A DNA stretch of 64,000 bases, taken from the NCBI RefSeq assembly GCF_004803755.1, contig NZ_CP032311.1, forward strand, positions 2,744,501 through 2,808,500, given 5' to 3'. This stretch comes from Pseudomonas sp. DG56-2 (lineage in GTDB: Bacteria; Pseudomonadota; Gammaproteobacteria; Pseudomonadales; Pseudomonadaceae). The notes under the pieces were generated by a model that ran no database searches, was not told where the DNA came from, and saw only the letters and a list, made by a program, of their open reading frames with translations. The first letter of the stretch is position 1. Every line of letters begins with the position of its first letter. The position numbers and the translations under genes were made by a program. Below, piece after piece: positions 1-64,000 of this stretch.

Positions 1-34
1 CCGGGCTTTGCAACTGCTGCAGGACCGCCATCCG

Positions 35-829
35 ATGAAAACCTTGAAGATCGCTACCTTCAACGTCAATGGCATTCGCGCCCGGCTGCCGAACCTGCTG
101 GCCTGGCTCGAACGTGAACGCCCTGATATCGCTTGTTTGCAGGAACTCAAGGCAGTAGACCGGTACTTCCCCAAGGCCGACCTCGAGGCAATCGGTTATG
201 CCAGCCTGTTCATGGGCCAGGCTTCCTGGAATGGCGTGGCCATCCTCGTTCGCGATGCCGAGCCGCTGGAAGTACGGCGCGGCTTACCCGGCACCGAAGG
301 CGATCCGCAAAGCCGCTATCTGGCGGCAGCAGCGCACGGGGTACTGGTCGGCTGCTTGTATCTACCCAACGGCAATCCGCAACCGGGCCCGAAATTCGAT
401 TACAAACTGGCCTGGTTCGAACGATTGATCGAGCATGCTGCTACCTTGCAAGGCAGCGATCATCCTGTGGTACTGGCCGGCGATTACAACGTAGTGCCGA
501 CCGACTTCGACATCTACAACACCCGTTCATGGCTCAAGGATGCCTTGCTGCAACCGCAGAGCCGCGAATGCTACCAGCGCCTGTTGCAGCAGGGCTGGAC
601 CGATGCGCTGCGCCATCTTTACCCCAACGACAGGATCTACACTTTCTGGGACTACTTCCGCCAGCATTGGCAGAAGAACGCAGGCTTGCGCATTGATCAC
701 TTGCTGCTCAATCCAACGCTCAAACCTTGCCTGAAAAACGCCGGCGTAGATGCCTGGGTGCGTAATGAGGCACATGCCAGCGACCATGCACCGACCTGGA
801 TAGAACTGGACACGCGCAAACTCAAATAG
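35..829 (+). CDS. xthA: Exodeoxyribonuclease III (AP endonuclease)
   Basis: Predicted DNA repair nuclease of the exonuclease III/AP endonuclease family, which cuts at abasic sites and degrades 3' ends of duplex DNA in the cytoplasm. Of 264 residues, close to the usual 260-270. The family signatures are visible: NVNGIR near the N-terminus, the metal-binding Glu in LQELK, GDYNVVP near residue 150, and SDHAP near the C-terminus. These intact catalytic motifs separate it from the related catabolite regulator Crc, which has lost them. The ATG at 35 is preferred over an in-frame TTG at 8 because the protein then begins MKTLKIATFN, as family members do. Upstream context is outside the window. Confidence 0.93.
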   Translation: MKTLKIATFNVNGIRARLPNLLAWLERERPDIACLQELKAVDRYFPKADLEAIGYASLFMGQASWNGVAILVRDAEPLEVRRGLPGTEGDPQSRYLAAAAHGVLVGCLYLPNGNPQPGPKFDYKLAWFERLIEHAATLQGSDHPVVLAGDYNVVPTDFDIYNTRSWLKDALLQPQSRECYQRLLQQGWTDALRHLYPNDRIYTFWDYFRQHWQKNAGLRIDHLLLNPTLKPCLKNAGVDAWVRNEAHASDHAPTWIELDTRKLK

Positions 830-942
830 ATCGCAATACGCTGCAGACTACCGTTCGTCCGCTGCCCGGCACCTTGGCCTGCTTATAGCTTTCCACATGG
901 CTATGGGGCGTGGTGATGCGCCTTTTGCCTGCGGAGAACTCC

Positions 943-2310
943 ATGACCTTGCTGAAACCCATGAGCGGCGATCTTGCCGAATTACACCGTCATGGTTCAC
1001 TGCGTGAGCTGTATCAGCACCTGCTGTCCAGCGAGAAAGAGGAGGCCGCGCAAGCGGCGGCCACGTTTTTGCAGCAACAACTGGCCGCAGTCGAAGACGT
1101 GGCCACCGGGCTACCGCCAGATGCGCAACAACTGGCCCATTGGGTCGAGCAAAACTGTGTGGCGGTGGCGGCCGAATACGCCGACTATCTGGAGCAGCGC
1201 AAGCAAGGGGCCGTGCGCAGATATTTTCACAACAAGGCGCACGCGCTGCACACATTGCGCAGCGTGGCGCCAACCAAACTGGTCGATGGTGCCTGGTTGT
1301 ACGGTGTGCTGGAGCACTGGCGCGACTATCGCTATAACGGCTTGATAACCACGTACCTTGAAGAGCTCGGTGATGGACAGGGTGCCCAGAACCATGTCGC
1401 CATCTACCGACGCCTGTTGGCCGAACATGATTGCGAGAGCGACCAGGGGCTTGCCGACGAACACTTTCACCAAGGCGCGATCCAGTTGGCGCTAGGCTGT
1501 TGCGCCAGTGACTTCATGCCCGAAGTGCTGGGCTATAACCTTGGTTACGAGCAATTGCCATTGCATTTGCTGGTCTGCGCCTACGAACTCATTGAACTGG
1601 GCATCGACCCTTATTATTTCAGCCTTCACGTCACCATCGACAACGCCAGCACCGGGCATGCCCGCCGGGCAGTAGTGGCCGTACGCGAATTGATGCCGGT
1701 GGGCATGGACCCGCAGTTGTACTGGAAGCGTGTCGCACGGGGTTACGCGCTCAATGATCTGGGCACAAGCACCACTGCGGTCATCCAAGCTTTCGATCTG
1801 GAGCAGGAGTTGTTGGCGATGCTCGAACGCAAGCGTCCGTTTGGCCAGCACATGCACTCCGACTACGCCAGTTTCGAGGGCAAGACCGTCAACCAATGGC
1901 TCAGTGAATCTGGGCAAATGCCCGACTTCCTACGCGCCCTCCAAGGCAAGGGCTGGATCCAGCGTCATCAGGACCCGGCAAACAGCCGTTTCTGGCAGTT
2001 GATCGACGGGGCTGGAGCGGTGATGTTTGGCGTGTTCAGCGGCTTCGAAAAGCAGCTGATACACGATTGGATTGCTGGCGACTGGCAGGATGGTCGTCGT
2101 CGTTGTGCGCGACGACGTATTTCCAACGTGGCCGCTCAAGAGTTACCCGAGGATGCGGAAACCGAAGCGCTCAGTGCATCGCTCAAAGGCCAGCCCGCTG
2201 ATGCACAGATTGCGCTGTTGATGCCTTGGCTCGGCCCACAGCGTCACAGCCGTCCTGCCGGCTTGTTCGCTACGCGCCGCTTTATCGAGCTACGTACCCG
2301 TTTGCGCTGA
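943..2310 (+). CDS. Iron-containing redox enzyme, haem-oxygenase-like fold
   Basis: Protein of 455 residues that I assign to the haem-oxygenase-like iron oxidase superfamily (Haem_oxygenas_2), whose studied members (UndA, SznF, BesC) use a non-haem di-iron centre. Candidate ligand patterns are EELGDGQGAQNH near residue 150 and an H-x3-D-x5-H run (LHVTIDNASTGH) near residue 230. The substrate is unknown. The start at 943 is chosen because GGAGA lies 5-6 bases upstream; a GTG at 910 is in frame but has no such site. It is followed 18 bp later by a methyltransferase and then by a YbdK-type ligase overlapping that gene by one base, so the three probably form one biosynthetic or modification cassette. 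Superfamily confident, activity unknown. Confidence 0.72.
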   Translation: MTLLKPMSGDLAELHRHGSLRELYQHLLSSEKEEAAQAAATFLQQQLAAVEDVATGLPPDAQQLAHWVEQNCVAVAAEYADYLEQRKQGAVRRYFHNKAHALHTLRSVAPTKLVDGAWLYGVLEHWRDYRYNGLITTYLEELGDGQGAQNHVAIYRRLLAEHDCESDQGLADEHFHQGAIQLALGCCASDFMPEVLGYNLGYEQLPLHLLVCAYELIELGIDPYYFSLHVTIDNASTGHARRAVVAVRELMPVGMDPQLYWKRVARGYALNDLGTSTTAVIQAFDLEQELLAMLERKRPFGQHMHSDYASFEGKTVNQWLSESGQMPDFLRALQGKGWIQRHQDPANSRFWQLIDGAGAVMFGVFSGFEKQLIHDWIAGDWQDGRRRCARRRISNVAAQELPEDAETEALSASLKGQPADAQIALLMPWLGPQRHSRPAGLFATRRFIELRTRLR

Positions 2311-2328
2311 CCCGCCAAGGATGCCGCC

Positions 2329-3309
2329 ATGGTTGATTTCGTCAAATGTCCAGAACGCCCGCTATACCCACATCAGCCTTTGGCCGACCGTGCTTTGCTT
2401 GGACTGGGTCGACGCTTGCAGGCTGATGGCTACCGCTTCATCACCCCAACACCCTTGACCCACCAACGCGTCAACAATCGCCCCAACAACCCTCGCAACG
2501 AAGACCTGCGCGGTGTTTTTGGCTGGTCGAGGCCATTTGAAGCCAACCTGTTCAAGGCAAACGACCTGGCCATGCTGGAGGAGGCCGGTATTGTTCAGAG
2601 GTGCGCCGGGCTGTATCGCAGCACCGTCCGTTGGTCCAGCCTTGGACCCTTGTTGCTGGCGCATTCGGCGTTTCCCACGACTGAGGCCGACGCGGTATTT
2701 TTCGGGCCTGACAGCTATCGCTTCGCCAGTTTGATCGAAGCACACCTGCTACAGCATTTCACACCCGTTCACCGGGCGGTGGACATTGGCTGCGGTGCCG
2801 GCGCGGGCGCCCTGGTGCTGGCGCGGGCGCGCCAGGACGCTGAGGTACTGGCGTTGGATATCAATCCGCGGGCCCTGCGCCTGTGCGCAGTCAATGCCGA
2901 ACTGGCCGGGGCCACTAACGTCAGCATCTACCACAGCGATGTGCTCAACAGTGTCGAAGGATGCTTCGATCTGATTCTGGCTAACCCGCCTTACATGAAC
3001 GACGTGCAACAACGGGCTTACCGGCATGGCGGCGGTGCCCTGGGTGAACACTTGTCGTTACGCATCCTCGAGGAGTCACTACCGCGACTGCAAGTTCATG
3101 GCACGTTGCTGTTGTACACCGGCGTGGCGATGGTGGCAGGCAGCGACCCGTTCCTGGCTGCTACACAGCGCCTGCTGACCGACGCCAATTTCGCCTGGAC
3201 TTACCGCGAACTCGACCCCGATGTCTTCGGAGAAGAGTTGGAAAAGCCCGGCTACGAGCAGGTCGAGCGGATTGCGGTAGTAGCCCTGACCGTGTCGCGG
3301 TTGCGCTGA
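2329..3309 (+). CDS. Class I SAM-dependent methyltransferase (HemK-like motifs)
   Basis: A 326-residue methyltransferase. The SAM-binding loop VDIGCGAGAGAL lies near residue 150 and is followed by the acidic end of strand 2 (LALDINPRAL). NPPY near residue 218 is the motif of enzymes that methylate amide or amino nitrogens, such as HemK/PrmC and the N6-adenine methyltransferases. The N-terminal 140 residues are not a typical PrmC helper domain. It sits second in a tight cassette: 18 bp after the iron-oxidase gene and overlapping the next gene by one base (TGATG). It probably acts on a small molecule or peptide made with these neighbours; a translation-factor methylase is less likely. The substrate is unknown. 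Confidence 0.75.
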   Translation: MVDFVKCPERPLYPHQPLADRALLGLGRRLQADGYRFITPTPLTHQRVNNRPNNPRNEDLRGVFGWSRPFEANLFKANDLAMLEEAGIVQRCAGLYRSTVRWSSLGPLLLAHSAFPTTEADAVFFGPDSYRFASLIEAHLLQHFTPVHRAVDIGCGAGAGALVLARARQDAEVLALDINPRALRLCAVNAELAGATNVSIYHSDVLNSVEGCFDLILANPPYMNDVQQRAYRHGGGALGEHLSLRILEESLPRLQVHGTLLLYTGVAMVAGSDPFLAATQRLLTDANFAWTYRELDPDVFGEELEKPGYEQVERIAVVALTVSRLR

Positions 3310-4433
3310 TGAGCGCCAAGGGTGTTGTTCAACGCTTTGGAATCGAGGAGGAATACTTCATCACCGACCTCAAGACCCGACGCATGCTGGCAGCACCGGA
3401 TGAACCTGTGCTTGCAGCTTGCCGGGAAGCTTTGGAGGGCGGTTTTGCCTACGAAATGTTCCAGGGCCAAGTCGAGCTGGCTTCGCCGGTGTTCACCCAA
3501 ACCGATCAAGCCGCCGAATACATGAGCAAGGCGCGCGCGCGGCTCGATCAAGCATTGGCCGAGCATGGCCTGGGGTTCATCTGCGCCGGCGCCCATCCGC
3601 TTGCCGACTGGCGTGAACAACAGCAAACACCGCAAAGCCACTTTCGTGAACTGTTTGCCGAGTTTGCCCTGGTTGCACGGCGCAGCGTGTTGTCTGGTCT
3701 GCATGTTCACGCCGAAATCCCCGCAGGGGTCGACCGTATCGCGGTAATGAACGAAGTACTGCCCTGGACGCCGCTGTTGCTGGCCCTGAGCACGTCTTCA
3801 CCGTTCTGGGACGGCGTGAACAGCGGCTACATGAGCTATCGCCAGGCGCTCTGCGATGAATGGCCACGCATGGGCATCCCAGAACATCTGGCCAATGAAA
3901 CGGCATTCGCTCAGTACCTCGACACACTCCGGCAAGCGGGCGCCATCGCCGCCAAGGCCAATGTGTGGTGGGCGATCAGACCTTCTTTGAGCTTTCCCAC
4001 CCTGGAACTGCGCATGACCGATGCTTGTCCACGGTTGGCTGACGCGCTACTGCTGGCAGGGCTGTTTCGGGTAATGGTCCACCACGCCTGTTGTCAGGCG
4101 CAACCGGGTAGTGGCTACACCGCGCCGATAGGTTGGTTACTCAAAGAAAATCGTGCCCAGGCTCGCCGCTGGGGACGCCATGGACGCTATGTGCTCGCAC
4201 CTGCCAGCGATGCGCTGACACTCGAGCAGTGGCTGGATCAGGCCAGCGATACCTTCGATTCGAGCGCTCAAGCGTTGGGCGAGGAGGGGTTGTTCGACCA
4301 AGCCCGACGGCTGTTGCGCGCAGGGACCAGCGCCGAGCGGCAACTGCGTTGCTTTGATGTTGCTGCCCACACCCCGTCGCCGTTAATGGCAGTGGCCGAG
4401 CAATTACTTGAGGAAAGTCGCCAAGCCCTTTGA
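3309..4433 (+). CDS. YbdK-type carboxylate-amine ligase (GCS2 family)
   Basis: A 374-residue member of the glutamate-cysteine ligase type 2 family, related to E. coli YbdK, which joins a carboxylate to an amine using ATP. The N-terminus carries the family signature FGIEEEYFITD. Further family marks are FEMFQ-like YEMFQGQVELASP, the histidines of GLHVHAEIP near residue 135, and PTLELRMTDACP near residue 230. Its ATG overlaps the stop of the methyltransferase, implying translational coupling. With an iron oxidase and a methyltransferase upstream, it may build or cap an amide-linked metabolite; this is inference from context. A stem-forming sequence follows it, before the convergent stress-protein gene. 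Confidence 0.82.
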   Translation: MSAKGVVQRFGIEEEYFITDLKTRRMLAAPDEPVLAACREALEGGFAYEMFQGQVELASPVFTQTDQAAEYMSKARARLDQALAEHGLGFICAGAHPLADWREQQQTPQSHFRELFAEFALVARRSVLSGLHVHAEIPAGVDRIAVMNEVLPWTPLLLALSTSSPFWDGVNSGYMSYRQALCDEWPRMGIPEHLANETAFAQYLDTLRQAGAIAAKANVWWAIRPSLSFPTLELRMTDACPRLADALLLAGLFRVMVHHACCQAQPGSGYTAPIGWLLKENRAQARRWGRHGRYVLAPASDALTLEQWLDQASDTFDSSAQALGEEGLFDQARRLLRAGTSAERQLRCFDVAAHTPSPLMAVAEQLLEESRQAL

Positions 4434-4438
4434 TGCCA

Positions 4439-4482
4439 GCGATCGCCCTGGCCTCCGGGGCAGAGGAGGGTGGGGCGATCGC
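4439..4482. terminator. Possible bidirectional terminator stem between convergent genes
   Basis: Perfect 9-base arms, GCGATCGCC at 4439-4447 and GGCGATCGC at 4474-4482, flank a 26-base loop in the gap between the ligase (+) and the universal stress protein (-). A shorter stem, ACGCT/AGCGT, and a short T run follow at about 4485-4497. The position between converging genes favours termination. The long loop and weak T tract make this tentative. Confidence 0.4.
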
Positions 4483-4498
4483 CTGACGCTTTTGAGCG

Positions 4499-5374
4499 TT
4501 ACAGCGATACCAGCACGTCGCCTTGGGATTCACTGAGTACGTGCTTGGTGATGCTGCCTACCAACAGCTCTTCCAGTGCACTTTCACCTTGCTTGCCTAT
4601 CACGATCAGGTCGCAGTCCAACTCCTGTTCCTGCTCGACGATTCGCCAGGCAGCGTCACCATGCACCACCACCTGCCGCGCATCGGGCACCCCAGCCGCT
4701 TCGCTCAAAGCAGCAAGCTGCTGTATCGCGTCCTTCTTGATCACGTTGCGGTAGTGGGTGAGGGTGTCATGGTCTACATGGGCGAAACGCATACTGCCCT
4801 CGAAGGGTGCTTCGAACACGTGCAACAGAATGATTTCGGCCTGTGGCGCAATGGCCTTGGCCAGCTTGATCGCACGTAGGGACGACGGCGAGAAATCAAC
4901 CGGAACCAACAAGGTACGGTACTCCCGACGTGGCGCCTGTTTGACTACCAGTAGCGGGCAAAGCATGCGGTTGAGCATGCGCTGGACAGTCGAGCCCAGC
5001 AACAAGTGACGAACCACGCTCTGGCCCTTGGCGCCACAGACCAGCAGGTTGATGCGTTTGTCCTGCACCACACGGGTAATTTCGGTGATGACCGAACCTG
5101 GCACAACATGGCTGCCCGCGCTGACGTCGTAGCGCTGGAACAGGCTGTCAGCCTGCTCGTGGGCTTTTTCTTTGGCACTGGAAAGGGCCTTGGCCAGCAG
5201 GTCGTCATCAGGCGCAACAATCTGCTTGAGACGCTCGAACGGGGCAGGATTGGCAACATAGAGCAAATCCAGCGAAGCCGCCAACTCCTTGCTCAATAAT
5301 GCCGCGCGCTCTGCCGCGTGACGGGCCGAGGCGGACAGGTCGGTGGCAACCAGTATATGGCTCAACTGGGACAT
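4499..5374 (-). CDS. Tandem-domain universal stress protein
   Basis: A 291-residue cytoplasmic protein with two UspA domains. Domain 1 (about residues 1-145) opens HILVATDLSASARHAA and ends with a nucleotide-binding G-x2-G-x9-G-S pattern in CGAKGQSVVRHLLLGST. Domain 2 (about 155-291) opens TLLVPVDFSPSSLRAIKLA and ends GKQGESALEELLVGSITKHV. Both halves keep the ATP-binding glycines. Two-domain forms of this size are common in Pseudomonas and are often induced by oxygen limitation or growth arrest. The start at 5374 is supported by AAGGAG eight bases upstream; the frame stays open further upstream but there it lacks family similarity. It lies downstream of, and on the same strand as, the exporter genes, but about 235 bp apart. 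Confidence 0.9.
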   Translation of the reverse strand: MSQLSHILVATDLSASARHAAERAALLSKELAASLDLLYVANPAPFERLKQIVAPDDDLLAKALSSAKEKAHEQADSLFQRYDVSAGSHVVPGSVITEITRVVQDKRINLLVCGAKGQSVVRHLLLGSTVQRMLNRMLCPLLVVKQAPRREYRTLLVPVDFSPSSLRAIKLAKAIAPQAEIILLHVFEAPFEGSMRFAHVDHDTLTHYRNVIKKDAIQQLAALSEAAGVPDARQVVVHGDAAWRIVEQEQELDCDLIVIGKQGESALEELLVGSITKHVLSESQGDVLVSL

Positions 5375-5609
5375 TTCGGTCTCCTTATGCAGTACTGCGT
5401 TCCTGAATCCACGAAGTCGCCTTCGCTGACGCGTTGGCTGGAGTTCGCTGCGATTCGTGCTTGCAGCCATCCTCGCGCGATTGGCGCTCGACGTCGTGAC
5501 CTGCGTCAACGATAGGACAGCGACGTCGCAGACAAGTAAAGCCGATCTCCACAATTGCGCCTGAGCAGGGGAACTCGAAGCACCGCTTACGGTGACTGTA
5601 CAAGGGCCT

Positions 5610-7130
5610 TCAACGGAATATGTTTTGCCAGGCAATCAACACCGTACAGACCACCGCAAGCGCCGCAATGGCAGTGAAGTATTCGATCCCCACCAGATAA
5701 CTGATTTGCTGGTTAACTTGTTGGCCGACATAAATCAGAGCCATTTTCCCGGCCTGTGCACTCTCGTGGTTTTGGCCAAAATGCCGGGCCAGGGTATCGA
5801 CATAGCTGCCAAAGGCCGCATCGGCATGGGTCAGGCGCAGGTTGAGCAGGTTATATTGCTCAGTGCTTCGCCATTGGGAAAACAACGTGGCCAGGCAGGT
5901 GCCCAGGGCCGTGAAGATTTCGCGCAGCATGTTCTTGACCTGCTGCGCATGGGCAAACAACTTGTCGTCGTGGGCCACGTCGGCGAAGGCCTGGATTGCT
6001 GTAGTGGGAATCACCAACATAATGAAACAGCCGTTAAGCGCCAGTGCCGGCAGAATGTGTCCGACGAGATCGGTGTCGGGCGCGACATGCGCCAATAGCC
6101 ACGCGAAGCTGCCCAGAGCGATGAAGCCGGCAATGTGGAATTTCTTCGACCCGGGATGGGTATTGATGATGCGTAGCATCACTGCCCACGTTACTACCGT
6201 CATCGCCAGGCCCAACGACTGCTGCTTGCCGATAGTTTCCCAGGCATAGCCCATGCCGGTTTGCAGGAAGGCCGGCAGTATGAAGTTGTTCGCACCTTGC
6301 ACGACATAGGCGAAGCTGAATACAGCCACACCGAACACAAACCGAGGCTTCTGCCACAGCTCCCGCACCATAAGCAGTGGCTTTTCATTGCGGTGCTCGG
6401 CATGAAAATAGCTGTAAAGGGCAAAACCCGCTAAAGCGCAAAAGATCCCGAATATCGCGCGGTCGTCATAAAAGTTGTAATACGAACGCTGGAGTAGATA
6501 CAGCAGAAAGAACGACGCCACCGCCAACAACAAGATGCGCCCAAGATTAGATGGGCTGCGCGCGTCGTCGGCATGGGCATCTGCTGGCAAACACCGGCAA
6601 GCCAATATTGCCACCGTAACGGTAACCGCAATTAGCAGCCAGAACATTGTTTGCCAATGGTCCTCGGTGACTGCCAGAGACGCCAGCAACGGCGCCAATC
6701 CGGTGCCTACGGCGAGCCCTGCGAAGAACGCCTTGACCCCACCAAAGCGCACCGATCCAGCGGGCAACTGGTGTACCAGCACTCTAGCAGTAGTCATGAA
6801 TGCTGCGCCGCCCAGGGCCATGATCACCCGCCCCGCGGTGAACATCCCAAGGTCATGACTTGCCGCACACATCAGGCAGCCCGCGATGTGCACCACAATC
6901 GAAGCGTGAACATAATGGCGCAGCCCCATGCGTTCGATGAACCAGTGCTTCTTGGCAATCATGACCACGGCAACGCACGCATACAGGGCAGCAATGAAGC
7001 TGTACTCCTCGGGACTGGCATCGATTTCGCCACGAATCGGCGCAGCAGCGAATGACACCATACCGATCTGCAGAAACTCGACAAGGTTGAGCAAAAAGAT
7101 GATCGCTAACAAGGCGTACCGAAGGCTCAT
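5610..7130 (-). CDS. MFS exporter, EmrB/DHA2-like
   Basis: A 506-residue major facilitator of the drug:H+ antiporter-2 type, matching the usual EmrB length of about 510 with roughly 14 hydrophobic segments in the inner membrane. The first helix begins ALLAIIFLLNLVEFLQIGMV, and a family-like loop follows (AAPIRGEIDASPEEYSFIAA). It starts four bases after the stop of a membrane-fusion protein gene, so the two form an EmrAB-type pump that would export hydrophobic or aromatic compounds. No outer-membrane factor gene is next to them. The exported substrate cannot be read from the sequence. Confidence 0.85.
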   Translation of the reverse strand: MSLRYALLAIIFLLNLVEFLQIGMVSFAAAPIRGEIDASPEEYSFIAALYACVAVVMIAKKHWFIERMGLRHYVHASIVVHIAGCLMCAASHDLGMFTAGRVIMALGGAAFMTTARVLVHQLPAGSVRFGGVKAFFAGLAVGTGLAPLLASLAVTEDHWQTMFWLLIAVTVTVAILACRCLPADAHADDARSPSNLGRILLLAVASFFLLYLLQRSYYNFYDDRAIFGIFCALAGFALYSYFHAEHRNEKPLLMVRELWQKPRFVFGVAVFSFAYVVQGANNFILPAFLQTGMGYAWETIGKQQSLGLAMTVVTWAVMLRIINTHPGSKKFHIAGFIALGSFAWLLAHVAPDTDLVGHILPALALNGCFIMLVIPTTAIQAFADVAHDDKLFAHAQQVKNMLREIFTALGTCLATLFSQWRSTEQYNLLNLRLTHADAAFGSYVDTLARHFGQNHESAQAGKMALIYVGQQVNQQISYLVGIEYFTAIAALAVVCTVLIAWQNIFR

Positions 7131-7134
7131 AACA

Positions 7135-8292
7135 TTACCGGCCCGCCAAAGCGGCCTGAGTGGTGGTGTTGGCATGAATGACCTGCGCGACGCGGCGATC
7201 GGCCTCACGCATTTCTTGGTCAAAGACATGGGTCTGATAAGAGTCGTCCAAGGCAATTGCGCTGCTCACTTGCGTACCCCGGTGATCGCGGGTATCGACC
7301 TTGGCGTGCATGGTCATGCCAATGCGTAGCGGCTGCCGCAGCAGTTCGGCGCCTTGCAGGGTAATACGCACCGGTACGCGCTGGGTGACCTTGATCCAAT
7401 TCCCTGTCGCATTCTGTGCAGGCAGCAGCGAGAAAGCACTGCCGGTACCAGCATCGAGGCCGGCAACGCTGCCGTGATATTCAACATTGGTGCCGTAGAC
7501 TTCTGACGTCAGTATTACCGGCTGGCCAATGCGCAGGTGTTCAAGCTGCGACTCCTTGAAGTTGGCGTTGACCCACAATGAATCCAGTGGAACCACCGAC
7601 ATCAAGGCCAAACCCGGGCTGATGTGCTGGCCTGCCTGCACCCCGCGCTGGGTTACTGTGCCCGCGACCGGCGCGGCTATGGTCGTGCGCAACAGGGCGA
7701 TATAGGCGTCGCGCAAGTCGGCAGCTGCCGCGAGCACTTCGGGGTGGCTTTCCAAGTGGGTGCCATCGACCAGAGCACGGCGCTGGGCCAGTACCTGCTG
7801 AGAAACAACCAGGGCAGACCGAGCGTTCTGGGCGATGACCTCGGCATGACGGATCTCTTCCTTTGAAACGGCGCCAATGGCTACCAGCTGTTGACGCCGG
7901 GCGAGGTCAGCGCGGGCCTTGGCCAGGTCATTGCGGCGCTGATCAAGCTCCGCATCGAGTTGCTGCACCTGCAGGTACTGAGTTCGGGCCTGGCGGGTGG
8001 CACGCGCCAATGCAGCTTCAGCACGCTTGTAGCGGATCTGGGCATCCACGGGATTAAGGCGTACCAACACCCGGCCAGATTCGACATGGTCGGTGGTATC
8101 GGCTTCGATCCCGATCACCGTACCGCCAACCTGACTGGTTACCTGTACCACGTTACCCTGCACATAGGCATCCTCGGTACTTACAACGTCGGAGTCCAAT
8201 ACGATCCACGATAACGCAGCGATCAGCAGCACAAGGGCGGCAACGAAAATGGATAGGTCGTGTCTGTTGAGCGACAGGGAAAGCTTGGGCAT
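7135..8292 (-). CDS. Membrane-fusion (HlyD/EmrA-type) periplasmic adaptor
   Basis: A 385-residue adaptor that would link an inner-membrane exporter to an outer-membrane channel. It has one N-terminal membrane anchor (about residues 12-32) and a half-lipoyl domain (STEDAYVQGNVVQVTSQVGG). A long coiled-coil hairpin, rich in Ala, Arg, Gln and Glu, spans about residues 90-190, and beta-barrel segments follow (IAAPVAGTVTQRGVQAGQHI). The ATG at 8292 is chosen over an in-frame TTG five codons upstream; neither has a strong ribosome-binding site. It is the first gene of the pair with the MFS exporter. Confidence 0.87.
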   Translation of the reverse strand: MPKLSLSLNRHDLSIFVAALVLLIAALSWIVLDSDVVSTEDAYVQGNVVQVTSQVGGTVIGIEADTTDHVESGRVLVRLNPVDAQIRYKRAEAALARATRQARTQYLQVQQLDAELDQRRNDLAKARADLARRQQLVAIGAVSKEEIRHAEVIAQNARSALVVSQQVLAQRRALVDGTHLESHPEVLAAAADLRDAYIALLRTTIAAPVAGTVTQRGVQAGQHISPGLALMSVVPLDSLWVNANFKESQLEHLRIGQPVILTSEVYGTNVEYHGSVAGLDAGTGSAFSLLPAQNATGNWIKVTQRVPVRITLQGAELLRQPLRIGMTMHAKVDTRDHRGTQVSSAIALDDSYQTHVFDQEMREADRRVAQVIHANTTTQAALAGR

Positions 8293-8607
8293 AAATGCAC
8301 TCGGCAATTAGCAAGGAAAGAAGAGGGCGGGGCAACTTCGCAGCGGGGATTTCAACCACGGGGAGGCGAGTCCAAATCACGACACAGGAACGCATGTAGT
8401 GCGGTAAGCGACTGAATCTCCGGCCATTTTGCGACCAGCTGCAGCACCTTCACCAATTCAAATTAATGCGCATTGCCTGCACTTTTTTTGATATCAGTGT
8501 GACTTCACTCATATTGATAAGAGAGTTCAATAATTTGCATTTAATCTATTTCCGGCATCGGCCTACCATGCCCTCTGCATCGCATTGACTGCGAAAAGGA
8601 GTTGGTC
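8293..8607. other. Intergenic region between divergent exporter and monooxygenase genes
   Basis: About 315 bases hold the promoters for the adaptor gene (-) and the nitronate monooxygenase-like gene (+). The part nearest the latter (about 8460-8560) is AT-rich. A Shine-Dalgarno GGAG at 8598-8601 serves the ATG at 8608. I see no convincing operator palindrome, hairpin terminator or small ORF with coding features here. Confidence 0.6.
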
Positions 8608-9393
8608 ATGTCTTACCCGTCGCTGCAAACCCCGCTGGCAAAATCCCTCGGTTGCCGCTACCCGCTCATTTGCCTGGCAGGGCCGCAGGTCGACCAAGCC
8701 GAGTTTGCAGCTGCCATCGGCAATGCCGGTGGTTTGGGCTGCATACAGACGGCGAGGGTAACGAGCGCTCAGCTACAGCAGCAGGTTCTTGCCTACCAAG
8801 CCCTCAGCCAACGTCCATTTGCGGCGATCCTCGACTGCACGTGTACCGCACGATCGCTACATAACGAACAGATCCAGGCGTGCCTAACGTTGCAGGTACC
8901 CATCGTGATACTCGCGCCAACTGTGCAGAGCAGTGTGATCGAGCAGTTCAAACGCGCAGGCGTGCAGGTACTGCAGCAGGTCAAGCAATCCAGACAAGCC
9001 ATACATGCGATGGAGGCGGGTGCCGATGCGCTTATTGCCCAAGCAGATCGAAGCAGTCCCAACCTCGCTTATGAACTGGCCCTGTTGAATAACGCTCCGG
9101 TCATCGCCGCAGGCGGAATACGGACCGGCAACGCAGTGGTCGCGGCATTGGGCCGTGGCGCGCAAGGGGTGCTGTGCCAGTTGACCGGATACGCCATCGA
9201 CAACTTCCAGGCGCGAGAGCATTACGCGGGGCGGCTGGCGCAACTGGTGGATGAAGCGAAGGTGTGCATGGCGCTGGAGGGCGGAGAGTGTGATGGCCGC
9301 TTCAATCGATCGATGGAAATGGCGATGGCGTACCGTGCGCGCAAGGGGTCGGTGGCGGCGCAGGTGGGGCTGGGAGAGGGTGGAATTGTGTAA
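8608..9393 (+). CDS. Nitronate monooxygenase-like flavoprotein
   Basis: A 261-residue TIM-barrel protein of the 2-nitropropane dioxygenase/nitronate monooxygenase family, which uses FMN and oxygen to oxidise alkyl nitronates. Visible features are the N-terminal P-L-x-x-x-G stretch (YPLICLAGPQVDQAEFAAAI), the glycines of GNAGGLGCI, and the phosphate-binding end of the barrel, APVIAAGGIRTGNAVVAALG. It is shorter than most members (about 320-350), mainly for lack of the usual middle extension, so the true substrate may differ. GGAG six bases upstream supports the start. A perfect inverted repeat lies beyond its 3' end, before a convergent LysR gene. Confidence 0.72.
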   Translation: MSYPSLQTPLAKSLGCRYPLICLAGPQVDQAEFAAAIGNAGGLGCIQTARVTSAQLQQQVLAYQALSQRPFAAILDCTCTARSLHNEQIQACLTLQVPIVILAPTVQSSVIEQFKRAGVQVLQQVKQSRQAIHAMEAGADALIAQADRSSPNLAYELALLNNAPVIAAGGIRTGNAVVAALGRGAQGVLCQLTGYAIDNFQAREHYAGRLAQLVDEAKVCMALEGGECDGRFNRSMEMAMAYRARKGSVAAQVGLGEGGIV

Positions 9394-9476
9394 ACGTGCG
9401 AGACCTTCTTCGGATTGGTGCGCATGTAAAGCAACCACCCGTTGAACAGCCGAGGCTTGCAATTGCTTGCGAATTA

Positions 9477-9516
9477 AACATAACTCAACTAAATAGTCAT
9501 TTAGTTGAGTTATGTT
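9477..9516. repeat. Perfect 18-base inverted repeat with 4-base loop
   Basis: Left arm AACATAACTCAACTAAAT at 9477-9494, loop AGTC, right arm ATTTAGTTGAGTTATGTT at 9499-9516. The arms are exact reverse complements. It sits between convergent genes ending at 9393 and 9558, so a bidirectional terminator is the simplest reading. However, the stem is AT-rich and no T tract follows on either strand, so a protein-binding site is also possible. Confidence 0.8.
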
Positions 9517-9557
9517 CTAAGCCTAGTACCGAGCAGGGCAGTAGCGTACTTTCAGCC

Positions 9558-10469
9558 TCAGTTATATTCAATGGCAGCTTGGGGAAATTCCTCACGCAAG
9601 GCCTCATTCAACCACTCAATAAACCATTCAGCATCTTCCGAAAGCGGCTGTGGTGGAGTGAGCACTTGATAGGTTTCGAGTACGACTGCTGCCTCGGTAA
9701 TACGCACCAAGGCGCCGTCTGCCAACTCATCCTTGACCAATACTTCGGTTGCTAAGGCAATTCCATGACCGCGCGAGGCTAAATTCAATGCAATATCGTT
9801 GCTCATGTGTGAGGCATTTGAACTGACCTTTAGCGGAAACTGCTGCGCCGCAAACCAGCTGTTCCACCAAGAACCGTCGTCGACGTGAATCAGGTTACAG
9901 CTCGGCAAGTCCTGTACTTGCGGTGATTTGCACGACAACGTTGCCAGGTACGCCGGCGAACAGACCGGGAAAACCTGCGGCTTGATCATGGTCAGAAACA
10001 CTCCGACGTGCTCTCCCGGCAAGCCATAGCCGATGCCCAAGTCTGCCTGGCGAGCGTCTACCGAAGTGAATGATGCATTGGGCTCGATGGCAAGCTTCAG
10101 GCCGGGACGTAAGCGGCGCAATGCATCGATATGCGGAGTCAGCCATCGCGAAGCAAACGCTGGCACACACAGAATACGTAGCCAGCGCTCTTGCTGCCGG
10201 CGTGCGACTCGCGAGCCAGCATCGGCGAGAAGTTTCAACGCTTGGGACGCAGCCTGATGGAACTCAAGCCCGGCTGCAGTGAGAGTGACGCCGCGTGGCG
10301 TGCGCTCGAGCAGTTGCACTCCCAGCCAGTCCTCAAGGTTTTTCACATGCCGGCCAATGGCTGGCTGAGTGACGTGCAGGGCTCGAGACGCGGAGACATA
10401 ACTGCCCAGCCGGGCGGCTGCCTCGAAGGCACGAATCGCATTGAGTGGGGGAAGCCGGTCGCTGGGCAT
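9558..10469 (-). CDS. LysR-family transcriptional regulator (GcvA-like)
   Basis: A 303-residue LysR-type regulator. The winged helix-turn-helix covers about residues 6-65, with PPLNAIRAFEAAARLGSYVS, HVTQPAIGRHVKNLEDWLG and LERTPRGVTLTAAG, the GcvA-like pattern. An effector-binding domain follows (about residues 95-295). It is transcribed away from the serine hydrolase gene starting at 10592, the usual layout for a LysR and its target, so it probably controls that hydrolase. The ATG at 10469 is chosen because the protein then begins just before the conserved LNAIRAFE. Confidence 0.87.
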   Translation of the reverse strand: MPSDRLPPLNAIRAFEAAARLGSYVSASRALHVTQPAIGRHVKNLEDWLGVQLLERTPRGVTLTAAGLEFHQAASQALKLLADAGSRVARRQQERWLRILCVPAFASRWLTPHIDALRRLRPGLKLAIEPNASFTSVDARQADLGIGYGLPGEHVGVFLTMIKPQVFPVCSPAYLATLSCKSPQVQDLPSCNLIHVDDGSWWNSWFAAQQFPLKVSSNASHMSNDIALNLASRGHGIALATEVLVKDELADGALVRITEAAVVLETYQVLTPPQPLSEDAEWFIEWLNEALREEFPQAAIEYN

Positions 10470-10591
10470 GACGATCACTATTGTTAGTTTTTTTAATATC
10501 TAGCCGGACTTTATTGTTCTTTTCCCGTTCCGGCAAGTTGATAAGCTCGAACGTGAATGGCGGAATAACATTGATAGTCGAGGAAGTACTG

Positions 10592-11944
10592 ATGTTACCA
10601 AGAACAATAAAAAGGCAATCCACCCACGCTGTATCGGTATTGGCACTGAGCATCGCTGCATTGGGATTAACACACAGTGGTCTCAGCCTGGCTGACGGAC
10701 AAACCGCACATTGCGGCGTTCCGGGACTGAAAGTTTGCCCACAACCTTTCGACAAAACGCTACCCGACCCGCACAACATGCTGACCTGGGATCAACCCAC
10801 ACGGGTAGTGGGTTTTCGCAACACTTACCGCTTGTACGAAGGCGATGTATTCAGCAATCAAGGCGCCAAACCTTCGCCTTTATCAGCGTCCAACACCCCA
10901 TTACCAGCCATTAGCTACGCAATGGATGGCACTACCTACAACATCAATAACTACATCACTAACCAGAACGTCACCGGGCTATTGATTCTCAAGGATGGAA
11001 AGGTCGCCTACGAGTATTACGGTAAGGGCAATACCGAAAACACCCTGTGGACCTCGCGTTCAGTTGCTAAATCGGTGGTCAGCGTGTTGGTGGGTGTGGC
11101 GATAAAGGAAGGCAAAATCAAGTCGGTAAACGACAAAATCACCCTTTATATCCCTGAACTTAAAGGAACAGCTTGGCAAGATGTGACGTTGCACCAACTG
11201 CTACAGCACACCTCAGGCGTGGTCTGGGATGAAAACTACGCGTCACCTGACTCCGATTTCTCCCATATGACTCAGTGTGAAGCCAAGCCTGCGCCATACG
11301 ATTGCGTATTCAACTTGGTCAAATCAGTGAAACGCAAACCAGGGGTACAGCCGGGCGAAATCTGGTCCTACAACACCGGCGGCGCCTGGCTGGTGGGCCG
11401 TGTACTGGAAAACGCTACAGGCATGACTATCGCCAAATACCTTGAAAGCCGCGTATGGAGCCGTTATGGCATGCAGCAAGATGGCGTCTGGCATGCGTTG
11501 GTCAAGGACAAAGTCGACATGGGTGGCCACGGTTTCAACGCAGCACTGCGTGACTGGGGCCGCTTTGGCCAGTTCGTGCTCAGCGGCGGCCAGTTACCGT
11601 CAGGTGAGAAGATTTTGCCTGCAGACTGGATTGCACGTTCGACGCACTGGACGACTGCCAAGGGTTCGGTAACACCATCAGCGCCCAAGGGTCAGTACGG
11701 ATACCAATGGTGGTACTCCGCACCGACACCTGACGCCAATGCCGAGCCAAAGAAAACCGCCACCAGCGAACAAACGTTTTGGGCATTGGGGATTTATGGC
11801 CAGACCATCGCGATCAATCCAGCGGAGAAATTGGTCATGGTGCAATGGTCGACGTGGAAGCATGCAGAAACACCGAGTTCGCTGTACGACGAGCAGGCGC
11901 TGTTTGTGAACGCTGTGAGTGAAGCGTTGGACTCAAAGCAGTGA
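10592..11944 (+). CDS. Exported serine hydrolase, beta-lactamase/NylB-like family
   Basis: A 450-residue secreted serine hydrolase of the beta-lactamase-related family, which includes class C beta-lactamases, family VIII esterases and 6-aminohexanoate-dimer hydrolase. An N-terminal signal peptide (about 33 residues) ends near GLSLA-DG. The catalytic S-x-x-K appears as SVAK within TSRSVAKSVVS near residue 155. SYNTGG near residue 265 occupies the place of the second motif (Y-x-N). Length and the QTFWALGIYGQ stretch near the C-terminus suit amide or ester hydrolases better than true lactamases. GAGGAAG upstream supports the start at 10592. Probably regulated by the divergent LysR gene; substrate unknown. 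Confidence 0.8.
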   Translation: MLPRTIKRQSTHAVSVLALSIAALGLTHSGLSLADGQTAHCGVPGLKVCPQPFDKTLPDPHNMLTWDQPTRVVGFRNTYRLYEGDVFSNQGAKPSPLSASNTPLPAISYAMDGTTYNINNYITNQNVTGLLILKDGKVAYEYYGKGNTENTLWTSRSVAKSVVSVLVGVAIKEGKIKSVNDKITLYIPELKGTAWQDVTLHQLLQHTSGVVWDENYASPDSDFSHMTQCEAKPAPYDCVFNLVKSVKRKPGVQPGEIWSYNTGGAWLVGRVLENATGMTIAKYLESRVWSRYGMQQDGVWHALVKDKVDMGGHGFNAALRDWGRFGQFVLSGGQLPSGEKILPADWIARSTHWTTAKGSVTPSAPKGQYGYQWWYSAPTPDANAEPKKTATSEQTFWALGIYGQTIAINPAEKLVMVQWSTWKHAETPSSLYDEQALFVNAVSEALDSKQ

Positions 11945-12025
11945 TGAGGTAGGAAGCGGAAAATGGGTGGCGCCAGGATTGAAATCTGTCCTGTCACTGC
12001 CCGCGTGCTGCTATGGGTTGCTACG

Positions 12026-12091
12026 CATAATGTATATTATGTTAAACGAGGTGCTATGTTAGAAATGTTCATGAAGCTCATAAGGCGCTGA
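12026..12091 (+). other. Operator-like palindrome with aborted leader ORF
   Basis: CATAAT-GTAT-ATTATG at 12026-12041 is a perfect dyad. It is followed by a GAGG ribosome-binding sequence and an ATG at 12056 that opens an 11-codon frame ending at 12091. The set resembles the autoregulated promoter and first codons of a lost gene. No downstream frame continues it, so it may be a remnant. Low certainty. Confidence 0.3.
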
Positions 12092-12120
12092 TTCGACAAA
12101 TCCGTGTCTGGTATCCGCTC

Positions 12121-12160
12121 TCTCAACGCACCATGTACTCCGTGTTCATGGCGCGTTATT
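12121..12160. repeat. Dispersed palindromic element, copy A
   Basis: Stem arms AACGCACCATG and CATGGCGCGTT (one mismatch) enclose about eleven bases. The same element, with matching flanks, recurs at 44936-44975. In both places it lies about 30 bases beyond the stop codon of a minus-strand gene, here the FAD oxidoreductase ending at 12192. It may act as a terminator or be a member of an intergenic repeat family. Confidence 0.55.
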
Positions 12161-12191
12161 GAATCAGACGTTTTTGCTCGGCCTGGGCCGA

Positions 12192-13487
12192 TCATACGAA
12201 GCGTTCAAACCGATACGGCGCCGGATCGATGATTGGCTGATTGCCTGAGACGATATCCGCCGCCAGTTGCCCCGCTGCTGGCGAGGTGCCGAAGCCGTGG
12301 CCCGAAAAACCGGTGGCTAATGTCAGCCCTGGGATCTTGGCGACCGGCCCGATCACGGGGATCGAGTCCGGGGTAACGTCGATAGTGCCCGCCCAGGCTT
12401 GCTCGATCTGCGCGTGTTCAAAGATCGGCCAAGCGGCTTTGAGGTTGTTCATCGCATCATTGTTCAGCGACAGATTGGCTTTAGGGTCCTGCACCCTGAC
12501 GCGCTCGAACGGTGAAACGTTCGCCGCCTTCCAGCGCCGTGCCAGGGCAAGGTCCTTGAAGAACGGCTTTCCGAACGAGATCTCCAGATAATCGCGCTGG
12601 GCACGAAACGCCGGCAAGTAACGTGTGCCCAGCAACAAGTGATCCAGGGTCAGGAAAGCATCGAGCTTGCCGCGCTGGGTAATGATGAAGCCACCGTCTT
12701 TGTGCTTGCGGAACGAGAAGTCTGGCGCACCGACGGCGATATCGGTTGGCCCCTCCATCGGCTTGGTGCGCAGCACCGAGCACACCAACGGCAAGGTCGG
12801 TAGCTCAACCCCGTGGTTACCTAAAAAGCGGCGCGACCAGGCACCGCCTGCGAGCAATACTTGGTCACAGCTGATCTCGCCTTTCTCGGTTACCACACCG
12901 CTGACCTTGCCAGCGGCAGTCACCAGCGTGCGCACGGCACACTGTTCAAAAATCAGGGCCCCTTTAGCCATTGCCGCTTTGGCAATTGCACTGGAGGCCA
13001 ATGTTGGCTCGGCACGGCCGTCGGAAGGCGTGTAAATGCCGCCCGCCCAGTTGCCTTTGCCGCCTGGTACCAGGGTTTCGATTTCGCGCTTGCTGAGCAA
13101 GTGCGAGTCAAGCTCCAGCGCACTAACCGACTTCAACCAGCCTTCATGCATGGCCATTTGAGTTTCGTTGCGGCCAACGAACATGATGCCCGCCTGGCGG
13201 TAACCAACATCGGCACCGACCCGCTCCGGCATTTGCGCCCACAAACGATCCGAGGCCTGCGCCAAAGGAATATCTTCGGCGTGGCGGCTGGTTTTACGCA
13301 CCCAGCCTAAGTTGCGCGAAGATTGCTCTCCCGCCAGACGGCCTTTTTCCAGGACAACCACTGGAATGTTGCGCTCAGCCAGTGCTAATGCAGCGGTCAA
13401 ACCAATGATGCCACCGCCGATAATCACAACTGACGTGGACGAAGGAAACTCGCTTGAAGTGTGCACTGAGGCAATAGTAGGTGCCAT
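12192..13487 (-). CDS. FAD-dependent amine/amino-acid oxidoreductase (DadA/DAO family)
   Basis: A 431-residue flavoprotein of the D-amino-acid oxidase superfamily, which oxidises a C-N bond to an imine and hence an aldehyde or keto acid. The FAD-binding loop GGGIIGLTAALALAER lies near residue 22, followed by the acidic VLEKG. The second FAD segment GHGFGTSPAAGQLAADIV is near the C-terminus. The N-terminal SSRNLGWVRKT is typical of FAD oxidases of this group. The next genes upstream on the same strand encode a RidA-like protein and an ornithine-cyclodeaminase-like protein. I recall that Pseudomonas tyramine-oxidase (tyn) loci combine such subunits, so an arylethylamine oxidase is my preferred role; a D-amino-acid dehydrogenase is the alternative. 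Confidence 0.75.
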   Translation of the reverse strand: MAPTIASVHTSSEFPSSTSVVIIGGGIIGLTAALALAERNIPVVVLEKGRLAGEQSSRNLGWVRKTSRHAEDIPLAQASDRLWAQMPERVGADVGYRQAGIMFVGRNETQMAMHEGWLKSVSALELDSHLLSKREIETLVPGGKGNWAGGIYTPSDGRAEPTLASSAIAKAAMAKGALIFEQCAVRTLVTAAGKVSGVVTEKGEISCDQVLLAGGAWSRRFLGNHGVELPTLPLVCSVLRTKPMEGPTDIAVGAPDFSFRKHKDGGFIITQRGKLDAFLTLDHLLLGTRYLPAFRAQRDYLEISFGKPFFKDLALARRWKAANVSPFERVRVQDPKANLSLNNDAMNNLKAAWPIFEHAQIEQAWAGTIDVTPDSIPVIGPVAKIPGLTLATGFSGHGFGTSPAAGQLAADIVSGNQPIIDPAPYRFERFV

Positions 13488-13549
13488 GACAAAGACTCGA
13501 CTAACGCTGTTTAAGACAAGGTATGCGGGAGAGCACTCGTATCCATCTG

Positions 13550-13972
13550 CTATTTCGCTAGATTGATTTCCACTACATTGGCACGTGATGCATTGCGGTA
13601 GGCAGTAACTTCCAACTCGACTTTGTAAACCGTGGAACCCAACGGTGGGCACGTCACGGTGCTGGCCGGGTTGATTCCCTTGAACTTTTCGCCTATCAGG
13701 GTCATGACCGTCGCCACGTCTGCAGGATCTTGAATAAACACACGCGAGCAGATCACGTCGGCGAGGCTGGAATCCACAGCCTTGAGCGCCGCTTCGATGT
13801 TGTTGAACACCTGACGAGTCTGTTCAACCACGTCTTCGGAGATCAGCTTGGTTTCGGGGTGTCGACCTGCGGTGTTAGACACGTAGATCCAGTTATCGAC
13901 TGCGACCAGGCGCGAATAACTGCCCATTTCTTCGTACTTGGAGCCGGTTTTAACCTTGATGATTTCGGTCAT
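13550..13972 (-). CDS. RidA/YjgF-like protein lacking the key arginine
   Basis: A 140-residue Rid-family protein. Classic RidA is a cytoplasmic trimer that hydrolyses reactive imines and enamines left by PLP or flavin enzymes. The fold is clear from DNWIYVSNTAGRHP, VEQTRQVFNNIEAALKAVDSS, and ELEVTAYR near the end. In RidA an arginine follows P-A in the active-site strand (P-A-R-S). Here the equivalent stretch reads NPASTVTCPPLG, so by eye the arginine is missing. That would argue against simple imine deaminase activity and for a subunit or accessory role. It lies between the FAD oxidase and the cyclodeaminase-like gene, all in one direction. Confidence 0.8.
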   Translation of the reverse strand: MTEIIKVKTGSKYEEMGSYSRLVAVDNWIYVSNTAGRHPETKLISEDVVEQTRQVFNNIEAALKAVDSSLADVICSRVFIQDPADVATVMTLIGEKFKGINPASTVTCPPLGSTVYKVELEVTAYRNASRANVVEINLAK

Positions 13973-14004
13973 GCGTCATACCTCTTCAATTCACTAAAAC
14001 TGTA

Positions 14005-15144
14005 TTAGCTAAGTACTGGGGTTTCCCACAAATTCAACTTGACGCCAATACCTTTTGCGATGGCATTGCGGTACACAACTGTGCCCCAGGCAACGTCTTC
14101 AACCGGCATACCGCCTACCGACATAATGATGATTTCTTTATCATTTTTACGGCCTGGCGCTTCGCCGACAATAATCTTACCGATGTCTTCAAGTTCGTCA
14201 GCGGTTAACTTTCCTTCCGCCAACATATCCATGAAGCGCACGCCAATAACAGGCACACAGTTATGCGCAGGTTTTGGCAATTCTTCGAACCAGGCGTGAT
14301 AAAGACCGGTGTTATCGAGCACTTTGCGGATATCCGGTAGTTCCATTCCTTCATCCAGACGGCAACTTGCAGGCATGGCCATGAAGGCACCTGGCTTGAC
14401 CCATTCGCGTTTGACTTCTGGATAAGCCAACGGGTCGCCCGTTGCACCAGAACTGCAGTAAGTGACCAGATCAGAGTCCCGCACTACTTCTTCCAGGGTT
14501 TGCACAACATGGATGTTAACGATTTGTGGGTACGTTTCTTCAACCCACGAAATAAAGTCGTTAAGGCTTTTTTCTCCACGTCCTTTAATCTTGATGGTAT
14601 CAATCAGTGGGCACACGGCAATAAAGGCTGCCAGGGTGGTTTTACCCATGACGCCTGGGCCCAACAGGCCGACTACCTTGGAGTCTTTACGGGCCAAATG
14701 GCGAGCGCCAACCCCCGGAATTGCCCCGGTACGGTAGGCCGAAAGCAAGTTTGCCGACATATGCGCAAGCGGCGCACCGGTGTCCGGATCATTAAGAGTG
14801 AACATCAGAATCGAGCGGGGCAGGCCTTTTTCGCGGTTAGCGATGTTTGAGCCGTACCACTTGACGCCTGCGGTGCAAAAATTACCGCCTAAATAGGCAG
14901 GCATGGCCATCAAACGACGATCAGCGGTCGGTTTTGGCATCTTCGGAAATGGCGAGCTTTCAGGGAAAGTGACCATTGCGCCGTGCGAGTCATTATTAGG
15001 TCCGGCCATACGATAGTCGCCTTCGTATAGCAAACCAAACATCTCTTCCATTGTATCGACACAGCCGGCCATATCGGTTACACCGGCGCGGATCATGTCT
15101 TGCTCAGAAAGGTAGATAAAATCAATATTTGTATTATTAGACAT
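14005..15144 (-). CDS. Ornithine cyclodeaminase/mu-crystallin family protein (TynB-like)
   Basis: A 379-residue NAD(P)-binding protein of the ornithine cyclodeaminase/mu-crystallin family. Seen are the substrate-side lysine region AGVKWYGSN (about residue 90) and the Rossmann loop GLLGPGVMGKTTL (about residue 160). A long C-terminal part follows that ordinary Ocd enzymes (about 310-350) lack. Larger members of this type have been named tyramine oxidase subunit B; I use that only as a lead. It probably heads the operon with the RidA-like and FAD oxidase genes, 32 bp and 62 bp apart. The ATG at 15144 follows GAGAAA. A divergent AraC gene lies 216 bp away and may control it. Confidence 0.75.
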   Translation of the reverse strand: MSNNTNIDFIYLSEQDMIRAGVTDMAGCVDTMEEMFGLLYEGDYRMAGPNNDSHGAMVTFPESSPFPKMPKPTADRRLMAMPAYLGGNFCTAGVKWYGSNIANREKGLPRSILMFTLNDPDTGAPLAHMSANLLSAYRTGAIPGVGARHLARKDSKVVGLLGPGVMGKTTLAAFIAVCPLIDTIKIKGRGEKSLNDFISWVEETYPQIVNIHVVQTLEEVVRDSDLVTYCSSGATGDPLAYPEVKREWVKPGAFMAMPASCRLDEGMELPDIRKVLDNTGLYHAWFEELPKPAHNCVPVIGVRFMDMLAEGKLTADELEDIGKIIVGEAPGRKNDKEIIIMSVGGMPVEDVAWGTVVYRNAIAKGIGVKLNLWETPVLS

Positions 15145-15360
15145 AATTTTTCTCAGACTGAAATGATACAATTCCGAGAAAGCGCACGGACACGCCCTCC
15201 CCTCAGGTTTTCCAACCTGGTTGCTCCTTCAACATAAGGGTTAAGTATACGGAGCCCATTATCTGGGTATTGTATATTTCGGACATGAGCGAACGGCCTG
15301 TCATATTTTTATGGTACGGCCATTGCATAACAATAAGATCGTTTGTGGTAGGTCCACTGT

Positions 15361-16239
15361 ATGAAAAAAGCGCATAGCCAAACAGTTGCTTTAAATACCT
15401 TTGAGCAGCCGTGGTTCGTATTGAATTCCTCTCACTATTCGGCAATAGCGTCCGTTCATCCGGCTATTTCTCATTTCTATTCATTGGATATTGCGCAGTC
15501 GAGCAATCTAATGTTTGCCGTGCCCGATGGCTGCGTGGATATAGTCGTCGATTGCGACAGTACCCGCCCCACTGCCCGCGTGTGTGGCACGCCGTTGGAA
15601 GCCAGGCAGGTGGAACTGCTGGAAAACCATCATTATTTCGGCGTGCGTTTTACCCCAGGGGTCATCCCTGGGTTTATCAATGCGCTGGCGCAAGAACTGA
15701 CAGAACAGGAGTTGAACCTGCTGGACGTGACCCCGCGGGCGCAGGGCTTTTTCGACGAAGTGATAAACACTGAGTTGCTCAGCGAACAAATCGACGCCTT
15801 CAACCGGTTTTTGGTACCCGATGCGTTGTGCAAGACATCCGTATTGACCGCCTCGGTCATTCGCACGGTGTTGCAACACAAGGGTGATATCCGTATTCAG
15901 CAACTGGAAGAATTGAGCGGCTACACCACCCGCACCATTCATCGCCAATTCAGCCAGGACACCGGGATGACGCCCAAAGCGTTCTGCCGAATCATTCGCT
16001 GCCAAGCGGCGCTGAACGCCATCAACAGTGAAGAAGACCTTTCATTTTCGGAACTGGCGATGGAGCTTGGATTTACCGATCAATCGCATTTTTTGCGTGA
16101 TTTCAAAAAGCTGGTCAGTACTACGCCCCATGTCTATCAACAGCGCATCACGCAAGGGGCGTATAACCAACGGATCATGCAGTCCCGTCATTCGTCGCCG
16201 GCAAGATCAGCTCCCACTGGGTTCGATTGCAGCCACTAG
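15361..16239 (+). CDS. AraC-family regulator with N-terminal DUF6597-like domain
   Basis: A 292-residue regulator. The N-terminal two thirds resemble the sensing domain found on many AraC proteins (MFAVPDGCVDIVVD, HHYFGVRFTPGVIPG). The C-terminal double helix-turn-helix begins near residue 185 and shows LEELSGYTTRTIHRQFSQDTG and LAMELGFTDQSHFLRDFKKL. It is divergent from the cyclodeaminase/RidA/FAD oxidase operon and is its most likely activator. The last 15 or so residues (from SSPARSAPTG) are encoded by a REP-like palindrome, so the C-terminal tail is probably not conserved. Confidence 0.85.
   Translation: MKKAHSQTVALNTFEQPWFVLNSSHYSAIASVHPAISHFYSLDIAQSSNLMFAVPDGCVDIVVDCDSTRPTARVCGTPLEARQVELLENHHYFGVRFTPGVIPGFINALAQELTEQELNLLDVTPRAQGFFDEVINTELLSEQIDAFNRFLVPDALCKTSVLTASVIRTVLQHKGDIRIQQLEELSGYTTRTIHRQFSQDTGMTPKAFCRIIRCQAALNAINSEEDLSFSELAMELGFTDQSHFLRDFKKLVSTTPHVYQQRITQGAYNQRIMQSRHSSPARSAPTGFDCSH
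16188..16222 (-). repeat. REP-like element overlapping a coding 3' end
   Basis: Read on the minus strand it begins GTGGGAGCTGATCTTGCCGG, which closely matches the Pseudomonas REP consensus (GTGGGAGC-GGCTTGC). It lies inside the last 50 bases of the AraC gene and supplies that protein's final residues. Confidence 0.6.
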
Positions 16240-16273
16240 AATTCCCCGCAGCGTTTAACATCAGTGGCGAAAA

Positions 16274-17209
16274 TCAATGACGGGGTGTGTCAGATGGGTG
16301 CTCGCCAAACAGCATTTTGTAATACCCGGAAAAATGCCCCAAATGGGTGAAGCCGAAATCACTGGCAATCCTTGCTACGGTCACCTCATTGGCGCAGGTC
16401 ATGCGCAGTCGCCGACGCGCCGCGTTGAGCCTTACCGAGCGCAAGTACTCAACCGGACGCAAGCCGGTCACACTTTGAAAACTGCGTTGTAGCGTGCGCC
16501 GACTGACGTTCAGTCGTTCGCACAACTCCAACACTGAAATAGGCTCATCGTTATAGGCCAAGGCCATTTCCTGACTTTGCTTGACCAGATAGGCGCTAAC
16601 CACATGATTGCCCGCACGCCCTTCTTCGCATTCAACCCGGTGGTCGAGCAAATCGAGCATGCACTCCAGGGTTAGATCTTCCAGCAAGTTTTCCGGCAGC
16701 GCATCGTTTTGCAGTGCAGCGGTGACCACATCCTCAAGTCGCTTACGCACGGTTTGCAGCACTTGCTTGCGCAATTCCAAACGCGAAACCCGCGCCAGAC
16801 GGCGCATTTCACTGTCTGAAAATTCTCTGGCAGCCAGGTTTTCCAGACGAGAGGCTTCCACGGTGATCGCCAACAGGTCCATCCCATCGGCCGCCTGCAC
16901 GAAAAACTCCTGACCACTGTGAAGAAGCGTGACACTTTCGGTTCCCAGGCTTTTGCCCTGAAACACGGCCGGCTCCCCGGAACACATGGCCATCGCCAGG
17001 CACAGTCGGCCCGGCGGCGCCAAGCCGCGCTGGACTACACGCTTATTCAACGACTCCTGAAATATCTGAAAGCGCTCTCCGGTCACGTGCTTGAGCACCG
17101 TTTGCACCGGTCCCGTGCTCAATTGATCGTAGGTTTGTTGCCAACCCACGATCGCACCAGCGTGCAAATGGACATCGTCAAAGCTTTTCATTTGGGCAAA
17201 CATCGCCAT
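16274..17209 (-). CDS. AraC-family regulator (EutR-like)
   Basis: A 311-residue AraC-type regulator. The DNA-binding part starts near residue 215 with ISVLELCERLNVSRRTLQRS, FQSVTGLRPVEYLRSVRLN and IASDFGFTHLGHFSGYYKML, the arrangement seen in EutR-type activators. The N-terminal 200 residues would bind the effector. It is last in a same-strand series of aldehyde dehydrogenase, permease and porin genes, and so probably regulates them in response to their substrate, perhaps an amine. The ATG at 17209 is chosen because AGGTG lies six bases upstream; a GTG three codons earlier is also possible. Confidence 0.83.
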   Translation of the reverse strand: MAMFAQMKSFDDVHLHAGAIVGWQQTYDQLSTGPVQTVLKHVTGERFQIFQESLNKRVVQRGLAPPGRLCLAMAMCSGEPAVFQGKSLGTESVTLLHSGQEFFVQAADGMDLLAITVEASRLENLAAREFSDSEMRRLARVSRLELRKQVLQTVRKRLEDVVTAALQNDALPENLLEDLTLECMLDLLDHRVECEEGRAGNHVVSAYLVKQSQEMALAYNDEPISVLELCERLNVSRRTLQRSFQSVTGLRPVEYLRSVRLNAARRRLRMTCANEVTVARIASDFGFTHLGHFSGYYKMLFGEHPSDTPRH

Positions 17210-17294
17210 CGGTAACACCTGTTATTGACCTGTAACAGAATGTAAGCAAGCTGCAGGCCAACACAGATGACCCAGCGCTGCCGCCCATCTATAT

Positions 17295-18611
17295 TTAGAA
17301 CGGCACCGCGACGGTCAGTTGGCTGTAGACGTTGGTACCGTTGCCATTGGACTGGTTGCCGCCGGTGCCCAGCGCACGATCTGGCTGATACAGACCCACC
17401 AGAGGGGTGATGATCAGGTTTGGCGAAACCACCCATTCGGCGTACAGATCGAGTTCGTCAGCATCCTGGTTCAGCTGGTCGCGACCACCAATGGTGTTGA
17501 AGTTGAAATACAGCACACCCAGGGTCAGGGTTTCGATCGGGTTGACCTTGAGAGCCAGGTGCTTGATTTCGGTATTGCTGTTGAACGGGCCGGCATAGTT
17601 GGCCGCCACTTCACCCTGGAACCAGGTGCCGTAGCCGGTGCTGTAGCCGGTGAACAGTGGGTCCCAGTTCTGCGAGTAACGGGTGTAGCGCGCAGTCAGG
17701 CTTGGGGTCCAGAACACATCGGCAAAGCGGTAGCCTGCTTCGGCGTACCAGCCGGTTTCTTTGTCGCCCTTGGCGTCTTCAACTGCGTATTCGAAGGCGA
17801 AGTTGGCGTTTTCAATCCCGGCGTTGCCATCGCCACGGATGCTGTAGACATCCATGCCGTCGCGGCGCTGCTGGAACTCACTGGCCCACTGATCGACCAC
17901 GTCCAGGCCGTGGATGTAGGTCAGGCCAAGCGTGCCGATGTCCTGGGTGTATTCCAGGGTACCGACTGCAAGCTCGGTTTCGGCTTGTGCACGGTTGTCC
18001 GATTTGAGCCAGGCGGCGCTGCCGTGCAGGCCTTCGCTGCCGCCCAAACGAACCACTGCGGTGCAATCAAAGGAGTGACGCGCACCCAAGTAGTACGCAC
18101 CACCCCGGTTTAATTGGCCGTCTGCTAGGCCCTTGCCCAGGTTCGGGCCATCATCGTTGATCAAGAAGCCTTGGCCGGCCTTGAAGATCTGGCGCCCGAA
18201 AGACAGATCGACGCCATCTTTGCCCAGCGCCGAGAACACATCTCCCGAACGCCAGCCGAGCGATGCATCTTCGATCTTGGTGGTGCGCTCGCTGCCATCG
18301 GTGAAACCTCCGGCGTCGCCATCGCCCCAGGTGCCGGAAGACACCAGACCAAAGGCGCCATAGGCGGTGCCCGCAGTGCCCAGTGCGGTATCTGCCTTGA
18401 CGCCGTATTTGATGAAGCCTTCTTGCCAGTGCGAACCGCCCTCGGTTCCATCATAGTTTTTACGGCTATTGAACAGGCCGTAGGCTGCCAGACCTTCGAA
18501 GCTGACGTGGGTGTCCGGGGTGTCGATCAGCGGGATGGCCTGAGCATTTTGACAAACAGCGGACACAGCAATACTTGCGGCGATGCCGCACAAAGCGAAG
18601 CGCGAAGACAT
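17295..18611 (-). CDS. Outer-membrane porin, alginate-export (AlgE-like) family
   Basis: A 438-residue outer-membrane beta-barrel. The signal peptide ends near residue 26 at QNAQA-IPL. The mature part has alternating aromatic and polar strands, many Gly/Asp turns, and a C-terminal phenylalanine (TVAVPF) as the barrel-assembly signal. HVSFEGLAAYGLF and the DDGPNLGKGLADGQL region suggest the alginate-export-like porin family used for small-molecule uptake. It lies between an APC permease and an AraC regulator in the same direction, so it probably admits the compound carried by that permease. It is not an OprD-type porin like the one at 51568-52824. Confidence 0.78.
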   Translation of the reverse strand: MSSRFALCGIAASIAVSAVCQNAQAIPLIDTPDTHVSFEGLAAYGLFNSRKNYDGTEGGSHWQEGFIKYGVKADTALGTAGTAYGAFGLVSSGTWGDGDAGGFTDGSERTTKIEDASLGWRSGDVFSALGKDGVDLSFGRQIFKAGQGFLINDDGPNLGKGLADGQLNRGGAYYLGARHSFDCTAVVRLGGSEGLHGSAAWLKSDNRAQAETELAVGTLEYTQDIGTLGLTYIHGLDVVDQWASEFQQRRDGMDVYSIRGDGNAGIENANFAFEYAVEDAKGDKETGWYAEAGYRFADVFWTPSLTARYTRYSQNWDPLFTGYSTGYGTWFQGEVAANYAGPFNSNTEIKHLALKVNPIETLTLGVLYFNFNTIGGRDQLNQDADELDLYAEWVVSPNLIITPLVGLYQPDRALGTGGNQSNGNGTNVYSQLTVAVPF

Positions 18612-18743
18612 GGTCGAATTCCTTAACTACAGATTTTTGCTTTTGTTGGTTGGCAGTCAAGCGAGGCGCCCTGCGCAATCTGCGTTGCGCGAGGGCTTTT
18701 TGAGCGCATCGGCCACGGTGATGGGCCGATGCGTGTGGCCAGG

Positions 18744-20192
18744 TCAGGCGGCGTTGTTGCCCAGGCCGCTGAACCTCAAGGGCGCCGTGCTGCGCAAGCG
18801 TGCAGCCAAGAGGATGCCCGCCAGTGCGGCAATCGGCACCACGGTGCACAGTGCCAGCGACATGGTGGTGCTCGCCCCGGTCAGCACATCGAAGTGGATG
18901 ATCGCGGTGATCAGCACCGCCAGCAGCGCCACACCCGAGAGCGCTGGCAAAATGAAGCACTTGAGCCTGCTGTCGGCCAGCTGCGGGTTGGCCTTGAAGA
19001 AGCCGATGACCGCAAGCGAGGTCAGCACCATCAACAGGATCAGGCACAGGGTGGCGACGTTGGAGAACCAGGAGAACAGTTGCAGCACCGGGTCTGCACC
19101 TGCCAGGGCAAACACCGCCAGGATGCTGGCCGCGATCAGCGACTGCAGGCCGGACCCCAGGTGCGGGCTTTGGTGTTTTCTGTGGGTAGTACCGAGTTTC
19201 TCCGGCAGCAAACCATCGCGGCCAATGGCGAAGAAATAGCGTGCAGCGGCGTTGTGGAAGGCCAACAGCCCGGCAAACATACTGGCCACGAAGAGGATGC
19301 GGATGGTGCCCGTCAAGGCAGGGCCTACATAGTGATCAGACAGCGAGTACAGGAACGTGGTCGGATCTTGCAGGGACTGCAGCGCTGACACGATGTCATT
19401 AGCGCCTGCGCCCACCACCATGGCCCACAGCGACAGGGTGTAGAAACCGCCAATCAACAGGACCGATAGGTAGGTAGCAAGCGGGATAGTGCGCTTGGCA
19501 TTCTTGGCTTCTTCACTATACAGCGTTGTCGCCTCAAAACCGATGAAGGCTGCGAAGCAGAACAACAGGCCAATGGACGGGTTGCCGCTGGTGACATGGG
19601 TCGGGGTGAAGGAGTCGAGGTTAACGCCATGGGCGCCGCCGCTGCTCAGAATCGCCACATCGAGAATGATCATTGCAATGTATTCGGCGATCACGGTGAT
19701 CGACAGCACGCGAGCCGACAGGTCAATGTTGCGGTAGCCAAGGCAGGCAATCAGGCCCAGCGCTGTGGCCGAACACAACCACCATGGCACCTGGATGCCG
19801 AACACTTCTGCCAGGCTCCCGGCGACGATGGCGCCGAACAAGCCGTACATGCCCGCTTGCAGAATGTTGTAGGCAACCATGGCCAACACCCCTGCCGCGC
19901 CGCCCGCCATGCCACCCAAGCCACGGGAGATCAACGCGTAGAAGCCTCCAGCGTGGGTGATGTGGCTGGCCATACGGGTGTAGCCCGCCGCGAAGCACAA
20001 CAACACAAGCAGAGTAAGGATCAGTAAAGCAGGCGTACCCGCGCCATTGCCAAGCATGATGCCGATGGGGAAACCGCCGGCCAATACGCTGAGCGGGCTT
20101 GCCGCTGACAACACAAAGAAGATGATCATGGCAACACCTAGGCTGCCACGCCGCAGTTCCTTCGAGGAACTATCGCGCAGGGATTCGCTCAT
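18744..20192 (-). CDS. APC-superfamily permease
   Basis: A 482-residue inner-membrane transporter of the amino acid-polyamine-organocation superfamily with about 12 hydrophobic segments. The first helix holds the family loop VLSAASPLSVLAGGFPIGI. Conserved helix 3 reads GGFYALISRGLGGMAGGAAG, and GFEATTLYSEEAKNAKRTIP is the typical helix 6 and loop. Members with this E-E-A signature import amino acids or amines. The ATG at 20192 follows AAGGTA. It stands between an aldehyde dehydrogenase and a porin on the same strand, so uptake of an amine or indolic acid for the local pathway is likely but not proven. Confidence 0.85.
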   Translation of the reverse strand: MSESLRDSSSKELRRGSLGVAMIIFFVLSAASPLSVLAGGFPIGIMLGNGAGTPALLILTLLVLLCFAAGYTRMASHITHAGGFYALISRGLGGMAGGAAGVLAMVAYNILQAGMYGLFGAIVAGSLAEVFGIQVPWWLCSATALGLIACLGYRNIDLSARVLSITVIAEYIAMIILDVAILSSGGAHGVNLDSFTPTHVTSGNPSIGLLFCFAAFIGFEATTLYSEEAKNAKRTIPLATYLSVLLIGGFYTLSLWAMVVGAGANDIVSALQSLQDPTTFLYSLSDHYVGPALTGTIRILFVASMFAGLLAFHNAAARYFFAIGRDGLLPEKLGTTHRKHQSPHLGSGLQSLIAASILAVFALAGADPVLQLFSWFSNVATLCLILLMVLTSLAVIGFFKANPQLADSRLKCFILPALSGVALLAVLITAIIHFDVLTGASTTMSLALCTVVPIAALAGILLAARLRSTAPLRFSGLGNNAA

Positions 20193-20471
20193 GTTTTTAT
20201 ACCTTATTTTATGAGGCAGTCTTTGCGGGGGTTGAAAGCCGCGTCGCTCTTGCACACAGAGCGGGCGGCGAATAATTGTTTTGGGCCTTCAGGTTAAGGT
20301 CGATGCTAGGCTGCGCGCCGCGTGGCGGCTATCCCAAATTGGCCGCATTTAGCCTTACAACAGGGGTTCGAACAACAATCGACGGAAGGTAATCGACCAA
20401 GCGGTGCGCACTGTGTCGGTGTTGAGAACCACTGTGATCTGGCGCCCTACCCGCTTGTCTTTCAATCTCAA

Positions 20472-21959
20472 TCAGTACCGGATCATCACCGACTTCAATT
20501 CGGTAAACGCATCGATGAATGCGCTGCCAAATTCACGCCCCACACCCGACGATTTACTGCCGCCGAACGGTACCGCCGGGTCGAGGAAGGTATGCATATT
20601 GACCCACACCATGCCCGACTCGATGCGCGGGATCATGCGCAGGGCCTTGGACAAATCGTTGGTCCAGATACTGGCGCCCAGACCATAGGGCGTGTCGTTG
20701 AGCAACTCGATTAGCTCTTCGTCGCTGTCGAACGGCAACAGGCAGACGATGGGGCCGAAGGTTTCTTCGGTGAGGAACAGGTCTTTCGGGTTACAGGCGC
20801 GCAACAAGGTCGGCTCGACAAAGTAGCCCGTGCCGCCCACGGTTCGCCCGCCGGTGATAATTTCCTGGCCGTCGCCCAGGCGCTCGAAGTAGCTGACGAT
20901 TTTGTCGTAGTGGGCTTTGTTGGCCAGCGGGCCGAACTGCACGCTTTCATCCAGTGGCGAGCCGATTTTCAACGACGCCAGGGCCGCGCCCAGTTTTGCC
21001 GACAGCTCGTCAATGCGCGAGCGATGCACGTAGATGCGCTCGGGCGAGGCACAAATCTGGCCCTGGTGGGTAAAGGCGGTCATCAACAGCCCCGGCACGA
21101 CTTCATCAAGGTTGACGTCGGCCAACAGCGCCGCCGGGTTTTTGCCGCCCAGCTCCAGGGTAACGCGGGTCAGCTTGGCCTTCATCGCTGCAGCGCCCAC
21201 GGCGATGCCGGTCGGCACGGAGCCGGTGAATGACACCTTGCGCACGTCGCCATGCTCGGTCAGCTGTTGGCCAATCCGGCCAGCACCGGTTACCACGTTG
21301 ACGGCGCCATCGGGGATGCCGACATCTTTGGTCAATTCGACAAGGCGCAAAAGGCTCAGTGGTGAGAATTCGCTGGGCTTTAGGACAATGGTGCAACCGG
21401 TAGCCAACGCCGAGCCGAGTTTCCACACGGCGATCATCAGCGGGAAATTCCACGGCACGATACCGGCCACTACGCCCAACGGCTCGCGACGGGTGAACGC
21501 GGTGTACTGCTCACCGTTCATCGAAGGCAATGACGGGGTGATGCTTTCACCGGTGATTTTGGTGGTCCAGCCAGCGAAGTAACGCAGAAACACCGCCGAT
21601 TGCGCCACTTCCAAGCCTCGGGCGACGTTGATTGACTTGCCCGAGTTCAAGGCTTCAAGCTGCGCCAGTTCTTCTCCATGCAGCTCAATCGTATCCGCCA
21701 GCTTGTTCAGCAACACGCCACGTTGATACGGCGAGGTCTGCGCCCAACTGCCCTTGAACGCCCGCGATGCTGCCGCAACGGCCGCATCGACTTGCGCTGG
21801 GGTCGCATCAGAAACCCGAGCAATCGGCTGCTCGGTGGTCGGGTTGATAACTTCGGTGACAGCGGCCTGCTTGTCCACGGTGGTCACACCGTCGATGAAG
21901 CTGCCCAGGGGCTTGGCTAAAAACGTCACCACGCTATCAAGAAGCGCTACTTCGCTCAT
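20472..21959 (-). CDS. NAD-dependent aldehyde dehydrogenase (phenylacetaldehyde dehydrogenase-like)
   Basis: A 495-residue aldehyde dehydrogenase. The fold is shown by NAD-site VPWNFPL and LKPSEFSPLS, the catalytic glutamate in LELGGKNPA (near residue 265), the nucleophilic cysteine in GQICASPERI (near residue 300), and EETFGPI. General similarity is to FeaB-type arylacetaldehyde dehydrogenases. It starts only 14 bp after iacI, in the same direction, so it is probably co-transcribed with iacH and iacI. That points to indole-3-acetaldehyde to indole-3-acetate as its reaction, feeding the Iac pathway. This assignment is inference from position; AAGGTG supports the start. Confidence 0.88.
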   Translation of the reverse strand: MSEVALLDSVVTFLAKPLGSFIDGVTTVDKQAAVTEVINPTTEQPIARVSDATPAQVDAAVAAASRAFKGSWAQTSPYQRGVLLNKLADTIELHGEELAQLEALNSGKSINVARGLEVAQSAVFLRYFAGWTTKITGESITPSLPSMNGEQYTAFTRREPLGVVAGIVPWNFPLMIAVWKLGSALATGCTIVLKPSEFSPLSLLRLVELTKDVGIPDGAVNVVTGAGRIGQQLTEHGDVRKVSFTGSVPTGIAVGAAAMKAKLTRVTLELGGKNPAALLADVNLDEVVPGLLMTAFTHQGQICASPERIYVHRSRIDELSAKLGAALASLKIGSPLDESVQFGPLANKAHYDKIVSYFERLGDGQEIITGGRTVGGTGYFVEPTLLRACNPKDLFLTEETFGPIVCLLPFDSDEELIELLNDTPYGLGASIWTNDLSKALRMIPRIESGMVWVNMHTFLDPAVPFGGSKSSGVGREFGSAFIDAFTELKSVMIRY

Positions 21960-21973
21960 CAGAATTCACCTTG

Positions 21974-22498
21974 TTATTGTTGGGTATTAGCCGCTGGCAC
22001 CGGCAAAGGCGCCTCGCTGTTCCACGCACTTACAGGACGGCCGAACAAGTTTTCGGTTTGAAAATGCGCCATGCGCCATTGGCCGTCTTCGCGTGCGAAG
22101 CGCACGCTCAGCCGGGCCGCATTGAGGTGCGAGGTTTGGCTTGTGAAAGTGCTGGTTTGCAACATCACCCAGCTGCCATTGGCCTGGTCACCGTCAACGT
22201 CAATCAGTTCACTGGTAAGAAAATGCACATTCAGAGCGAAGTGCGCCGGCGGTTTCATGTAGGTGGCGAACATGTCGCGGATTGCCTGGCGCCCACGGTA
22301 GCCGCCAAAGCTTTTTGCATACTTGACGCCCTTGCCTTCCCAGATCGCCGCGCGGGTAAACAGCCCCGCCAGTTCGTCGAGCGGTGTGTTGGCGTCCAGG
22401 GCGTCACACAGCGCCATGTAACGATTCATGCAGGCACGCACGGCCTGTTGCGACTCGAAAACGTGCAGACGTTGTTCCAATGCCAGGACATCGCTCAT
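21974..22498 (-). CDS. iacI: IacI-like SnoaL/NTF2-fold protein
   Basis: A 174-residue protein with the NTF2/SnoaL fold: an early helix pair (FESQQAVRACMNRYMALCDA), a charged turn (AAIWEGKGVKYAKSFGGYRG), and C-terminal strands (ARLSVRFAREDGQWRMAHFQ). Its start overlaps the stop of the amidase gene iacH by four bases (ATGA), so the two are translationally coupled. Indole-3-acetate clusters carry a small protein of this type named IacI, whose exact reaction I do not know. The symbol rests on fold, size and neighbours. Confidence 0.75.
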   Translation of the reverse strand: MSDVLALEQRLHVFESQQAVRACMNRYMALCDALDANTPLDELAGLFTRAAIWEGKGVKYAKSFGGYRGRQAIRDMFATYMKPPAHFALNVHFLTSELIDVDGDQANGSWVMLQTSTFTSQTSHLNAARLSVRFAREDGQWRMAHFQTENLFGRPVSAWNSEAPLPVPAANTQQ

Positions 22499-23619
22499 CG
22501 CTGTGCCCCGGCGCAGATGCGCTGCAGCAACAGCGTAGCGGCCGCCAACAAGGCCTCGTCATCCCCTTTTGCCCCGATCAGTTGCAGACCGACCGGCAAA
22601 CCTTCGGGGCTGGCCAGTGGCAAGGTAACGGCTGGGTGGCCGGACAAATTGAACGGGCGCACCAGCGAGGTCATGCCCAACACCGCGCGAGTGTCGGCGG
22701 CATCTTCAACTCGCAGCGGGAAGTCCGGCATGGTTGGCAACACCAGTACATCGAATTGTTGTAGTGCCGCATCGACTTGCGCGGTAAAGCGGTCGCGCAC
22801 CTGCTCGGCATCGGCAATGGCTGCATCGGTCATGGTACCGGCAGCTTGCAGACGACCGGCGATGTCTGCACCGACTTTGCCAGCGGCAAGCAGATGGCCG
22901 CAGGCGACGTGGGTTTCACGGTTGATAATGACCATGCCGGCGCTGTAGGCCGCTTCAAAGTCTGCGCATTCAACCATCTCAGTATGTTGGCCACTGGCGC
23001 TCAAGGCGGCCTGAACCACTGCGCTCACCGCTTTGCTCGCCGGTACTTGCAACACGCCGATGTTCAGGCTGGCAGGTGTAGTGGCAGGGCTGAAGCTGGG
23101 GTCAATGATTGCCATCGCCGTGATCAGCATCGGCAACGAGGCGGCGAAAGGACCAACACAATCGAGTGTTGTCGCAGCCGGTATGACGCCCTGGCGACTG
23201 ACCCGGCCAAAGCTTGGCTTGAAGCCGAACACACCGCAGCAACAGGCCGGAACGCGCACCGAACCTCCGGTATCGGTGCCCAAGCTGAAATCCGCCAGCC
23301 CCGCTGCCACTGCCGCCGCCGAACCACTGGACGAGCCACCAGGGATCAGCGCTGGGAAACGCGGATTGATCGCGGTGCCAGTGTAATGGTTGATCCCTGT
23401 AGTACCAAAGGCCAACTCGTGCAGGTTGGTTTTGCCGGTAATGCGGCAACCGGCGTCCAGCAGACGCTGCACCACATCGGCATGCTTCACAGCGGGTGTG
23501 GCCTGTTCCAGCGCGCGGCTCGACGCGCGGGTGGGCGAGCCTGCAATGTCGATGGTGTCCTTCACCATCACGCTGGGGCCAGCGCCACCCATGTTCAAAG
23601 ACTCAACCACGATTGTCAT
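22495..23619 (-). CDS. iacH: IacH amidase
   Basis: A 374-residue amidase-signature enzyme with the Ser-cisSer-Lys triad: lysine in VMVKDTID near residue 19, GGSSSGSAAAVAAG, and the acyl serine in LGTDTGGSVRVPA. It is shorter than most amidases (about 450) because the N-terminus starts just before the triad lysine. In the indole-3-acetate pathway IacH is thought to act on an amide-bearing or ring-opened intermediate. GAGGTC precedes the start. A perfect 12-base dyad about 60-95 bases upstream is the likely IacR operator. It is divergent from iacR. Confidence 0.83.
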   Translation of the reverse strand: MTIVVESLNMGGAGPSVMVKDTIDIAGSPTRASSRALEQATPAVKHADVVQRLLDAGCRITGKTNLHELAFGTTGINHYTGTAINPRFPALIPGGSSSGSAAAVAAGLADFSLGTDTGGSVRVPACCCGVFGFKPSFGRVSRQGVIPAATTLDCVGPFAASLPMLITAMAIIDPSFSPATTPASLNIGVLQVPASKAVSAVVQAALSASGQHTEMVECADFEAAYSAGMVIINRETHVACGHLLAAGKVGADIAGRLQAAGTMTDAAIADAEQVRDRFTAQVDAALQQFDVLVLPTMPDFPLRVEDAADTRAVLGMTSLVRPFNLSGHPAVTLPLASPEGLPVGLQLIGAKGDDEALLAAATLLLQRICAGAQR

Positions 23620-23679
23620 TGCAAAGACCTCGTCTGCGGGAGGACGCACGCGCGTCAGTAGCGGCTAAAATTGCTTATT

Positions 23680-23713
23680 TATACGTGAATAGTCAACTGA
23701 ATATTCACGTATA
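23680..23713. promoter_or_regulatory. Putative IacR operator 1 (iacH-iacR intergenic)
   Basis: TATACGTGAATA at 23680-23691 and its exact reverse complement TATTCACGTATA at 23702-23713 flank GTCAACTGAA. A closely related copy, including the spacer, lies upstream of iacA at 30302-30330. The location between iacH and the divergent MarR-type gene iacR fits an IacR-binding site. Confidence 0.72.
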
Positions 23714-23851
23714 AAATTCAGTTTATTTTGCTTGAAAATCACGCAAGCCCTCAGCGCAGCGGCATGCGCGCTTAGGTCGCAGGCAACAACAGGGTGTGCT
23801 TATTACGGGAAAAGTCTATTATTAGCCCTCACTCATCGAAGCCAGTCATTT

Positions 23852-24328
23852 ATGAGCCCGACGAAAAAGCGCCACAGCCGCTACGACCCCTCCAGCGAAG
23901 GTTTTCGCAAAGAGGATTTCCCGTTTTATTGGCTAGCGCGCGTACATGGTCAGTACACCCAAAACATGGAACGTCTGCTCAAGAAGGTCGACCTCGACGT
24001 CGCCAGATGGCGCGTGTTGTGGATCCTCAATCAGAACGGCCAATCGAGCATTTCCGAGATATCGACCCACGCCATTGCCAAGCTGTCGACCATCACCAAG
24101 ATCGTCTACCGCATGAAGGACGACGGCCTGGTCAATACCGCGCAAAGCCCTGAAGACGGCCGCGTCACCCAGGTGTGCATTACCCCGCAAGGCCTGGCGA
24201 TGATCGAGCGCATGCAAGGCGCTACCAGCGAGCTGTTCAAACGCAGCTTTGCCGGCCTGAGCGAAAGCCAGGTCGAACGCCTGAACAAGACCCTTGAGAC
24301 CGTGTTCCACAACCTGGAAAGCTTCTGA
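23852..24328 (+). CDS. iacR: IacR, MarR-family regulator
   Basis: A 158-residue MarR-type winged-helix regulator. The DNA-binding core runs from about residue 50 to 120 with SISEISTHAIAKLSTITKIV, the wing SPEDGRVTQVCITPQG, and dimerisation helices at both ends. In known iac clusters a MarR repressor (IacR) releases the operon when indole-3-acetate is present. It is divergent from iacH and convergent with iacG; two matching dyads upstream of iacH and iacA are its probable targets. The ATG at 23852 gives the family's usual length; an open frame from 23732 (TTG) would pass through the intergenic region. Confidence 0.86.
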   Translation: MSPTKKRHSRYDPSSEGFRKEDFPFYWLARVHGQYTQNMERLLKKVDLDVARWRVLWILNQNGQSSISEISTHAIAKLSTITKIVYRMKDDGLVNTAQSPEDGRVTQVCITPQGLAMIERMQGATSELFKRSFAGLSESQVERLNKTLETVFHNLESF

Positions 24329-24371
24329 GCCCAAGGTTCTTCATCCATCGGGGCGCCTACAGACTGCAGTG

Positions 24372-24403
24372 AAGAAGAAAAATGCCCAGGGAGCAGCTGG
24401 GCA
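24372..24403 (-). terminator. Rho-independent terminator of iacABCDEFG
   Basis: On the minus strand a stem TGCCCAG/CTGGGCA (24383-24389 with 24397-24403) is followed by a T-rich run (complement of GAAGAAGAAAAA). It lies 20 bases past the iacG stop, between convergent iacG and iacR. Confidence 0.75.
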
Positions 24404-24423
24404 AAGAGGTAACCTAGTCTCTG

Positions 24424-24921
24424 TCAGCAGGCCTTTGAGGCTTCACCGAGGCGGTGGTAGGCGCGGTTGAAGTACACCAGTCCCTCGTCTGAACCGCCGT
24501 GGCGAATCGCTTCAACCTCGCAATAGAAGATGCTGTGCGAGCCTACTTCATGCACTTGGGCAATCCGGCAGTCAAAGTTCACCAGTGCGTCGAGCATCAC
24601 CGGTGCACCGCTTTCAAGGGTTGTCCAGCTGGTCGTGGCAAAGCGCTCATCCATGGACATTGCTTTATTGGCGAACGCCCCGGACTGCGCTTGATGCGCC
24701 CCCGACAGCACGTTCACACAGACCACGGCGTTGGCCTGGAACTGCGCATTTGACTGTGAGGCGCGGTTCATACACACCAGCAAGGTGGGCGGCGAGTCGG
24801 TGACGCTGCACACGGCGGATGCGGTGAAGCCAAAACGTCCGGCATGACCGTCGGTGGTAATTACCGAGACAGCGCCACCGAGCAGTGCCATTGCATTGCG
24901 AAAGCTGGTTAGATCAACCAT
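24424..24921 (-). CDS. iacG: IacG flavin reductase
   Basis: A 165-residue NAD(P)H:flavin oxidoreductase of the HpaC-like flavin reductase domain. Visible are FRNAMALLGGAVSVITTDG, the flavin-binding GRFGFTASAVCSVTDSPP, LLVCMNRASQS and the FN.A-like YFNRAYHRLG end. It should supply reduced flavin to the monooxygenase IacA. The ATG at 24921 follows GAGGAG; the stop of iacF is 11 bases upstream, so it is the last gene of the operon and is followed by a good terminator. Confidence 0.87.
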   Translation of the reverse strand: MVDLTSFRNAMALLGGAVSVITTDGHAGRFGFTASAVCSVTDSPPTLLVCMNRASQSNAQFQANAVVCVNVLSGAHQAQSGAFANKAMSMDERFATTSWTTLESGAPVMLDALVNFDCRIAQVHEVGSHSIFYCEVEAIRHGGSDEGLVYFNRAYHRLGEASKAC

Positions 24922-24932
24922 GAGTGTTCTCC

Positions 24933-25892
24933 TCAAATGTCCAACACGAGTTTTTTTGACTTGGCACGTGAGCAACACACCAGAATCTGGTCATTGCCGG
25001 CCTTTTCTTCGTCGGTCAGGTACACGTCACGGTGATCCGGTTCACCTTCCAGCACGTCGCACAGACAGGTACCGCACACGCCTTGCTCGCACGAGATCTC
25101 GATCTTGATGCCGACCTGGGCCAATGCATCAAGAATCGATTGTCCCTCTGCCACTTCAACGGTTTTACCGCTGCGGGCGGCAACCACTTCGAAGCGGGCG
25201 CCGCTGGTGTCTACTTCGACCTGGAAGTATTCCTTGTGGATGTGGTCTTCGGTGTAGCCCTGTTGGCGGGCACCGCTCATCACCCAGTCCATGAAACCCG
25301 ATGGTCCGCAGGTGTACATGTGCACCCCGGCTGCGCCCTGGCCTAGCACACTTACCAGGTCGAGCTTTTGCTCAGCGCCTTCATCGTCGAAGTGAGTAAA
25401 CACACGCTCGGCGAACGGCGCGTTTTGCAGCTCATGCAAGAACGCACTGCTGCTACGGGCACGGCCACAGTAGTGCAGCTCGAAATGCTCACCACGCTGA
25501 TGCAGGGCGTAGGCCATGGCGATCATCGGCGTGATGCCGATACCGCCACCGAGTAGAAGGGTGCGCTGGGCATCTTCGACCAGTGGGAACAAGTTGCGCG
25601 GCGTGCTGATCTGCACTTCGCGTCCTTCCAGCAGGGTCTCATGTACACCCTGCGAACCGCCGCGTGAGGCGGGATCTTTCAAAACGCCCAAACGGTAGCT
25701 GCTGACGTCTTGCGGGTTGCTGCAAAGCGAGTACTGGCGAACCAGGCCAGGGGCGACATGGATGTCGACATGGGCGCCGGCTTCGAAGGCAGGCAACAGC
25801 GCGCCGTCGGCACGGGTCAGGTCGAGGACCACCACGCCGTCCCCTTGCAGCTCGCGCTTGCTCACCACTACATCCAAAAGTGCTTCATTCAT
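24933..25892 (-). CDS. iacF: IacF ferredoxin-reductase component
   Basis: A 319-residue electron-transfer protein of the vanillate demethylase reductase type. The N-terminal half binds flavin (VRQYSLCSNPQDVSSYRLGV), the middle binds NAD(P)H (LLLGGGIGITPMIAMAYAL), and the C-terminus has a plant-type 2Fe-2S site, C-x4-C-x2-C in SCEQGVCGTCLCDV with a fourth cysteine in QILVCCSR. It would pass electrons from NADH to the Rieske oxygenase IacCD. It sits 51 bp after iacE and 11 bp before iacG, with GGAGC ahead of the start. Confidence 0.9.
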   Translation of the reverse strand: MNEALLDVVVSKRELQGDGVVVLDLTRADGALLPAFEAGAHVDIHVAPGLVRQYSLCSNPQDVSSYRLGVLKDPASRGGSQGVHETLLEGREVQISTPRNLFPLVEDAQRTLLLGGGIGITPMIAMAYALHQRGEHFELHYCGRARSSSAFLHELQNAPFAERVFTHFDDEGAEQKLDLVSVLGQGAAGVHMYTCGPSGFMDWVMSGARQQGYTEDHIHKEYFQVEVDTSGARFEVVAARSGKTVEVAEGQSILDALAQVGIKIEISCEQGVCGTCLCDVLEGEPDHRDVYLTDEEKAGNDQILVCCSRAKSKKLVLDI

Positions 25893-25943
25893 GGCTAATG
25901 CTCCATGTATTCGAAAGGGCCACCGAGGTGGCCCGGTATTGGC

Positions 25944-26684
25944 TCAGCGCATGAACAGGCCGCCGTTCACATCCCAGGTCGCCCCGGTTGTAAAGTAGGC
26001 TTCAGGGCGCGCCAACTGAACGATCAAGTCACCGAGAAAATCCGCATCGCCAAGGCGCCGCACCGGAATATTGGCCAACAAGCCGTCAAGCTTCTCGGCG
26101 GGTACCGCCGCGCGCACTGCCGGGGACTCAATCGGTCCCGGGGCAATGGCGTTGACGGTGACGCCACGGCTGGCGAACTCTTTGGCAAAGATTTTGGTCA
26201 GGGTCACGATTGCCCCCTTGCTTGCCGCATAGTGCGCCCCGGTGGCGGTGCCGCCGTTCTGCCCGGCGAGCGAGGCCATGTTGATAATTCGCCCGTAGCC
26301 AACCTCGGCCAGGTACGCACCGAGCACCTGGCAGGCAAGGAAGATGCTGCGCAGGTTCAAGCCCACCACGGCATCGAACTCCTCGGGGCTGATCTGCATC
26401 AGCGGCGTGGTCTTGGTCACGGCGGCGTTGTTGATCACAGCGTGCAGAGCGCCAAAGCGCTCCAGCACCTGACTCAACGCATGCTCAAAATCAGCCTTGA
26501 TGCCGACATCCAACCGCACCGCCAGCGTGCGTTCACCGCTCGGGTCGAGCAGTTTGGCGCTGGCGTGCGCGGCCTCAAGGCTGCGGTCAGTGACCACCAC
26601 CTGATAACCCGCTTGCAGCAACCTTGCGCAGAACGTTTGACCCAGGCCCTGCCCTGCGCCGGTCACCAATGCAACGTGGCTCAT
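25944..26684 (-). CDS. iacE: IacE short-chain dehydrogenase
   Basis: A 246-residue short-chain dehydrogenase/reductase. The cofactor loop is TGAGQGLGQTF near the N-terminus, followed by NNAAV, a catalytic serine in NMASLAGQNGG, Y-x3-K as HYAASKGAI near residue 155, and the PGP turn AIAPGPIESPA. In indole-3-acetate breakdown IacE oxidises or reduces an early indolic intermediate formed by IacA. AAGGAG stands eight bases before the ATG. It lies 12 bp after iacD in the same operon. Confidence 0.88.
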   Translation of the reverse strand: MSHVALVTGAGQGLGQTFCARLLQAGYQVVVTDRSLEAAHASAKLLDPSGERTLAVRLDVGIKADFEHALSQVLERFGALHAVINNAAVTKTTPLMQISPEEFDAVVGLNLRSIFLACQVLGAYLAEVGYGRIINMASLAGQNGGTATGAHYAASKGAIVTLTKIFAKEFASRGVTVNAIAPGPIESPAVRAAVPAEKLDGLLANIPVRRLGDADFLGDLIVQLARPEAYFTTGATWDVNGGLFMR

Positions 26685-26696
26685 GGGGTGTCTCCT

Positions 26697-27173
26697 TTAG
26701 AGGATGTAGCCGATACCGGCGAGGTAATCGTCACTGTTGATCAGGCTGATCAACTTGCGCTGGATCTTGAAGCCACCCTCGGCCCGTACCAGCTCGTACG
26801 TCAGGTCGGCGGTGTAGTGCTTGAGGCTTTCCTTACGAAACTCGCGCACGTTCTGTGCACAGCGCACGGTTAGATTCATGCCGTCGTCGACCAACACGCG
26901 AAAGCGCGACAAGCTGCGCACAGTGCGCGGTTGCGGGCTGGTGGAGATCGACTCGCCGCCAATCAAGCGTTGCACACGCAGCTTGCGCATGTGGTGATCG
27001 TCATAGGCGTAGTTCAGGGTGTTCTCGTAGTCAGTTTCTTTCGGGTTGATCGGGATGATGTACGTCCCTTTTTCCGTCCACAGGTTCAGCCAGGTGTCGT
27101 ACTCGCCGTGGTCGAGCATGTCGCCTTCCTGCCAGATGAAAGCGGTCACTTCTTGCAATAGTTGCAGGTTCAT
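26697..27173 (-). CDS. iacD: IacD, ring-hydroxylating oxygenase beta subunit
   Basis: A 158-residue small subunit of aromatic-ring dioxygenases (SnoaL-like cone fold). Typical segments are EVTAFIWQEGDMLDHGEYDT, WLNLWTEKGTYIIPINPKET, and the C-terminal ELVRAEGGFKIQRKLISLIN. It has a structural role with IacC in the Rieske oxygenase that releases catechol. The ATG at 27173 follows GGAGA and starts 14 bases after the iacC stop. An open frame 13 codons longer would overlap iacC and lacks a ribosome-binding site. Confidence 0.87.
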   Translation of the reverse strand: MNLQLLQEVTAFIWQEGDMLDHGEYDTWLNLWTEKGTYIIPINPKETDYENTLNYAYDDHHMRKLRVQRLIGGESISTSPQPRTVRSLSRFRVLVDDGMNLTVRCAQNVREFRKESLKHYTADLTYELVRAEGGFKIQRKLISLINSDDYLAGIGYIL

Positions 27174-27187
27174 AAGGTTCTCCACAC

Positions 27188-28462
27188 TCAAGCCGACATC
27201 ATCTTTTTCCACTGCTGGTAGGCCGCACGCATGCCGGTTTCGGCACTCACGTCGGACACCAGGCCGTCTTCGCTAGGCTTCTCGCCCGGCAACCCGCGGT
27301 TGAGCATGATCCACAGGTCTTCACCGGCGTTGGCACCCTTCTGTACGCGCTCCCACGCTTCGGAGTCGTCCGGTGTGCCAAAGCCCATCGGGCCCTGGAA
27401 GTGCTCATGTAGGCGCAGGCGATAGCGGTTAGCGACGGCCGGGCCGCCGTCCATGGTGATTACCGAGTGGTGAATTTCGGTTTCGTTGACCGAAATCGGT
27501 TGCAGCACGCGGAAAAACGCCATCGAGCAGGCGACGTTGGGGAACAGGTTGAGGTTGAAGCCCGAACCGCCGACCGCACGCACGATGCGCCGCACTTGTT
27601 GTTCTTCGATGCCTTCGTCACGCAGCTCGGCGGCCAGCGACTCAAAGCGCTCAGGAATGGGTTTGTCCAAGTCGGCCTCTAGGTCGACCAGGTCAGGGAT
27701 CATGACCATGACGCTGTGACCGTTGCCCAAATCTTCGACGTAGCCCGGGCCTTTGACGAAGTCGAACAGCTCCAGGGTTTGTTCATCGACCGAGGACAGG
27801 AAGCTCTTGTGCACCAACGGGAAGTGGTATGCATCGGTGGTGTTTTCCAGCTGGATCTTCCAGTTGCCCGGGAAGCGGAAACGGTGTTCACCCGGTACTT
27901 TGATGCCGTAACCGGCACCCTGCTTCATGAACAGGTCGATCCACTTTTTCGCTGCACCGAGGAAGTCACTGAGCGGCTCGATGTCATCTTTGAAGGTGGC
28001 GAAAATCATCCCGTTGTAGGTTTCGACGCGCAGGCTCACCAGCGGCAGTTCGGCCTTGTCGATGCAGTCGCCGTAGCTTTCCGGGTGCGGAATGCCGCGC
28101 AGCGAACCGTCCAGGGCGTAGCCCCAGCCGTGGTACGGGCAGACGAAGCTAGCGGTTTTACCCTTCTTGTGTTCGCATACGGTGGCACCACGGTGGCGGC
28201 ACCGGTTGAGCAGCACGTTGATGTTCTTCTTGCGGTCACGCACCACGATCACCGGCTGTTTGCCGACGTAGGTGGTTTTGTAGTTGCCGGCTTCCGGCAC
28301 TTCACTTTCGTGAGCGACCCACACCCAGGTGCTGTAGAAGATTTTGTCCAGTTCGGCATCAAACAGTGCCGGGTCGGTGTACAGCGAAGTGTGGACACGG
28401 TCAGCCTGCACCAGATCGGCAGGGTCGACCGCCAGGTTTACAGCGGGGATCAAATTGCTCAC
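27188..28462 (-). CDS. iacC: IacC, Rieske oxygenase alpha subunit
   Basis: A 424-residue catalytic subunit. The Rieske 2Fe-2S site is clear: CRHRGATVC and CPYHGW form C-x-H ... C-x2-H near residues 80-105. The mononuclear iron site is in NTTDAYHFPLVHKSF (D-x2-H-x4-H) near residue 205. Together with IacD and reductase IacF it should dioxygenate the late intermediate to give catechol. The start is a GTG at 28462, chosen because a strong AAGGAG lies five bases upstream and the next ATG is far inside. About 120 bp separate it from iacB, the longest gap within the operon. Confidence 0.91.
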   Translation of the reverse strand: MSNLIPAVNLAVDPADLVQADRVHTSLYTDPALFDAELDKIFYSTWVWVAHESEVPEAGNYKTTYVGKQPVIVVRDRKKNINVLLNRCRHRGATVCEHKKGKTASFVCPYHGWGYALDGSLRGIPHPESYGDCIDKAELPLVSLRVETYNGMIFATFKDDIEPLSDFLGAAKKWIDLFMKQGAGYGIKVPGEHRFRFPGNWKIQLENTTDAYHFPLVHKSFLSSVDEQTLELFDFVKGPGYVEDLGNGHSVMVMIPDLVDLEADLDKPIPERFESLAAELRDEGIEEQQVRRIVRAVGGSGFNLNLFPNVACSMAFFRVLQPISVNETEIHHSVITMDGGPAVANRYRLRLHEHFQGPMGFGTPDDSEAWERVQKGANAGEDLWIMLNRGLPGEKPSEDGLVSDVSAETGMRAAYQQWKKMMSA

Positions 28463-28583
28463 GGTATCTCCTTGCCGGATCAAATTCCGGCAACACGGCG
28501 CCTGCGGCTGCAATAAGAATCGCAACTGTGGCGTTAATTTTTTAAATGCAGTGTTACTCAGTGCGCGGCGAAGTTGCCGTCAA

Positions 28584-28946
28584 TCAAGCGCGTTGAATAA
28601 TCAACTCGCGCCCGACGCGGGCTTCAACTTTTGCATAGCGCCACAACTTGTATGTGCCCTCGCCCACCGCGGTTACGCGGAACAGATTGCAGGCGGCATG
28701 AACCGTCTCGATGTTCGGTACATCGGCCAGCAGGTAGGTGGTCCAAGGAAAGCCATCGGAGGGGCCAACCATGCCTTTGTCGTCATCCATGTTGCCCAGC
28801 ACGTTCACGCCTGGCAGGTCATGAATGCCGTTCCACATTTCGCTGAAGGCGGCCCACACTTGCAGTTGTTCTTCGCGCGGGGCATCAAAGAAGTTTTGGT
28901 TGATACCCATGCAAAACAACACACGCAATGCTTTGTAGTCACTCAT
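28584..28946 (-). CDS. iacB: IacB, small conserved protein
   Basis: A 120-residue protein of the DUF3303/muconolactone-isomerase-like alpha-beta barrel type: VLFCMGINQNFFDAPREEQL, then MDDDKGMVGPSDGFPWTTYL, and LYKLWRYAKVEARVGR-like strands at the end. Every iac cluster I know of carries such a gene next to iacA, but its reaction is not settled to my knowledge. GAGAAC precedes the start, 16 bp after iacA. Confidence 0.82.
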   Translation of the reverse strand: MSDYKALRVLFCMGINQNFFDAPREEQLQVWAAFSEMWNGIHDLPGVNVLGNMDDDKGMVGPSDGFPWTTYLLADVPNIETVHAACNLFRVTAVGEGTYKLWRYAKVEARVGRELIIQRA

Positions 28947-28962
28947 GATAAGTTCTCGTTAA

Positions 28963-30135
28963 TTAGATATAGCCAGGAAGCGGTTGTTTGCCGAAGAAGA
29001 TTGCGCCGGCGTTCTGATAAGTAACGTCGCCCATGAACGCATGCTGGGTAACTACTTGCGCATCATTGACGCAGCGGGCCAGCGGGCTTTCGTTGTACAC
29101 CCCGGTCATCCCCGAGAGCATTTGCGCGGTACGGGCAACATCGGCAGCAACGCGGGTGGCGTGGGTCGAAGATAATCGCAGCAAGTTGGTGGCGGCCGCT
29201 GGCACCGGGTCGCCGGCGAGCACATGGCTCCAGGCCTGATCAATCGACTCGTAGAAGAACGCCCGTGCCGAACGCAATGCCGCTTCTGCCTTGGCGATGT
29301 CTACCTGGGCCAAGGGGCGATCGGCCAATGCCGGGGCGCCGGTCACCGAGATGCGACCACTGGCCATGCCGGCCAACTCGTCCAGTGCGGCGCGGGCAAC
29401 ACCCAAGCCCACCACCGACAGCACTTGAGTGGCAAACGACAACGACGGGTAACGGAAGAACGGCTCATCAAGATTGGACGGGCCGCCGCGCACGAAGGTC
29501 CATTGCTCAGGCACCACTACGTCATCGATCACCAGATCGTGACTGCCGGTGCCCAACAAGCCCACGGTGTCCCAGGTCTGGTCAATGCGCACTTGCGATT
29601 GCGGCATGACGGCAATACGAGGCAGGTCGAACTTGTCACCATTTTTCGGCGCGATACCGACGCCAACAATATCAGCACCCATGGAGCCGCTGGAGTACTT
29701 CCAGCGACCCTTGACCTGGAAGCCGCCAGGCACCACTTCAGCCGGTTGCGGTGGGAAGATGCCGCCGGCAAATACCACGTCCGGGCCGTTGGCGTACACC
29801 TGAGCAATGGTTTCCAGGGGCAGCGCCGCCAGGTACACCGGGCTCATGCCGAAGCTTGCCACCCAGCCTGCCGAGCCGTCGGCGTGGGAAATGCGTTCAA
29901 TCATTTCGCAGAACTGCGCTGGCGAGCATTGGTTGCCGCCAAAGCGTTTTGGCACCAGAGCGCGGTATACGCCATGGACCTTGAAAGCATCGATGACGTC
30001 ACGCGAGATGTGCCGCTGGCGATCAAACTCACTCAGCCGGGCACGCTCCCGAACACCGTCAAGCAAGGCTTCAAAGGCAGCACCACTGGCAAGCGCAGAC
30101 GCAGGTGCAGCGTGCGAAACGCTAAGCGGATTCAT
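28963..30135 (-). CDS. iacA: IacA, acyl-CoA-dehydrogenase-fold flavin monooxygenase
   Basis: A 390-residue group D flavin monooxygenase with the acyl-CoA dehydrogenase fold: SRDVIDAFKVHGVYRALVPK, FGGNQCSPAQFCEMIERIS, HADGSAGWVASFG, the flavin region VKGRWKYSSGS, and a C-terminal four-helix part with MTGVYNESPLARC. IacA starts indole-3-acetate breakdown by oxygenating the indole ring with reduced flavin from IacG. GGAG precedes the ATG. It heads the iacABCDEFG operon; an IacR-type dyad lies about 165-195 bases upstream, and a LysR gene is divergent. Confidence 0.9.
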   Translation of the reverse strand: MNPLSVSHAAPASALASGAAFEALLDGVRERARLSEFDRQRHISRDVIDAFKVHGVYRALVPKRFGGNQCSPAQFCEMIERISHADGSAGWVASFGMSPVYLAALPLETIAQVYANGPDVVFAGGIFPPQPAEVVPGGFQVKGRWKYSSGSMGADIVGVGIAPKNGDKFDLPRIAVMPQSQVRIDQTWDTVGLLGTGSHDLVIDDVVVPEQWTFVRGGPSNLDEPFFRYPSLSFATQVLSVVGLGVARAALDELAGMASGRISVTGAPALADRPLAQVDIAKAEAALRSARAFFYESIDQAWSHVLAGDPVPAAATNLLRLSSTHATRVAADVARTAQMLSGMTGVYNESPLARCVNDAQVVTQHAFMGDVTYQNAGAIFFGKQPLPGYI

Positions 30136-30301
30136 AGAGAAACTCCGTCTTCAGTAACGGTTGTAAGGACGATGAGCAATGGGCAGTAGAGCGAGAATGC
30201 TCTTGGGGTAGCGCAGCAAGGCTGGCTAGGACAAGCAGGATGGGTCGGCATGATCGAGTACCTTTCTTGTTTTGGTGCCGTGGAGCGAATTTGCCTCCAA
30301 T

Positions 30302-30330
30302 TACGTGAATAGTCAATGGAATATTCATGC
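30302..30330. promoter_or_regulatory. Putative IacR operator 2 (upstream of iacA)
   Basis: TACGTGAATA at about 30302-30311, spacer GTCAATGGAA, then TATTCATGC at 30322-30330. It matches the iacH-iacR dyad at nearly every base, including most of the spacer. It lies in the 412-bp gap between iacA and a divergent LysR gene; the rest of that gap is AT-rich near 30370-30420 and shows no other element I can support. Confidence 0.7.
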
Positions 30331-30547
30331 TTACCGGCGGCGGTAACCCACGCATAAAACGGCCAATCGATTCATATAAAATCAATATAAATATATGATT
30401 AATAACGTTTTTTATGTTCATGCTCGAGCTGCAGCCACATGAGTTACCTGAAGAATATTGGAAAAATATTTTTGTAATTTTTACGGCCCGCTGACCAGCG
30501 GTGCTACCGTGTCCCCACAGCCGAGCACCTGCTGCGAGACGTTAGCC

Positions 30548-31480
30548 ATGCCTGCAAATGCCCTATCGGAACTGACCTTTCAGGACAGCCGTTTAAAGTA
30601 CCTCTACATCAGCCACCAGAGAGGCTCGATGCGCGCCGCAGCGGATGAATTCGGCGTAGCGGCCTCATCCATCAGCCGCCATATCGCCAAGCTTGAGCAG
30701 GAGCTGAACATCGAGTTGGTCAAGCAAGGTGCGCACCGCGTTGAGCTGACCGACGCAGGCAAGGTCGTGGTCGAGTACTACCAGACCCGCCTGGCGCACC
30801 AGCAGGACTTGTTCAGCAAGATGGACGATTTACGTGGCCAGCAGCAGAACTTAGCGGTCATAGCCGTGGGTGAAGGCTTACTGGACGCTCACGCGATCAG
30901 CAGCCTCAATCACTTTTTGCGCGAGCACAGAACGCTGCGCACCGAGATCATCAGTGCGCCTTCCTATGAAGTGCAGCGGATGGTTGCGCAAGACCAAGCG
31001 CACCTGGCGGTGATCTTCTCGCCGTGCCCGGCCGCTCAGTTTTCAAAGCTGTTCTCACTGGCGCAACCGTTGTGCCTGATCGTCGATCGCAATCACCCGC
31101 TGGCCGGACGTACACGCGTGAGCCTTGAAGACTTGAGCAAAACGTCGCTGATTCTGCCGGGCCCCAAGTTTCGCGTACGGGAACTGCTCGATCTGGCCTG
31201 TGCCAACATTGACTTGAAGATCGAGCCGGCCATTATCACCAACTCGCTGTCGGTGATTCTCGACTTTGTGCGCACTGGCGCCGGTGCGACCTTGCTACCC
31301 GAAAGGCCAGTGCGGGAGGAACTGAAATCCGGTGCACTCAGAGCTATCCCCATCGACTGTCCGCTTATGGAGCACACCGAGATACAGATCGTTACCCGCC
31401 GCTCACGACGCTTGCCCGAGGTCACTCAGGCGTTGGCACTGGCACTTGCCAAAGCCCTGCGTACTTCGCCGGTACGCTGA
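30548..31480 (+). CDS. LysR-family regulator beside iacA
   Basis: A 310-residue LysR-type regulator. The winged helix lies at about residues 8-70: LKYLYISHQRGSMRAAADEF, GVAASSISRHIAKLEQEL, and VELTDAGKVVVEYY. The effector domain has the usual IVDRNHPLAGRTRVSLEDL. It is divergent from iacA across a region that also has an IacR-type dyad, so the operon may be under dual control, by IacR and by this protein. The ATG at 30548 is chosen to fit the LysR N-terminus; an open frame from 30458 looks non-coding. Confidence 0.83.
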   Translation: MPANALSELTFQDSRLKYLYISHQRGSMRAAADEFGVAASSISRHIAKLEQELNIELVKQGAHRVELTDAGKVVVEYYQTRLAHQQDLFSKMDDLRGQQQNLAVIAVGEGLLDAHAISSLNHFLREHRTLRTEIISAPSYEVQRMVAQDQAHLAVIFSPCPAAQFSKLFSLAQPLCLIVDRNHPLAGRTRVSLEDLSKTSLILPGPKFRVRELLDLACANIDLKIEPAIITNSLSVILDFVRTGAGATLLPERPVREELKSGALRAIPIDCPLMEHTEIQIVTRRSRRLPEVTQALALALAKALRTSPVR

Positions 31481-31687
31481 GCACTGCTGCGCAGCACATC
31501 GCCGGCAAGGCGCTATGTAAGGGAACTGTTGCACAAAGCGCAACGACATCGTCGCCCTCTGTCATTGAGCCCTCCCCCCCCGCACCCGTAGCTTCTGCGC
31601 ATCCAGCGACGTTGCTCGCAGGTCACTGTGTGGCGTTCGCGTCGCACAGCATACAAAAACAGCAGCCAACGACCTTGAGGCGTATCC

Positions 31688-32317
31688 ATGAGCCATCAAC
31701 TGTATGAGTTGATCCGTTTGACCCTGCGCGTTCGCACCCCGTCGCACGCCTTGCCCAAGCTGCAAGCCGCCCTCGGCCAAGCCCTTGAAGGCGTTGAATT
31801 GGTGGGCTGCTGGGTGTCTGAAATTGGCCCGCAGAACACCATTGCAGTTATGCGCAGCTTTGCCTCAAGCGAAATCAAGGACGCCGAACGCACGCGCCTG
31901 TTGCTCGCAGCCGATGGCCTGGGCATCGGCGAGTACCTGTTGCACCAGCACATTGACGACTATTGCAGGTTCCCATTTCTGCAGCCGCTGCCAGCGGGAG
32001 AGCACGGCCCTTTCTACGAACTGCGCGAGTACAACCTGGTGCCTTCTGGCCTTGAACCCACCTTGCAAGGTTGGGAAAAAGCCGTTGGTCCACGCACCGG
32101 CGATGACTACTCCCAGGTGTACGCCGCCTTCTATGCCACCAGTGGCCGCGTACCGCGCTACCTGCATATCTGGCCTTACTCAAGCCTGGAGCAGCGCCTC
32201 GACGTGCGTACACGCGCGGTCAAAAACGGCGTTTGGCCACCCGAAAACTCGGCACCGCAACTGCAAGAAATGAACTCAGTGGTGTACCTGCCCGCCGCGT
32301 TTTCTCCTCTTTGTTAA
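31688..32317 (+). CDS. NIPSNAP family protein
   Basis: A 209-residue protein made of two NIPSNAP-type ferredoxin-like halves. The first begins LYELIRLTLRVRTP; the second begins FYELREYNLVPSGLEPTLQG near residue 112 and continues RYLHIWPYSSLEQRLDVR, the hallmark W-x-Y-x-S/D-L-x-x-R pattern. Small NIPSNAP proteins often occur in catabolic clusters, sometimes as isomerases or structural partners, but I cannot assign a reaction. GAGG precedes the ATG. It lies nine bases before the chemoreceptor gene, so the two are probably co-transcribed. Confidence 0.78.
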   Translation: MSHQLYELIRLTLRVRTPSHALPKLQAALGQALEGVELVGCWVSEIGPQNTIAVMRSFASSEIKDAERTRLLLAADGLGIGEYLLHQHIDDYCRFPFLQPLPAGEHGPFYELREYNLVPSGLEPTLQGWEKAVGPRTGDDYSQVYAAFYATSGRVPRYLHIWPYSSLEQRLDVRTRAVKNGVWPPENSAPQLQEMNSVVYLPAAFSPLC

Positions 32318-32326
32318 GGCACCGCG

Positions 32327-34465
32327 ATGAAAAACAGCTTGAGCATCCAGAGCAAAATCATTTGGCTCGCCAGTTTGTGCCTGATTACCGTGGTCGGCCT
32401 GCTGGTCAGCTTGTCCTTGCAGCAAACCCGCACCAGCACCGAAAACGCCAAGGACTTTGCCAGCCAGATACTGGCGCAAGCCGCTCAACGTACCCTGCAA
32501 GACAAAGCCCAGATACAAGCCCTGCAAGTACAGAACGGATTCAACAGTGCCTATCAATTGGCTGCTGGGCTCGGACGCCAGGTGCTGTTTCTACGTGAGC
32601 GCGCACAATCAGGTGAGCAAGCCGTCGCCACGCGTCAATCGCTGAGCACCGAGCTGCGCAAGGCCGCTGAAGATCACCCGGAGGTCCTCGGACTGTTTTT
32701 GATCTTCCAACCCAACGCACTGGACGGCATCGACGCCGCGTTCAAAGGCAACACCGACCTTGGCAGCAACGATGCCGGACGCTTTGCCGTCTACTGGTTG
32801 CAACCCAACCCCGGCGTATTACAAGCGGTACCGGGCGACGAAAAGCTGCTGGCAGACACCTCGAAAGGCCCCAGCGGCGCGGCTTTCAACACTTTCTTTA
32901 CCTGCCCTGTCGAGAGCGCCAAATCCTGCCTTCTCGAACCGTACTTTGATGAATCCACCGGCACCAAGCGGTTGGTCACAAGCATTGCCCTGCCGCTGAT
33001 CGTCGAGGGCAAGGTCATTGCCGTCATCGGCCTGGACATCAACCTGCAAGTCCTGCAGAAGGATGCCCAGGCGCAAGCGCAAAGACTCTATGACGGACGA
33101 GCCGGTATCTCCATCATCAGCCCCTCCGGCGTGCTTGCCGCGCACACCGAGTCGCCTGCCCAATTGGGCAGCGCCCTGCAGCAGGTTATGCCGACACAAG
33201 CCGCGCAGATCCTCGCATTGCAGAATCAAAACCGTATTCAGGCGTTGGACAGTGCCGATCAAATGCAACTGCTGGCACCGATCCAACCCATCGCTGGAGC
33301 CGAGCCTTGGGGGGTGTTGGTCAATGTACCGCGCAGCATCCTGGTCGCCCCTGCCGAGTCGATGAAAAGCTGGATGGACGGCCAACGCTGGAAGTCGTCC
33401 GGAATTGAACTGTCGCTCGGTTTGACGGCAGCGTTGCTGGGCATTGTGATGATGTGGTTTGCCGCCAAAAGCATCACCCGCCCACTGCTGCGCGTCAGCG
33501 AAATGCTCGATGACATCGCCGAGGGTGAAGGTGACCTGACCAAACGCCTGTCCTATGCCAAGAGTGACGAACTCGGTCGCTTGGCCCGCGCCTTCAATCG
33601 CTTCCTCGACAAACTGCAACCGGTGATTGTCCAGGTGCAACAAACGCTGGGAGGGGCGCGCACCACTGCCAATCAATCGGCGCTGATCGCTGAACAAACC
33701 AGCATCGGCATGCAGCAGCAGTTCCGCGAGATCGATCTGGTGGCCACCGCACTGCACGAAATGACCGTGGCAGCGCAATCGTCGGCACAAAGTGCAGCCT
33801 ATGCCGCCGACGCCGCCCGCCGCGCCGATGAAGCGACCCAGGAGGGCTTGGCAGTGGTCTCCCTGACATCCGGCGCGATCCAAACCCAAGCCCACGCGAT
33901 GACTAGCGGCATGGCGCAGTTGCAGTCACTCGGAGACAGCAGCCAGCGAATCGGCTCGGTACTGGAAGTAATCCTGTCCATCGCCGGGCAAACCAACCTG
34001 CTGGCCCTCAATGCGGCCATCGAGGCGGCCCGCGCTGGCGAGGCAGGCCGCGGCTTTGCTGTGGTAGCTGATGAGGTACGTGGGTTGGCGCAACGCACCC
34101 AACACTCGGTGGAAGAAATCCGCCAGGTGATCCATGACCTGCAGGACGGCACCCGCGATGTCACCGAATCGATGCACGCCAACCATGAACTGGCCCAGCA
34201 GAACGTCGCGCAAGTGCAGCAAGCGGTACGCACCCTGGAGCAGATCGGCCAGGCGGTGAACGAAATCACCGATATGAACCTGCAGATCGCCAGTGCCGCT
34301 GAAGAGCAAAGCAGCGTTGCCGAAGAGATCAATCGTAACGTTCAGGCCATCCGCAATGTGACCGAATCGCTGTCTGGGCAGGCGGAGCAGTCGGCGCTGA
34401 TCAGCCAGCGGTTGACTGCGCAGGCGGATCATCAGCAAGTGCTGATTCAGCTGTTTAAGGCGTAA
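32327..34465 (+). CDS. Methyl-accepting chemotaxis protein
   Basis: A 712-residue chemoreceptor. It has a first membrane helix at about residues 10-30, a large periplasmic sensor (about 35-355, probably a double-Cache domain), and a second membrane helix near 365-385 (LSLGLTAALLGIVMMWFAAK). A HAMP linker follows (SITRPLLRVSEMLDDIAEGE), then a long cytoplasmic coiled coil. The signalling tip is unmistakable: AGQTNLLALNAAIEAARAGE and GRGFAVVADEVRGLAQRT. Its place between the iac and cat genes suggests it senses indole-3-acetate, a related compound or an aromatic acid. Chemotaxis to indole-3-acetate is reported in P. putida, as I recall. The ligand is inference. Confidence 0.93.
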   Translation: MKNSLSIQSKIIWLASLCLITVVGLLVSLSLQQTRTSTENAKDFASQILAQAAQRTLQDKAQIQALQVQNGFNSAYQLAAGLGRQVLFLRERAQSGEQAVATRQSLSTELRKAAEDHPEVLGLFLIFQPNALDGIDAAFKGNTDLGSNDAGRFAVYWLQPNPGVLQAVPGDEKLLADTSKGPSGAAFNTFFTCPVESAKSCLLEPYFDESTGTKRLVTSIALPLIVEGKVIAVIGLDINLQVLQKDAQAQAQRLYDGRAGISIISPSGVLAAHTESPAQLGSALQQVMPTQAAQILALQNQNRIQALDSADQMQLLAPIQPIAGAEPWGVLVNVPRSILVAPAESMKSWMDGQRWKSSGIELSLGLTAALLGIVMMWFAAKSITRPLLRVSEMLDDIAEGEGDLTKRLSYAKSDELGRLARAFNRFLDKLQPVIVQVQQTLGGARTTANQSALIAEQTSIGMQQQFREIDLVATALHEMTVAAQSSAQSAAYAADAARRADEATQEGLAVVSLTSGAIQTQAHAMTSGMAQLQSLGDSSQRIGSVLEVILSIAGQTNLLALNAAIEAARAGEAGRGFAVVADEVRGLAQRTQHSVEEIRQVIHDLQDGTRDVTESMHANHELAQQNVAQVQQAVRTLEQIGQAVNEITDMNLQIASAAEEQSSVAEEINRNVQAIRNVTESLSGQAEQSALISQRLTAQADHQQVLIQLFKA

Positions 34466-34606
34466 ATGATTGGGTAGTTTTGAGCGTCATTTGCGTATCC
34501 AGTTGCGGCCGGCGAATTTGCAGACATAGGCCAAATGAACGATTCGCCAGTGCGCCCTTTACGCTGCACTGACTGCTGTTGATGTCGCCACCATCAGGAG
34601 AGCAGC

Positions 34607-35461
34607 ATGCCGCAGATTCTAGCGAACAAGATCGCCATCATCACCGGTGCCAGCCGAGGCATCGGTGCCGCGATCGCCAAGCGCTTTGCCGCCGAAGGCG
34701 CTCGGGTTGTGATTACTGCCCGTACCGGCGAGCCAGGCGGCAGGCTACCCGGCTCATTGCAGGAAACCGCCGATTACATCTGCAGCCGGGGTGGAAAATG
34801 CTTGAGCATCACCGGCGATCTATCCAAGGAAGAAGACCGCGAACGCATCATGGCGCAAACGCTCGAGCACTGGGGTGGTGTCGACATTCTGGTCAATAAC
34901 GCAGCCTTTGCACGCTTCGCCCCAACCCAGGAGCAGCGGGCCAGGCATGTGCAGCTGTCGCTGGGAATCAACTTCATTGCACCGCTGCACCTGAGCCAAC
35001 TGGCTGTACCAGTGATGGTTGAACGCGGTGGCGGCTGGATCCTCAATCTGTCCAGTGCAACTTCACAGCGACCTGGTTGTGGCCCTTACTACAGCGATGA
35101 CCGCGCCTACCGTTTCCATAACACCGCCTCGCCAAGCCTGTACGGCGCCACCAAGGCGGCGTTGGAACGTTTGACAGCAGGCTGGGCCATGGAACTGGCC
35201 AGCCAGTCGATTGCCATCAATAGCCTCGCACCGGTCGAAGCGGTGGCCAGTGAAGGTGCGCTCGACACTGGCAGCATCGATGATCAGGCGATATTCGAGC
35301 CGATCGAAGCGATGGCCGAAGCCGCCCTGGCGCTCTGCTCAGGCCCCCGCCAGTCGCTGACCGGGCGTAATGCCTGCAGCCTGCCATTGCTGGAGGAACT
35401 AGGACTAAGCGTGCGCGCCCTGGATGGCCGGAGCGAACTCGCCCCACAGGCTAATCAATGA
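34607..35461 (+). CDS. Short-chain dehydrogenase/reductase
   Basis: A 284-residue SDR enzyme with cofactor loop TGASRGIGAAIAKRF, NNAAF near residue 100, serine in NLSSATSQRPG, and Y-x3-K as LYGATKAALERL near residue 185. A 20-residue insertion (YYSDDRAYRFHNTAS) precedes the catalytic tyrosine, which is unusual. The R in VVITARTGE suggests NADP(H). It stands alone between the chemoreceptor and the convergent cat operon, with a ribosome-binding GGAGAG seven bases before the ATG. Its substrate is not evident. Confidence 0.82.
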   Translation: MPQILANKIAIITGASRGIGAAIAKRFAAEGARVVITARTGEPGGRLPGSLQETADYICSRGGKCLSITGDLSKEEDRERIMAQTLEHWGGVDILVNNAAFARFAPTQEQRARHVQLSLGINFIAPLHLSQLAVPVMVERGGGWILNLSSATSQRPGCGPYYSDDRAYRFHNTASPSLYGATKAALERLTAGWAMELASQSIAINSLAPVEAVASEGALDTGSIDDQAIFEPIEAMAEAALALCSGPRQSLTGRNACSLPLLEELGLSVRALDGRSELAPQANQ

Positions 35462-35462
35462 C

Positions 35463-35587
35463 GTAGGAGCTAGCTTGCTGGCGATCGAGTGCACAGCGCT
35501 CGCAAAACCACGTTCCACGGCCAACCTGGCGCTGGCATTGCTGCCGCTGCGCGCCAGATAACGAACCAAAGCCCGCTCCCACAAGGT
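35463..35587. repeat. Pair of degenerate REP-like elements, inverted
   Basis: GTAGGAGCTAGCTTGCTGGC at 35463-35482 and, inverted, GCCCGCTCCCACAAGGT at 35571-35587 match the two ends of Pseudomonas REP palindromes (GTGGGAGCGGGCTTGC). They fill the gap between the convergent SDR and catA genes, a usual place for such repeats, where they may limit read-through. Confidence 0.6.
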
Positions 35588-35602
35588 CATATGTGCGCTT
35601 GA

Positions 35603-36538
35603 TCAGGCTTTTTGCAAGGCGCGTGGACGCTGGCTGCGTTCACCTGCGGTTTTATCCACTGCGGCCTGAAGCTGGAAGCTGAATTGCAGATCGGCAAAGT
35701 ACGTTGCTTCCAGGCCGCGGTTTTTAGCCGCTTGTGCGTCGTCGATGAAGTTCAGTTGGCCAATCAGCCCGTCACGTGTGGCGTAGGCAAAGTCGTCCCA
35801 GAGGTATTGGTCACCCTCAAAGTTGATTTGCGTGGTCAGGTGACGATAACCAGGCGCCGAGATGAAGAAGTGAATATGCGCCGGGCGCTGGCCATGACGG
35901 CCCAGGTGGTTGAGCACTTCTTGCGTGGTGCCTGTCGGTGGGCAGCCGTAGCCGCACGGTACGATGCTGCGTACGCGGTAGCTACCTTGGGCATCGGTGA
36001 GGATGCGCCGGCGCAGGTTGTATTCGGACTGACTTGGGTCGAAGTACGAATAAGTACCCTTGGTGCTGGCATGCCACACGTCTACCGTAGCGCCCGGAAC
36101 CGGCTGCCCTTCGGCGTCTACCACACGACCGTGCAGGTACATCGCGGTGCCAGGGTCGGTACCGTCATCCATGCGCGCCTCGCCCTCGGTCAACGGGGCC
36201 CCAGCTACGTACAGCGGGCCTTCGATAGTGCGCGGGGTGCCGCCACTGAGCCCGGCCTGGGCATCCTTGGCATCTTGCAGCAAGTCCAGAAAGTGCTCTA
36301 TTCCCAGGCCTGCGACCAGCAATCCGGCTTCCTGGTTACTGCCCATGCGGTTGAGGTAGTCCACCGCTTTCCAGAACTCGTCGTCGGTGATTTCAAGGTC
36401 TTCGATCAGTTTGGCGCTGTCTTGCAGTACACGCAGGATGATTTGCTTGAAGCGTTTGCTGCCCTGGTCGTTATCAATACCGGATACTTCTTTGAAGAAG
36501 TTTTGAACATCAGCGGTGTGTGAGATTTTCACTGTCAT
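35603..36538 (-). CDS. catA: Catechol 1,2-dioxygenase
   Basis: A 311-residue intradiol dioxygenase, the family's usual length, that cleaves catechol to cis,cis-muconate with a non-haem ferric centre. An N-terminal helical dimer domain (about 1-95) is followed by the catalytic beta domain. Iron ligands are visible as the tyrosine of GTYSYFDPSQSEYNLRRRI and the histidines of GQRPAHIHFFISAPGY. The start at 36538 follows AGGTGA; a GTG three codons earlier is unlikely. It is the last gene of catBCA and would accept the catechol produced by the nearby Iac enzymes. Confidence 0.95.
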   Translation of the reverse strand: MTVKISHTADVQNFFKEVSGIDNDQGSKRFKQIILRVLQDSAKLIEDLEITDDEFWKAVDYLNRMGSNQEAGLLVAGLGIEHFLDLLQDAKDAQAGLSGGTPRTIEGPLYVAGAPLTEGEARMDDGTDPGTAMYLHGRVVDAEGQPVPGATVDVWHASTKGTYSYFDPSQSEYNLRRRILTDAQGSYRVRSIVPCGYGCPPTGTTQEVLNHLGRHGQRPAHIHFFISAPGYRHLTTQINFEGDQYLWDDFAYATRDGLIGQLNFIDDAQAAKNRGLEATYFADLQFSFQLQAAVDKTAGERSQRPRALQKA

Positions 36539-36573
36539 TGTTATCACCTGTTATTTATTGTTTTAGCAACGGT

Positions 36574-36864
36574 TCAGCGATCGTCAGCGTGAATGGAAGA
36601 CGGATGACGGCACAGGCCGTCAATCTCGATGTTCATGTACGGGAACAATGGCAACTGCGTTAACGTGTCATGCAATGCTTCAACACTGGGTAGATCAAAT
36701 ACGCTGTAGTTGGCGTAGTGCCCGGCAATACGCCACAGGTGGCGCCAGGTGCCTTCTTGTTGCAGGCGCAGGGCCAATTCCTTTTCATCGGCCTTGAGTT
36801 TGGCAGCGGTGTCCGGGGCCATATCGGTGGGCAGTTTTACCGTCATCTTTACGTGAAAAAGCAT
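36574..36864 (-). CDS. catC: Muconolactone delta-isomerase
   Basis: A 96-residue muconolactone isomerase, exactly the size of known CatC. It converts muconolactone to beta-ketoadipate enol-lactone as a decamer of ferredoxin-like subunits. The family pattern is clear: LFHVKMTVKLPTDM at the N-terminus, ADEKELALRLQQEGTWRHLW, and a final PYMNIEIDGLCRHPSS. It lies 15 bp after catB and 35 bp before catA. Confidence 0.96.
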   Translation of the reverse strand: MLFHVKMTVKLPTDMAPDTAAKLKADEKELALRLQQEGTWRHLWRIAGHYANYSVFDLPSVEALHDTLTQLPLFPYMNIEIDGLCRHPSSIHADDR

Positions 36865-36879
36865 CGGTGGTTCCCTCTA

Positions 36880-38001
36880 TCAGCGGCGAACGAAGCGCGC
36901 CACGCGCTCTTCATCCAAAGTCAGGCCCAAGCCCGGGGTGCGCGGTACATGCAGGTGGAAATCGCGATACAGCGGCGCTTCAGTGACGATTTCTTCGGTG
37001 AGCAACAACGGGCCAAAGAGCTCGGTGCCCCAGGTCAGTTGGTTCAACGTGATAAAGGCATGGGCCGAGGCCAGCGTGGCAACGCTGCCTTCGAGCATGG
37101 TGCCGCCGTACAGGGCGATGCCTGCGGCTTCGGCGATATGCGCGGTGCGCAACACGGCACGTGGCCCGCCGTTTTTGGCGATTTTCAAGGCGAAGATGCT
37201 GGCCGCGCCGTCGATGGCGAGGCTCAGCGCGTCCTCAACGCATTCGATGGATTCATCGGCCATGATCGGTGCCGGGCTGACGCGACTAAGGTGCACCTGC
37301 CCTGCTCTGTTGTTGCGTGAGATCGGTTGTTCGATCAAATCGATGCCGTTATCGCCGAGCACCCGGCAAGCACGTACTGCCTGAGATATGTTCCAGTACT
37401 GGTTGACGTCGACCCGCACGCTGGCGCGCTCGCCCAAGGCCTTTTTGATCGCAATGACATGAGCCAGATCGATGTCGACCGGGTTGGCGCCAATCTTCAG
37501 CTTGAAGATGCGATGACGACGCAGGTCGAGCATCTGCTCGGCTTCGGCAATGTCGCGGGCGGTGTCGCCAGAGGCCAACGTCCAAGCCACTTCGAGACTG
37601 TCACGCACACGGCCGCCGAGCAGTTCGCTGACCGGCAACCCAAGCCGCTTGCCTTGAGCGTCGAGCAACGCGCTTTCGATACCCGACTTGGCGAAGGTAT
37701 TGCCCTTGGCGAGTTTGTCCAGTTTGAGCATGGCCGCATTGATGTTGTCTGCCGGCATGCCGACCAATGCCGGAGCTAGGTGTGCATCGATGTTGGTCTT
37801 GATGCTTTCCGGGCTTTCGTAGCCGTACGCCAGTCCGCCAATGGTGGTGGATTCACCAATGCCTTCGACCCCATCACTGCAGCGCAAACGCAGGATTACC
37901 AGGGTTTGCTGCTGCATGGTATGCATCGCCAGCTTGTGCGGGCGGATGGTCGGCAGGTCGACGATCAAAGCGTCAAGGCTTTCGATTATGGCGTTTGTCA
38001 T
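36880..38001 (-). CDS. catB: Muconate cycloisomerase
   Basis: A 373-residue enolase-superfamily enzyme that cyclises cis,cis-muconate to muconolactone. The acid-base lysines are in FKLKIGANP (K-x-K) near residue 168 and ALKIAKNGG near 275. Metal ligands lie in VRVDVNQYW, DLIEQPI and IMADESIE. The N-terminus TIRPHKLAMHTMQQQTLVI is typical of CatB. First gene of catBCA, divergent from catR, which would activate it when muconate accumulates. Confidence 0.95.
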   Translation of the reverse strand: MTNAIIESLDALIVDLPTIRPHKLAMHTMQQQTLVILRLRCSDGVEGIGESTTIGGLAYGYESPESIKTNIDAHLAPALVGMPADNINAAMLKLDKLAKGNTFAKSGIESALLDAQGKRLGLPVSELLGGRVRDSLEVAWTLASGDTARDIAEAEQMLDLRRHRIFKLKIGANPVDIDLAHVIAIKKALGERASVRVDVNQYWNISQAVRACRVLGDNGIDLIEQPISRNNRAGQVHLSRVSPAPIMADESIECVEDALSLAIDGAASIFALKIAKNGGPRAVLRTAHIAEAAGIALYGGTMLEGSVATLASAHAFITLNQLTWGTELFGPLLLTEEIVTEAPLYRDFHLHVPRTPGLGLTLDEERVARFVRR

Positions 38002-38058
38002 TGTTCGAGTGTCCCGTCAATTGAGGCGCAGCTGGCTAGCTTAATACAATATATTTCA

Positions 38059-38072
38059 CTTGATTATTCAAG
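38059..38072. promoter_or_regulatory. Candidate CatR-binding dyad
   Basis: CTTGA-TTAT-TCAAG, a perfect dyad of the LysR-box type, sits in the 136-bp gap between divergent catB and catR, about 60-70 bases upstream of each start. Its place suits a CatR activation site, but no known CatR consensus was compared. Confidence 0.4.
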
Positions 38073-38137
38073 CATTGCACGAGAACCTGACCGGCGTCCA
38101 ATATCAAAAAAATCTGCCACCATACCCAGGAGGTCTG

Positions 38138-39016
38138 ATGGAGCTTCGCCACCTTCGCTACTTCACGGTTTTGGCCGAAACCCTTAATTTCACCCGCGCC
38201 GCCGAACTTCTTCACATGGCTCAGCCGCCTCTGAGTCGACAGATCAGTCAACTGGAGGAACAAGTGGGGACGTTGTTGGTAGAGCGCGAACGGCCGCTAC
38301 GTCTGACCGAAGCCGGGCGCTATTTGTACGAGCACACCTGCACCCTGCTTGGGCAACTGCAAACCATCAGCGATAACACCCGGCGCATTGGCGAACGCAA
38401 GCGCCAATGGCTGGGGATAGGCTTTGCGCCGTCCACGTTATATGCCGATTTGCCTGAGCTGATTCGTGCGCTGCGCAGCGACGAGGGCCTGGAATTGGGG
38501 CTGAGCGAGATGACCACCGTGCAACAGGTAGAGGCGCTGAAAAGCGGTCGGATCGACATCGCTTTTGGCCGTATTCGCATTGACGACCCAGCGATCTATC
38601 AGCAGGTACTGCGTGAAGATCCCCTAGTGGCGGTGCTTCCAAGTGGCCATGCGTTGGCAGGCAAGGCTCTAGCGCTGGAACAACTGGCTAAAGAGCCCTT
38701 CGTCCTTTACCCGGCCAACCCGCGGCCTAGCTACGCCGACCACGTACTGGCCTTGTTTGCGCAACATGGCATGAGCATCAAGGTCAGTCAGTGGGCCAAT
38801 GAGTTGCAGACGGCGATCGGGCTGGTAGCGGCAGGCCTGGGGGTTACCTTGGTACCCTCCTCGGTTCAGCAGCACCGCACCGGGGTCGAATACGCCGCCC
38901 TGCTCGACCCCAGTGCTGTCAGCCCGATTATCCTCAGTCGCCGCACCGGTGATGTCAGCCCGATTGTTCAGCGCTGCTTGGCACTGGTGGAGCGAGAATC
39001 CAGCGCCTCCAGTTGA
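38138..39016 (+). CDS. catR: CatR, LysR-family activator
   Basis: A 292-residue LysR regulator of the CatR/BenM group: MELRHLRYFTVLAETLNFTR, MAQPPLSRQISQLEEQVG and RPLRLTEAGRYLYEH form the N-terminal winged helix. The effector domain has GIGFAPSTLYADLPELIRAL and ends SAVSPIILSRRTGDVSP, as in members that sense cis,cis-muconate. It is divergent from catBCA, the conserved layout. AGGAGG precedes the ATG at 38138 by about five bases, which decides the start over an in-frame alternative at 38060. Confidence 0.92.
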   Translation: MELRHLRYFTVLAETLNFTRAAELLHMAQPPLSRQISQLEEQVGTLLVERERPLRLTEAGRYLYEHTCTLLGQLQTISDNTRRIGERKRQWLGIGFAPSTLYADLPELIRALRSDEGLELGLSEMTTVQQVEALKSGRIDIAFGRIRIDDPAIYQQVLREDPLVAVLPSGHALAGKALALEQLAKEPFVLYPANPRPSYADHVLALFAQHGMSIKVSQWANELQTAIGLVAAGLGVTLVPSSVQQHRTGVEYAALLDPSAVSPIILSRRTGDVSPIVQRCLALVERESSASS

Positions 39017-39062
39017 CGACCAAGGCATTGTGATGCGTTTCGAACCCTCGCCCACCTTCGCA

Positions 39063-40097
39063 TCAGTTAGCTTTAGCCACCCAGGCATTGAACCGCTGCT
39101 CAAGCTCTTCTCCATGATCAACCCAGAACTCATTGTTCATGGGGATTGCCTGCGCCAGGTTAGCGGGGGCCGAGTTCAGACGTGCTGCCATGGCTGGATC
39201 GAGAAGTGATGCGGTGTGCAGGTTGGTCGAGCCATAGCCAAGCTTTACGGTATGGATTTTCTGGTTTTCCGGGCGTAGGGAAAACTCGATGAACTGTTCG
39301 GCGACCGCCTTGTTCTTGCTGCCCTTTGGAATCGCCCAGGAGTCAATGGCATAGATGCTCCCCTTCCAGACGATCTGCACCGGCGCTCCTGATTCTTGGG
39401 CAGAGAACACACGACCATTGAACGCAGTGCTCATCACCACATCGCCACTGGCGAGGAATTGCATTGGCTGCGCGCCAGCCTCCCACCATTGAATGCTGGA
39501 TTTGATCTGATCGAGTTTATTGAATGCGCGATCGACCCCTTCTTTGGTGCCCAACACCGTATAGATATCGGAATAGTCCACGCCATCGGCCATCAAGGCA
39601 ATTTCCAGGGTGTATTTGGCGCCCTTGCGCAGACTGCGTTTACCGGGAAACTTCTGGGTATCCCAGAAATCATTCCAACCGGTCGGTGCAGCGCTCAACT
39701 TCTCGCTGTTGTAAGCCATCGCCATCGACCAGATCAACAAGCCAGCGCCACAGTCCGATAGTGTGCCGGGCACGAAGTCTTCCTCTTTACCCAGTTTCGC
39801 CATGTCCAGTTGCTCAAACATCCCTTCTTCGCAGCCGCGTATCAGTTCCGGCGCTTCGACCTGCACGATGTCCCAATTGACGCTGTTGGTATCGACCATG
39901 ACTTTGATCCGGCCCATCTCGCCGTTGTACTCACCAGCGATCACCTTGTTGCCGGTGGCCTTCTCAAACGGTTTATAGAAAGCCTCCGATTGCACATCTT
40001 TACTTACGCCGCCGAACGAGATCACTGTTATCTCGTCGGCCATGGAACTCGACGCCATGGCGGCGAGCAACAAGGTTCCAATAGCTTTGTTTTTCAT
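39063..40097 (-). CDS. ABC transporter periplasmic binding protein (PotD-like), orphan
   Basis: A 344-residue secreted substrate-binding protein of the spermidine/putrescine (PotD) class. The signal peptide ends near residue 20 at SSSMA-DE. Conserved stretches are ITVISFGGVSKDVQSEAFYK, PFEKATGNKVI and YNGEMGRIKVM. It is clearly paralogous to the binding protein at 48491-49522 (shared RGCEEGMFE/RGCSEGLFE and DCGAGLLIWS/DCGVGIFIWS). No ABC permease or ATPase gene is in the window, so it must work with a transporter encoded elsewhere. It follows the class II aldolase gene on the same strand, suggesting a common function. Confidence 0.87.
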   Translation of the reverse strand: MKNKAIGTLLLAAMASSSMADEITVISFGGVSKDVQSEAFYKPFEKATGNKVIAGEYNGEMGRIKVMVDTNSVNWDIVQVEAPELIRGCEEGMFEQLDMAKLGKEEDFVPGTLSDCGAGLLIWSMAMAYNSEKLSAAPTGWNDFWDTQKFPGKRSLRKGAKYTLEIALMADGVDYSDIYTVLGTKEGVDRAFNKLDQIKSSIQWWEAGAQPMQFLASGDVVMSTAFNGRVFSAQESGAPVQIVWKGSIYAIDSWAIPKGSKNKAVAEQFIEFSLRPENQKIHTVKLGYGSTNLHTASLLDPAMAARLNSAPANLAQAIPMNNEFWVDHGEELEQRFNAWVAKAN

Positions 40098-40174
40098 TTC
40101 TAGCCCTTAGGATTGTTAGTTTTGGCAGATATGCACGGCAAGGTAATAGCTTCGCGGTGATCGGTTGTCGCCTG

Positions 40175-40948
40175 TCAGCTGCGGTAATCTACGGGATCAT
40201 TGGCGATCAGGCGCAGTGCTGAGTTCCAAGCAAGTTGATGCAGTTGTTGGTCGATCTCGTCATCGGACTGTTGGGCAGTCAATTCACAGACCGCCTCTGT
40301 CGGGAAGCGCAACGCTTGTCCGCCAGCGAGTGCCTGCACCTGAGCCTGGCAAGCGCGCTCAAGGAAGTAAATCTGATTGAAGGCTTCGGCGATGCTGCCG
40401 CCAGTTGCAAGCAACCCATGATTGCGCAGGATCATCGCCATGTGCGGGCCCAAGTCGGCAACCAAGCGGGCGCGCTCGTCGGGGTTTAACGAGATACCTT
40501 CATAGGTGTGGTAACCCAGGCGCCGGTAGAACTTCAGGGCATGCTGACTGATCGGCAATAGCCCTTGCTCTTGTGCAGATACGGCGATACCCGCTGAGGT
40601 ATGGGTGTGCACCACGCAATCGATATCCGGACGCGCCGCATGAATCGCCGAGTGGATATTGAAACCGGCGCGGTTGACACTATCGGGACCGCGCCACGGG
40701 TCTACTACATTGCCCTCATGGTCAATTTTGATCAAATCCGAAGCACGCATTTCGTGGAACAGTACCCCATAGCAATTGATCAGGAAGTGTCCTTCCTCGC
40801 CTGGCACCCTGGCGGAAATGTGCGTGTCGATCAGGTCGGTCATGCGAAAGTGCGCGAGCAACCGATACAGTGCCGCCAGGTCACAGCGGGTTTTCCACTC
40901 TTCAGGGGAGATCTTGCTACGGTCTATTTTCAGGAGGGTATCGTGCAT
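40175..40948 (-). CDS. Class II aldolase/adducin family protein
   Basis: A 257-residue metal-dependent aldolase or decarboxylase-type enzyme of the class II aldolase/adducin family. The zinc site is shown by HTHTSAG near residue 110 and the later histidine in ILRNHGLLATGG; the N-terminus has the usual MTDLIDTHISARVPG. It resembles adducin-like members acting on hydroxy acids rather than the sugar-phosphate enzymes. It is divergent from a MocR regulator and upstream of the PotD-like gene, so it probably belongs to a small MocR-controlled catabolic unit. The ATG at 40948 is placed by family length. Confidence 0.82.
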   Translation of the reverse strand: MHDTLLKIDRSKISPEEWKTRCDLAALYRLLAHFRMTDLIDTHISARVPGEEGHFLINCYGVLFHEMRASDLIKIDHEGNVVDPWRGPDSVNRAGFNIHSAIHAARPDIDCVVHTHTSAGIAVSAQEQGLLPISQHALKFYRRLGYHTYEGISLNPDERARLVADLGPHMAMILRNHGLLATGGSIAEAFNQIYFLERACQAQVQALAGGQALRFPTEAVCELTAQQSDDEIDQQLHQLAWNSALRLIANDPVDYRS

Positions 40949-41120
40949 GGCGGATCCAGGTTCGTGATATGTTCTGCTGATAAATCGATCGGCTATGGCC
41001 CGATCTTGCCGCAGCACCCTACTGGCGGCCATACACAGGAAATGCCGTTGGCTGGCATCACTGTTATGGTCTTTTTACCGGTACACGTGCCTGCCCATGC
41101 CCTGCTTGAGCGAAAGTTTT

Positions 41121-42521
41121 ATGATGTTCCTGAACCCCAGTTCCCAGGCGCCGCTGGTTAGCCAGATCGTTGCGGGCATAAGCTTGGCGATCAAACAACA
41201 ACAGCTTCGCCCTGGCAGCAAGTTGCCCTCGATCCGCAGGCTCTCGCAATCGCACAATGTCAGCCACTTCACCGTGGTCGAGGCCTACGATCGACTGGTT
41301 GCGCTGGGTTTATTGAAAGCCGTACCCAATGCGGGTTTCTACGTACGGGAGCCGGCGGATAGCGTTATCGGCGAGGCGCCATGCGAGACAGCCGCCCCTG
41401 ACTACGCGTTTGATTTCGACGCACATCTGCTATTGCAGCGAGTCTTCCAACCAATGGGTATGGAAGTCCGTCCTGGTGTTGGGCTGCTTCCTGAACAGTG
41501 GACGGACGACGATGGCCTGCAACGCAGCCTGCGGATCCTGGCTCGCAGCGCGCCCAGCAGTTTCTCCGGATACGGCATTGCCAAAGGCAGCGCAAAGCTG
41601 CGCAGCAAGCTGGCCGAGAAACTGGCGGATAGCCAGATTGCCGCCCACCCCGAACAAATCATGCTGACCAGCGGCGCCAGCCAAGCCCTGGACCTGGTAG
41701 TGCGCTATCTAGTGCACTGCGGCGACAGCGTGCTGGTCGACGAGCCGGGCTATCACAATCTTTTTCTAAACCTGCATCTACAAGGTGCCAAGCTCCTGGG
41801 CGTGCCGCGCACTCGTGATGGCATCGATCTGCTACAGCTTGAGCGATTGATCGTTCAGCATCGGCCAAAGGTGTTCTTCACCAACACCCGCCTGCAATGC
41901 CCGACCGGCACCAGCTTGTCGCTTGCGGTCGCCCATCGCCTGCTACAACTGGCAGAGAAGTATGATTTCCTGATCGTCGAGAACGATATCTATGCTGATC
42001 TTGACCCAAGCGGCCAGCAGGCGCTGGCCGGGATGGATCAGCTGTCGAGGGTGATTTACATTGCCAGCTTTTCCAAAGCCATAGCCCCGGCATTGCGAGT
42101 GGGCTTCATCGCTGCCCATCAGGAACTGATCGAAGAGTTACTGCCGTTAAAATTGGTCAGTGGCCTCACAAGCTCGGAAATAACAGAAGAGCTGGCCCTT
42201 GAAGTGTTGCTGCAAGGGCGCCATCGCAAACACGTCAAACAGCTGCAAAGCTATCTGGCCGAGGCCCATGACAGCGTCGCTCGACGCCTGCGCAGTGTGG
42301 GCATGGAGCTATTTGTCGAACCACGGGCAGGCCTGTTCTTGTGGGCGCGACACCCACAGGTCGTTGACTCCACGGCACTGGCCATGAAGGCCAAGGAAGA
42401 AAAAATCCTCCTCGCCCCTGGGCAATTGTTCATGCCGGATACCCGCGTACTGCCATGGATTCGCTTCAATGTGGCCCATTCGATGGATGAACGAATCTAT
42501 CGCTTTCTTGGCAACATCTGA
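41121..42521 (+). CDS. MocR-type GntR/aminotransferase regulator
   Basis: A regulator of about 466 residues with an N-terminal GntR winged helix (about 10-75: LRPGSKLPSIRRLSQSHNVS, HFTVVEAYDRLVALGLL). This is fused to a fold-type I aminotransferase domain (about 110-460). The PLP lysine is in SFSKAIAPALRVGF, with MLTSGASQALDLV and FLIVENDIYADL as cofactor contacts. MocR proteins sense amines or amino acids through PLP. It is divergent from the class II aldolase gene and probably controls it. Starts at 41121, 41124 and 41097 are all possible; 41121 is preferred on family fit only. Confidence 0.88.
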   Translation: MMFLNPSSQAPLVSQIVAGISLAIKQQQLRPGSKLPSIRRLSQSHNVSHFTVVEAYDRLVALGLLKAVPNAGFYVREPADSVIGEAPCETAAPDYAFDFDAHLLLQRVFQPMGMEVRPGVGLLPEQWTDDDGLQRSLRILARSAPSSFSGYGIAKGSAKLRSKLAEKLADSQIAAHPEQIMLTSGASQALDLVVRYLVHCGDSVLVDEPGYHNLFLNLHLQGAKLLGVPRTRDGIDLLQLERLIVQHRPKVFFTNTRLQCPTGTSLSLAVAHRLLQLAEKYDFLIVENDIYADLDPSGQQALAGMDQLSRVIYIASFSKAIAPALRVGFIAAHQELIEELLPLKLVSGLTSSEITEELALEVLLQGRHRKHVKQLQSYLAEAHDSVARRLRSVGMELFVEPRAGLFLWARHPQVVDSTALAMKAKEEKILLAPGQLFMPDTRVLPWIRFNVAHSMDERIYRFLGNI

Positions 42522-42708
42522 CCAGTTTGGATCGATAAAGAGACCTCGAACAGTCCGCTCAAACGGTTTGCGGCCCGACCCGCGCAAAACTCCAACCGAC
42601 ACATGCAGTGCCGAGGAATCCCTTTGAGTCCCCAGCGACTTTTAGTCCTCGAAGCATTGAACTTTTAGTCTCTTGCACAGGCCATCTGCTCATGTAGGAG
42701 AAACCGTC
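42522..42708. other. Intergenic region upstream of the NUDIX fragment
   Basis: The stretch between the MocR stop and the next start contains two short near-repeats of CTTTTAGTC (about 42640-42670), a leader, and GGAG at 42697-42700 serving the start at 42709. No other gene is supported. Confidence 0.45.
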
Positions 42709-42849
42709 ATGAACCCATCGAAAGAGTTGCATGCGACCATTATCTGCTTGCAAGAAGGAAGGATTCTGTTCGTGCGCAAGGAGGCTCCCGAATGGTCTCT
42801 ACCGGGTGGCAAAATTGAGTCACTAGCGGGCCTGCTTTACCCCGAATAG
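42709..42849 (+). pseudogene. Truncated NUDIX hydrolase
   Basis: A 46-codon frame with a good ribosome-binding site (GGAG eight bases upstream). It encodes the first strands of a NUDIX hydrolase: ATIICLQEGRILFVRKEAPE, then WSLPGGKIE, which is the entry to the Nudix box (G-x5-E...). The frame then runs into unrelated sequence (SLAGLLYPE) and stops before the catalytic R-E-x-x-E-E-x-G-U, so it cannot be an active hydrolase. The rest of the gene is not found downstream. A deletion or rearrangement at about 42817 is the simplest explanation. Confidence 0.75.
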
Positions 42850-42912
42850 TTCTACCGCAGATGAGCTCAGCGCTGAGCGGCAAGAACTAGCAAAAGGGTG
42901 CGGTGAGTGGCT

Positions 42913-43077
42913 TCAGGATTTGCGCTGCCCGTCTTTTCTAGCCGTTTTCTGCGCAGTCGAATCATGCGCAGTTCCAGACGAACCATCCGGTCGATGAGCA
43001 TCATTGTCACGCTCTTGTTCGCCATTCGTTGGGGGTGGTGCTCCTGTTTTCGCCTGACCTTCATTGTGCTTTTTCAT
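42913..43077 (-). CDS. Small hydrophilic protein
   Basis: A 54-residue frame not matched by any family I recognise. It starts MKKHNEGQAKTGAPPPTNGE and ends TARKDGQRKS, with no hydrophobic segment and a high share of Asp, Lys, Arg, Gly and Ser, as in disordered stress proteins. A purine-rich AGGGGTAGGG lies 9-16 bases upstream. It is divergent from the CinA-like gene, and overlapping frames on both strands look less protein-like. Real but uncharacterised, moderate confidence only. Confidence 0.42.
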   Translation of the reverse strand: MKKHNEGQAKTGAPPPTNGEQERDNDAHRPDGSSGTAHDSTAQKTARKDGQRKS

Positions 43078-43267
43078 TGTCTGCCCTACCCCTCTTCAGT
43101 GTTCCGCTGACAACGGAGGGAACCCATCCGCTTGTACTTACACAGATGTCCAGACGAGCAACAAAGTTCATATCAGCGACGTTCATATCGGCGACCAAGC
43201 TGAATGGGTTGAACCATTTGCCAACAAATTACGTCCACCGCAAAAGCTCCCTCGAGTCCATAACGAA

Positions 43268-43795
43268 ATGGCATGCGATCCCGTAATGGCAGTGCTCGAC
43301 TATCTCAAAGACCACCACCTGGTGCTCACCACTGCGGAGTCCTGTACAGCGGGGTGCATGGTTGCATTGCTGGCCGCCTGCCCGGGTACAGGAGAGGTAT
43401 TGGAAAGCGGCTATGTCGTCTATTCCCCTTCTGCCAAGAAGCGTCTGCTAGGGGTAAATCCTGAGACAATCGAGCGTTATGGACTGACCAGCGAGGCGGT
43501 AGCCGGGGAAATGTCTGTAGGGGCGTTGATGGACAGCGATGCCAACGTCGCTGTTGCAACTACCGGGGTGGCCGGGCCTGCCCCTGAATCTGGAGTTTTG
43601 CCCGGCACCCTGTGTTTTGCCTGGGCGTTTGCCGGCGAGCCCATCGCAGTGTTTACGCATACTCAGCGTTTTTTCGGGGAACGCTCGGAGGTTATGCAGG
43701 CAGGTGCTCTCTATGGGCTGACCCAGCTGACTCACTATCACGAGCGCTGGCTCCGCGAGCGCACACCTGAGGGGAATGGCAATGACGGACGATGA
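43268..43795 (+). CDS. CinA-like nicotinamide-nucleotide amidohydrolase
   Basis: A stand-alone C-terminal CinA (PncC) domain of about 175 residues that would deamidate nicotinamide mononucleotide in the pyridine-nucleotide salvage cycle. The signature is VLTTAESCTAGCMVALLAAC with the active serine, followed by YVVYSPSAKKRLLGV and TTGVAGPAPES. The ATG at 43268 is the first in frame with reasonable family fit. However, the frame is open back to 43064 and encodes a non-random extension (HISDVHIGDQAEWVEPFANK), so the N-terminus is uncertain. Its stop overlaps the next gene by 14 bases. Confidence 0.83.
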   Translation: MACDPVMAVLDYLKDHHLVLTTAESCTAGCMVALLAACPGTGEVLESGYVVYSPSAKKRLLGVNPETIERYGLTSEAVAGEMSVGALMDSDANVAVATTGVAGPAPESGVLPGTLCFAWAFAGEPIAVFTHTQRFFGERSEVMQAGALYGLTQLTHYHERWLRERTPEGNGNDGR

Positions 43796-44288
43796 GCACG
43801 TCTCCATGCACCATCCCGTTCAGGAAGACATGAATATGCAGCGACGCGTCTGGCGCTTCGAACGAGCAGGTTGGTATGTGCTCGTGATCATTTTACTGCT
43901 GGGTTTGGCCGGTCTGTTTGGCAACGGCCCCCTCAGCGATGCTCAGGTCATGAGCGAGGATGGCCGGCTGCTGGTGGAATATCAACGGCTCAGTCGCAGC
44001 GGAACCACTGACAGCTTGCGTATCACGGTACGTGGTAGGGCCCAAGAACCAATCATGCTGCAACTCGGTGGCTCCTTACTGCGTGAAGCCAGCATTGAGA
44101 CCATTCAACCAGCGCCGCAAGTGTCGCGCTCTCAGGGCAAGGCCATCTTGCTCCAGCTGGGTTCCAGCGAGGATGGTAGTGCCACGCTCTACCTGACGTT
44201 ACGCAGCGAATACGTGGGCACGCTTGAAGGCGTGGTCATGGCAGGCCCATCCAGCGTTGTCCGCTTCTCCACCTTTCTGTTCCCTTAG
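43782..44288 (+). CDS. Single-pass membrane protein of unknown function
   Basis: A 168-residue protein with one membrane helix near residues 28-50 (GWYVLVIILLLGLAGLFGNG) and a C-terminal domain of beta-strand character facing the periplasm (SLRITVRGRAQEPIMLQLGG). I do not recognise a family. It overlaps the CinA-like gene by 14 bases and is followed nine bases later by a DUF421 gene, so the three form an operon. The pairing with DUF421 suggests a membrane-associated stress or sensing role, but nothing in the sequence proves this. Confidence 0.7.
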   Translation: MTDDEHVSMHHPVQEDMNMQRRVWRFERAGWYVLVIILLLGLAGLFGNGPLSDAQVMSEDGRLLVEYQRLSRSGTTDSLRITVRGRAQEPIMLQLGGSLLREASIETIQPAPQVSRSQGKAILLQLGSSEDGSATLYLTLRSEYVGTLEGVVMAGPSSVVRFSTFLFP

Positions 44289-44297
44289 GAGCACGCA

Positions 44298-44741
44298 ATG
44301 GATTCGATCCTCCGTGCAGCAGGAATGTACCTGGCATTGATGCTGCTGTTTCGCGTGGCTGGCAGGCGCTCACTTGCCGACCTTACCACCTTCGATTTCG
44401 TGCTGTTGCTGATCATCGGCGAGGCGACTCAGCAGGCGTTACTGGGCGACGACTTCTCGTTTATCAACGCGATGCTGGTGATCTCGACACTGATTGTCCT
44501 GGATGTCGGCCTGTCGCTCGCAAAACTTAACTCCAAGCGTTTGGCGCGGCTGCTAGACGGCCATGCGACCTTGGTCGTCGAGCATGGACGTTTTTTGCAC
44601 CACCGTATGCGAAGAGCACGCCTGACGGAAGATGACATCCTTGAATCGGCGCGTGACAGCCAAGGAATCGAAAAAATAGAGCAGATCAAATTTGCCATTA
44701 TCGAGCGTAACGGGAAGATCTCAGTGATAGCCGAAGAATAA
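44298..44741 (+). CDS. DUF421 (YetF/YcaP-like) membrane protein
   Basis: A 147-residue DUF421 protein. Two or three N-terminal membrane helices (MYLALMLLFRVAGRRSLADL, FDFVLLLIIGEATQQALLGD, and AMLVISTLIVLDVGLSLAKL) are followed by the conserved cytoplasmic part, LTEDDILESARDSQGIEKIE and QIKFAIIERNGKISVI. These proteins occur in stress and spore contexts in other bacteria; the function is unknown. Last gene of a three-gene operon with a CinA-like protein and a membrane protein. Confidence 0.85.
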   Translation: MDSILRAAGMYLALMLLFRVAGRRSLADLTTFDFVLLLIIGEATQQALLGDDFSFINAMLVISTLIVLDVGLSLAKLNSKRLARLLDGHATLVVEHGRFLHHRMRRARLTEDDILESARDSQGIEKIEQIKFAIIERNGKISVIAEE

Positions 44742-44782
44742 TCCCCGAATACCAATCATCGTCGCAATCGACCCCTATTCGC

Positions 44783-44927
44783 TAGGCTCTGTGTGAAAAG
44801 CCTTGATACTCGGTGATGCTGCGTTGAAAACAGCCTCGGAATGCTCATTTACAACCCGTAAACTCCGCTTCCTCGGCTGTTTTCGCCTTGCCTGACCTTC
44901 GTCTCAAGACTTTTCACACAGACCCTA
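44783..44927. mobile_element. MITE-like 145-bp near-palindrome flanked by TA
   Basis: Terminal inverted repeats of about 25 bases: left begins GGCTCTGTGTGAAAAGCCTT, right (reverse complement) begins GGGTCTGTGTGAAAAGTCTT, with three mismatches. Each end abuts TA. Further inside, GAAAACAGCC and GGCTGTTTTC pair, as do TTTAC and GTAAA at the centre, so the whole element can fold into one hairpin. It encodes no protein. This is the structure of a non-autonomous transposable element moved by a transposase elsewhere. Confidence 0.7.
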
Positions 44928-44935
44928 AAGCGTTC

Positions 44936-44975
44936 ACTCAACGCGCCATGTCCTTCATGTTCATGGCGCGTCATT
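44936..44975. repeat. Dispersed palindromic element, copy B
   Basis: Arms ACGCGCCATG and CATGGCGCGT enclose about eleven bases, and the outer flanks (CTCA ... TGAG) also pair. It matches copy A at 12121-12160 in stem, loop and flanks. It lies about 20-50 bases beyond the stop of the GNAT-Rnk gene, next to the MITE-like element. Confidence 0.55.
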
Positions 44976-44993
44976 CACTGAGTCAAGGGCGCA

Positions 44994-45905
44994 TTACAAA
45001 TGGAAGTCGCCCGCAGCCTCCGGCTGGTACAGCACTTTCCTGATTTCAATCCGGCGGGTTCGATCAGAAATCCGCCACTCGATGGCGTCTCCTTCCTGAT
45101 AGCCCAGGATGGCGGCGCCGATGTCGGAACACACCGAATGCTTGCCGGCGCTGCTGTCTGCGTCTTCTGGGTAGACCAAGGCCACTTCCATCTCTTCGTC
45201 ATCCAGTTGCAGCAAGGCCCTGGAATTCATCGTGACCACATTGCGCGCCACTTGCTGCGGTTTGACGACAATGGCGCGCTCAAGCTCATGTTCGAGTTCA
45301 ACAACGGTCGGGCCTTGCTCCAGCACAATCAGACTCTCGAGCCTGGCCTTGTCGATTTCAGTGATGTAGATCCCCGTGGCGTCGCCAACGGCACCTTCGC
45401 GCAAGAACTGCAGGTAGCGTCCTGCGGTCATGGCAAATGACTTCAATGTCGGCGTTTCGCTTTCAAGCAGAAAGCCGCTGCGCACGAAGGCTTTCAGCGA
45501 GCGCGCGTTGTCCGGGTGGATCTTGGCGATGAGCTTCTCGGAGCGCATGTCGAGGAAGGCCAGTTTCATGCCTTCGCGGATCGTGCGGGCACCAAGGTTT
45601 CGGCCCCATTTGTCGCTGTCGCCAATGACCAGGACGATCTCGCAGTTCGCGCCGGTCTTGATGAGACGGACAAAGCCCACCGGGGCATCATGCCTATCAT
45701 AGGCCATGAAGAAGCGGCCACCCCGGTTGAATAAATGGGTCAGGATCGGTAGTTGAGTCCGATCGATGACGTGCTCAATGGAGCGGGAAACATCACGCGA
45801 ATCGCTCAGGTAACAGGTGACGCGTTCATCTTCCAACCAATCTTTCAACGTCAGCGCGTGTGCCCGAGTAATTTCAGGGCACAGCGAAATGAAAGGCTTG
45901 TTCAT
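44994..45905 (-). CDS. GNAT acetyltransferase fused to Rnk/GreA-C domain
   Basis: A 303-residue two-domain protein. Residues about 10-165 form a GNAT-type N-acetyltransferase (VGFVRLIKTGANCEIVLVIG, RNLGARTIREGMKLAFLDMR, IHPDNARSLKAFVRSGF). Residues about 190-303 resemble Rnk, the nucleoside-diphosphate-kinase regulator with a GreA-like C-terminal fold (DDEEMEVALVYPEDAD, and IGAAILGYQEGDAIEW). The Rnk part would bind RNA polymerase near the secondary channel, as GreA does. A targeted acetylation role is speculation. The ATG at 45905 is chosen because MNKPFISLC fits the GNAT start. A MITE-like element and a palindrome lie downstream. Confidence 0.82.
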   Translation of the reverse strand: MNKPFISLCPEITRAHALTLKDWLEDERVTCYLSDSRDVSRSIEHVIDRTQLPILTHLFNRGGRFFMAYDRHDAPVGFVRLIKTGANCEIVLVIGDSDKWGRNLGARTIREGMKLAFLDMRSEKLIAKIHPDNARSLKAFVRSGFLLESETPTLKSFAMTAGRYLQFLREGAVGDATGIYITEIDKARLESLIVLEQGPTVVELEHELERAIVVKPQQVARNVVTMNSRALLQLDDEEMEVALVYPEDADSSAGKHSVCSDIGAAILGYQEGDAIEWRISDRTRRIEIRKVLYQPEAAGDFHL

Positions 45906-46049
45906 CTTCACCACACTTATTTGTAAAGGATGAAAGCCCTTCATGGCTGTGGCCATGACGGTTCTTTCGGCAACCGGCTATCTTAAGCCATAACGCCAGT
46001 AATGCCGAATATCAGGTGGAAAGGATTGAGACTCGGACTGTGTCAGCAG

Positions 46050-47369
46050 TCAATCGAGCCCTTGCACGGCGACATCGACGGCATCGATAAGAATTTGCGC
46101 GTGCTCCTGCGTAAACGCCAATAGCGGTCGTATCTTGAGTACGTTTTCGAGCGGGCCAGCGGCACTTATCAATACCCCTTGTTCACGCATCGAGTTGACG
46201 ACCTTGCGGGCCTGTTCAGCTGCGGGTTTCTTCGTCGCACGGTCGGTGACCAGTTCAACACCGAGAAACATGCCAGCCCCCCTGACGTCACCGATCACTT
46301 CATGGCGCTGCGTAAGCTTGGTCAGGCCGTCCAGCAGGTAGATACCAATGTCATGTGATCGCTGCTGGAGCTGTTCGTCGCGAATGACGTCCAGGACAGC
46401 CTGGCCTGCCGCACACGAGACCGGGTTGCCTCCAAAGGTATTGAAATAACGCATGTTTTTTCCGAAGTGGTCGATTACCTCAGCGCGTCCAACGATACCG
46501 GCAATGGGTTGACCATTACCCATGGGCTTCCCGAGCGTGACAATGTCCGGACGCACGTTGTGCCTCGAATAACCCCACATGTTCAGACCGGTACGCGCAA
46601 AGCCTGGCTGCACCTCGTCGGCGATATACATCATTCCTTCTGCTTGGGCCAACGCCACACCTTCTGCAAGGAAGCCCGCCGGCCCTGGCAATACGCCGTC
46701 GCTGGCGAAGATGCCATCCAGCAAAATGGCTGCGGGACGGATACCGTGCGCTTTCAAGTCATCGATCGCCGCACGTACATCCGCGGCGAAAGTCGCCGCC
46801 ACGTTTTCAGCGCCCAAACGGTAAGCGTCCGGCGCGCGAACGGTCCGGACATGCGCCGGTAGCACCATGGCACTACCCAGCGACGGCGAAAGCTCGGCGA
46901 TATCTCCAGTGACACCGTGGTAGGCAAATCGGGTAATGATGACGCCGGTACCGCCCGTGAACTGCTTGGCGATCCGAAGTGCGAGGTCATTCGCTTCACT
47001 GCCGGTACAGGTGAACATGACGCGGTCCAGATCGCCAGAGAATGTGCCCAGCAACTGCTCGGCATAATCGAGAATACCCTCCTGCAAGTAGCGGGTATGT
47101 GTATTCAACTGCAGCGACTGCTTGTACATAGCCTCGACCACCCGTGGATGGCAGTGACCAATGGACGCGACGTTGTTATAGGCATCCAGATAACGACGGC
47201 CCTGCTTGTCGTAGAGCCAAACGCCCTCCCCTCGAACGGTATGCAGCGGTCGCTCGTAGAAAAGACGGTACGCTGGGCCGAGCAGACGCTCGCGGCGTTC
47301 GATCAGGCGTCGTTCAGTGTCGCAAAGCCGGGTTGCGTCCTCTTTAGTAAAACCGTTGACCATGCTCAT
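46050..47369 (-). CDS. Class III aminotransferase-fold, probable phospho-lyase
   Basis: A 439-residue PLP enzyme of aminotransferase class III. The cofactor aspartate is in MYIADEVQPGFARTG near residue 250 and the PLP lysine in TLGKPMGNGQP near residue 282. Overall it resembles the AGXT2L group, whose members are ethanolamine-phosphate and phosphohydroxylysine phospho-lyases rather than transaminases. Its start overlaps the stop of an APH-type kinase by four bases (ATGA). A kinase coupled to such an enzyme suggests phosphorylation of an amino alcohol followed by phosphate elimination to an aldehyde. That role is inference. Confidence 0.82.
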   Translation of the reverse strand: MSMVNGFTKEDATRLCDTERRLIERRERLLGPAYRLFYERPLHTVRGEGVWLYDKQGRRYLDAYNNVASIGHCHPRVVEAMYKQSLQLNTHTRYLQEGILDYAEQLLGTFSGDLDRVMFTCTGSEANDLALRIAKQFTGGTGVIITRFAYHGVTGDIAELSPSLGSAMVLPAHVRTVRAPDAYRLGAENVAATFAADVRAAIDDLKAHGIRPAAILLDGIFASDGVLPGPAGFLAEGVALAQAEGMMYIADEVQPGFARTGLNMWGYSRHNVRPDIVTLGKPMGNGQPIAGIVGRAEVIDHFGKNMRYFNTFGGNPVSCAAGQAVLDVIRDEQLQQRSHDIGIYLLDGLTKLTQRHEVIGDVRGAGMFLGVELVTDRATKKPAAEQARKVVNSMREQGVLISAAGPLENVLKIRPLLAFTQEHAQILIDAVDVAVQGLD

Positions 47370-48433
47370 GCTTGGACCTCACGTAGACACGCTGAACAGA
47401 TTCGATCTTCGATTTCAGATCGAGACAGCGACGCCATTGCATTCAAATTTGCCCACGCACGTTGGGCGTTTCGAAGGATGTATTCACGATTTTCCGGATG
47501 CAGTTCGGCGCGCCATGAATTGATGCACAGGGCCAATGCCAAGCGCGTGGCCAACAGTTCCGGCAGTAGTGCCATTTCTTCTTGAGCAAGCGGATTGTGT
47601 TGGTGGTAAGCGCCAATGACATCCAGCGCCGGCTCGAGAACATCGCCGACCGGTCCAAGGTGGTATGACGCGGCAACCGCTACTTCATTGACCAAGGGCG
47701 CGTACACCATATCGCCGAAATCAAGGATGCTGCGCAGGACATCAGGCTGCTCGGGATCAACGATGATATTGTGCGGGTTCATGTCATTGTGAATGACTTG
47801 CTTGCGCAGTCCGGGGACCTGCGGCAATACGACGAACGCGTACCGATCAAGACTCTGCTCGACCAAACTTCGCCCCTGACCCGGCTCGATGTGAGCCAGC
47901 AGCGGTCGAAGGTGCGCGGCATGCTGCATGTCCCAGAGCAGAGCATGCCCGGCGGCTGGATGAGTGAAACCTTCGAGCGCTACGTCTAGCCGGGCAATGG
48001 ACTGCCCAATCACTCGGCGAAACGCCGTCGTGGTGCGATTCACGCGGTGAAGTGGCAGTCCCTCTTCAAAAGACATGAGTCGGGCCAGCATGTGCTGCCC
48101 ATCAACCTCAACCAAGGTCGCATACTGGCCTCGAAGCGACGGATACACGCGTTGAACCGGAAGTTTCGGATCTCGAAGCGCGATTCTTCGCATTGCCTGG
48201 TTGTGAAAGTCGACCACGTCGGGGTTCTCAAGCGGATGAGAAAGCTTGAACAAACGAGAGGATCCGTCCTCGAGGAGCAGGCGAAAATTGAGGTCGCGCT
48301 CTCCTCCCAGTTTTTCCAGCTTGCCGCATAAGCCAAAGTGCTGCTCGAGCACTGCGCACGCCTGTGCGTCTGTGACCTGCGCTGGGGCAGCTTCTAGCAG
48401 GCTGTCATCGACAGCCAAATTTTCAAGTAGCAT
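47366..48433 (-). CDS. APH-family small-molecule kinase (hydroxylysine kinase-like)
   Basis: A 355-residue aminoglycoside-phosphotransferase-fold kinase. Key marks are LGGERDLNFRLLLEDGSSRL, the catalytic loop VIHNDMNPHNIIVD (H-x-D-x4-N), and the metal-binding ILDFGDMVYAPLVNEVAV. The N-loop and NEVA stretch resemble hydroxylysine kinase (AGPHD1) proteins. It is translationally coupled to the aminotransferase-fold enzyme, so it probably phosphorylates an amino alcohol that the next enzyme breaks down. The start at 48433 follows GAGGA; an ATG at 48448 is also in frame. A PotD-like binding protein gene lies 57 bp upstream. Confidence 0.8.
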   Translation of the reverse strand: MLLENLAVDDSLLEAAPAQVTDAQACAVLEQHFGLCGKLEKLGGERDLNFRLLLEDGSSRLFKLSHPLENPDVVDFHNQAMRRIALRDPKLPVQRVYPSLRGQYATLVEVDGQHMLARLMSFEEGLPLHRVNRTTTAFRRVIGQSIARLDVALEGFTHPAAGHALLWDMQHAAHLRPLLAHIEPGQGRSLVEQSLDRYAFVVLPQVPGLRKQVIHNDMNPHNIIVDPEQPDVLRSILDFGDMVYAPLVNEVAVAASYHLGPVGDVLEPALDVIGAYHQHNPLAQEEMALLPELLATRLALALCINSWRAELHPENREYILRNAQRAWANLNAMASLSRSEIEDRICSACLREVQA

Positions 48434-48490
48434 GACTCGCGTCCTCATCCGGCTTGCTAATGGCGCCCCGAGCTTGCGGGGCGCCATCTA

Positions 48491-49522
48491 TCACTTATTG
48501 ACCCACGCGTTGAATCGCTCCTCCAGATCTTCACCATGATCGATCCAGAACTCGGCGTCAGTAGCCCGGGCGTTTTTCAGGTTTTCGGGTGCAGTCGGAA
48601 GCTTTTCGCCCACTTGCTTATCTACCAGGCTCATCGCGTTTGTATTGCTGGGCCCATAGGGAATCGCTTCGACGAAATTCTTCTGTTGAACAGGCTCACT
48701 GGCAAATGCGATGAAGCGCTCTGCCAATTCCTTTTTATTTGAACCTTTCACGATCGCCCAGTGGTCGAGGTCGTAAAGGCTGCCATTCCATTGCATTGCA
48801 AATGACTGGCCTTCTTCTTGAGCAGAGGTAACACGACCGTTGTAGGCGGAGGTCATGACCACGTCACCGGCGACCAGCCATTGCAGGGGTTGCGCGCCGG
48901 AGTCCCACCATTGGATGTGGGGTTTGATTTCGTCGAGTTTTTTGAAAGCGCGTTGTACACCCGCTTCAGTGCCGAGAAGTTCATAGACATCCTGGTTGCT
49001 TACCCCGTCAGCGAGCAGCGCGAACTCCAAGGTGAATTTCGCTCCGCGGCGAAGACCGCGTTTTCCGGGATACTTCTTCATGTCCCAAAAGTCTGCCCAA
49101 CCTTGCGGGCTGCTGGCGAGCTTTTTGGGATCATAGGTAAGTACCGTCGACCAAATGAATATGCCGACACCACAGTCGCTGACTGCGGCAGGAAGGAAAT
49201 CCTCCTTGTTGCCTATCCGGCTCCAGTCCAATGGCTCGAACAAGCCTTCACTGCAACCGCGGATCAGCTCGGGAGATTCAACCTCGACAACATCCCAACT
49301 GGTTTTGCCGGTGTCGGCCATCACCTTGATCTTGGCCATTTCGCCATTGTAGTCATCCGCCGTGATGGTCGTGGCGCTCTTGGCCGCGAAGGGCTTGTAG
49401 AACGCTTTTTCCTGAGCCTGGCGATTATTCCCGCCAAAAGAAACCACGGTCAGCTTTTCAGCGGCATTCAGTGGTCCTGCAATTACGCCAAGCAAAAGTA
49501 CAGCTGCGATTTTCTTATTCAT
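48491..49522 (-). CDS. ABC transporter periplasmic binding protein (PotD-like), orphan
   Basis: A 343-residue secreted binding protein of the polyamine (PotD) class, with the signal peptide ending near residue 20 (AGPLNA-AE). It shares many segments with the protein at 39063-40097, such as LTVVSFGGNNRQAQEKAFYK and IQWWDSGAQPLQWL. It is first in the operon with the kinase and the phospho-lyase-like enzyme, so it probably captures their substrate, an amine or amino alcohol. The matching permease and ATPase are not in the window. A perfect 20-base palindrome stands about 125-145 bases upstream. Confidence 0.88.
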   Translation of the reverse strand: MNKKIAAVLLLGVIAGPLNAAEKLTVVSFGGNNRQAQEKAFYKPFAAKSATTITADDYNGEMAKIKVMADTGKTSWDVVEVESPELIRGCSEGLFEPLDWSRIGNKEDFLPAAVSDCGVGIFIWSTVLTYDPKKLASSPQGWADFWDMKKYPGKRGLRRGAKFTLEFALLADGVSNQDVYELLGTEAGVQRAFKKLDEIKPHIQWWDSGAQPLQWLVAGDVVMTSAYNGRVTSAQEEGQSFAMQWNGSLYDLDHWAIVKGSNKKELAERFIAFASEPVQQKNFVEAIPYGPSNTNAMSLVDKQVGEKLPTAPENLKNARATDAEFWIDHGEDLEERFNAWVNK

Positions 49523-49647
49523 GCGTCTCTCCAGGTCAGCTACGGGTCGTGGGCAGCTTTAAAGGGATGGCAGTTTTCTTGTAGTGGCAGCAATCGAATG
49601 AATGTACGGCTCCCCTGTTGGGGACAGAATCCATTAAAACACATAAT

Positions 49648-49667
49648 AAATATGATGCATCATATTT
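49648..49667. promoter_or_regulatory. Perfect 20-bp palindrome, probable GntR operator
   Basis: AAATATGATG followed directly by CATCATATTT, a perfect dyad without spacer. It lies between the divergent binding-protein gene (-) and SDR gene (+), and the GntR/FCD regulator follows the SDR. This is the expected place for its operator. Confidence 0.62.
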
Positions 49668-49706
49668 TGATCTACACTCATCCCCACCAACGAAAGGGAT
49701 CTCCTC

Positions 49707-50441
49707 ATGACCGACCAACGTACTTTGCTTCTCACCGGTGCCAGCCGGGGCATTGGCCACGCAACCGTGAAATATTTCAGTGCCGCGGGTTGGCGAGTGT
49801 TTACCGCCTCGCGGCAAGATCTGGGCGAAGGCTGCCCGTGGGCTGAAGGCCTGGCCAACCATATTCACCTTGATCTGGGCAACGTCGAGGAGGTCCAGAA
49901 CAGACTCGCAGAAATCAGGGAGAAGCTCGGTGGCCGACTGGATGCGTTGGTTAACAATGCCGGCATGTCACCCAAAGGAACAGAGGGCGAACGACTAGGG
50001 GTTTTGGAATCGGACTATGCGACCTGGCTGAACGTTTTCAATGTGAACATCTTCTCGACAGCACTGCTGGCCCGCGGGCTTTTCGAGGAGCTCAAGACAG
50101 CCAGAGGCTCGGTTATCAACGTAACCTCGATTGCGGGTTCGCGCGTTCATCCGTTTGCAGGTGTCGCTTACGCCTGCTCGAAAGCCGCGCTATCGGCCCT
50201 CACCCGGGAGATGGCACATGATTTCGGACCGCACGGTGTTCGTGTCAACGCGATCGCGCCCGGGGAAATCGATACCTCTATCTTGTCCGCCGGCACCGAA
50301 CTGATCGTTGAGCGATCGATCCCTATGAAACGCATGGGCAAGCCCGAGGAAGTCGCCGCGCTGGTGCATTTTCTCTGCACCAACGGCGCTTCGTACATCA
50401 ATGGTGCAGAAATCCACGTAAACGGTGGGCAACATGTTTGA
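49707..50441 (+). CDS. Short-chain dehydrogenase/reductase
   Basis: A 244-residue SDR oxidoreductase with cofactor loop TGASRGIGHATVKYF, NNAGMSP near residue 85, serine in NVTSIAGSRVHP, Y-x3-K as YACSKAALSAL near residue 155, and the PG turn AIAPGEIDTS. It ends at GGQHV like FabG-type enzymes. It is divergent from the binding-protein/kinase/lyase operon and followed by a GntR regulator, and it may oxidise the aldehyde or alcohol formed by that operon. AAGGGA precedes the start. Confidence 0.87.
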   Translation: MTDQRTLLLTGASRGIGHATVKYFSAAGWRVFTASRQDLGEGCPWAEGLANHIHLDLGNVEEVQNRLAEIREKLGGRLDALVNNAGMSPKGTEGERLGVLESDYATWLNVFNVNIFSTALLARGLFEELKTARGSVINVTSIAGSRVHPFAGVAYACSKAALSALTREMAHDFGPHGVRVNAIAPGEIDTSILSAGTELIVERSIPMKRMGKPEEVAALVHFLCTNGASYINGAEIHVNGGQHV

Positions 50442-50508
50442 GTTACTCGATAATCGCTGCCGGTAGCCTCCCCTATCCAGTCGGGCATGTGCCGCATACG
50501 AGTACGCG

Positions 50509-51177
50509 ATGAATTACCCCATTGAGCACCTGAAACACTCATACCTTGGCAGCGGCATCTATGGCTTGCTTCGGGAAGCCTTGATTACCGGCCGCTTCCA
50601 GCCCAATGACCGGCTTCGCATACGTGACCTTGCTGAGCAATTGGGGACGAGTGTCACACCTGTACGGGACGCCATTCTTCAACTGGCGAAGGAGCAGGCG
50701 CTGGTTCTCAAGACACCGAGGGACATTCGCGTCCCGGTACTGACGTCCAAGCAGTACCTGGAGATCCGAAGCATCCGGCTTTCGCTCGAAGGATTGGCAG
50801 CCGAGACCGCCGCATCGTTAGCGACCCCGCAGCAATTGGTGCAGTTGGAAACCTGCATTCAAAACAATCTCGTAGCGATCAAAGACAATGACATGAAGGC
50901 AGCATTGACCTTCAATCACCAGTTTCACTTCAGCTTGACGGAAATCGCTGACATGCCGGTACTGACCAGCTTGCTGGACGGCTTATGGATGCGTACGGGG
51001 CCGCTCATTGCTCGCGCCTATGGGAGCTTCAATGAACGCATGGCAATTGATCATCACTGGGACGTACTCGATGCACTGAAAAAACGCGATGGCGCCGGCG
51101 CTCGCCAAGCGATCTGCAGCGACATTCTTGATGGAAGCCAGAAAATGCTGGAATACGTGCAACTGGAGCACGATTGA
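50509..51177 (+). CDS. GntR-family regulator, FCD subfamily
   Basis: A 222-residue GntR regulator. The winged helix spans residues 10-75 (LREALITGRFQPNDRLRIRD, LAEQLGTSVTPVRDAILQLA). The all-helical FCD ligand domain follows, with the metal-binding pattern FNHQFHFSLTEIA and a late histidine in DHHWDVLDAL. It probably represses the divergent operon to its left through the 49648-49667 palindrome, with an acidic or amine metabolite as inducer. It lies 67 bp after the SDR gene. Confidence 0.88.
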   Translation: MNYPIEHLKHSYLGSGIYGLLREALITGRFQPNDRLRIRDLAEQLGTSVTPVRDAILQLAKEQALVLKTPRDIRVPVLTSKQYLEIRSIRLSLEGLAAETAASLATPQQLVQLETCIQNNLVAIKDNDMKAALTFNHQFHFSLTEIADMPVLTSLLDGLWMRTGPLIARAYGSFNERMAIDHHWDVLDALKKRDGAGARQAICSDILDGSQKMLEYVQLEHD

Positions 51178-51296
51178 ATTTCAAGCAGCAAGACCCGTGT
51201 GCGCCAACCATCCGTATGTCGAAGGCGACGCACACCACGGGTCTCGCAGCAGACGTATAAAACGTCAGCCTCGCTCAATCCCGGGCGAGCCCTGGG

Positions 51297-51567
51297 TCAG
51301 AATGCGCCCATGAAATCGCGCTTGCCGATTTCCACGCCGTTATGGCGCAGAATCGCGTAGGTGGTGGCGTGGAAGAAGAATTGCGGCAGGCCATAGGTCA
51401 GCAGGTAGCTCTGGCCGGTAAAGCGTTTTTCTTTCGGCGTGCCTGGACGGGTGATGATTTCACGGCCTTCCTGGCCATCGATCCGGGCCGGTTCAATACT
51501 GGCGATGAACGCCTGGACCTTACTTAGCAGCAGTTTCAGGTCGGCAAGTGCGTCTGCGACCAAACCG
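51297..51567 (-). pseudogene. DUF1993 protein, N-terminally truncated
   Basis: The frame ending at 51297 encodes the second half of a DUF1993 protein: ALADLKLLLSKVQAFIASIE, RIDGQEGREI, TGQSYLLTYGLPQFFFHATT, then ILRHNGVEIGKRDFMGAF. Family members are about 170 residues; the first 80 or so are missing. The match begins right after the stop codon of the OprD porin gene on the same strand, so a rearrangement has replaced the gene's start and promoter with the porin operon. It could be translated from an ATG inside the porin's last codons (51581), but is probably not functional. Confidence 0.78.
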
Positions 51568-52824
51568 CTAAAAAAGCTCAACCGGCAAACTCAGAATCAA
51601 TCGATTCTCGGTAAAGTCATTCAGGCCAAAATCTCGCCCCACTTCGGCGTTGATCCAACGCAGGCTAAGCCCCTTGAGTTGACGGAACTGAAAGGTGTAC
51701 GTCAGCCCCACATCACGCTCCCACTCGCGGCCATTGGTTGTCTCGGCGCTGTTGATATGGTCGCCGTGGGTGTAGCGCATCAATAGCGTCAAGCCCGGTA
51801 TGCCCAACGCGGCAAAGTTATAGTCATAACGCAGTTGCCAGGAGCGTTCGTTGGCGTAAACAAAGGTGTTGGCGAACATGTCGTTAGCCAGGGTGCTGCC
51901 CAGCGAGCGGTCAATGGTGATCCAGCCGTCCTCACCGTACATGCGCTGCAGTCCAAGGTAAAAACGGTGCCCACCATGGGCGGCAGACAACAATAGTGAG
52001 GCGGCCTGGTTGTCCAGCTTTCCGGCCAGCGAGCGACCTGTGTCGCGAGTATCGAATGCGCCCAGCACGCCGCCCACTGTCCAGGCGCCAAGCGGCTGGT
52101 AGTGAGCGAGGCTGTAATAGTTCTGACGGTAGACGTTCTCAAGCTCCGCCGTCCACAGTCCCAGCGCCGAATCCTTGCCAAGGCTGTATTCACCCCCTGC
52201 GTAGGTGAATCGGTCAGAGGTCGCGCTGGCAACGCTGCGGCCGCTGACCGACGGGTACAGGTCTTCGCTGTCTGCGGCACTGCGCGGGCTGAAGCTGTGG
52301 ATGTGGCCAGCATGCAGGGTCAGGTGAGCAAACTCTTTGGAGCTCAACATAACGCCTTGAAAGGTCTGCGGCAGCAAACGGCCGTCGTTGAAACGCAGGA
52401 TGGGTACCTCGGGTAATAGCTCCCCCAGACGCAGTTCGGTATGCGACAGGCGCAGCTTGGCGGTCAGGCCCAACCTTCCATAACTACCCGGCGCGCGGCC
52501 ATCGTCATGGTCGTAGGGCAGCAGTTCGGTTGCGGTGCGGTCTGGACTGCTGTCCAGCTTCATGCCCACAAGACCCAGCACGTCCAGGCCCAGGCCCACA
52601 GGGCCCGGGGTGTAGCCGGAGGTGCCTTTGACGATAAAGCCCTGGGCCCATTCCCGGCGCTGGCTTTGCACCGCACCACTGTCACTGTAGTCGCGGTCGA
52701 AGTAATAGTTGCGCAGCAATACCGTGGCCTTGCTGTCATCAATCAAGCCAGCATCAACCACAGCGGACCAGGCAGACGTGCACAGCAGTGCCGCCCGGGT
52801 AATCGGGTTGTTCAAAGCAAACAT
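51568..52824 (-). CDS. OprD-family outer-membrane porin
   Basis: A 418-residue OprD-type porin for small solutes. After a short signal sequence (ending near residue 24) the first strand begins SKATVLLRNYYFDRDY, an OprD signature, followed by WAQGFIVKGTSGYTPG and GLGLDVLGLVGMKLD. The C-terminal SLPVELF ends in phenylalanine. AAGGAA precedes the ATG at 52824; the long open frame upstream is non-coding. It is last in an operon of permease, amidohydrolase and TauE-like genes, and should admit their substrate. The stop abuts a truncated DUF1993 gene. Confidence 0.9.
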   Translation of the reverse strand: MFALNNPITRAALLCTSAWSAVVDAGLIDDSKATVLLRNYYFDRDYSDSGAVQSQRREWAQGFIVKGTSGYTPGPVGLGLDVLGLVGMKLDSSPDRTATELLPYDHDDGRAPGSYGRLGLTAKLRLSHTELRLGELLPEVPILRFNDGRLLPQTFQGVMLSSKEFAHLTLHAGHIHSFSPRSAADSEDLYPSVSGRSVASATSDRFTYAGGEYSLGKDSALGLWTAELENVYRQNYYSLAHYQPLGAWTVGGVLGAFDTRDTGRSLAGKLDNQAASLLLSAAHGGHRFYLGLQRMYGEDGWITIDRSLGSTLANDMFANTFVYANERSWQLRYDYNFAALGIPGLTLLMRYTHGDHINSAETTNGREWERDVGLTYTFQFRQLKGLSLRWINAEVGRDFGLNDFTENRLILSLPVELF

Positions 52825-52871
52825 GGCGAATTCCTTTTTTGTACTTGTTGTGGAATGCGATGGGGTGTTGC

Positions 52872-53609
52872 TTATTGCACCAGCAGAAGCGCCCCGGAGA
52901 CGAAGGCGAAAATGAGCACGAAGCGGCGCAGCCTCGTCTCGTTGATCAGATGGCGAGCCCAGTGGCTGGCAACCACACCCAGCGCCAGAGGCACACACAA
53001 GGCCAACACGGGTGAGACCTGCTCGGTGTTCAAATGCCCGCCCATGGCCAATACCACCAGTGAGATCACCTCGCCCACTAAAAAACACAGGGCCACAGAA
53101 CCTCGCAGCGTGGCGACTGGCGAGTGCTGGTACACCAGAGCGAGCGGCGGGCCGCCTACCCCGGTAGCTGTTTCAGTGATGCCGGTGATCACCCCGGTCG
53201 AGATCAACGCCCGGCGCCCGGGGATGAAAGACGGCGCCATCCAGGTGGCCAGGCAGGCGGCGATTGTCGACAGCCCGATAAGCAGGTTGAGCTGTGAAAT
53301 CGGCAGTATCAACAGAATCCAGACACCGCCAAAAGTGCCGGCGAAACGCCCCAGGGTGATCCACGAGCTGCCTCTGAAATCGATAGCGCTACGCTCGCGC
53401 CAGGCAACCGCGGCGTTGAGCGGCAGCATCAAGATCAACAAGCTGACGGGCAAGGACTCCGGCGCCAGCAATCCCATTACCGGCGCCACGATCAGTGCGA
53501 AGCCCATGCCCGTCGTACCCTGGATAAGCGCACCGCAGGCCACGGCTACGGCAATGATATACAGCGGGTCGAATGGTAGATTCATCGTTATCGGGTTCCA
53601 GATCGTCAT
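52872..53609 (-). CDS. TauE/SafE-family membrane exporter
   Basis: A 245-residue inner-membrane protein of the TauE/SafE (sulfite exporter-like) family with about eight hydrophobic segments; GALIQGTTGMGFALIVAPVM near residue 22 and TGITETATGVGGPPLALVYQ near residue 140 are the two repeated signatures. Members export sulfite, sulfoacetate or other organic anions. Its ATG at 53609 overlaps the amidohydrolase stop (ATGA), so translation is coupled; a second ATG eight codons later is also possible. It may expel an anionic product of that enzyme. Confidence 0.85.
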   Translation of the reverse strand: MTIWNPITMNLPFDPLYIIAVAVACGALIQGTTGMGFALIVAPVMGLLAPESLPVSLLILMLPLNAAVAWRERSAIDFRGSSWITLGRFAGTFGGVWILLILPISQLNLLIGLSTIAACLATWMAPSFIPGRRALISTGVITGITETATGVGGPPLALVYQHSPVATLRGSVALCFLVGEVISLVVLAMGGHLNTEQVSPVLALCVPLALGVVASHWARHLINETRLRRFVLIFAFVSGALLLVQ

Positions 53610-55003
53610 GCCACAATCGGCAAAGGGTGCACTTTATGGATGGGAGCCTGGTCGACGACGCTACGCGCCAAGGCATCGACCCGGCGCATCAGGTCACGTG
53701 CATCCCAGTCGGTGGGCCAGCCTTGCCAAAGGCGGACCTTACCCTGCACCACCACAGCCTGGATCTGATCGCGGTTGGCGAGCCTGACCAAGTCCCAGGG
53801 CAGGTTCCACGATGGCAGCAACTCGGGTACCGCCAGGTCCACCAGGAGAAAATCTGCGGCTTTTCCCACCGCGACGCGCCCGGTCACCTTGCTCAGCCCC
53901 ACCACGTCAGCGGCGTTCTGGGTGCCCATGTCCAGCCATAGCTGGCCACCGCCGCATACCGAATCACCTACCGGCAAACCATGGGCAAAGCGTTGCGCGG
54001 CTTCGGCATAATCGAGCAGGCGAAAGCCGTCGCCGCGTGTGCCGTCGGTGCCCAGTCCAAGCGCAATTCCCAGGCAGTGCATCAAGTGCGCCTGGGCAAC
54101 GGCATTGCCTTTCCAGGCGCTCGCTACCGGGTTGTAACTTACGGCCGCGCCGCTATCACGCAGCAGACAGAGTTCGTTCGAGGTCAGCAGGGTTGCGTGG
54201 GCCAGCAGCGATCCGGGCCCCAGCGCGCCCGCCCGGTGCAGTTGCTCAAGTGGTCTTACCCCATATCGTTCAAGGGAACGCTCGACCGCGACCAGGTGTT
54301 CGTTGACATGGCTCTGGAACACCCTGCCCGCCTCATGGCACAAGCGGTATGCAGCGCCCAGGGTGCGGTCGGTAGCAATCTCGGGAATCGGGATCGCCAG
54401 CGACGGGATGATCAACGGGTCGTTGTCCCACGCTGCCAGGTGCTGCTCAGCCCTCGACAACACCTGGCGAGCGTCGAGGACGCGCTCGCCTTCCAGGTCG
54501 TTGCAGGTCTTGGCCAGCACGCAGCGTATGCCCACCTCGTGAACCGCCTGGGCAATGGCCTCCACGCCTTCCTTGGAGCGGGTGCCGGCATCGCACACGG
54601 TGGTGAAGCCGCCACGCAGCGATTCGAAGGCGGCCAGTTTACTGGTCAGGTAAAGCAGGTTGGTGTCCAACGAACCTTCGAGGGGAATCCATACACGACG
54701 GAAAATCTCAGACGGCTCGCCGAATACCAGACCTTTGCCAAAACTCTGGCTCAGGTGGTGATGGGTATCGATGAAGCCTGGCATCAACAGCTGATGTTCG
54801 AGCCGCAGCACGCCATGGTCGGGATAGCGCCCTTGCAGTAACGCCAGCGGTCCGACATCGACAAAGTGGCCATCGACAATGCGTACTGCATGATCACGAC
54901 GTGGTCCTTCCGGCAACAGTAGCCAGTCGGGGGCCAGCAGTTGAGCGGGCGCAGTAAGGTGTTCCGGCGAAACCGCCAGGTGATTGCTAACAGTGCAGTT
55001 CAT
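53606..55003 (-). CDS. Amidohydrolase, TRZ/ATZ-guanine deaminase-like
   Basis: A 465-residue metal-dependent hydrolase of the amidohydrolase superfamily, closest by eye to the TRZ/ATZ and 8-oxoguanine deaminase group. Metal ligands are the H-x-H of GFIDTHHHLSQSFGKG near residue 80, the histidines of QSHVNEHLVAVERS near 230, and the aspartate in LGTDGTRGDGFRLL near 320. It would deaminate or dechlorinate an N-heterocycle in the cytoplasm. A nucleobase permease gene lies 21 bp upstream and a TauE-like gene overlaps its end, so the operon is one for uptake and hydrolysis of a purine-like or triazine-like compound. Confidence 0.87.
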   Translation of the reverse strand: MNCTVSNHLAVSPEHLTAPAQLLAPDWLLLPEGPRRDHAVRIVDGHFVDVGPLALLQGRYPDHGVLRLEHQLLMPGFIDTHHHLSQSFGKGLVFGEPSEIFRRVWIPLEGSLDTNLLYLTSKLAAFESLRGGFTTVCDAGTRSKEGVEAIAQAVHEVGIRCVLAKTCNDLEGERVLDARQVLSRAEQHLAAWDNDPLIIPSLAIPIPEIATDRTLGAAYRLCHEAGRVFQSHVNEHLVAVERSLERYGVRPLEQLHRAGALGPGSLLAHATLLTSNELCLLRDSGAAVSYNPVASAWKGNAVAQAHLMHCLGIALGLGTDGTRGDGFRLLDYAEAAQRFAHGLPVGDSVCGGGQLWLDMGTQNAADVVGLSKVTGRVAVGKAADFLLVDLAVPELLPSWNLPWDLVRLANRDQIQAVVVQGKVRLWQGWPTDWDARDLMRRVDALARSVVDQAPIHKVHPLPIVA

Positions 55004-55024
55004 AGAAAAAGCCTTAGTGTGCGG

Positions 55025-56374
55025 TCAGGAATTGATCAGCTTGGTCTTGCCATCAACGGCGCTGTGATGCTGGCCAAGACAATGGAAAAGAAAGTTCATG
55101 ACGGCCGCGGTCAGCGCGCCCATGGCCACGCCATTGCCGAGCAACCCGGCGACGCCGCTGGGAAACTGGCTGTAAACGCCAGGCACGAGAATCGGCAGCA
55201 ACCCGACGGCCATGGCGATGGACACCACATACATGTTGCCGTGGTTGCGCAGGTCTACTTTGCGCAGCATGTCGATGCCCATGGTGCCGACGATCGCAAA
55301 CACAATCAGGCTGGTACCGCCGACCACGGCTTCAGGTACGCCTTCGATCAACCGTGCCAGCGGTGCGAGCAACGCGAAGACCAGCAGCAATACGCCGGAA
55401 ACAGCCGTCACATAGCGTGAGCGCACATGGGTGGCGCGGATCACGCCGATGTTTTCGCCGCTGGTGATGATCAGTGACGTACCCATGAAACCGCCGAGTA
55501 TCGAGGTCACAGCGTCGCCGCGAATGGTCCGTACCACGTCTTTATGCACGTCGAGGGGTTTGTCGACTGCTTCGCTGATGGCCACGGTCTGGCCGGTGGC
55601 CTCAACCATCGACACCAGACAAAACAGCATCAGTGGAATCGAGGCGAAGACATCGAAGTGCGGCACGCCAAAGGGCATGAAGGTCGGCAGGCTCAGCAAC
55701 GGATAGACACTCAGGCCGGTGCTGTCGAATGCGCCGATGGCGACCGCAAGCAAACTGCCACCGAGCAAGCCCAGCAGAATCGACAGCTGGCCCAGCGTGC
55801 CGCGCATCAGCCGCGCACAGAGGACGGTAATGGCGATGGTGGCAAAGGCCAAAAGCAGTTGCTGGGGTGCAGCAAAGTGTACGCTGCCAGGCGCACCGAC
55901 AATCAACTGGCCCGACAGCTTGACCAGGTTAACGGCGACCAGCAGCAACATGGTGCCCACCACCACCGAAGGAAAAAACCGCAGCAGGCGACGGAACACT
56001 GGCAGCACCAGAAAATAGAAAACCCCGGTGAGGATCACCGCGCCCGATGCCGTAGCTACCCCGTTTTGCTGGGCGATCAGAATGAACAGCATGATCGGTG
56101 CGCCACCGGGCAGCATGATGAATGGCAAGCGCGCGCCACAGCCGCGCAACCCCAGTGACTGCAACAGCGTACCCAACCCGCAGACCAGAAAGGTGGCGCT
56201 GAGCAGTTGCAACGTCAGCTCACTGGAAAAGCCCAGCGCCGTGGCCATCAGGAACACCGACGCAATCGGCGATGCCGCCATCACCAGCACATGCTGGGCT
56301 CCAAACATCAGTAACTGGCGCCACGGCAGGCGCTCATCAACAGGGCAAACAAGCTTCTTTTCGATATCCGGCAT
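55025..56374 (-). CDS. Nucleobase:cation symporter-2 (xanthine/uracil permease family)
   Basis: A 449-residue inner-membrane permease of the NCS2 family with about 12-14 segments. Typical features are LLMFGAQHVLVMAASPIAS (the Q-H motif of helix 1), RLPFIMLPGGAPIML, SMVEATGQTVAISEAVDKPL near residue 265, and GGFMGTSLIITSGENIGVIR around 305. These enzymes import xanthine, uric acid, uracil and relatives with protons. First gene of the operon with an amidohydrolase, it probably brings in that enzyme's substrate. Two matching dyads, probably LacI operators, lie 98-135 bases upstream. Confidence 0.9.
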   Translation of the reverse strand: MPDIEKKLVCPVDERLPWRQLLMFGAQHVLVMAASPIASVFLMATALGFSSELTLQLLSATFLVCGLGTLLQSLGLRGCGARLPFIMLPGGAPIMLFILIAQQNGVATASGAVILTGVFYFLVLPVFRRLLRFFPSVVVGTMLLLVAVNLVKLSGQLIVGAPGSVHFAAPQQLLLAFATIAITVLCARLMRGTLGQLSILLGLLGGSLLAVAIGAFDSTGLSVYPLLSLPTFMPFGVPHFDVFASIPLMLFCLVSMVEATGQTVAISEAVDKPLDVHKDVVRTIRGDAVTSILGGFMGTSLIITSGENIGVIRATHVRSRYVTAVSGVLLLVFALLAPLARLIEGVPEAVVGGTSLIVFAIVGTMGIDMLRKVDLRNHGNMYVVSIAMAVGLLPILVPGVYSQFPSGVAGLLGNGVAMGALTAAVMNFLFHCLGQHHSAVDGKTKLINS

Positions 56375-56471
56375 ATCCCACCTCGACCTGGACCGTCGGC
56401 GACAGCCCATTGAATTATTGTTATTTGGATCTGGACGAGCCTCGGTTGGGAAAATGCTGCCATCTTCCCTA

Positions 56472-56509
56472 CCAAATCGATTTGACGACTTACCCAAATC
56501 GATTTGGGT
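56472..56509. promoter_or_regulatory. Twin LacI-type operators
   Basis: CAAATCGATTTG at 56473-56484 and ACCCAAATCGATTTGGGT at 56492-56509 share the same core palindrome, with centres 22 bases apart, about two helical turns. They lie between the divergent permease and LacI genes, so cooperative repression of the permease operon, and self-control, is likely. Confidence 0.78.
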
Positions 56510-56627
56510 GGAATGTATTCCTGTTCCAATCGACTGTCAACGCATCCATTGCCGCAAGTGTGTCTGAGTAGCTGATAGCCTTCAGTCAGCGTATAACTGC
56601 CGCCATTGTTTAAAGAGCCAACCGTCT

Positions 56628-57650
56628 ATGCCTAACAGCACTTCTCGCCGCCTGACTATTGCCGATGTTGCCAACGCCGCCGGGGTCTCGCGCACCACCG
56701 TGTCCCACGCGCTCAATGATCGTGGGCAAGTCGATCCGGTCACTCGGGCACTGGTGAAGGAAGTTGCTGAGCGCCTGGGCTACAGCCCCAACCTGCGCGC
56801 CCAGCGCCTGCGCACGGGGCGCGCCAACGCTATTGCCCTACTCTCCTCCATGCCGTTTGCCGTGGCAGGTGGTTCGTCGCGTCTGGGCTTTCTGATGGAA
56901 ATTGCCGCCACCGCAACCGAAGCCGCGCTACGCCGGGGCGTGGCCCTGGTGCTGGTGCCGCCCATGGATGAGGCCAGGGAGCTGCTGGATACGTTGGATA
57001 TCGACGGCGCGGTGATCATCGAGCCAGTCGCCAACGATCCCAATGTTGCGCGCCTGCGCAAACGCGGCGTGAAGCTGGTGTCTATCGGTCGCCAACCCGA
57101 GGCCCAGGCCTTGCCGTACATCGACATGCATGGCGAGGCAATCGGCAACCTGCTACTCGAGCACCTGCAGCAACAAGGCGCGCAGCGTATCGGACTGGTG
57201 ATTGGCGTGCAGTCGCGGCATTCCTACCTGGACATGGAACAGGCTTACCGGGCCTATTGCGCGGCCAACAATCAGCAGCCCGCAATTGTTCGGGCCGACG
57301 AAGGGGGTGGCGAAGCTGCCGGAGCGGCTGCGTGTATGGAGTTGTTACACGCGCACCCAGGTATCGACGGCCTGTGTGTGCCGGTCGACGCCTTTGCCAC
57401 CGGCGCCGTGCGCGCGTTGCGGGACAAAGGGCTGAAAATTCCCCAGGACCTGAAAGTGGTGACGCGCTACGACGGCTTGCGTGCACGCGAATGCAACCCA
57501 CCGCTGACCGCGCTGAACATGCACCTGGAAGACGTTGCATCCCTGGCTATCGAACTGCTCTTCGAGCAAATCAATGATACCGGCACGCGCCAGCGCATCG
57601 ACGCGCCGCTGGCGACCCTGATCCCACGCGAATCGACCCGAACGACGTAA
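56628..57650 (+). CDS. LacI-family transcriptional regulator
   Basis: A 340-residue LacI-type repressor. The helix-turn-helix reads LTIADVANAAGVSRTTVSHA, with hinge region GYSPNLRAQRLRTGR near residue 50-65. The periplasmic-binding-like effector domain has FLMEIAATATEAALRRGVAL and ends at QRIDAPLATLIPRES. It is divergent from the permease/amidohydrolase operon; the twin palindromes at 56472-56509 are its likely operators, and the inducer is probably the transported N-heterocycle. Confidence 0.9.
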   Translation: MPNSTSRRLTIADVANAAGVSRTTVSHALNDRGQVDPVTRALVKEVAERLGYSPNLRAQRLRTGRANAIALLSSMPFAVAGGSSRLGFLMEIAATATEAALRRGVALVLVPPMDEARELLDTLDIDGAVIIEPVANDPNVARLRKRGVKLVSIGRQPEAQALPYIDMHGEAIGNLLLEHLQQQGAQRIGLVIGVQSRHSYLDMEQAYRAYCAANNQQPAIVRADEGGGEAAGAAACMELLHAHPGIDGLCVPVDAFATGAVRALRDKGLKIPQDLKVVTRYDGLRARECNPPLTALNMHLEDVASLAIELLFEQINDTGTRQRIDAPLATLIPRESTRTT

Positions 57651-57725
57651 CCGCTAGCAGCGGGCGCACAGAGGAAAAAATTCCTGATGAAGAATGCTAT
57701 TCACAAACTCGCAAAAAAACACCGC

Positions 57726-58649
57726 TCATAGCATGTGCCCCGCCCAGATCTTGCGTTCAACCAGATCGGAGGCGGTGGCAATAAAGGCTTCGCCTACGTA
57801 CTTGGCCGCTGGACTCACCCGTCGATCTGCCGGAAACACTAGCACCAGCTTGCGCGTCGGCACCGGATCGACCAGCGGCGCGGCGCACAGGCTGCCGTTT
57901 TGCAGTTGCGCCCAGATTGAGGCCAGCGGCAAAACAGTCAGACCGAAACCGCTGCGTACCAGATCGATCATGGCCCCGAAAGAATCAGCCTCGACCTGTG
58001 TCCTCAAGCTGATGCCAACCTCTTGCGCGCAATTGTTGAGGATCAGCCTCAGGCCGTGACGGGCACTGGGCAACACCAGTTCCTGCTCGCCCAGGCTGCT
58101 GAAGGCTACAGGGGTATCCAGTTGCAAACCCGCACTCGGCGGCCCGACCAAGAGCAAGCGCTCCATCATCACCGGCACAATGCGCAAGGTGTGCAGCGGT
58201 GGCGGGTCATAGGAGATCGCCAGTTCCAGCTCGCCTCGCTGCAGCCAGTCAAGCAGGTAGCCACTGAACGCCGAGGAAAACCGAATCGATAGTTCCGGGT
58301 GTGCCTCACGGATCTTGCGCACCAGCGGCACCGTGACGATTTCTGCAATGGTCGGTGTGGTACCGATGATCACCGAGCCACGAAACGCTGCGCGACCACC
58401 GCCAACAGAACTTCGGATCGACTCCATCTCTTCCATGATCCGCGTGGCGTGCGCCAATACCTCGCGGCCGGCGTCGGTGATGTCCATTCCACGCCCATGG
58501 CGCTCGAACAGGTAGATGCCCAGCTCTTTCTCCAGCTGACGAATCTGTCGACTGAGCGCAGGCTGGGCAATGTGCAAGCGGTCGGAGGCCTTGCTGAGAC
58601 TGCCGAGCTCGGCGACATGAATCAGGGTCTTGAGTTGAACAACGTCCAT
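57726..58649 (-). CDS. LysR regulator of itaconate cluster (ItcR-like)
   Basis: A 307-residue LysR regulator with winged helix MDVVQLKTLIHVAELGSLSK, HIAQPALSRQIRQLEKELGI and MDITDAGREVLAHATRIME. It is divergent from an acyl-CoA dehydrogenase gene that heads an itaconate-type cluster. In P. aeruginosa a LysR gene (PA0877) holds the same place next to the itaconate genes. A palindrome, TATGCC-N5-GGCATA, lies in between. The ATG at 58649 is chosen over one 12 codons upstream because LysR proteins begin at this point. Confidence 0.85.
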   Translation of the reverse strand: MDVVQLKTLIHVAELGSLSKASDRLHIAQPALSRQIRQLEKELGIYLFERHGRGMDITDAGREVLAHATRIMEEMESIRSSVGGGRAAFRGSVIIGTTPTIAEIVTVPLVRKIREAHPELSIRFSSAFSGYLLDWLQRGELELAISYDPPPLHTLRIVPVMMERLLLVGPPSAGLQLDTPVAFSSLGEQELVLPSARHGLRLILNNCAQEVGISLRTQVEADSFGAMIDLVRSGFGLTVLPLASIWAQLQNGSLCAAPLVDPVPTRKLVLVFPADRRVSPAAKYVGEAFIATASDLVERKIWAGHML

Positions 58650-58743
58650 TCTTTTTCCCGTCGGATTGCTTGGGGCGGCGCGCACAGCCTATCGCCAATG
58701 CTCGAACGTTATCCAGGCTTTCCTTAAAGCTGGGCGGAGAAGC

Positions 58744-58760
58744 TATGCCGAATGGGCATA
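58744..58760. promoter_or_regulatory. Candidate LysR-binding dyad upstream of acyl-CoA dehydrogenase gene
   Basis: TATGCC-GAATG-GGCATA is a perfect dyad in the 209-bp gap between the divergent LysR and acyl-CoA dehydrogenase genes. Position suits an activator site; no consensus comparison was possible. Confidence 0.4.
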
Positions 58761-58858
58761 TCTCAAAGAAAAAAATGGTAATCGTCGCGCTCCTTGCAGC
58801 CATCCAGAATGGGCAGACACACCCGCTCCATTCTGTGGGTTCTTCAAGGACAACAATA

Positions 58859-60022
58859 ATGACAACACGCGATAACGAAGCACTCAATGTCATCCGTGAA
58901 GGCGTGCGCGCCTTGTGCGAGCAGTTCGATGCCACTTACTGGCGCAAAATCGACGAAGAGAAAGGCTTTCCCGAAGCCTTTGTCAGTGCCATGACCGCTG
59001 CAGGCTGGCTGTCGGCAATGATCCCGGAGCAATATGGTGGCTCTGGCCTGGGCCTTGCCGAGGCCTCGGTGATTCTTGAAGAGGTCAACCGCTGCGGTGG
59101 CAATTCGGGCACCATCCACGGGCAGATGTACAACATGTTCACCTTGCTGCGTAACGGTAGCGAAGCGCAGAAAAGCTACTATCTGCCGAAACTTGCCAGC
59201 GGCGAGTTGCGCCTGCAATCGATGGGGGTCACCGAGCCCACCACCGGCACCGACACCACCAAGATCAAGACCACCGCGGTGCGTAAGGGCGACCGCTATG
59301 TGATCAATGGCCAGAAGGTCTGGATCTCCCGCGTTCAGCACTCCGACCTGATGATTCTTCTGGCCCGCACTACCCCGCTGGCTGAGGTAAAGAAAAAATC
59401 CGAGGGCATGTCGATATTCCTCGTCGACTTGCGCGAAGCCATCGGCAACGGCCTGACCGTGCAGCCGATTGCCAACATGGTCAATCATGAAACCAACGAG
59501 CTGTTCTTCGACAACCTGGAAATTCCTGCCGACAGCTTGATCGGTGAAGAAGGCAAAGGCTTTCGCTACATCCTCGACGGCCTCAATGCCGAACGCACCC
59601 TGATTGCCGCCGAGTGCATCGGCGATGGCCGTTGGTTCATTGAAAAGTCCTCGCAGTATGCCCGCGATCGCGTGGTGTTCGGCCGACCTATCGGCCAGAA
59701 CCAGGGCGTGCAGTTCCCGATTGCCGAAGCCCACATCGAAATCGAAGCCGCTGACTTGATGCGCTGGCAGGCTTGCGAAGCGTACGACAGCGGCAAGAAC
59801 GCAGGCGCCAGCGCCAATATGGCCAAGTATCTGGCGGCCAAGGCGTCATGGGAAGCCGCTAATGCCTGCCTGCAGACTCACGGTGGCTTTGGCTTTGCCA
59901 CGGAGTACGACGTGGAGCGCAAGTTCCGCGAAACGCGTCTGTATCAGGTCGCCCCTATCTCCACCAACCTGATTCTGTCCTACGTCGCCGAGCATCTGCT
60001 GGAGCTGCCACGTTCGTTCTGA
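58859..60022 (+). CDS. Acyl-CoA dehydrogenase of itaconate cluster
   Basis: A 387-residue FAD-dependent acyl-CoA dehydrogenase. Family stretches include PEQYGGSGLGLAEASVILEE, the FAD-binding MGVTEPTTGTDTTKIKTTA, WISRVQHSDLMILLART, and the C-terminal CLQTHGGFGFATEYDVERK. A homologue (PA0879) is part of the P. aeruginosa itaconate locus. Substrates could be methylsuccinyl-CoA or a related C5 acyl-CoA. The ATG at 58859 follows AAGGA; an open frame from 58670 overlaps the regulatory gap and is not used. CoA transferase starts 39 bp after its stop. Confidence 0.9.
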   Translation: MTTRDNEALNVIREGVRALCEQFDATYWRKIDEEKGFPEAFVSAMTAAGWLSAMIPEQYGGSGLGLAEASVILEEVNRCGGNSGTIHGQMYNMFTLLRNGSEAQKSYYLPKLASGELRLQSMGVTEPTTGTDTTKIKTTAVRKGDRYVINGQKVWISRVQHSDLMILLARTTPLAEVKKKSEGMSIFLVDLREAIGNGLTVQPIANMVNHETNELFFDNLEIPADSLIGEEGKGFRYILDGLNAERTLIAAECIGDGRWFIEKSSQYARDRVVFGRPIGQNQGVQFPIAEAHIEIEAADLMRWQACEAYDSGKNAGASANMAKYLAAKASWEAANACLQTHGGFGFATEYDVERKFRETRLYQVAPISTNLILSYVAEHLLELPRSF

Positions 60023-60061
60023 TGCCCGTATGCCTGCCTTGATGACAACAGAGAGAACAAC

Positions 60062-61264
60062 ATGAGCCAGCCTTCAGGTGTACGTCCACTGGACGGGATT
60101 ACCATCGTAAGCCTCGAACATGCAATCGCTGCCCCCTTCTGTACTCGCCAACTTGCCGACCTTGGCGCACGTGTGATCAAGGTTGAACGTCCCGGCGTCG
60201 GCGACTTTGCCCGCGGTTACGACCAGCGCGTCAACGGTCTGGCCTCGCATTTCGTCTGGACCAACCGCTCAAAGCAAAGTTTGTCCCTGGACCTCAAGCA
60301 CGACGCCGCCAGCGCGATACTCGACGACCTGCTAAGCAGCGCCGACGTGCTGGTGCAGAACCTTGCGCCTGGCGCCGCCGCACGCATGGGCCTGTCGTAC
60401 GAAGCTTTGCACCCACGTTTTCCGCGGCTGATCGTTTGCGATATCTCCGGCTACGGCGTCGGTGGCCCCTATGAGAAAAAGAAAGCCTATGACTTGTTGA
60501 TCCAGAGCGAAGGCGGCTTTCTTTCGGTTACCGGTGGCCCGGGCGATGAACAAATGGCCAAGGCCGGTTGCTCAATTGCCGATATCGCCGCAGGTATGTA
60601 TGCCTACACCGGTATCCTCAGCGCACTGTTGCTGCGTGAGCGCACCGGTGAAGGCAGCCACCTTGATGTGTCGATGCTCGAAAGCCTGGTGGAGTGGATG
60701 AACTACCCCCTGTACTACGCCTATGAAGGCGCCCCGCCGCCACCCCGCGCTGGCGCTGCTCACGCAACCATCTACCCGTACGGGCCGTTTGCGATCGGCG
60801 ATGGCAGCACGGTGATGCTCGGCTTACAGAATGAGCGCGAATGGCAGGCGTTCTGCGACAAAGTTCTGCAGCAACCTGAACTGAGCGCCGATGAGCGCTT
60901 CAACGCCAACTTCAAGCGTGTCGAGAACAGAGCGGCGCTGCGTCAACTGATCGTCGCTACCTTTGCAACCCTTACCTTCGATCAAGTGATCGAGCGCCTT
61001 GATCTGGCGCAGATTGCCAACGCCCGGGTCAACGACATGCAGGGTGTGTGGGACCACCCACAGCTCAAGGCGCGCAATCGCTGGCGTACCGTTTCGACGG
61101 CCGCTGGCAGCGTGCCTAGCCTGCTACCTCCGGCCAACAGCAACGCCTATATCCCACGTATGGCAGCGGTGCCCGCCCTGGGTGAGCACACCGGTGAAAT
61201 TCTTTCGGGCCTGGGCATGTCTGCTGAACACATCGCGCTATTACGTGCCGACGGCGTCATTTGA
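60062..61264 (+). CDS. ict: Itaconate CoA-transferase-like class III CoA transferase
   Basis: A 400-residue CaiB/BaiF (family III) CoA transferase. Typical are PLDGITIVSLEHAIAAPFCT, LADLGARVIKVERPGVGDFA, and the catalytic aspartate in AGCSIADIAAGMYAYTGIL near residue 174. With the hydratase and lyase that follow it matches the itaconate (ict-ich-ccl) pathway that converts itaconate to acetyl-CoA and pyruvate. It would move CoA from succinyl-CoA to itaconate. Symbol by context and family, not by direct comparison. Confidence 0.85.
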   Translation: MSQPSGVRPLDGITIVSLEHAIAAPFCTRQLADLGARVIKVERPGVGDFARGYDQRVNGLASHFVWTNRSKQSLSLDLKHDAASAILDDLLSSADVLVQNLAPGAAARMGLSYEALHPRFPRLIVCDISGYGVGGPYEKKKAYDLLIQSEGGFLSVTGGPGDEQMAKAGCSIADIAAGMYAYTGILSALLLRERTGEGSHLDVSMLESLVEWMNYPLYYAYEGAPPPPRAGAAHATIYPYGPFAIGDGSTVMLGLQNEREWQAFCDKVLQQPELSADERFNANFKRVENRAALRQLIVATFATLTFDQVIERLDLAQIANARVNDMQGVWDHPQLKARNRWRTVSTAAGSVPSLLPPANSNAYIPRMAAVPALGEHTGEILSGLGMSAEHIALLRADGVI

Positions 61265-61279
61265 AAAGGACACGACACC

Positions 61280-62122
61280 ATGACCTCTCCTGATTATTCC
61301 AGCTGGGTGGGCCGCGTCGAAGAATGCCGCGACCAGATAAGTTACAACATGGTCAAGCGCATTGCCGCGACCCTGGGCGAAGTCGCGCCTCTGCCCGGCG
61401 AACCCCTGCCACCCCTCTGGCATTGGGCTTTTTTTGTCGATCCGGTAACTGAAGACGGCCTCGGTCAGGACGGCCACCCCGCACGGGGAGGTTTCCTGCC
61501 GCCGGCGAACAATCGCAATCGCATGTGGGCTGGCAGCCGCCTGACCTTCAATCGGCCGCTGCGAGTCGATGCACACATCGAACGTCTTTCCACCCTGCGC
61601 AAGGTTGAAGAAAAGCAGGGGCGTACCGGCTCGTTGTTGTTTGTCACGGTGCGTCACGAGTACTACCACGAAGGCGAATGCGCCCTGATCGATGAGCAAG
61701 ACATCGTCTACCGCGAACCGACTCCGCCCAAGCAGGGCGGTACCGATCCCCTGCCCCAGGGCCAGTGGCGAGAACCGGTCGAGCCCAGCCCAACACTGTT
61801 GTTCCGCTACTCGGCGGTGACCTTCAATGGTCATCGCATTCACTACGACTGGCCGTATGTGACCACCACCGAGGGCTATTCAGGCTTGGTGGTGCACGGG
61901 CCGTTGATCGCAACCCTGGCCTTGCGTGCTTTCCTGCGAGCCCACCCAGGGGTGACACTCAAGCGCTTCAGTTTTCGCGGTGTGCGACCACTGATCTCGC
62001 CAAAAGCCTTCGAGGTTGGCGGCACAGTGACCTCGCCCGGCAAGGCTCAGGTCTGGGCGGGTAACGAAGAAGGCAGCGCCCAGTTGGGTGACGTCGAGTT
62101 CACTGAAGGAGCCAGCGCATGA
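61280..62122 (+). CDS. ich: Itaconyl-CoA hydratase-like, double-hotdog MaoC family
   Basis: A 280-residue hydratase of the FAS1-like/MaoC double-hotdog type. The N-terminal half reads WHWAFFVDPVTEDGLGQDGH and MWAGSRLTFNRPLRVDAHIE. The C-terminal half has FRYSAVTFNGHRIHYDWPYV with the D/H dyad of hydratases, then VVHGPLIATLALRAFLRAHP. Between a CoA transferase and a citramalyl-CoA lyase it would hydrate itaconyl-CoA to (S)-citramalyl-CoA. The lyase gene starts inside its stop (ATGA). Confidence 0.85.
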   Translation: MTSPDYSSWVGRVEECRDQISYNMVKRIAATLGEVAPLPGEPLPPLWHWAFFVDPVTEDGLGQDGHPARGGFLPPANNRNRMWAGSRLTFNRPLRVDAHIERLSTLRKVEEKQGRTGSLLFVTVRHEYYHEGECALIDEQDIVYREPTPPKQGGTDPLPQGQWREPVEPSPTLLFRYSAVTFNGHRIHYDWPYVTTTEGYSGLVVHGPLIATLALRAFLRAHPGVTLKRFSFRGVRPLISPKAFEVGGTVTSPGKAQVWAGNEEGSAQLGDVEFTEGASA

Positions 62123-62943
62123 GTAATTCAGTTGTTCGTAGCGCCCTGTTTGTACCGGCTACCCGCCCCGAGCGCATCCTCAAAGCACTGGCGAGCGGTG
62201 CCGACCGGGTGATTGTCGACCTGGAGGATGCCGTTGAAGAAAGCCTCAAGGAGCAAGCCCGTGACAACCTCGAGCAGTTTCTCTGTGCTCAGCCGGATGT
62301 GACGGTGCTGGTGCGCATCAACGCCCCCGAGCATTGGGCGCATGCAGCGGATCTGGCTCTGTGTAGACGTTTCGCCGGTGTCATCGGCATTGTGTTGCCA
62401 AAAGCGGAAAGTCACGATCAGGTACAGGCGGTACATGCTACCGGCAAACCGGTATGGCCAATCATCGAAAGCGCCCGAGGCCTGGCGGAGCTTGCGCGCA
62501 TTGCCCAGGCGCCGGGCGTCGAACGCCTGTGCTTCGGCAGCCTGGATCTGGGGCTTGACCTTAACCTGCGTCAAAGCAGCCCCGCAGCCGAACAAATACT
62601 GACTCAGGCCCGCTATGCAGTATTGCTGCAGACCCGAGTCGCCGATCTGTCGCCAGCGCTGGATGGCGTGCACCCGGATATCAGCGACAGCAACGGCCTG
62701 CGCGACAGCGTCGGCTTTGCTCACGACATGGGTTTTGGCGGCGCCTTGTGCATTCATCCGAGCCAGGTTGCGGTCATACATGCAGCGCTGCACCCCAGCC
62801 GTGAAGAGCTGGAGTGGGCAAGACGGGTAATCGACGCGACGGCAACCGGGGGTGGGGTTTTCGTGCTTGACGGCCAGATGATCGATGCCCCCGTGATCGG
62901 TCGCGCGCGGTCGATCCTGCTACGGGCCGAGAAGCCTTCGTGA
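62119..62943 (+). CDS. ccl: Citramalyl-CoA lyase-like (CitE/HpcH family)
   Basis: A 274-residue Mg-dependent lyase of the CitE family with the TIM-barrel signatures RSALFVPATRPERILKALAS, ADRVIVDLEDAVEESLKEQA (metal glutamate), LVRINAPEHWAHAADLA and the C-terminal FGGALCIHPSQVAVIHAAL. In the itaconate pathway it splits (S)-citramalyl-CoA to acetyl-CoA and pyruvate. Translationally coupled with the hydratase gene by a four-base overlap. Confidence 0.87.
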   Translation: MSNSVVRSALFVPATRPERILKALASGADRVIVDLEDAVEESLKEQARDNLEQFLCAQPDVTVLVRINAPEHWAHAADLALCRRFAGVIGIVLPKAESHDQVQAVHATGKPVWPIIESARGLAELARIAQAPGVERLCFGSLDLGLDLNLRQSSPAAEQILTQARYAVLLQTRVADLSPALDGVHPDISDSNGLRDSVGFAHDMGFGGALCIHPSQVAVIHAALHPSREELEWARRVIDATATGGGVFVLDGQMIDAPVIGRARSILLRAEKPS

Positions 62944-62965
62944 ATCGTGCGTTGGGGAGAGCGTA

Positions 62966-63598
62966 ATGCCTAGAGTTGCCCAGCTTGCGAGCACGCCACA
63001 GTGCGCAGACTTCATTCTTGAAGCGGCCCGGCATTTACTGGCCGAGGTCGGTTACGGCGCAATGTCCATGCGCCAATTGGCTACTCGGGCCGGCCTGTTG
63101 CCGGGTAGCCTTTACCACCATGTTGCAGGCAAGCAAGAGGTCTTGCTGCATGTGCTGACAGACATGCTCGAAACGCGCGATGCCGCGTGGCGCAAGCATT
63201 CGCGGCGCGCCGGCACACTCGGCGAATTGCGCAGCTTTATCGGCTTTTTGCTGAAATGGCAGGCTGCGCATCCCGATGAAATGAAAGTGCTCGCACATGA
63301 ATATCGCCATCTCGACCTGCACTCGCAGCGTTGGCTGGAACAGCGGACCCACAGTTTGCCGGCGCATCTGCAGGGCCTGTTGCAGCGCGGTCGCCTGGAG
63401 GGGCTTTTCGCCGATATCGACGCTGCGTTTGCGACAAGCGCGATTCTGGCCTTGATTGGCAGTGCCACGGGGTTGCAGCACAGCCCTGAACCCTGGACGC
63501 CCGCCCGCCTGGAAACACACTACTACCACATGATCTCGCGCCTTCTCGATGTCAGGCCTGACTGCAGGTCATCGAGCAAGAAGCGCGTCACCGAATAA
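62966..63598 (+). CDS. TetR-family regulator
   Basis: A 210-residue TetR-type regulator: the N-terminal helix-turn-helix MSMRQLATRAGLLPGSLYHH followed by VAGKQEVLLHVLTDMLE, then a ligand-binding helical domain with LLKWQAAHPDEMKVLAHEYR. It sits inside the itaconate cluster, 22 bases after ccl and 19 bases before the MmgE/PrpD gene, all in one direction. A second regulator here, besides the LysR at 57726-58649, is unusual for the locus. Its ligand is unknown. Confidence 0.87.
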   Translation: MPRVAQLASTPQCADFILEAARHLLAEVGYGAMSMRQLATRAGLLPGSLYHHVAGKQEVLLHVLTDMLETRDAAWRKHSRRAGTLGELRSFIGFLLKWQAAHPDEMKVLAHEYRHLDLHSQRWLEQRTHSLPAHLQGLLQRGRLEGLFADIDAAFATSAILALIGSATGLQHSPEPWTPARLETHYYHMISRLLDVRPDCRSSSKKRVTE

Positions 63599-63617
63599 CA
63601 ATAAGCGAGGACTGACA

Positions 63618-64000
63618 ATGACTTCCAGCAACCCTGTACTGAACGCTGTTTGTGACGACTCGGATGTCAACCATACCTGTGAACTGGCCGCGTTTTTGGC
63701 GCGCCTTTCTTATGCCGACCTTCCCGACGCGGTGCTGGCGCGCACCGAGGACTTGTTCCTGGATTGGTTAGGCTCGGCGTTGGCCAGCCAGGGCGCGCAC
63801 CCGATTCCGTTGTTTGAGCGCTACGCGGCGAAAATGGGGCCGACCTCCGGGCCTGCAACTATTCTAGTAAGCGGCCAACGCAGCTCCGCCTACTTTGCCG
63901 CTCTGGTCAATGCTGCCTCCTCGCATCTGGTCGAGCAGGATGACCTGCACAACAGCTCCGTTCTCCACCCGGCTACCGTGGTATTCCCCGCCGTGCTTGC
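63618..64000 (+). CDS. MmgE/PrpD-family protein, partial at window end
   Basis: The first 127 residues of an MmgE/PrpD-family protein, which includes 2-methylcitrate dehydratase, cis-aconitate decarboxylase and iminodisuccinate epimerase. Typical opening features are LAAFLARLSYADLPDAVLAR, LFLDWLGSALASQGAHPIPL, and LVEQDDLHNSSVLHPATVVF with the conserved D-D and H-P-A-x-V-V. The family is about 450 residues; the rest lies beyond the window. A PrpD-like gene (PA0881) belongs to the P. aeruginosa itaconate locus, consistent with the upstream ict-ich-ccl genes. Confidence 0.88.
   Translation, partial: MTSSNPVLNAVCDDSDVNHTCELAAFLARLSYADLPDAVLARTEDLFLDWLGSALASQGAHPIPLFERYAAKMGPTSGPATILVSGQRSSAYFAALVNAASSHLVEQDDLHNSSVLHPATVVFPAVL

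Follow-up and report, generated by a model that had tools for sequence, protein, structure and literature searches.

Gene content of the locus

The window, i.e. the whole analysed stretch of 64,000 nucleotides from Pseudomonas sp. DG56-2, harbors a set of amine-oxidation genes that directly adjoins an indole-3-acetate (IAA) cluster in the order iacIH-R-GFEDCBA. Gene content and adjacency had been described in an initial annotation, and both are borne out by open reading frames (ORFs) and profile matches. A triad on the minus strand, arranged in one run with gaps of 32 and 62 bp, consists of a candidate FAD-dependent amine oxidase of the DAO fold (12192..13487; PF01266, 238 bits), a RidA-like imine hydrolase (13550..13972; PF01042, with TIGR00004 below cut-off), and the ornithine-cyclodeaminase-like 'tyramine oxidase subunit B', TynB (14005..15171, probable start 15144). 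For the oxidase, the frame start previously given at 13652 is replaced by an internal ATG at 13487, the likely start, yielding a protein of 431 aa that fits the median of its relatives (432). TynB scores 722 bits against NF004848 (curated cut-off 362) and is the sole copy over this cut-off in its own genome; the NCBI name of the family points to tyramine. Among 80 named TynB loci, relatives of the oxidase and of RidA are present in 79 and 77, respectively. Two ORF clusters beside tyn (c6 and c10) were rejected as genes, being antisense over TynB.

An AraC-family regulator, identified by profile match (15361..16239, plus strand), diverges from the triad, followed by a second, EutR/AndR-like one with profile scores below cut-offs (16274..17218, minus strand); their relatives occur in 49/80 and 25/80 of the named TynB loci. 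The next minus-strand product (17295..18611), previously called a porin, looks secreted and barrel-like, and since searches of NCBIfam, Pfam, and PDB gave no match, the label is by the look of the translation only. Relatives of this protein adjoin stand-alone tyn loci in some cases and iac loci in others. An amino acid/amine permease of the APC type (18744..20255, minus strand; PF13520, 98 bits) precedes the aldehyde dehydrogenase (ALDH; 20472..21959, minus strand).

The iac set comprises iacA to iacI and iacR in the order known from P. putida 1290 (iacABCDEFG-R-HI): SnoaL-like iacI (21974..22498, minus strand; PF13577), amidase-like iacH (22495..23649, minus strand) and the MarR-family gene iacR (23732..24328, plus strand), the latter two assigned by profile matches, and iacG, F, E, D, C, B, and A (24424..30135, minus strand), assigned by profile matches and found likewise in the fetched genomes of the genus. 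Between iacH and iacR lies a sequence palindromic at 26/30 positions (23682..23711, plus strand), and a second copy, recognized by its likeness to the first, is located upstream of iacA (30302..30331, plus strand). The copies are identical at 25/30 positions, while 60 shuffles of both gaps reached at most 22. A palindrome of this kind with up to two mismatches occurs either before iacA or in the iacH-iacR gap in all 21 genomes scanned, out of 52 with iacA, and also in L009, L010, and L050. This conserved palindrome is a candidate IacR operator, judged from sequence. In the tyn part, no such site with up to two mismatches was detected.

Downstream, on the plus strand, four genes separate iacA from catA: a LysR regulator (30458..31480; profile match), a NIPSNAP-domain protein (31688..32317; PF07978, 108 bits), a chemoreceptor with HAMP and MCP signal domains and a PDC-like sensor (32327..34465; domain matches), and a short-chain dehydrogenase (34607..35461; profile match). 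The genes catA (35603-36547; TIGR02439, 474 bits), catC (36574-36864, 96 aa, named by place and frame only), and catB (36880-38001; TIGR02534, 510 bits) are on the minus strand, with catA and catB over their cut-offs, and a BenM/CatM-like LysR regulator resembling catR, with scores below cut-offs, diverges from catB (38060..39016, plus strand). The catABC genes had been said to follow iac; they are present, in the order catBCA, at a distance of 5,467 bp from iacA to catA. Quinohemoprotein and aau/mau-type genes were searched for within the window and none was found, and a profile search of the own genome with PF01593 found five matches distributed over four places, all outside the window. A tRNA scan yielded nothing, and promoter and terminator scans gave results no better than shuffles.

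Affiliation of the aldehyde dehydrogenase

The ALDH starts 14 bp past iacI on the same strand, as stated before, and iacI itself overlaps iacH (spacing of -4 bp); the gene lies after iacHI, behind the promoter region with the conserved palindrome. Its best profile is StyD (NF045735; 524 bits, under the cut-off of 850), and its best PDB match is a phenylacetaldehyde dehydrogenase (4o5h). Together with the tree, these matches mark it as a candidate indole-3-acetaldehyde dehydrogenase. In the tree, one split with a support of 100/100 separates 21 rows including the window, of which 20 are near iac, from 12 rows of which 11 belong to stand-alone tyn clusters, and four genomes (G003, G322, G244, G264) carry one ALDH of either side. 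The initial annotation had assigned the ALDH to the oxidase module; according to the tree, and in line with its place behind iacHI, this enzyme would instead belong with iac. It is probably induced together with iacHI through IacR.

An ALDH is near iac in 12/15 genomes in which tyn and iac are linked versus 4/32 unlinked ones, the linked loci having been covered at greater length; once the flanks of 25 of the 32 are widened, the latter count rises to 8/32 (Fisher p 0.0006, descent ignored). In three linked genomes (G016, G079, G154), no ALDH was found nearby.

Recurrence of amine-oxidation genes beside iac

In a sample of 398 genomes of the genus, iacA is present in 52, TynB in 47, and both in 24. 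The iacA count leaves out 27 genomes with an IacA relative of 53-57%, which were rejected as iac-bearing owing to a clear gap below 72%. The initial annotation had named separation of the two clusters in all relatives as a finding that would speak against it; they are neighbours in 15 of the 24 genomes holding both, with roughly seven different gene orders when judged by eye, where a model of uniform placement in 6 Mb that ignores descent expects 0.2 of 24 with both genes within 25 kb. Among the linked genomes, TynB is truncated in G388, and RidA and oxidase are missing beside TynB in G079. Linkage was not seen in the other nine: the genes share a contig at a wide distance in G044, G307, and G244 (480 kb), G133 has a lesser copy 205 kb away, and iacA and TynB are on different contigs in G001, G146, G180, G264, and G288. 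The order and phylum samples add two further genomes with both genes, with linkage seen in neither. In a TynB tree of 105 rows, 22 of them linked, the linkage label needs 15 changes, 7 of which are forced by starred branches, against a mean of 20.2 after shuffling; linked TynB copies therefore also cluster.

Amine dehydrogenases unrelated to tyn adjoin iac in four other genomes, so that three unrelated amine-oxidising systems (tyn FAD type, quinohemoprotein, TTQ) are found beside iac in total. G284 (IacA 94%, no TynB) carries a quinohemoprotein amine dehydrogenase (QHNDH, qhp) beside iac, and G088 has this system plus tyn at the same place; as in the window, qhp sets beside iac come with a StyD-like ALDH, although the enzyme is unrelated to the window's oxidase. 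Regarding the tyn block as a clean insertion relative to G284 was rejected, as other genes occupy that place there. P. putida 1290 (G244) and G264 harbor a TTQ amine dehydrogenase, again unrelated to the window's oxidase, with its BEDA genes of the aau/mau type beside iac, plus a window-type ALDH. Each of the quinohemoprotein and TTQ systems adjoins iac in two of the 47 genomes with iacA that were read, with unequal flanks. The TTQ heavy chain scores 155 bits to aromatic amine dehydrogenase versus 132 to methylamine dehydrogenase, and the light chain is slightly closer to one methylamine dehydrogenase.

The tyramine/dopamine tyn genes of P. putida U, which Arcos et al. 2010 are said to have described, reportedly act on tyramine via a 3,4-dihydroxyphenylacetate route and comprise an FAD oxidase, RidA, TynB, an ALDH, a permease, a porin-like protein, and an AraC regulator. 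Unlike this set, the window's tyn genes are joined to iac, and its ALDH lies on the opposite side of the tree from those of stand-alone tyn clusters. P. putida 1290 shares with the window the content and order of iac, a LysR regulator, a chemoreceptor, and a nearby catR-catBCA (PMC6624763), as well as, beside iac, an amine-oxidising system and an ALDH that falls on the window's side of the tree. It differs in the type of this front end, a TTQ amine dehydrogenase, and in the distant position of tyn, about 480 kb away. Its TTQ genes are probably those termed methylamine and phenylacetaldehyde genes in PMC6624763.

A putative route from arylethylamines to catechol

We infer substrate, individual reactions, and regulation from what is directly observed (gene identities and order, linkage, ALDH clade, and the conserved palindrome), and consider it rather probable that the locus is a two-part arylethylamine-to-catechol unit whose amine part most likely serves tryptamine. 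The first part (FAD oxidase, RidA, TynB, permease, barrel-like protein, and AraC regulators) would take up an arylethylamine, most likely tryptamine, with tyramine and phenethylamine perhaps as side substrates; the oxidase may convert the amine to an imine, from which RidA or water would form the aldehyde. The second part (ALDH, IacHI, IacABCDEFG) would lead from indole-3-acetaldehyde via IAA to catechol, which CatABC would open. The amine part may be exchangeable as a front end, with control by the AraC regulators. In favour of this reading count the recurrent linkage in differing gene orders, the clade and spacing of the ALDH, the conserved palindrome, the unrelated amine dehydrogenases beside iac, and the absence of PaaA from the own genome. 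Points against it are the tyramine name of the TynB family, the likeness of the FAD oxidase to L-amino acid deaminases, the genomes with both genes in which linkage was not seen, the incomplete tyn sets of G388 and G079, the three linked genomes with no ALDH nearby, PaaA in other linked genomes, and the tyn part showing no operator-like site with up to two mismatches. The tryptamine reading of the initial annotation gains support short of proof, its interpretation being supported in part.

Alternatively, a generic tyramine/phenethylamine module could share a genomic island with iac by chance, with its product entering other routes and the neighbourhood reflecting horizontal transfer of plant-associated catabolic genes. 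The family name of TynB fits this explanation, as does the lack of a clear iac set at 73/80 named TynB loci (71/80 when Ciceribacter and Halomonas are taken as linked; flanks not exceeding 10 kb), and PMC6624763 places iacABCDEFG-R-HI of P. putida 1290 within a predicted island that holds a mixture of plant-compound genes. We nevertheless regard it as rather unlikely, given that linkage recurs in differing gene orders, that three unrelated amine-oxidising systems adjoin iac, that the ALDH falls into the iac-adjacent clade behind iacHI, and that PaaA (TIGR02156), marking the phenylacetyl-CoA catabolon, is absent from the own genome by profile search. PaaA is present in 5/19 genomes searched, including 3/9 other tyn-iac-linked genomes tested, G088 among them. 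The HpaD profile TIGR02295 has no match in 19/19 genomes, which excludes little, since it covers one HpaD type, the wrong one for Pseudomonas; the other type is LigB-like.

Lower still is the probability that the ALDH serves iac alone, acting on indole-3-acetaldehyde from outside or from indole-3-pyruvate, beside an unrelated tyn triad. Five iac-adjacent ALDHs of the window-side clade are without a tyn or aau tag, TynB not being found in three of these genomes (G098, G142, G355), and growth of P. putida 1290 on indole-3-acetaldehyde is cited in an excerpt of PMC7225977, while the enrichment of ALDHs near iac in tyn-linked genomes argues against such independence. Least probable is an oxidase acting on an aromatic amino acid or an N-methylated amine: among solved structures, the FAD protein comes closest to L-amino acid deaminases (5fjm, 261 bits), but its partner belongs to the TynB family, and the indole-3-pyruvate decarboxylase that an amino-acid start would need before the ALDH was not found among those window ORFs that were scanned.

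In favour of the tryptamine unit, the same excerpt (PMC7225977) states that tryptamine is not oxidised by IacA of C. glathei. Both iac and tyn are known; their combination into what is likely an arylethylamine-to-catechol unit whose front ends can be exchanged is a new variation on known systems. Among the titles and abstracts covered by a literature search on tryptamine catabolism with iac, none joins both, from which absence from print is not claimed. A broader proposal, for which the chances seem about even, is that Pseudomonas iac clusters are modular arylethylamine-to-catechol catabolons: one ALDH clade, dedicated to indole-3-acetaldehyde, moves together with iac, and the amine front end was recruited on at least three occasions from enzymes with no relation to one another (FAD TynAB, quinohemoprotein, TTQ aromatic amine dehydrogenase). 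Many 'auxin degraders' would then be tryptamine degraders. Bacterial iac genes are read as auxin sinks. If iac commonly forms the lower part of a tryptamine route, it may be the amine and not the hormone that selects for these genes on plants, IAA would become an intracellular intermediate, and growth screens on IAA only would overlook the trait. Four genomes (G003, G322, G384, G079) carry one tyn copy beside iac and another elsewhere, providing ready paralogue pairs for comparing tyn specificity.

Organization of the iac-tyn region

The iac genes, which direct indole-3-acetate (IAA) to catechol, belong, like tyn, qhp, and aau, to known systems. The window stems from a genome of 5.82 Mb on one contig. 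On the minus strand, iacH, iacI, an aldehyde dehydrogenase gene (ALDH, 20472-21959), and genes for an APC permease, a barrel-like protein (17295-18611), and an AraC regulator follow one another with successive gaps of -4, 14, 216, 132, and 76 bp, the 14 bp between iacI and ALDH being as initially annotated. Past a divergent AraC gene lie the genes of the tyn triad, TynB, RidA, and an FAD oxidase (gaps of 32 and 62 bp). The opposite flank of iacH carries iacR and iacGFEDCBA, then genes for a LysR protein, a NIPSNAP protein, a chemoreceptor, and a short-chain dehydrogenase, and beyond these catA, catC, and catB, from which a catR-like gene diverges. This map agrees with the initial annotation, which placed an oxidase module beside iac with cat genes following. 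An iac cluster with cat and chemoreceptor genes, as in the window, is already described for Pseudomonas putida 1290 (PMC6624763).

In profile searches, TynB reaches 722 bits against a cut-off of 362 for the NCBI family 'tyramine oxidase subunit B' and is the only copy over it genome-wide; its closest named relatives are from Pseudomonas alkylphenolica strains (96%). At 77 of the 80 named loci, TynB comes with relatives of both the FAD oxidase and RidA, which marks the triad as a conserved unit. In sequence, the ALDH is similar to phenylacetaldehyde dehydrogenase, yet scores under that family's cut-off. The barrel-like protein has no match in NCBIfam, Pfam, or PDB; its relatives recur beside some tyn and some iac loci. 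An ORF at 44994-45956 (minus strand) matches an acetyltransferase domain and, after it, Rnk_N and a GreA/GreB C-terminal domain, as a fusion or an odd frame.

Linkage of iac and tyn across genomes

Of 398 genomes of the genus, IacA matched 79 at the set limit, of which 52 (at least 72%) were counted as iacA; the other 27 (53-57%, e.g. G273, G231, G171) form a separate group and were not counted. TynB exceeds its cut-off in 47/398 genomes, comprising 24 of the 52 with iacA vs 23 of the remaining 346 (Fisher p 6e-12, without correction for descent). The gene-order comparison proposed with the initial annotation found iac and tyn as neighbors in 15 of these 24 two-gene genomes, where uniform placement predicts 0.2 linked pairs: in 14, iacA and TynB lie at most 25 kb apart on one contig, and in G314, contig C17 begins within iac and bears tyn. 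Of the remaining nine, three hold both genes far apart on one contig, and five have them on separate contigs, which may yet be linked; in G133, the iac contig bears only the lesser TynB copy, 205 kb away. The linked genomes display about seven gene orders (maps judged by eye). When 'linked' is mapped as a label on the 105-row tree of TynB, it requires 15 changes (starred branches force 7) vs a shuffle mean of 20.2; linked copies thus also cluster by descent. TynB occurs twice in G003, G322, G384, and G079, once beside iac and once elsewhere, forming natural paralogue pairs. It is truncated in G388, and neither RidA nor the oxidase was found beside it in G079 and locus L050.

Besides the host, two of 283 genomes sampled from the order (G521, G630) harbor both genes, separated by 705 kb in one and placed on different contigs in the other, and none of 299 sampled from the phylum does. 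At least two iac genes occur at 7/80 named TynB loci (L009-L012, L015, L050, L082), and no clear iac set was seen within the flanks of the other 73; iac-like genes with weaker matches occur at L085 (Ciceribacter) and L086 (Halomonas). In G187 (L211) and G334 (L217), without an IacA match at the limit, divergent iac genes adjoin a divergent tyn triad (IacC 87-88%, two in L211; IacH and IacI 46-47%); IacA of L211 is visible only as a 35-residue match.

The aldehyde dehydrogenase and alternative amine-oxidizing genes

A tree of 33 ALDH relatives (at least 52% identity over 75% of length) contains a branch with support 100/100 that parts 21 rows from 12. On the window side, 20/21 rows lie at most 16 kb from iac genes, accompanied by tyn, by a TTQ dehydrogenase, or by neither; the remaining row is Halomonas L086, with an iacF-like gene 19 kb off. 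On the other side, 11 of the 12 come from stand-alone tyn loci; the twelfth, G361, is exceptional in lying beside iac. G003, G322, G244 (P. putida 1290), and G264 each carry one ALDH from either side, so the split reflects more than species history. An ALDH (at least 50%) lies near iac in 12/15 tyn-linked vs 4/32 unlinked genomes, the linked ones being read over longer stretches; after wider flanks for 25 of the 32, the latter count is 8/32 (Fisher p 0.0006). The genomes read were 47 of the 52 with iacA, all but G207, G210, G330, G366, and G368.

Unrelated amine dehydrogenases also adjoin iac. In G284 (IacA 94% identical, no TynB over cut-off), iac has as neighbors the genes for a quinohemoprotein amine dehydrogenase, QhpG 4.4 kb and structural genes up to 15 kb from iacI, all over cut-off (QH_alpha 688, gamma 165, maturase 788, QhpG 572 bits); G088 combines such genes with tyn in one neighborhood. 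G244 and G264 harbor TTQ amine dehydrogenase BEDA genes and a window-type ALDH beside iac, that of G244 split over two frames in the assembly used. Their MauD is over cut-off and both chains under the methylamine dehydrogenase cut-offs; against PDB, the heavy chain is nearer aromatic amine dehydrogenase and the light chain about equal. The methylamine and phenylacetaldehyde genes named on the 1290 iac island (PMC6624763) are probably these TTQ dehydrogenase and ALDH genes. Amine-oxidizing front ends beside iac are likely exchangeable.

Substrate and regulation

An amine would enter iac by two steps before IAA, oxidation of the amine and then of the aldehyde by ALDH. In the available text of one study, IacA of Caballeronia glathei does not oxidize tryptamine and P. 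putida 1290 is cited as growing on indole-3-acetaldehyde (PMC7225977); an amine would therefore need both steps. PaaA was not found in the host genome by profile search, which leaves phenethylamine without a phenylacetyl-CoA exit there; it is present in 3/9 other linked genomes tested (G088, G322, G384). HpaD profile TIGR02295, of a type ill suited to Pseudomonas, matched none of 19 genomes searched, which says little about a 4-hydroxyphenylacetate exit. Tyramine is the substrate in the family name of TynB, and the closest solved structures of the FAD oxidase are amino acid deaminases; both count against tryptamine, as do the 73 named tyn loci with no clear iac set in their flanks, the nine two-gene genomes in which no linkage was seen, and the defective tyn sets of G388, G079, and L050. 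Elsewhere, the conversion of tryptamine to IAA in P. putida is presented as biosynthetic (PMC3056050), and no report of tryptamine feeding iac was found in the literature searched, most subscription journals lying outside its reach. A tryptamine-preferring unit is the somewhat favored candidate reading of iac and tyn in the window.

Between iacH and iacR, a 30-base sequence (23682) is palindromic at 26/30 positions and shares 25/30 with a copy upstream of iacA (30302), 60 gap shuffles reaching at most 22. With up to two mismatches, its core recurs at one of these two places in 21/21 scanned genomes (of 52 with iacA; related genomes, pattern derived from the window), and also in L009, L010, and L050. 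This conserved palindrome is a candidate IacR operator. The tyn part of the window has only two 3-mismatch matches, within an AraC gene and at chance level; with the candidate operator at iacHI, ALDH is therefore probably read together with iacHI and the amine genes governed by AraC proteins. A third exact match in the window lies between catB and catR. That gap contains, at 38055-38070, the related palindrome CTTGAATAATCAAG, and CTTGAATATTCAAG occurs in L181 (about 355), L227 (about 476), and L135 (about 16062); such sites lie beside the TTQ dehydrogenase genes (G244, G264) and upstream of ALDH (G384). The related palindrome at cat, TTQ, and ALDH genes is possibly a site for a shared regulator.
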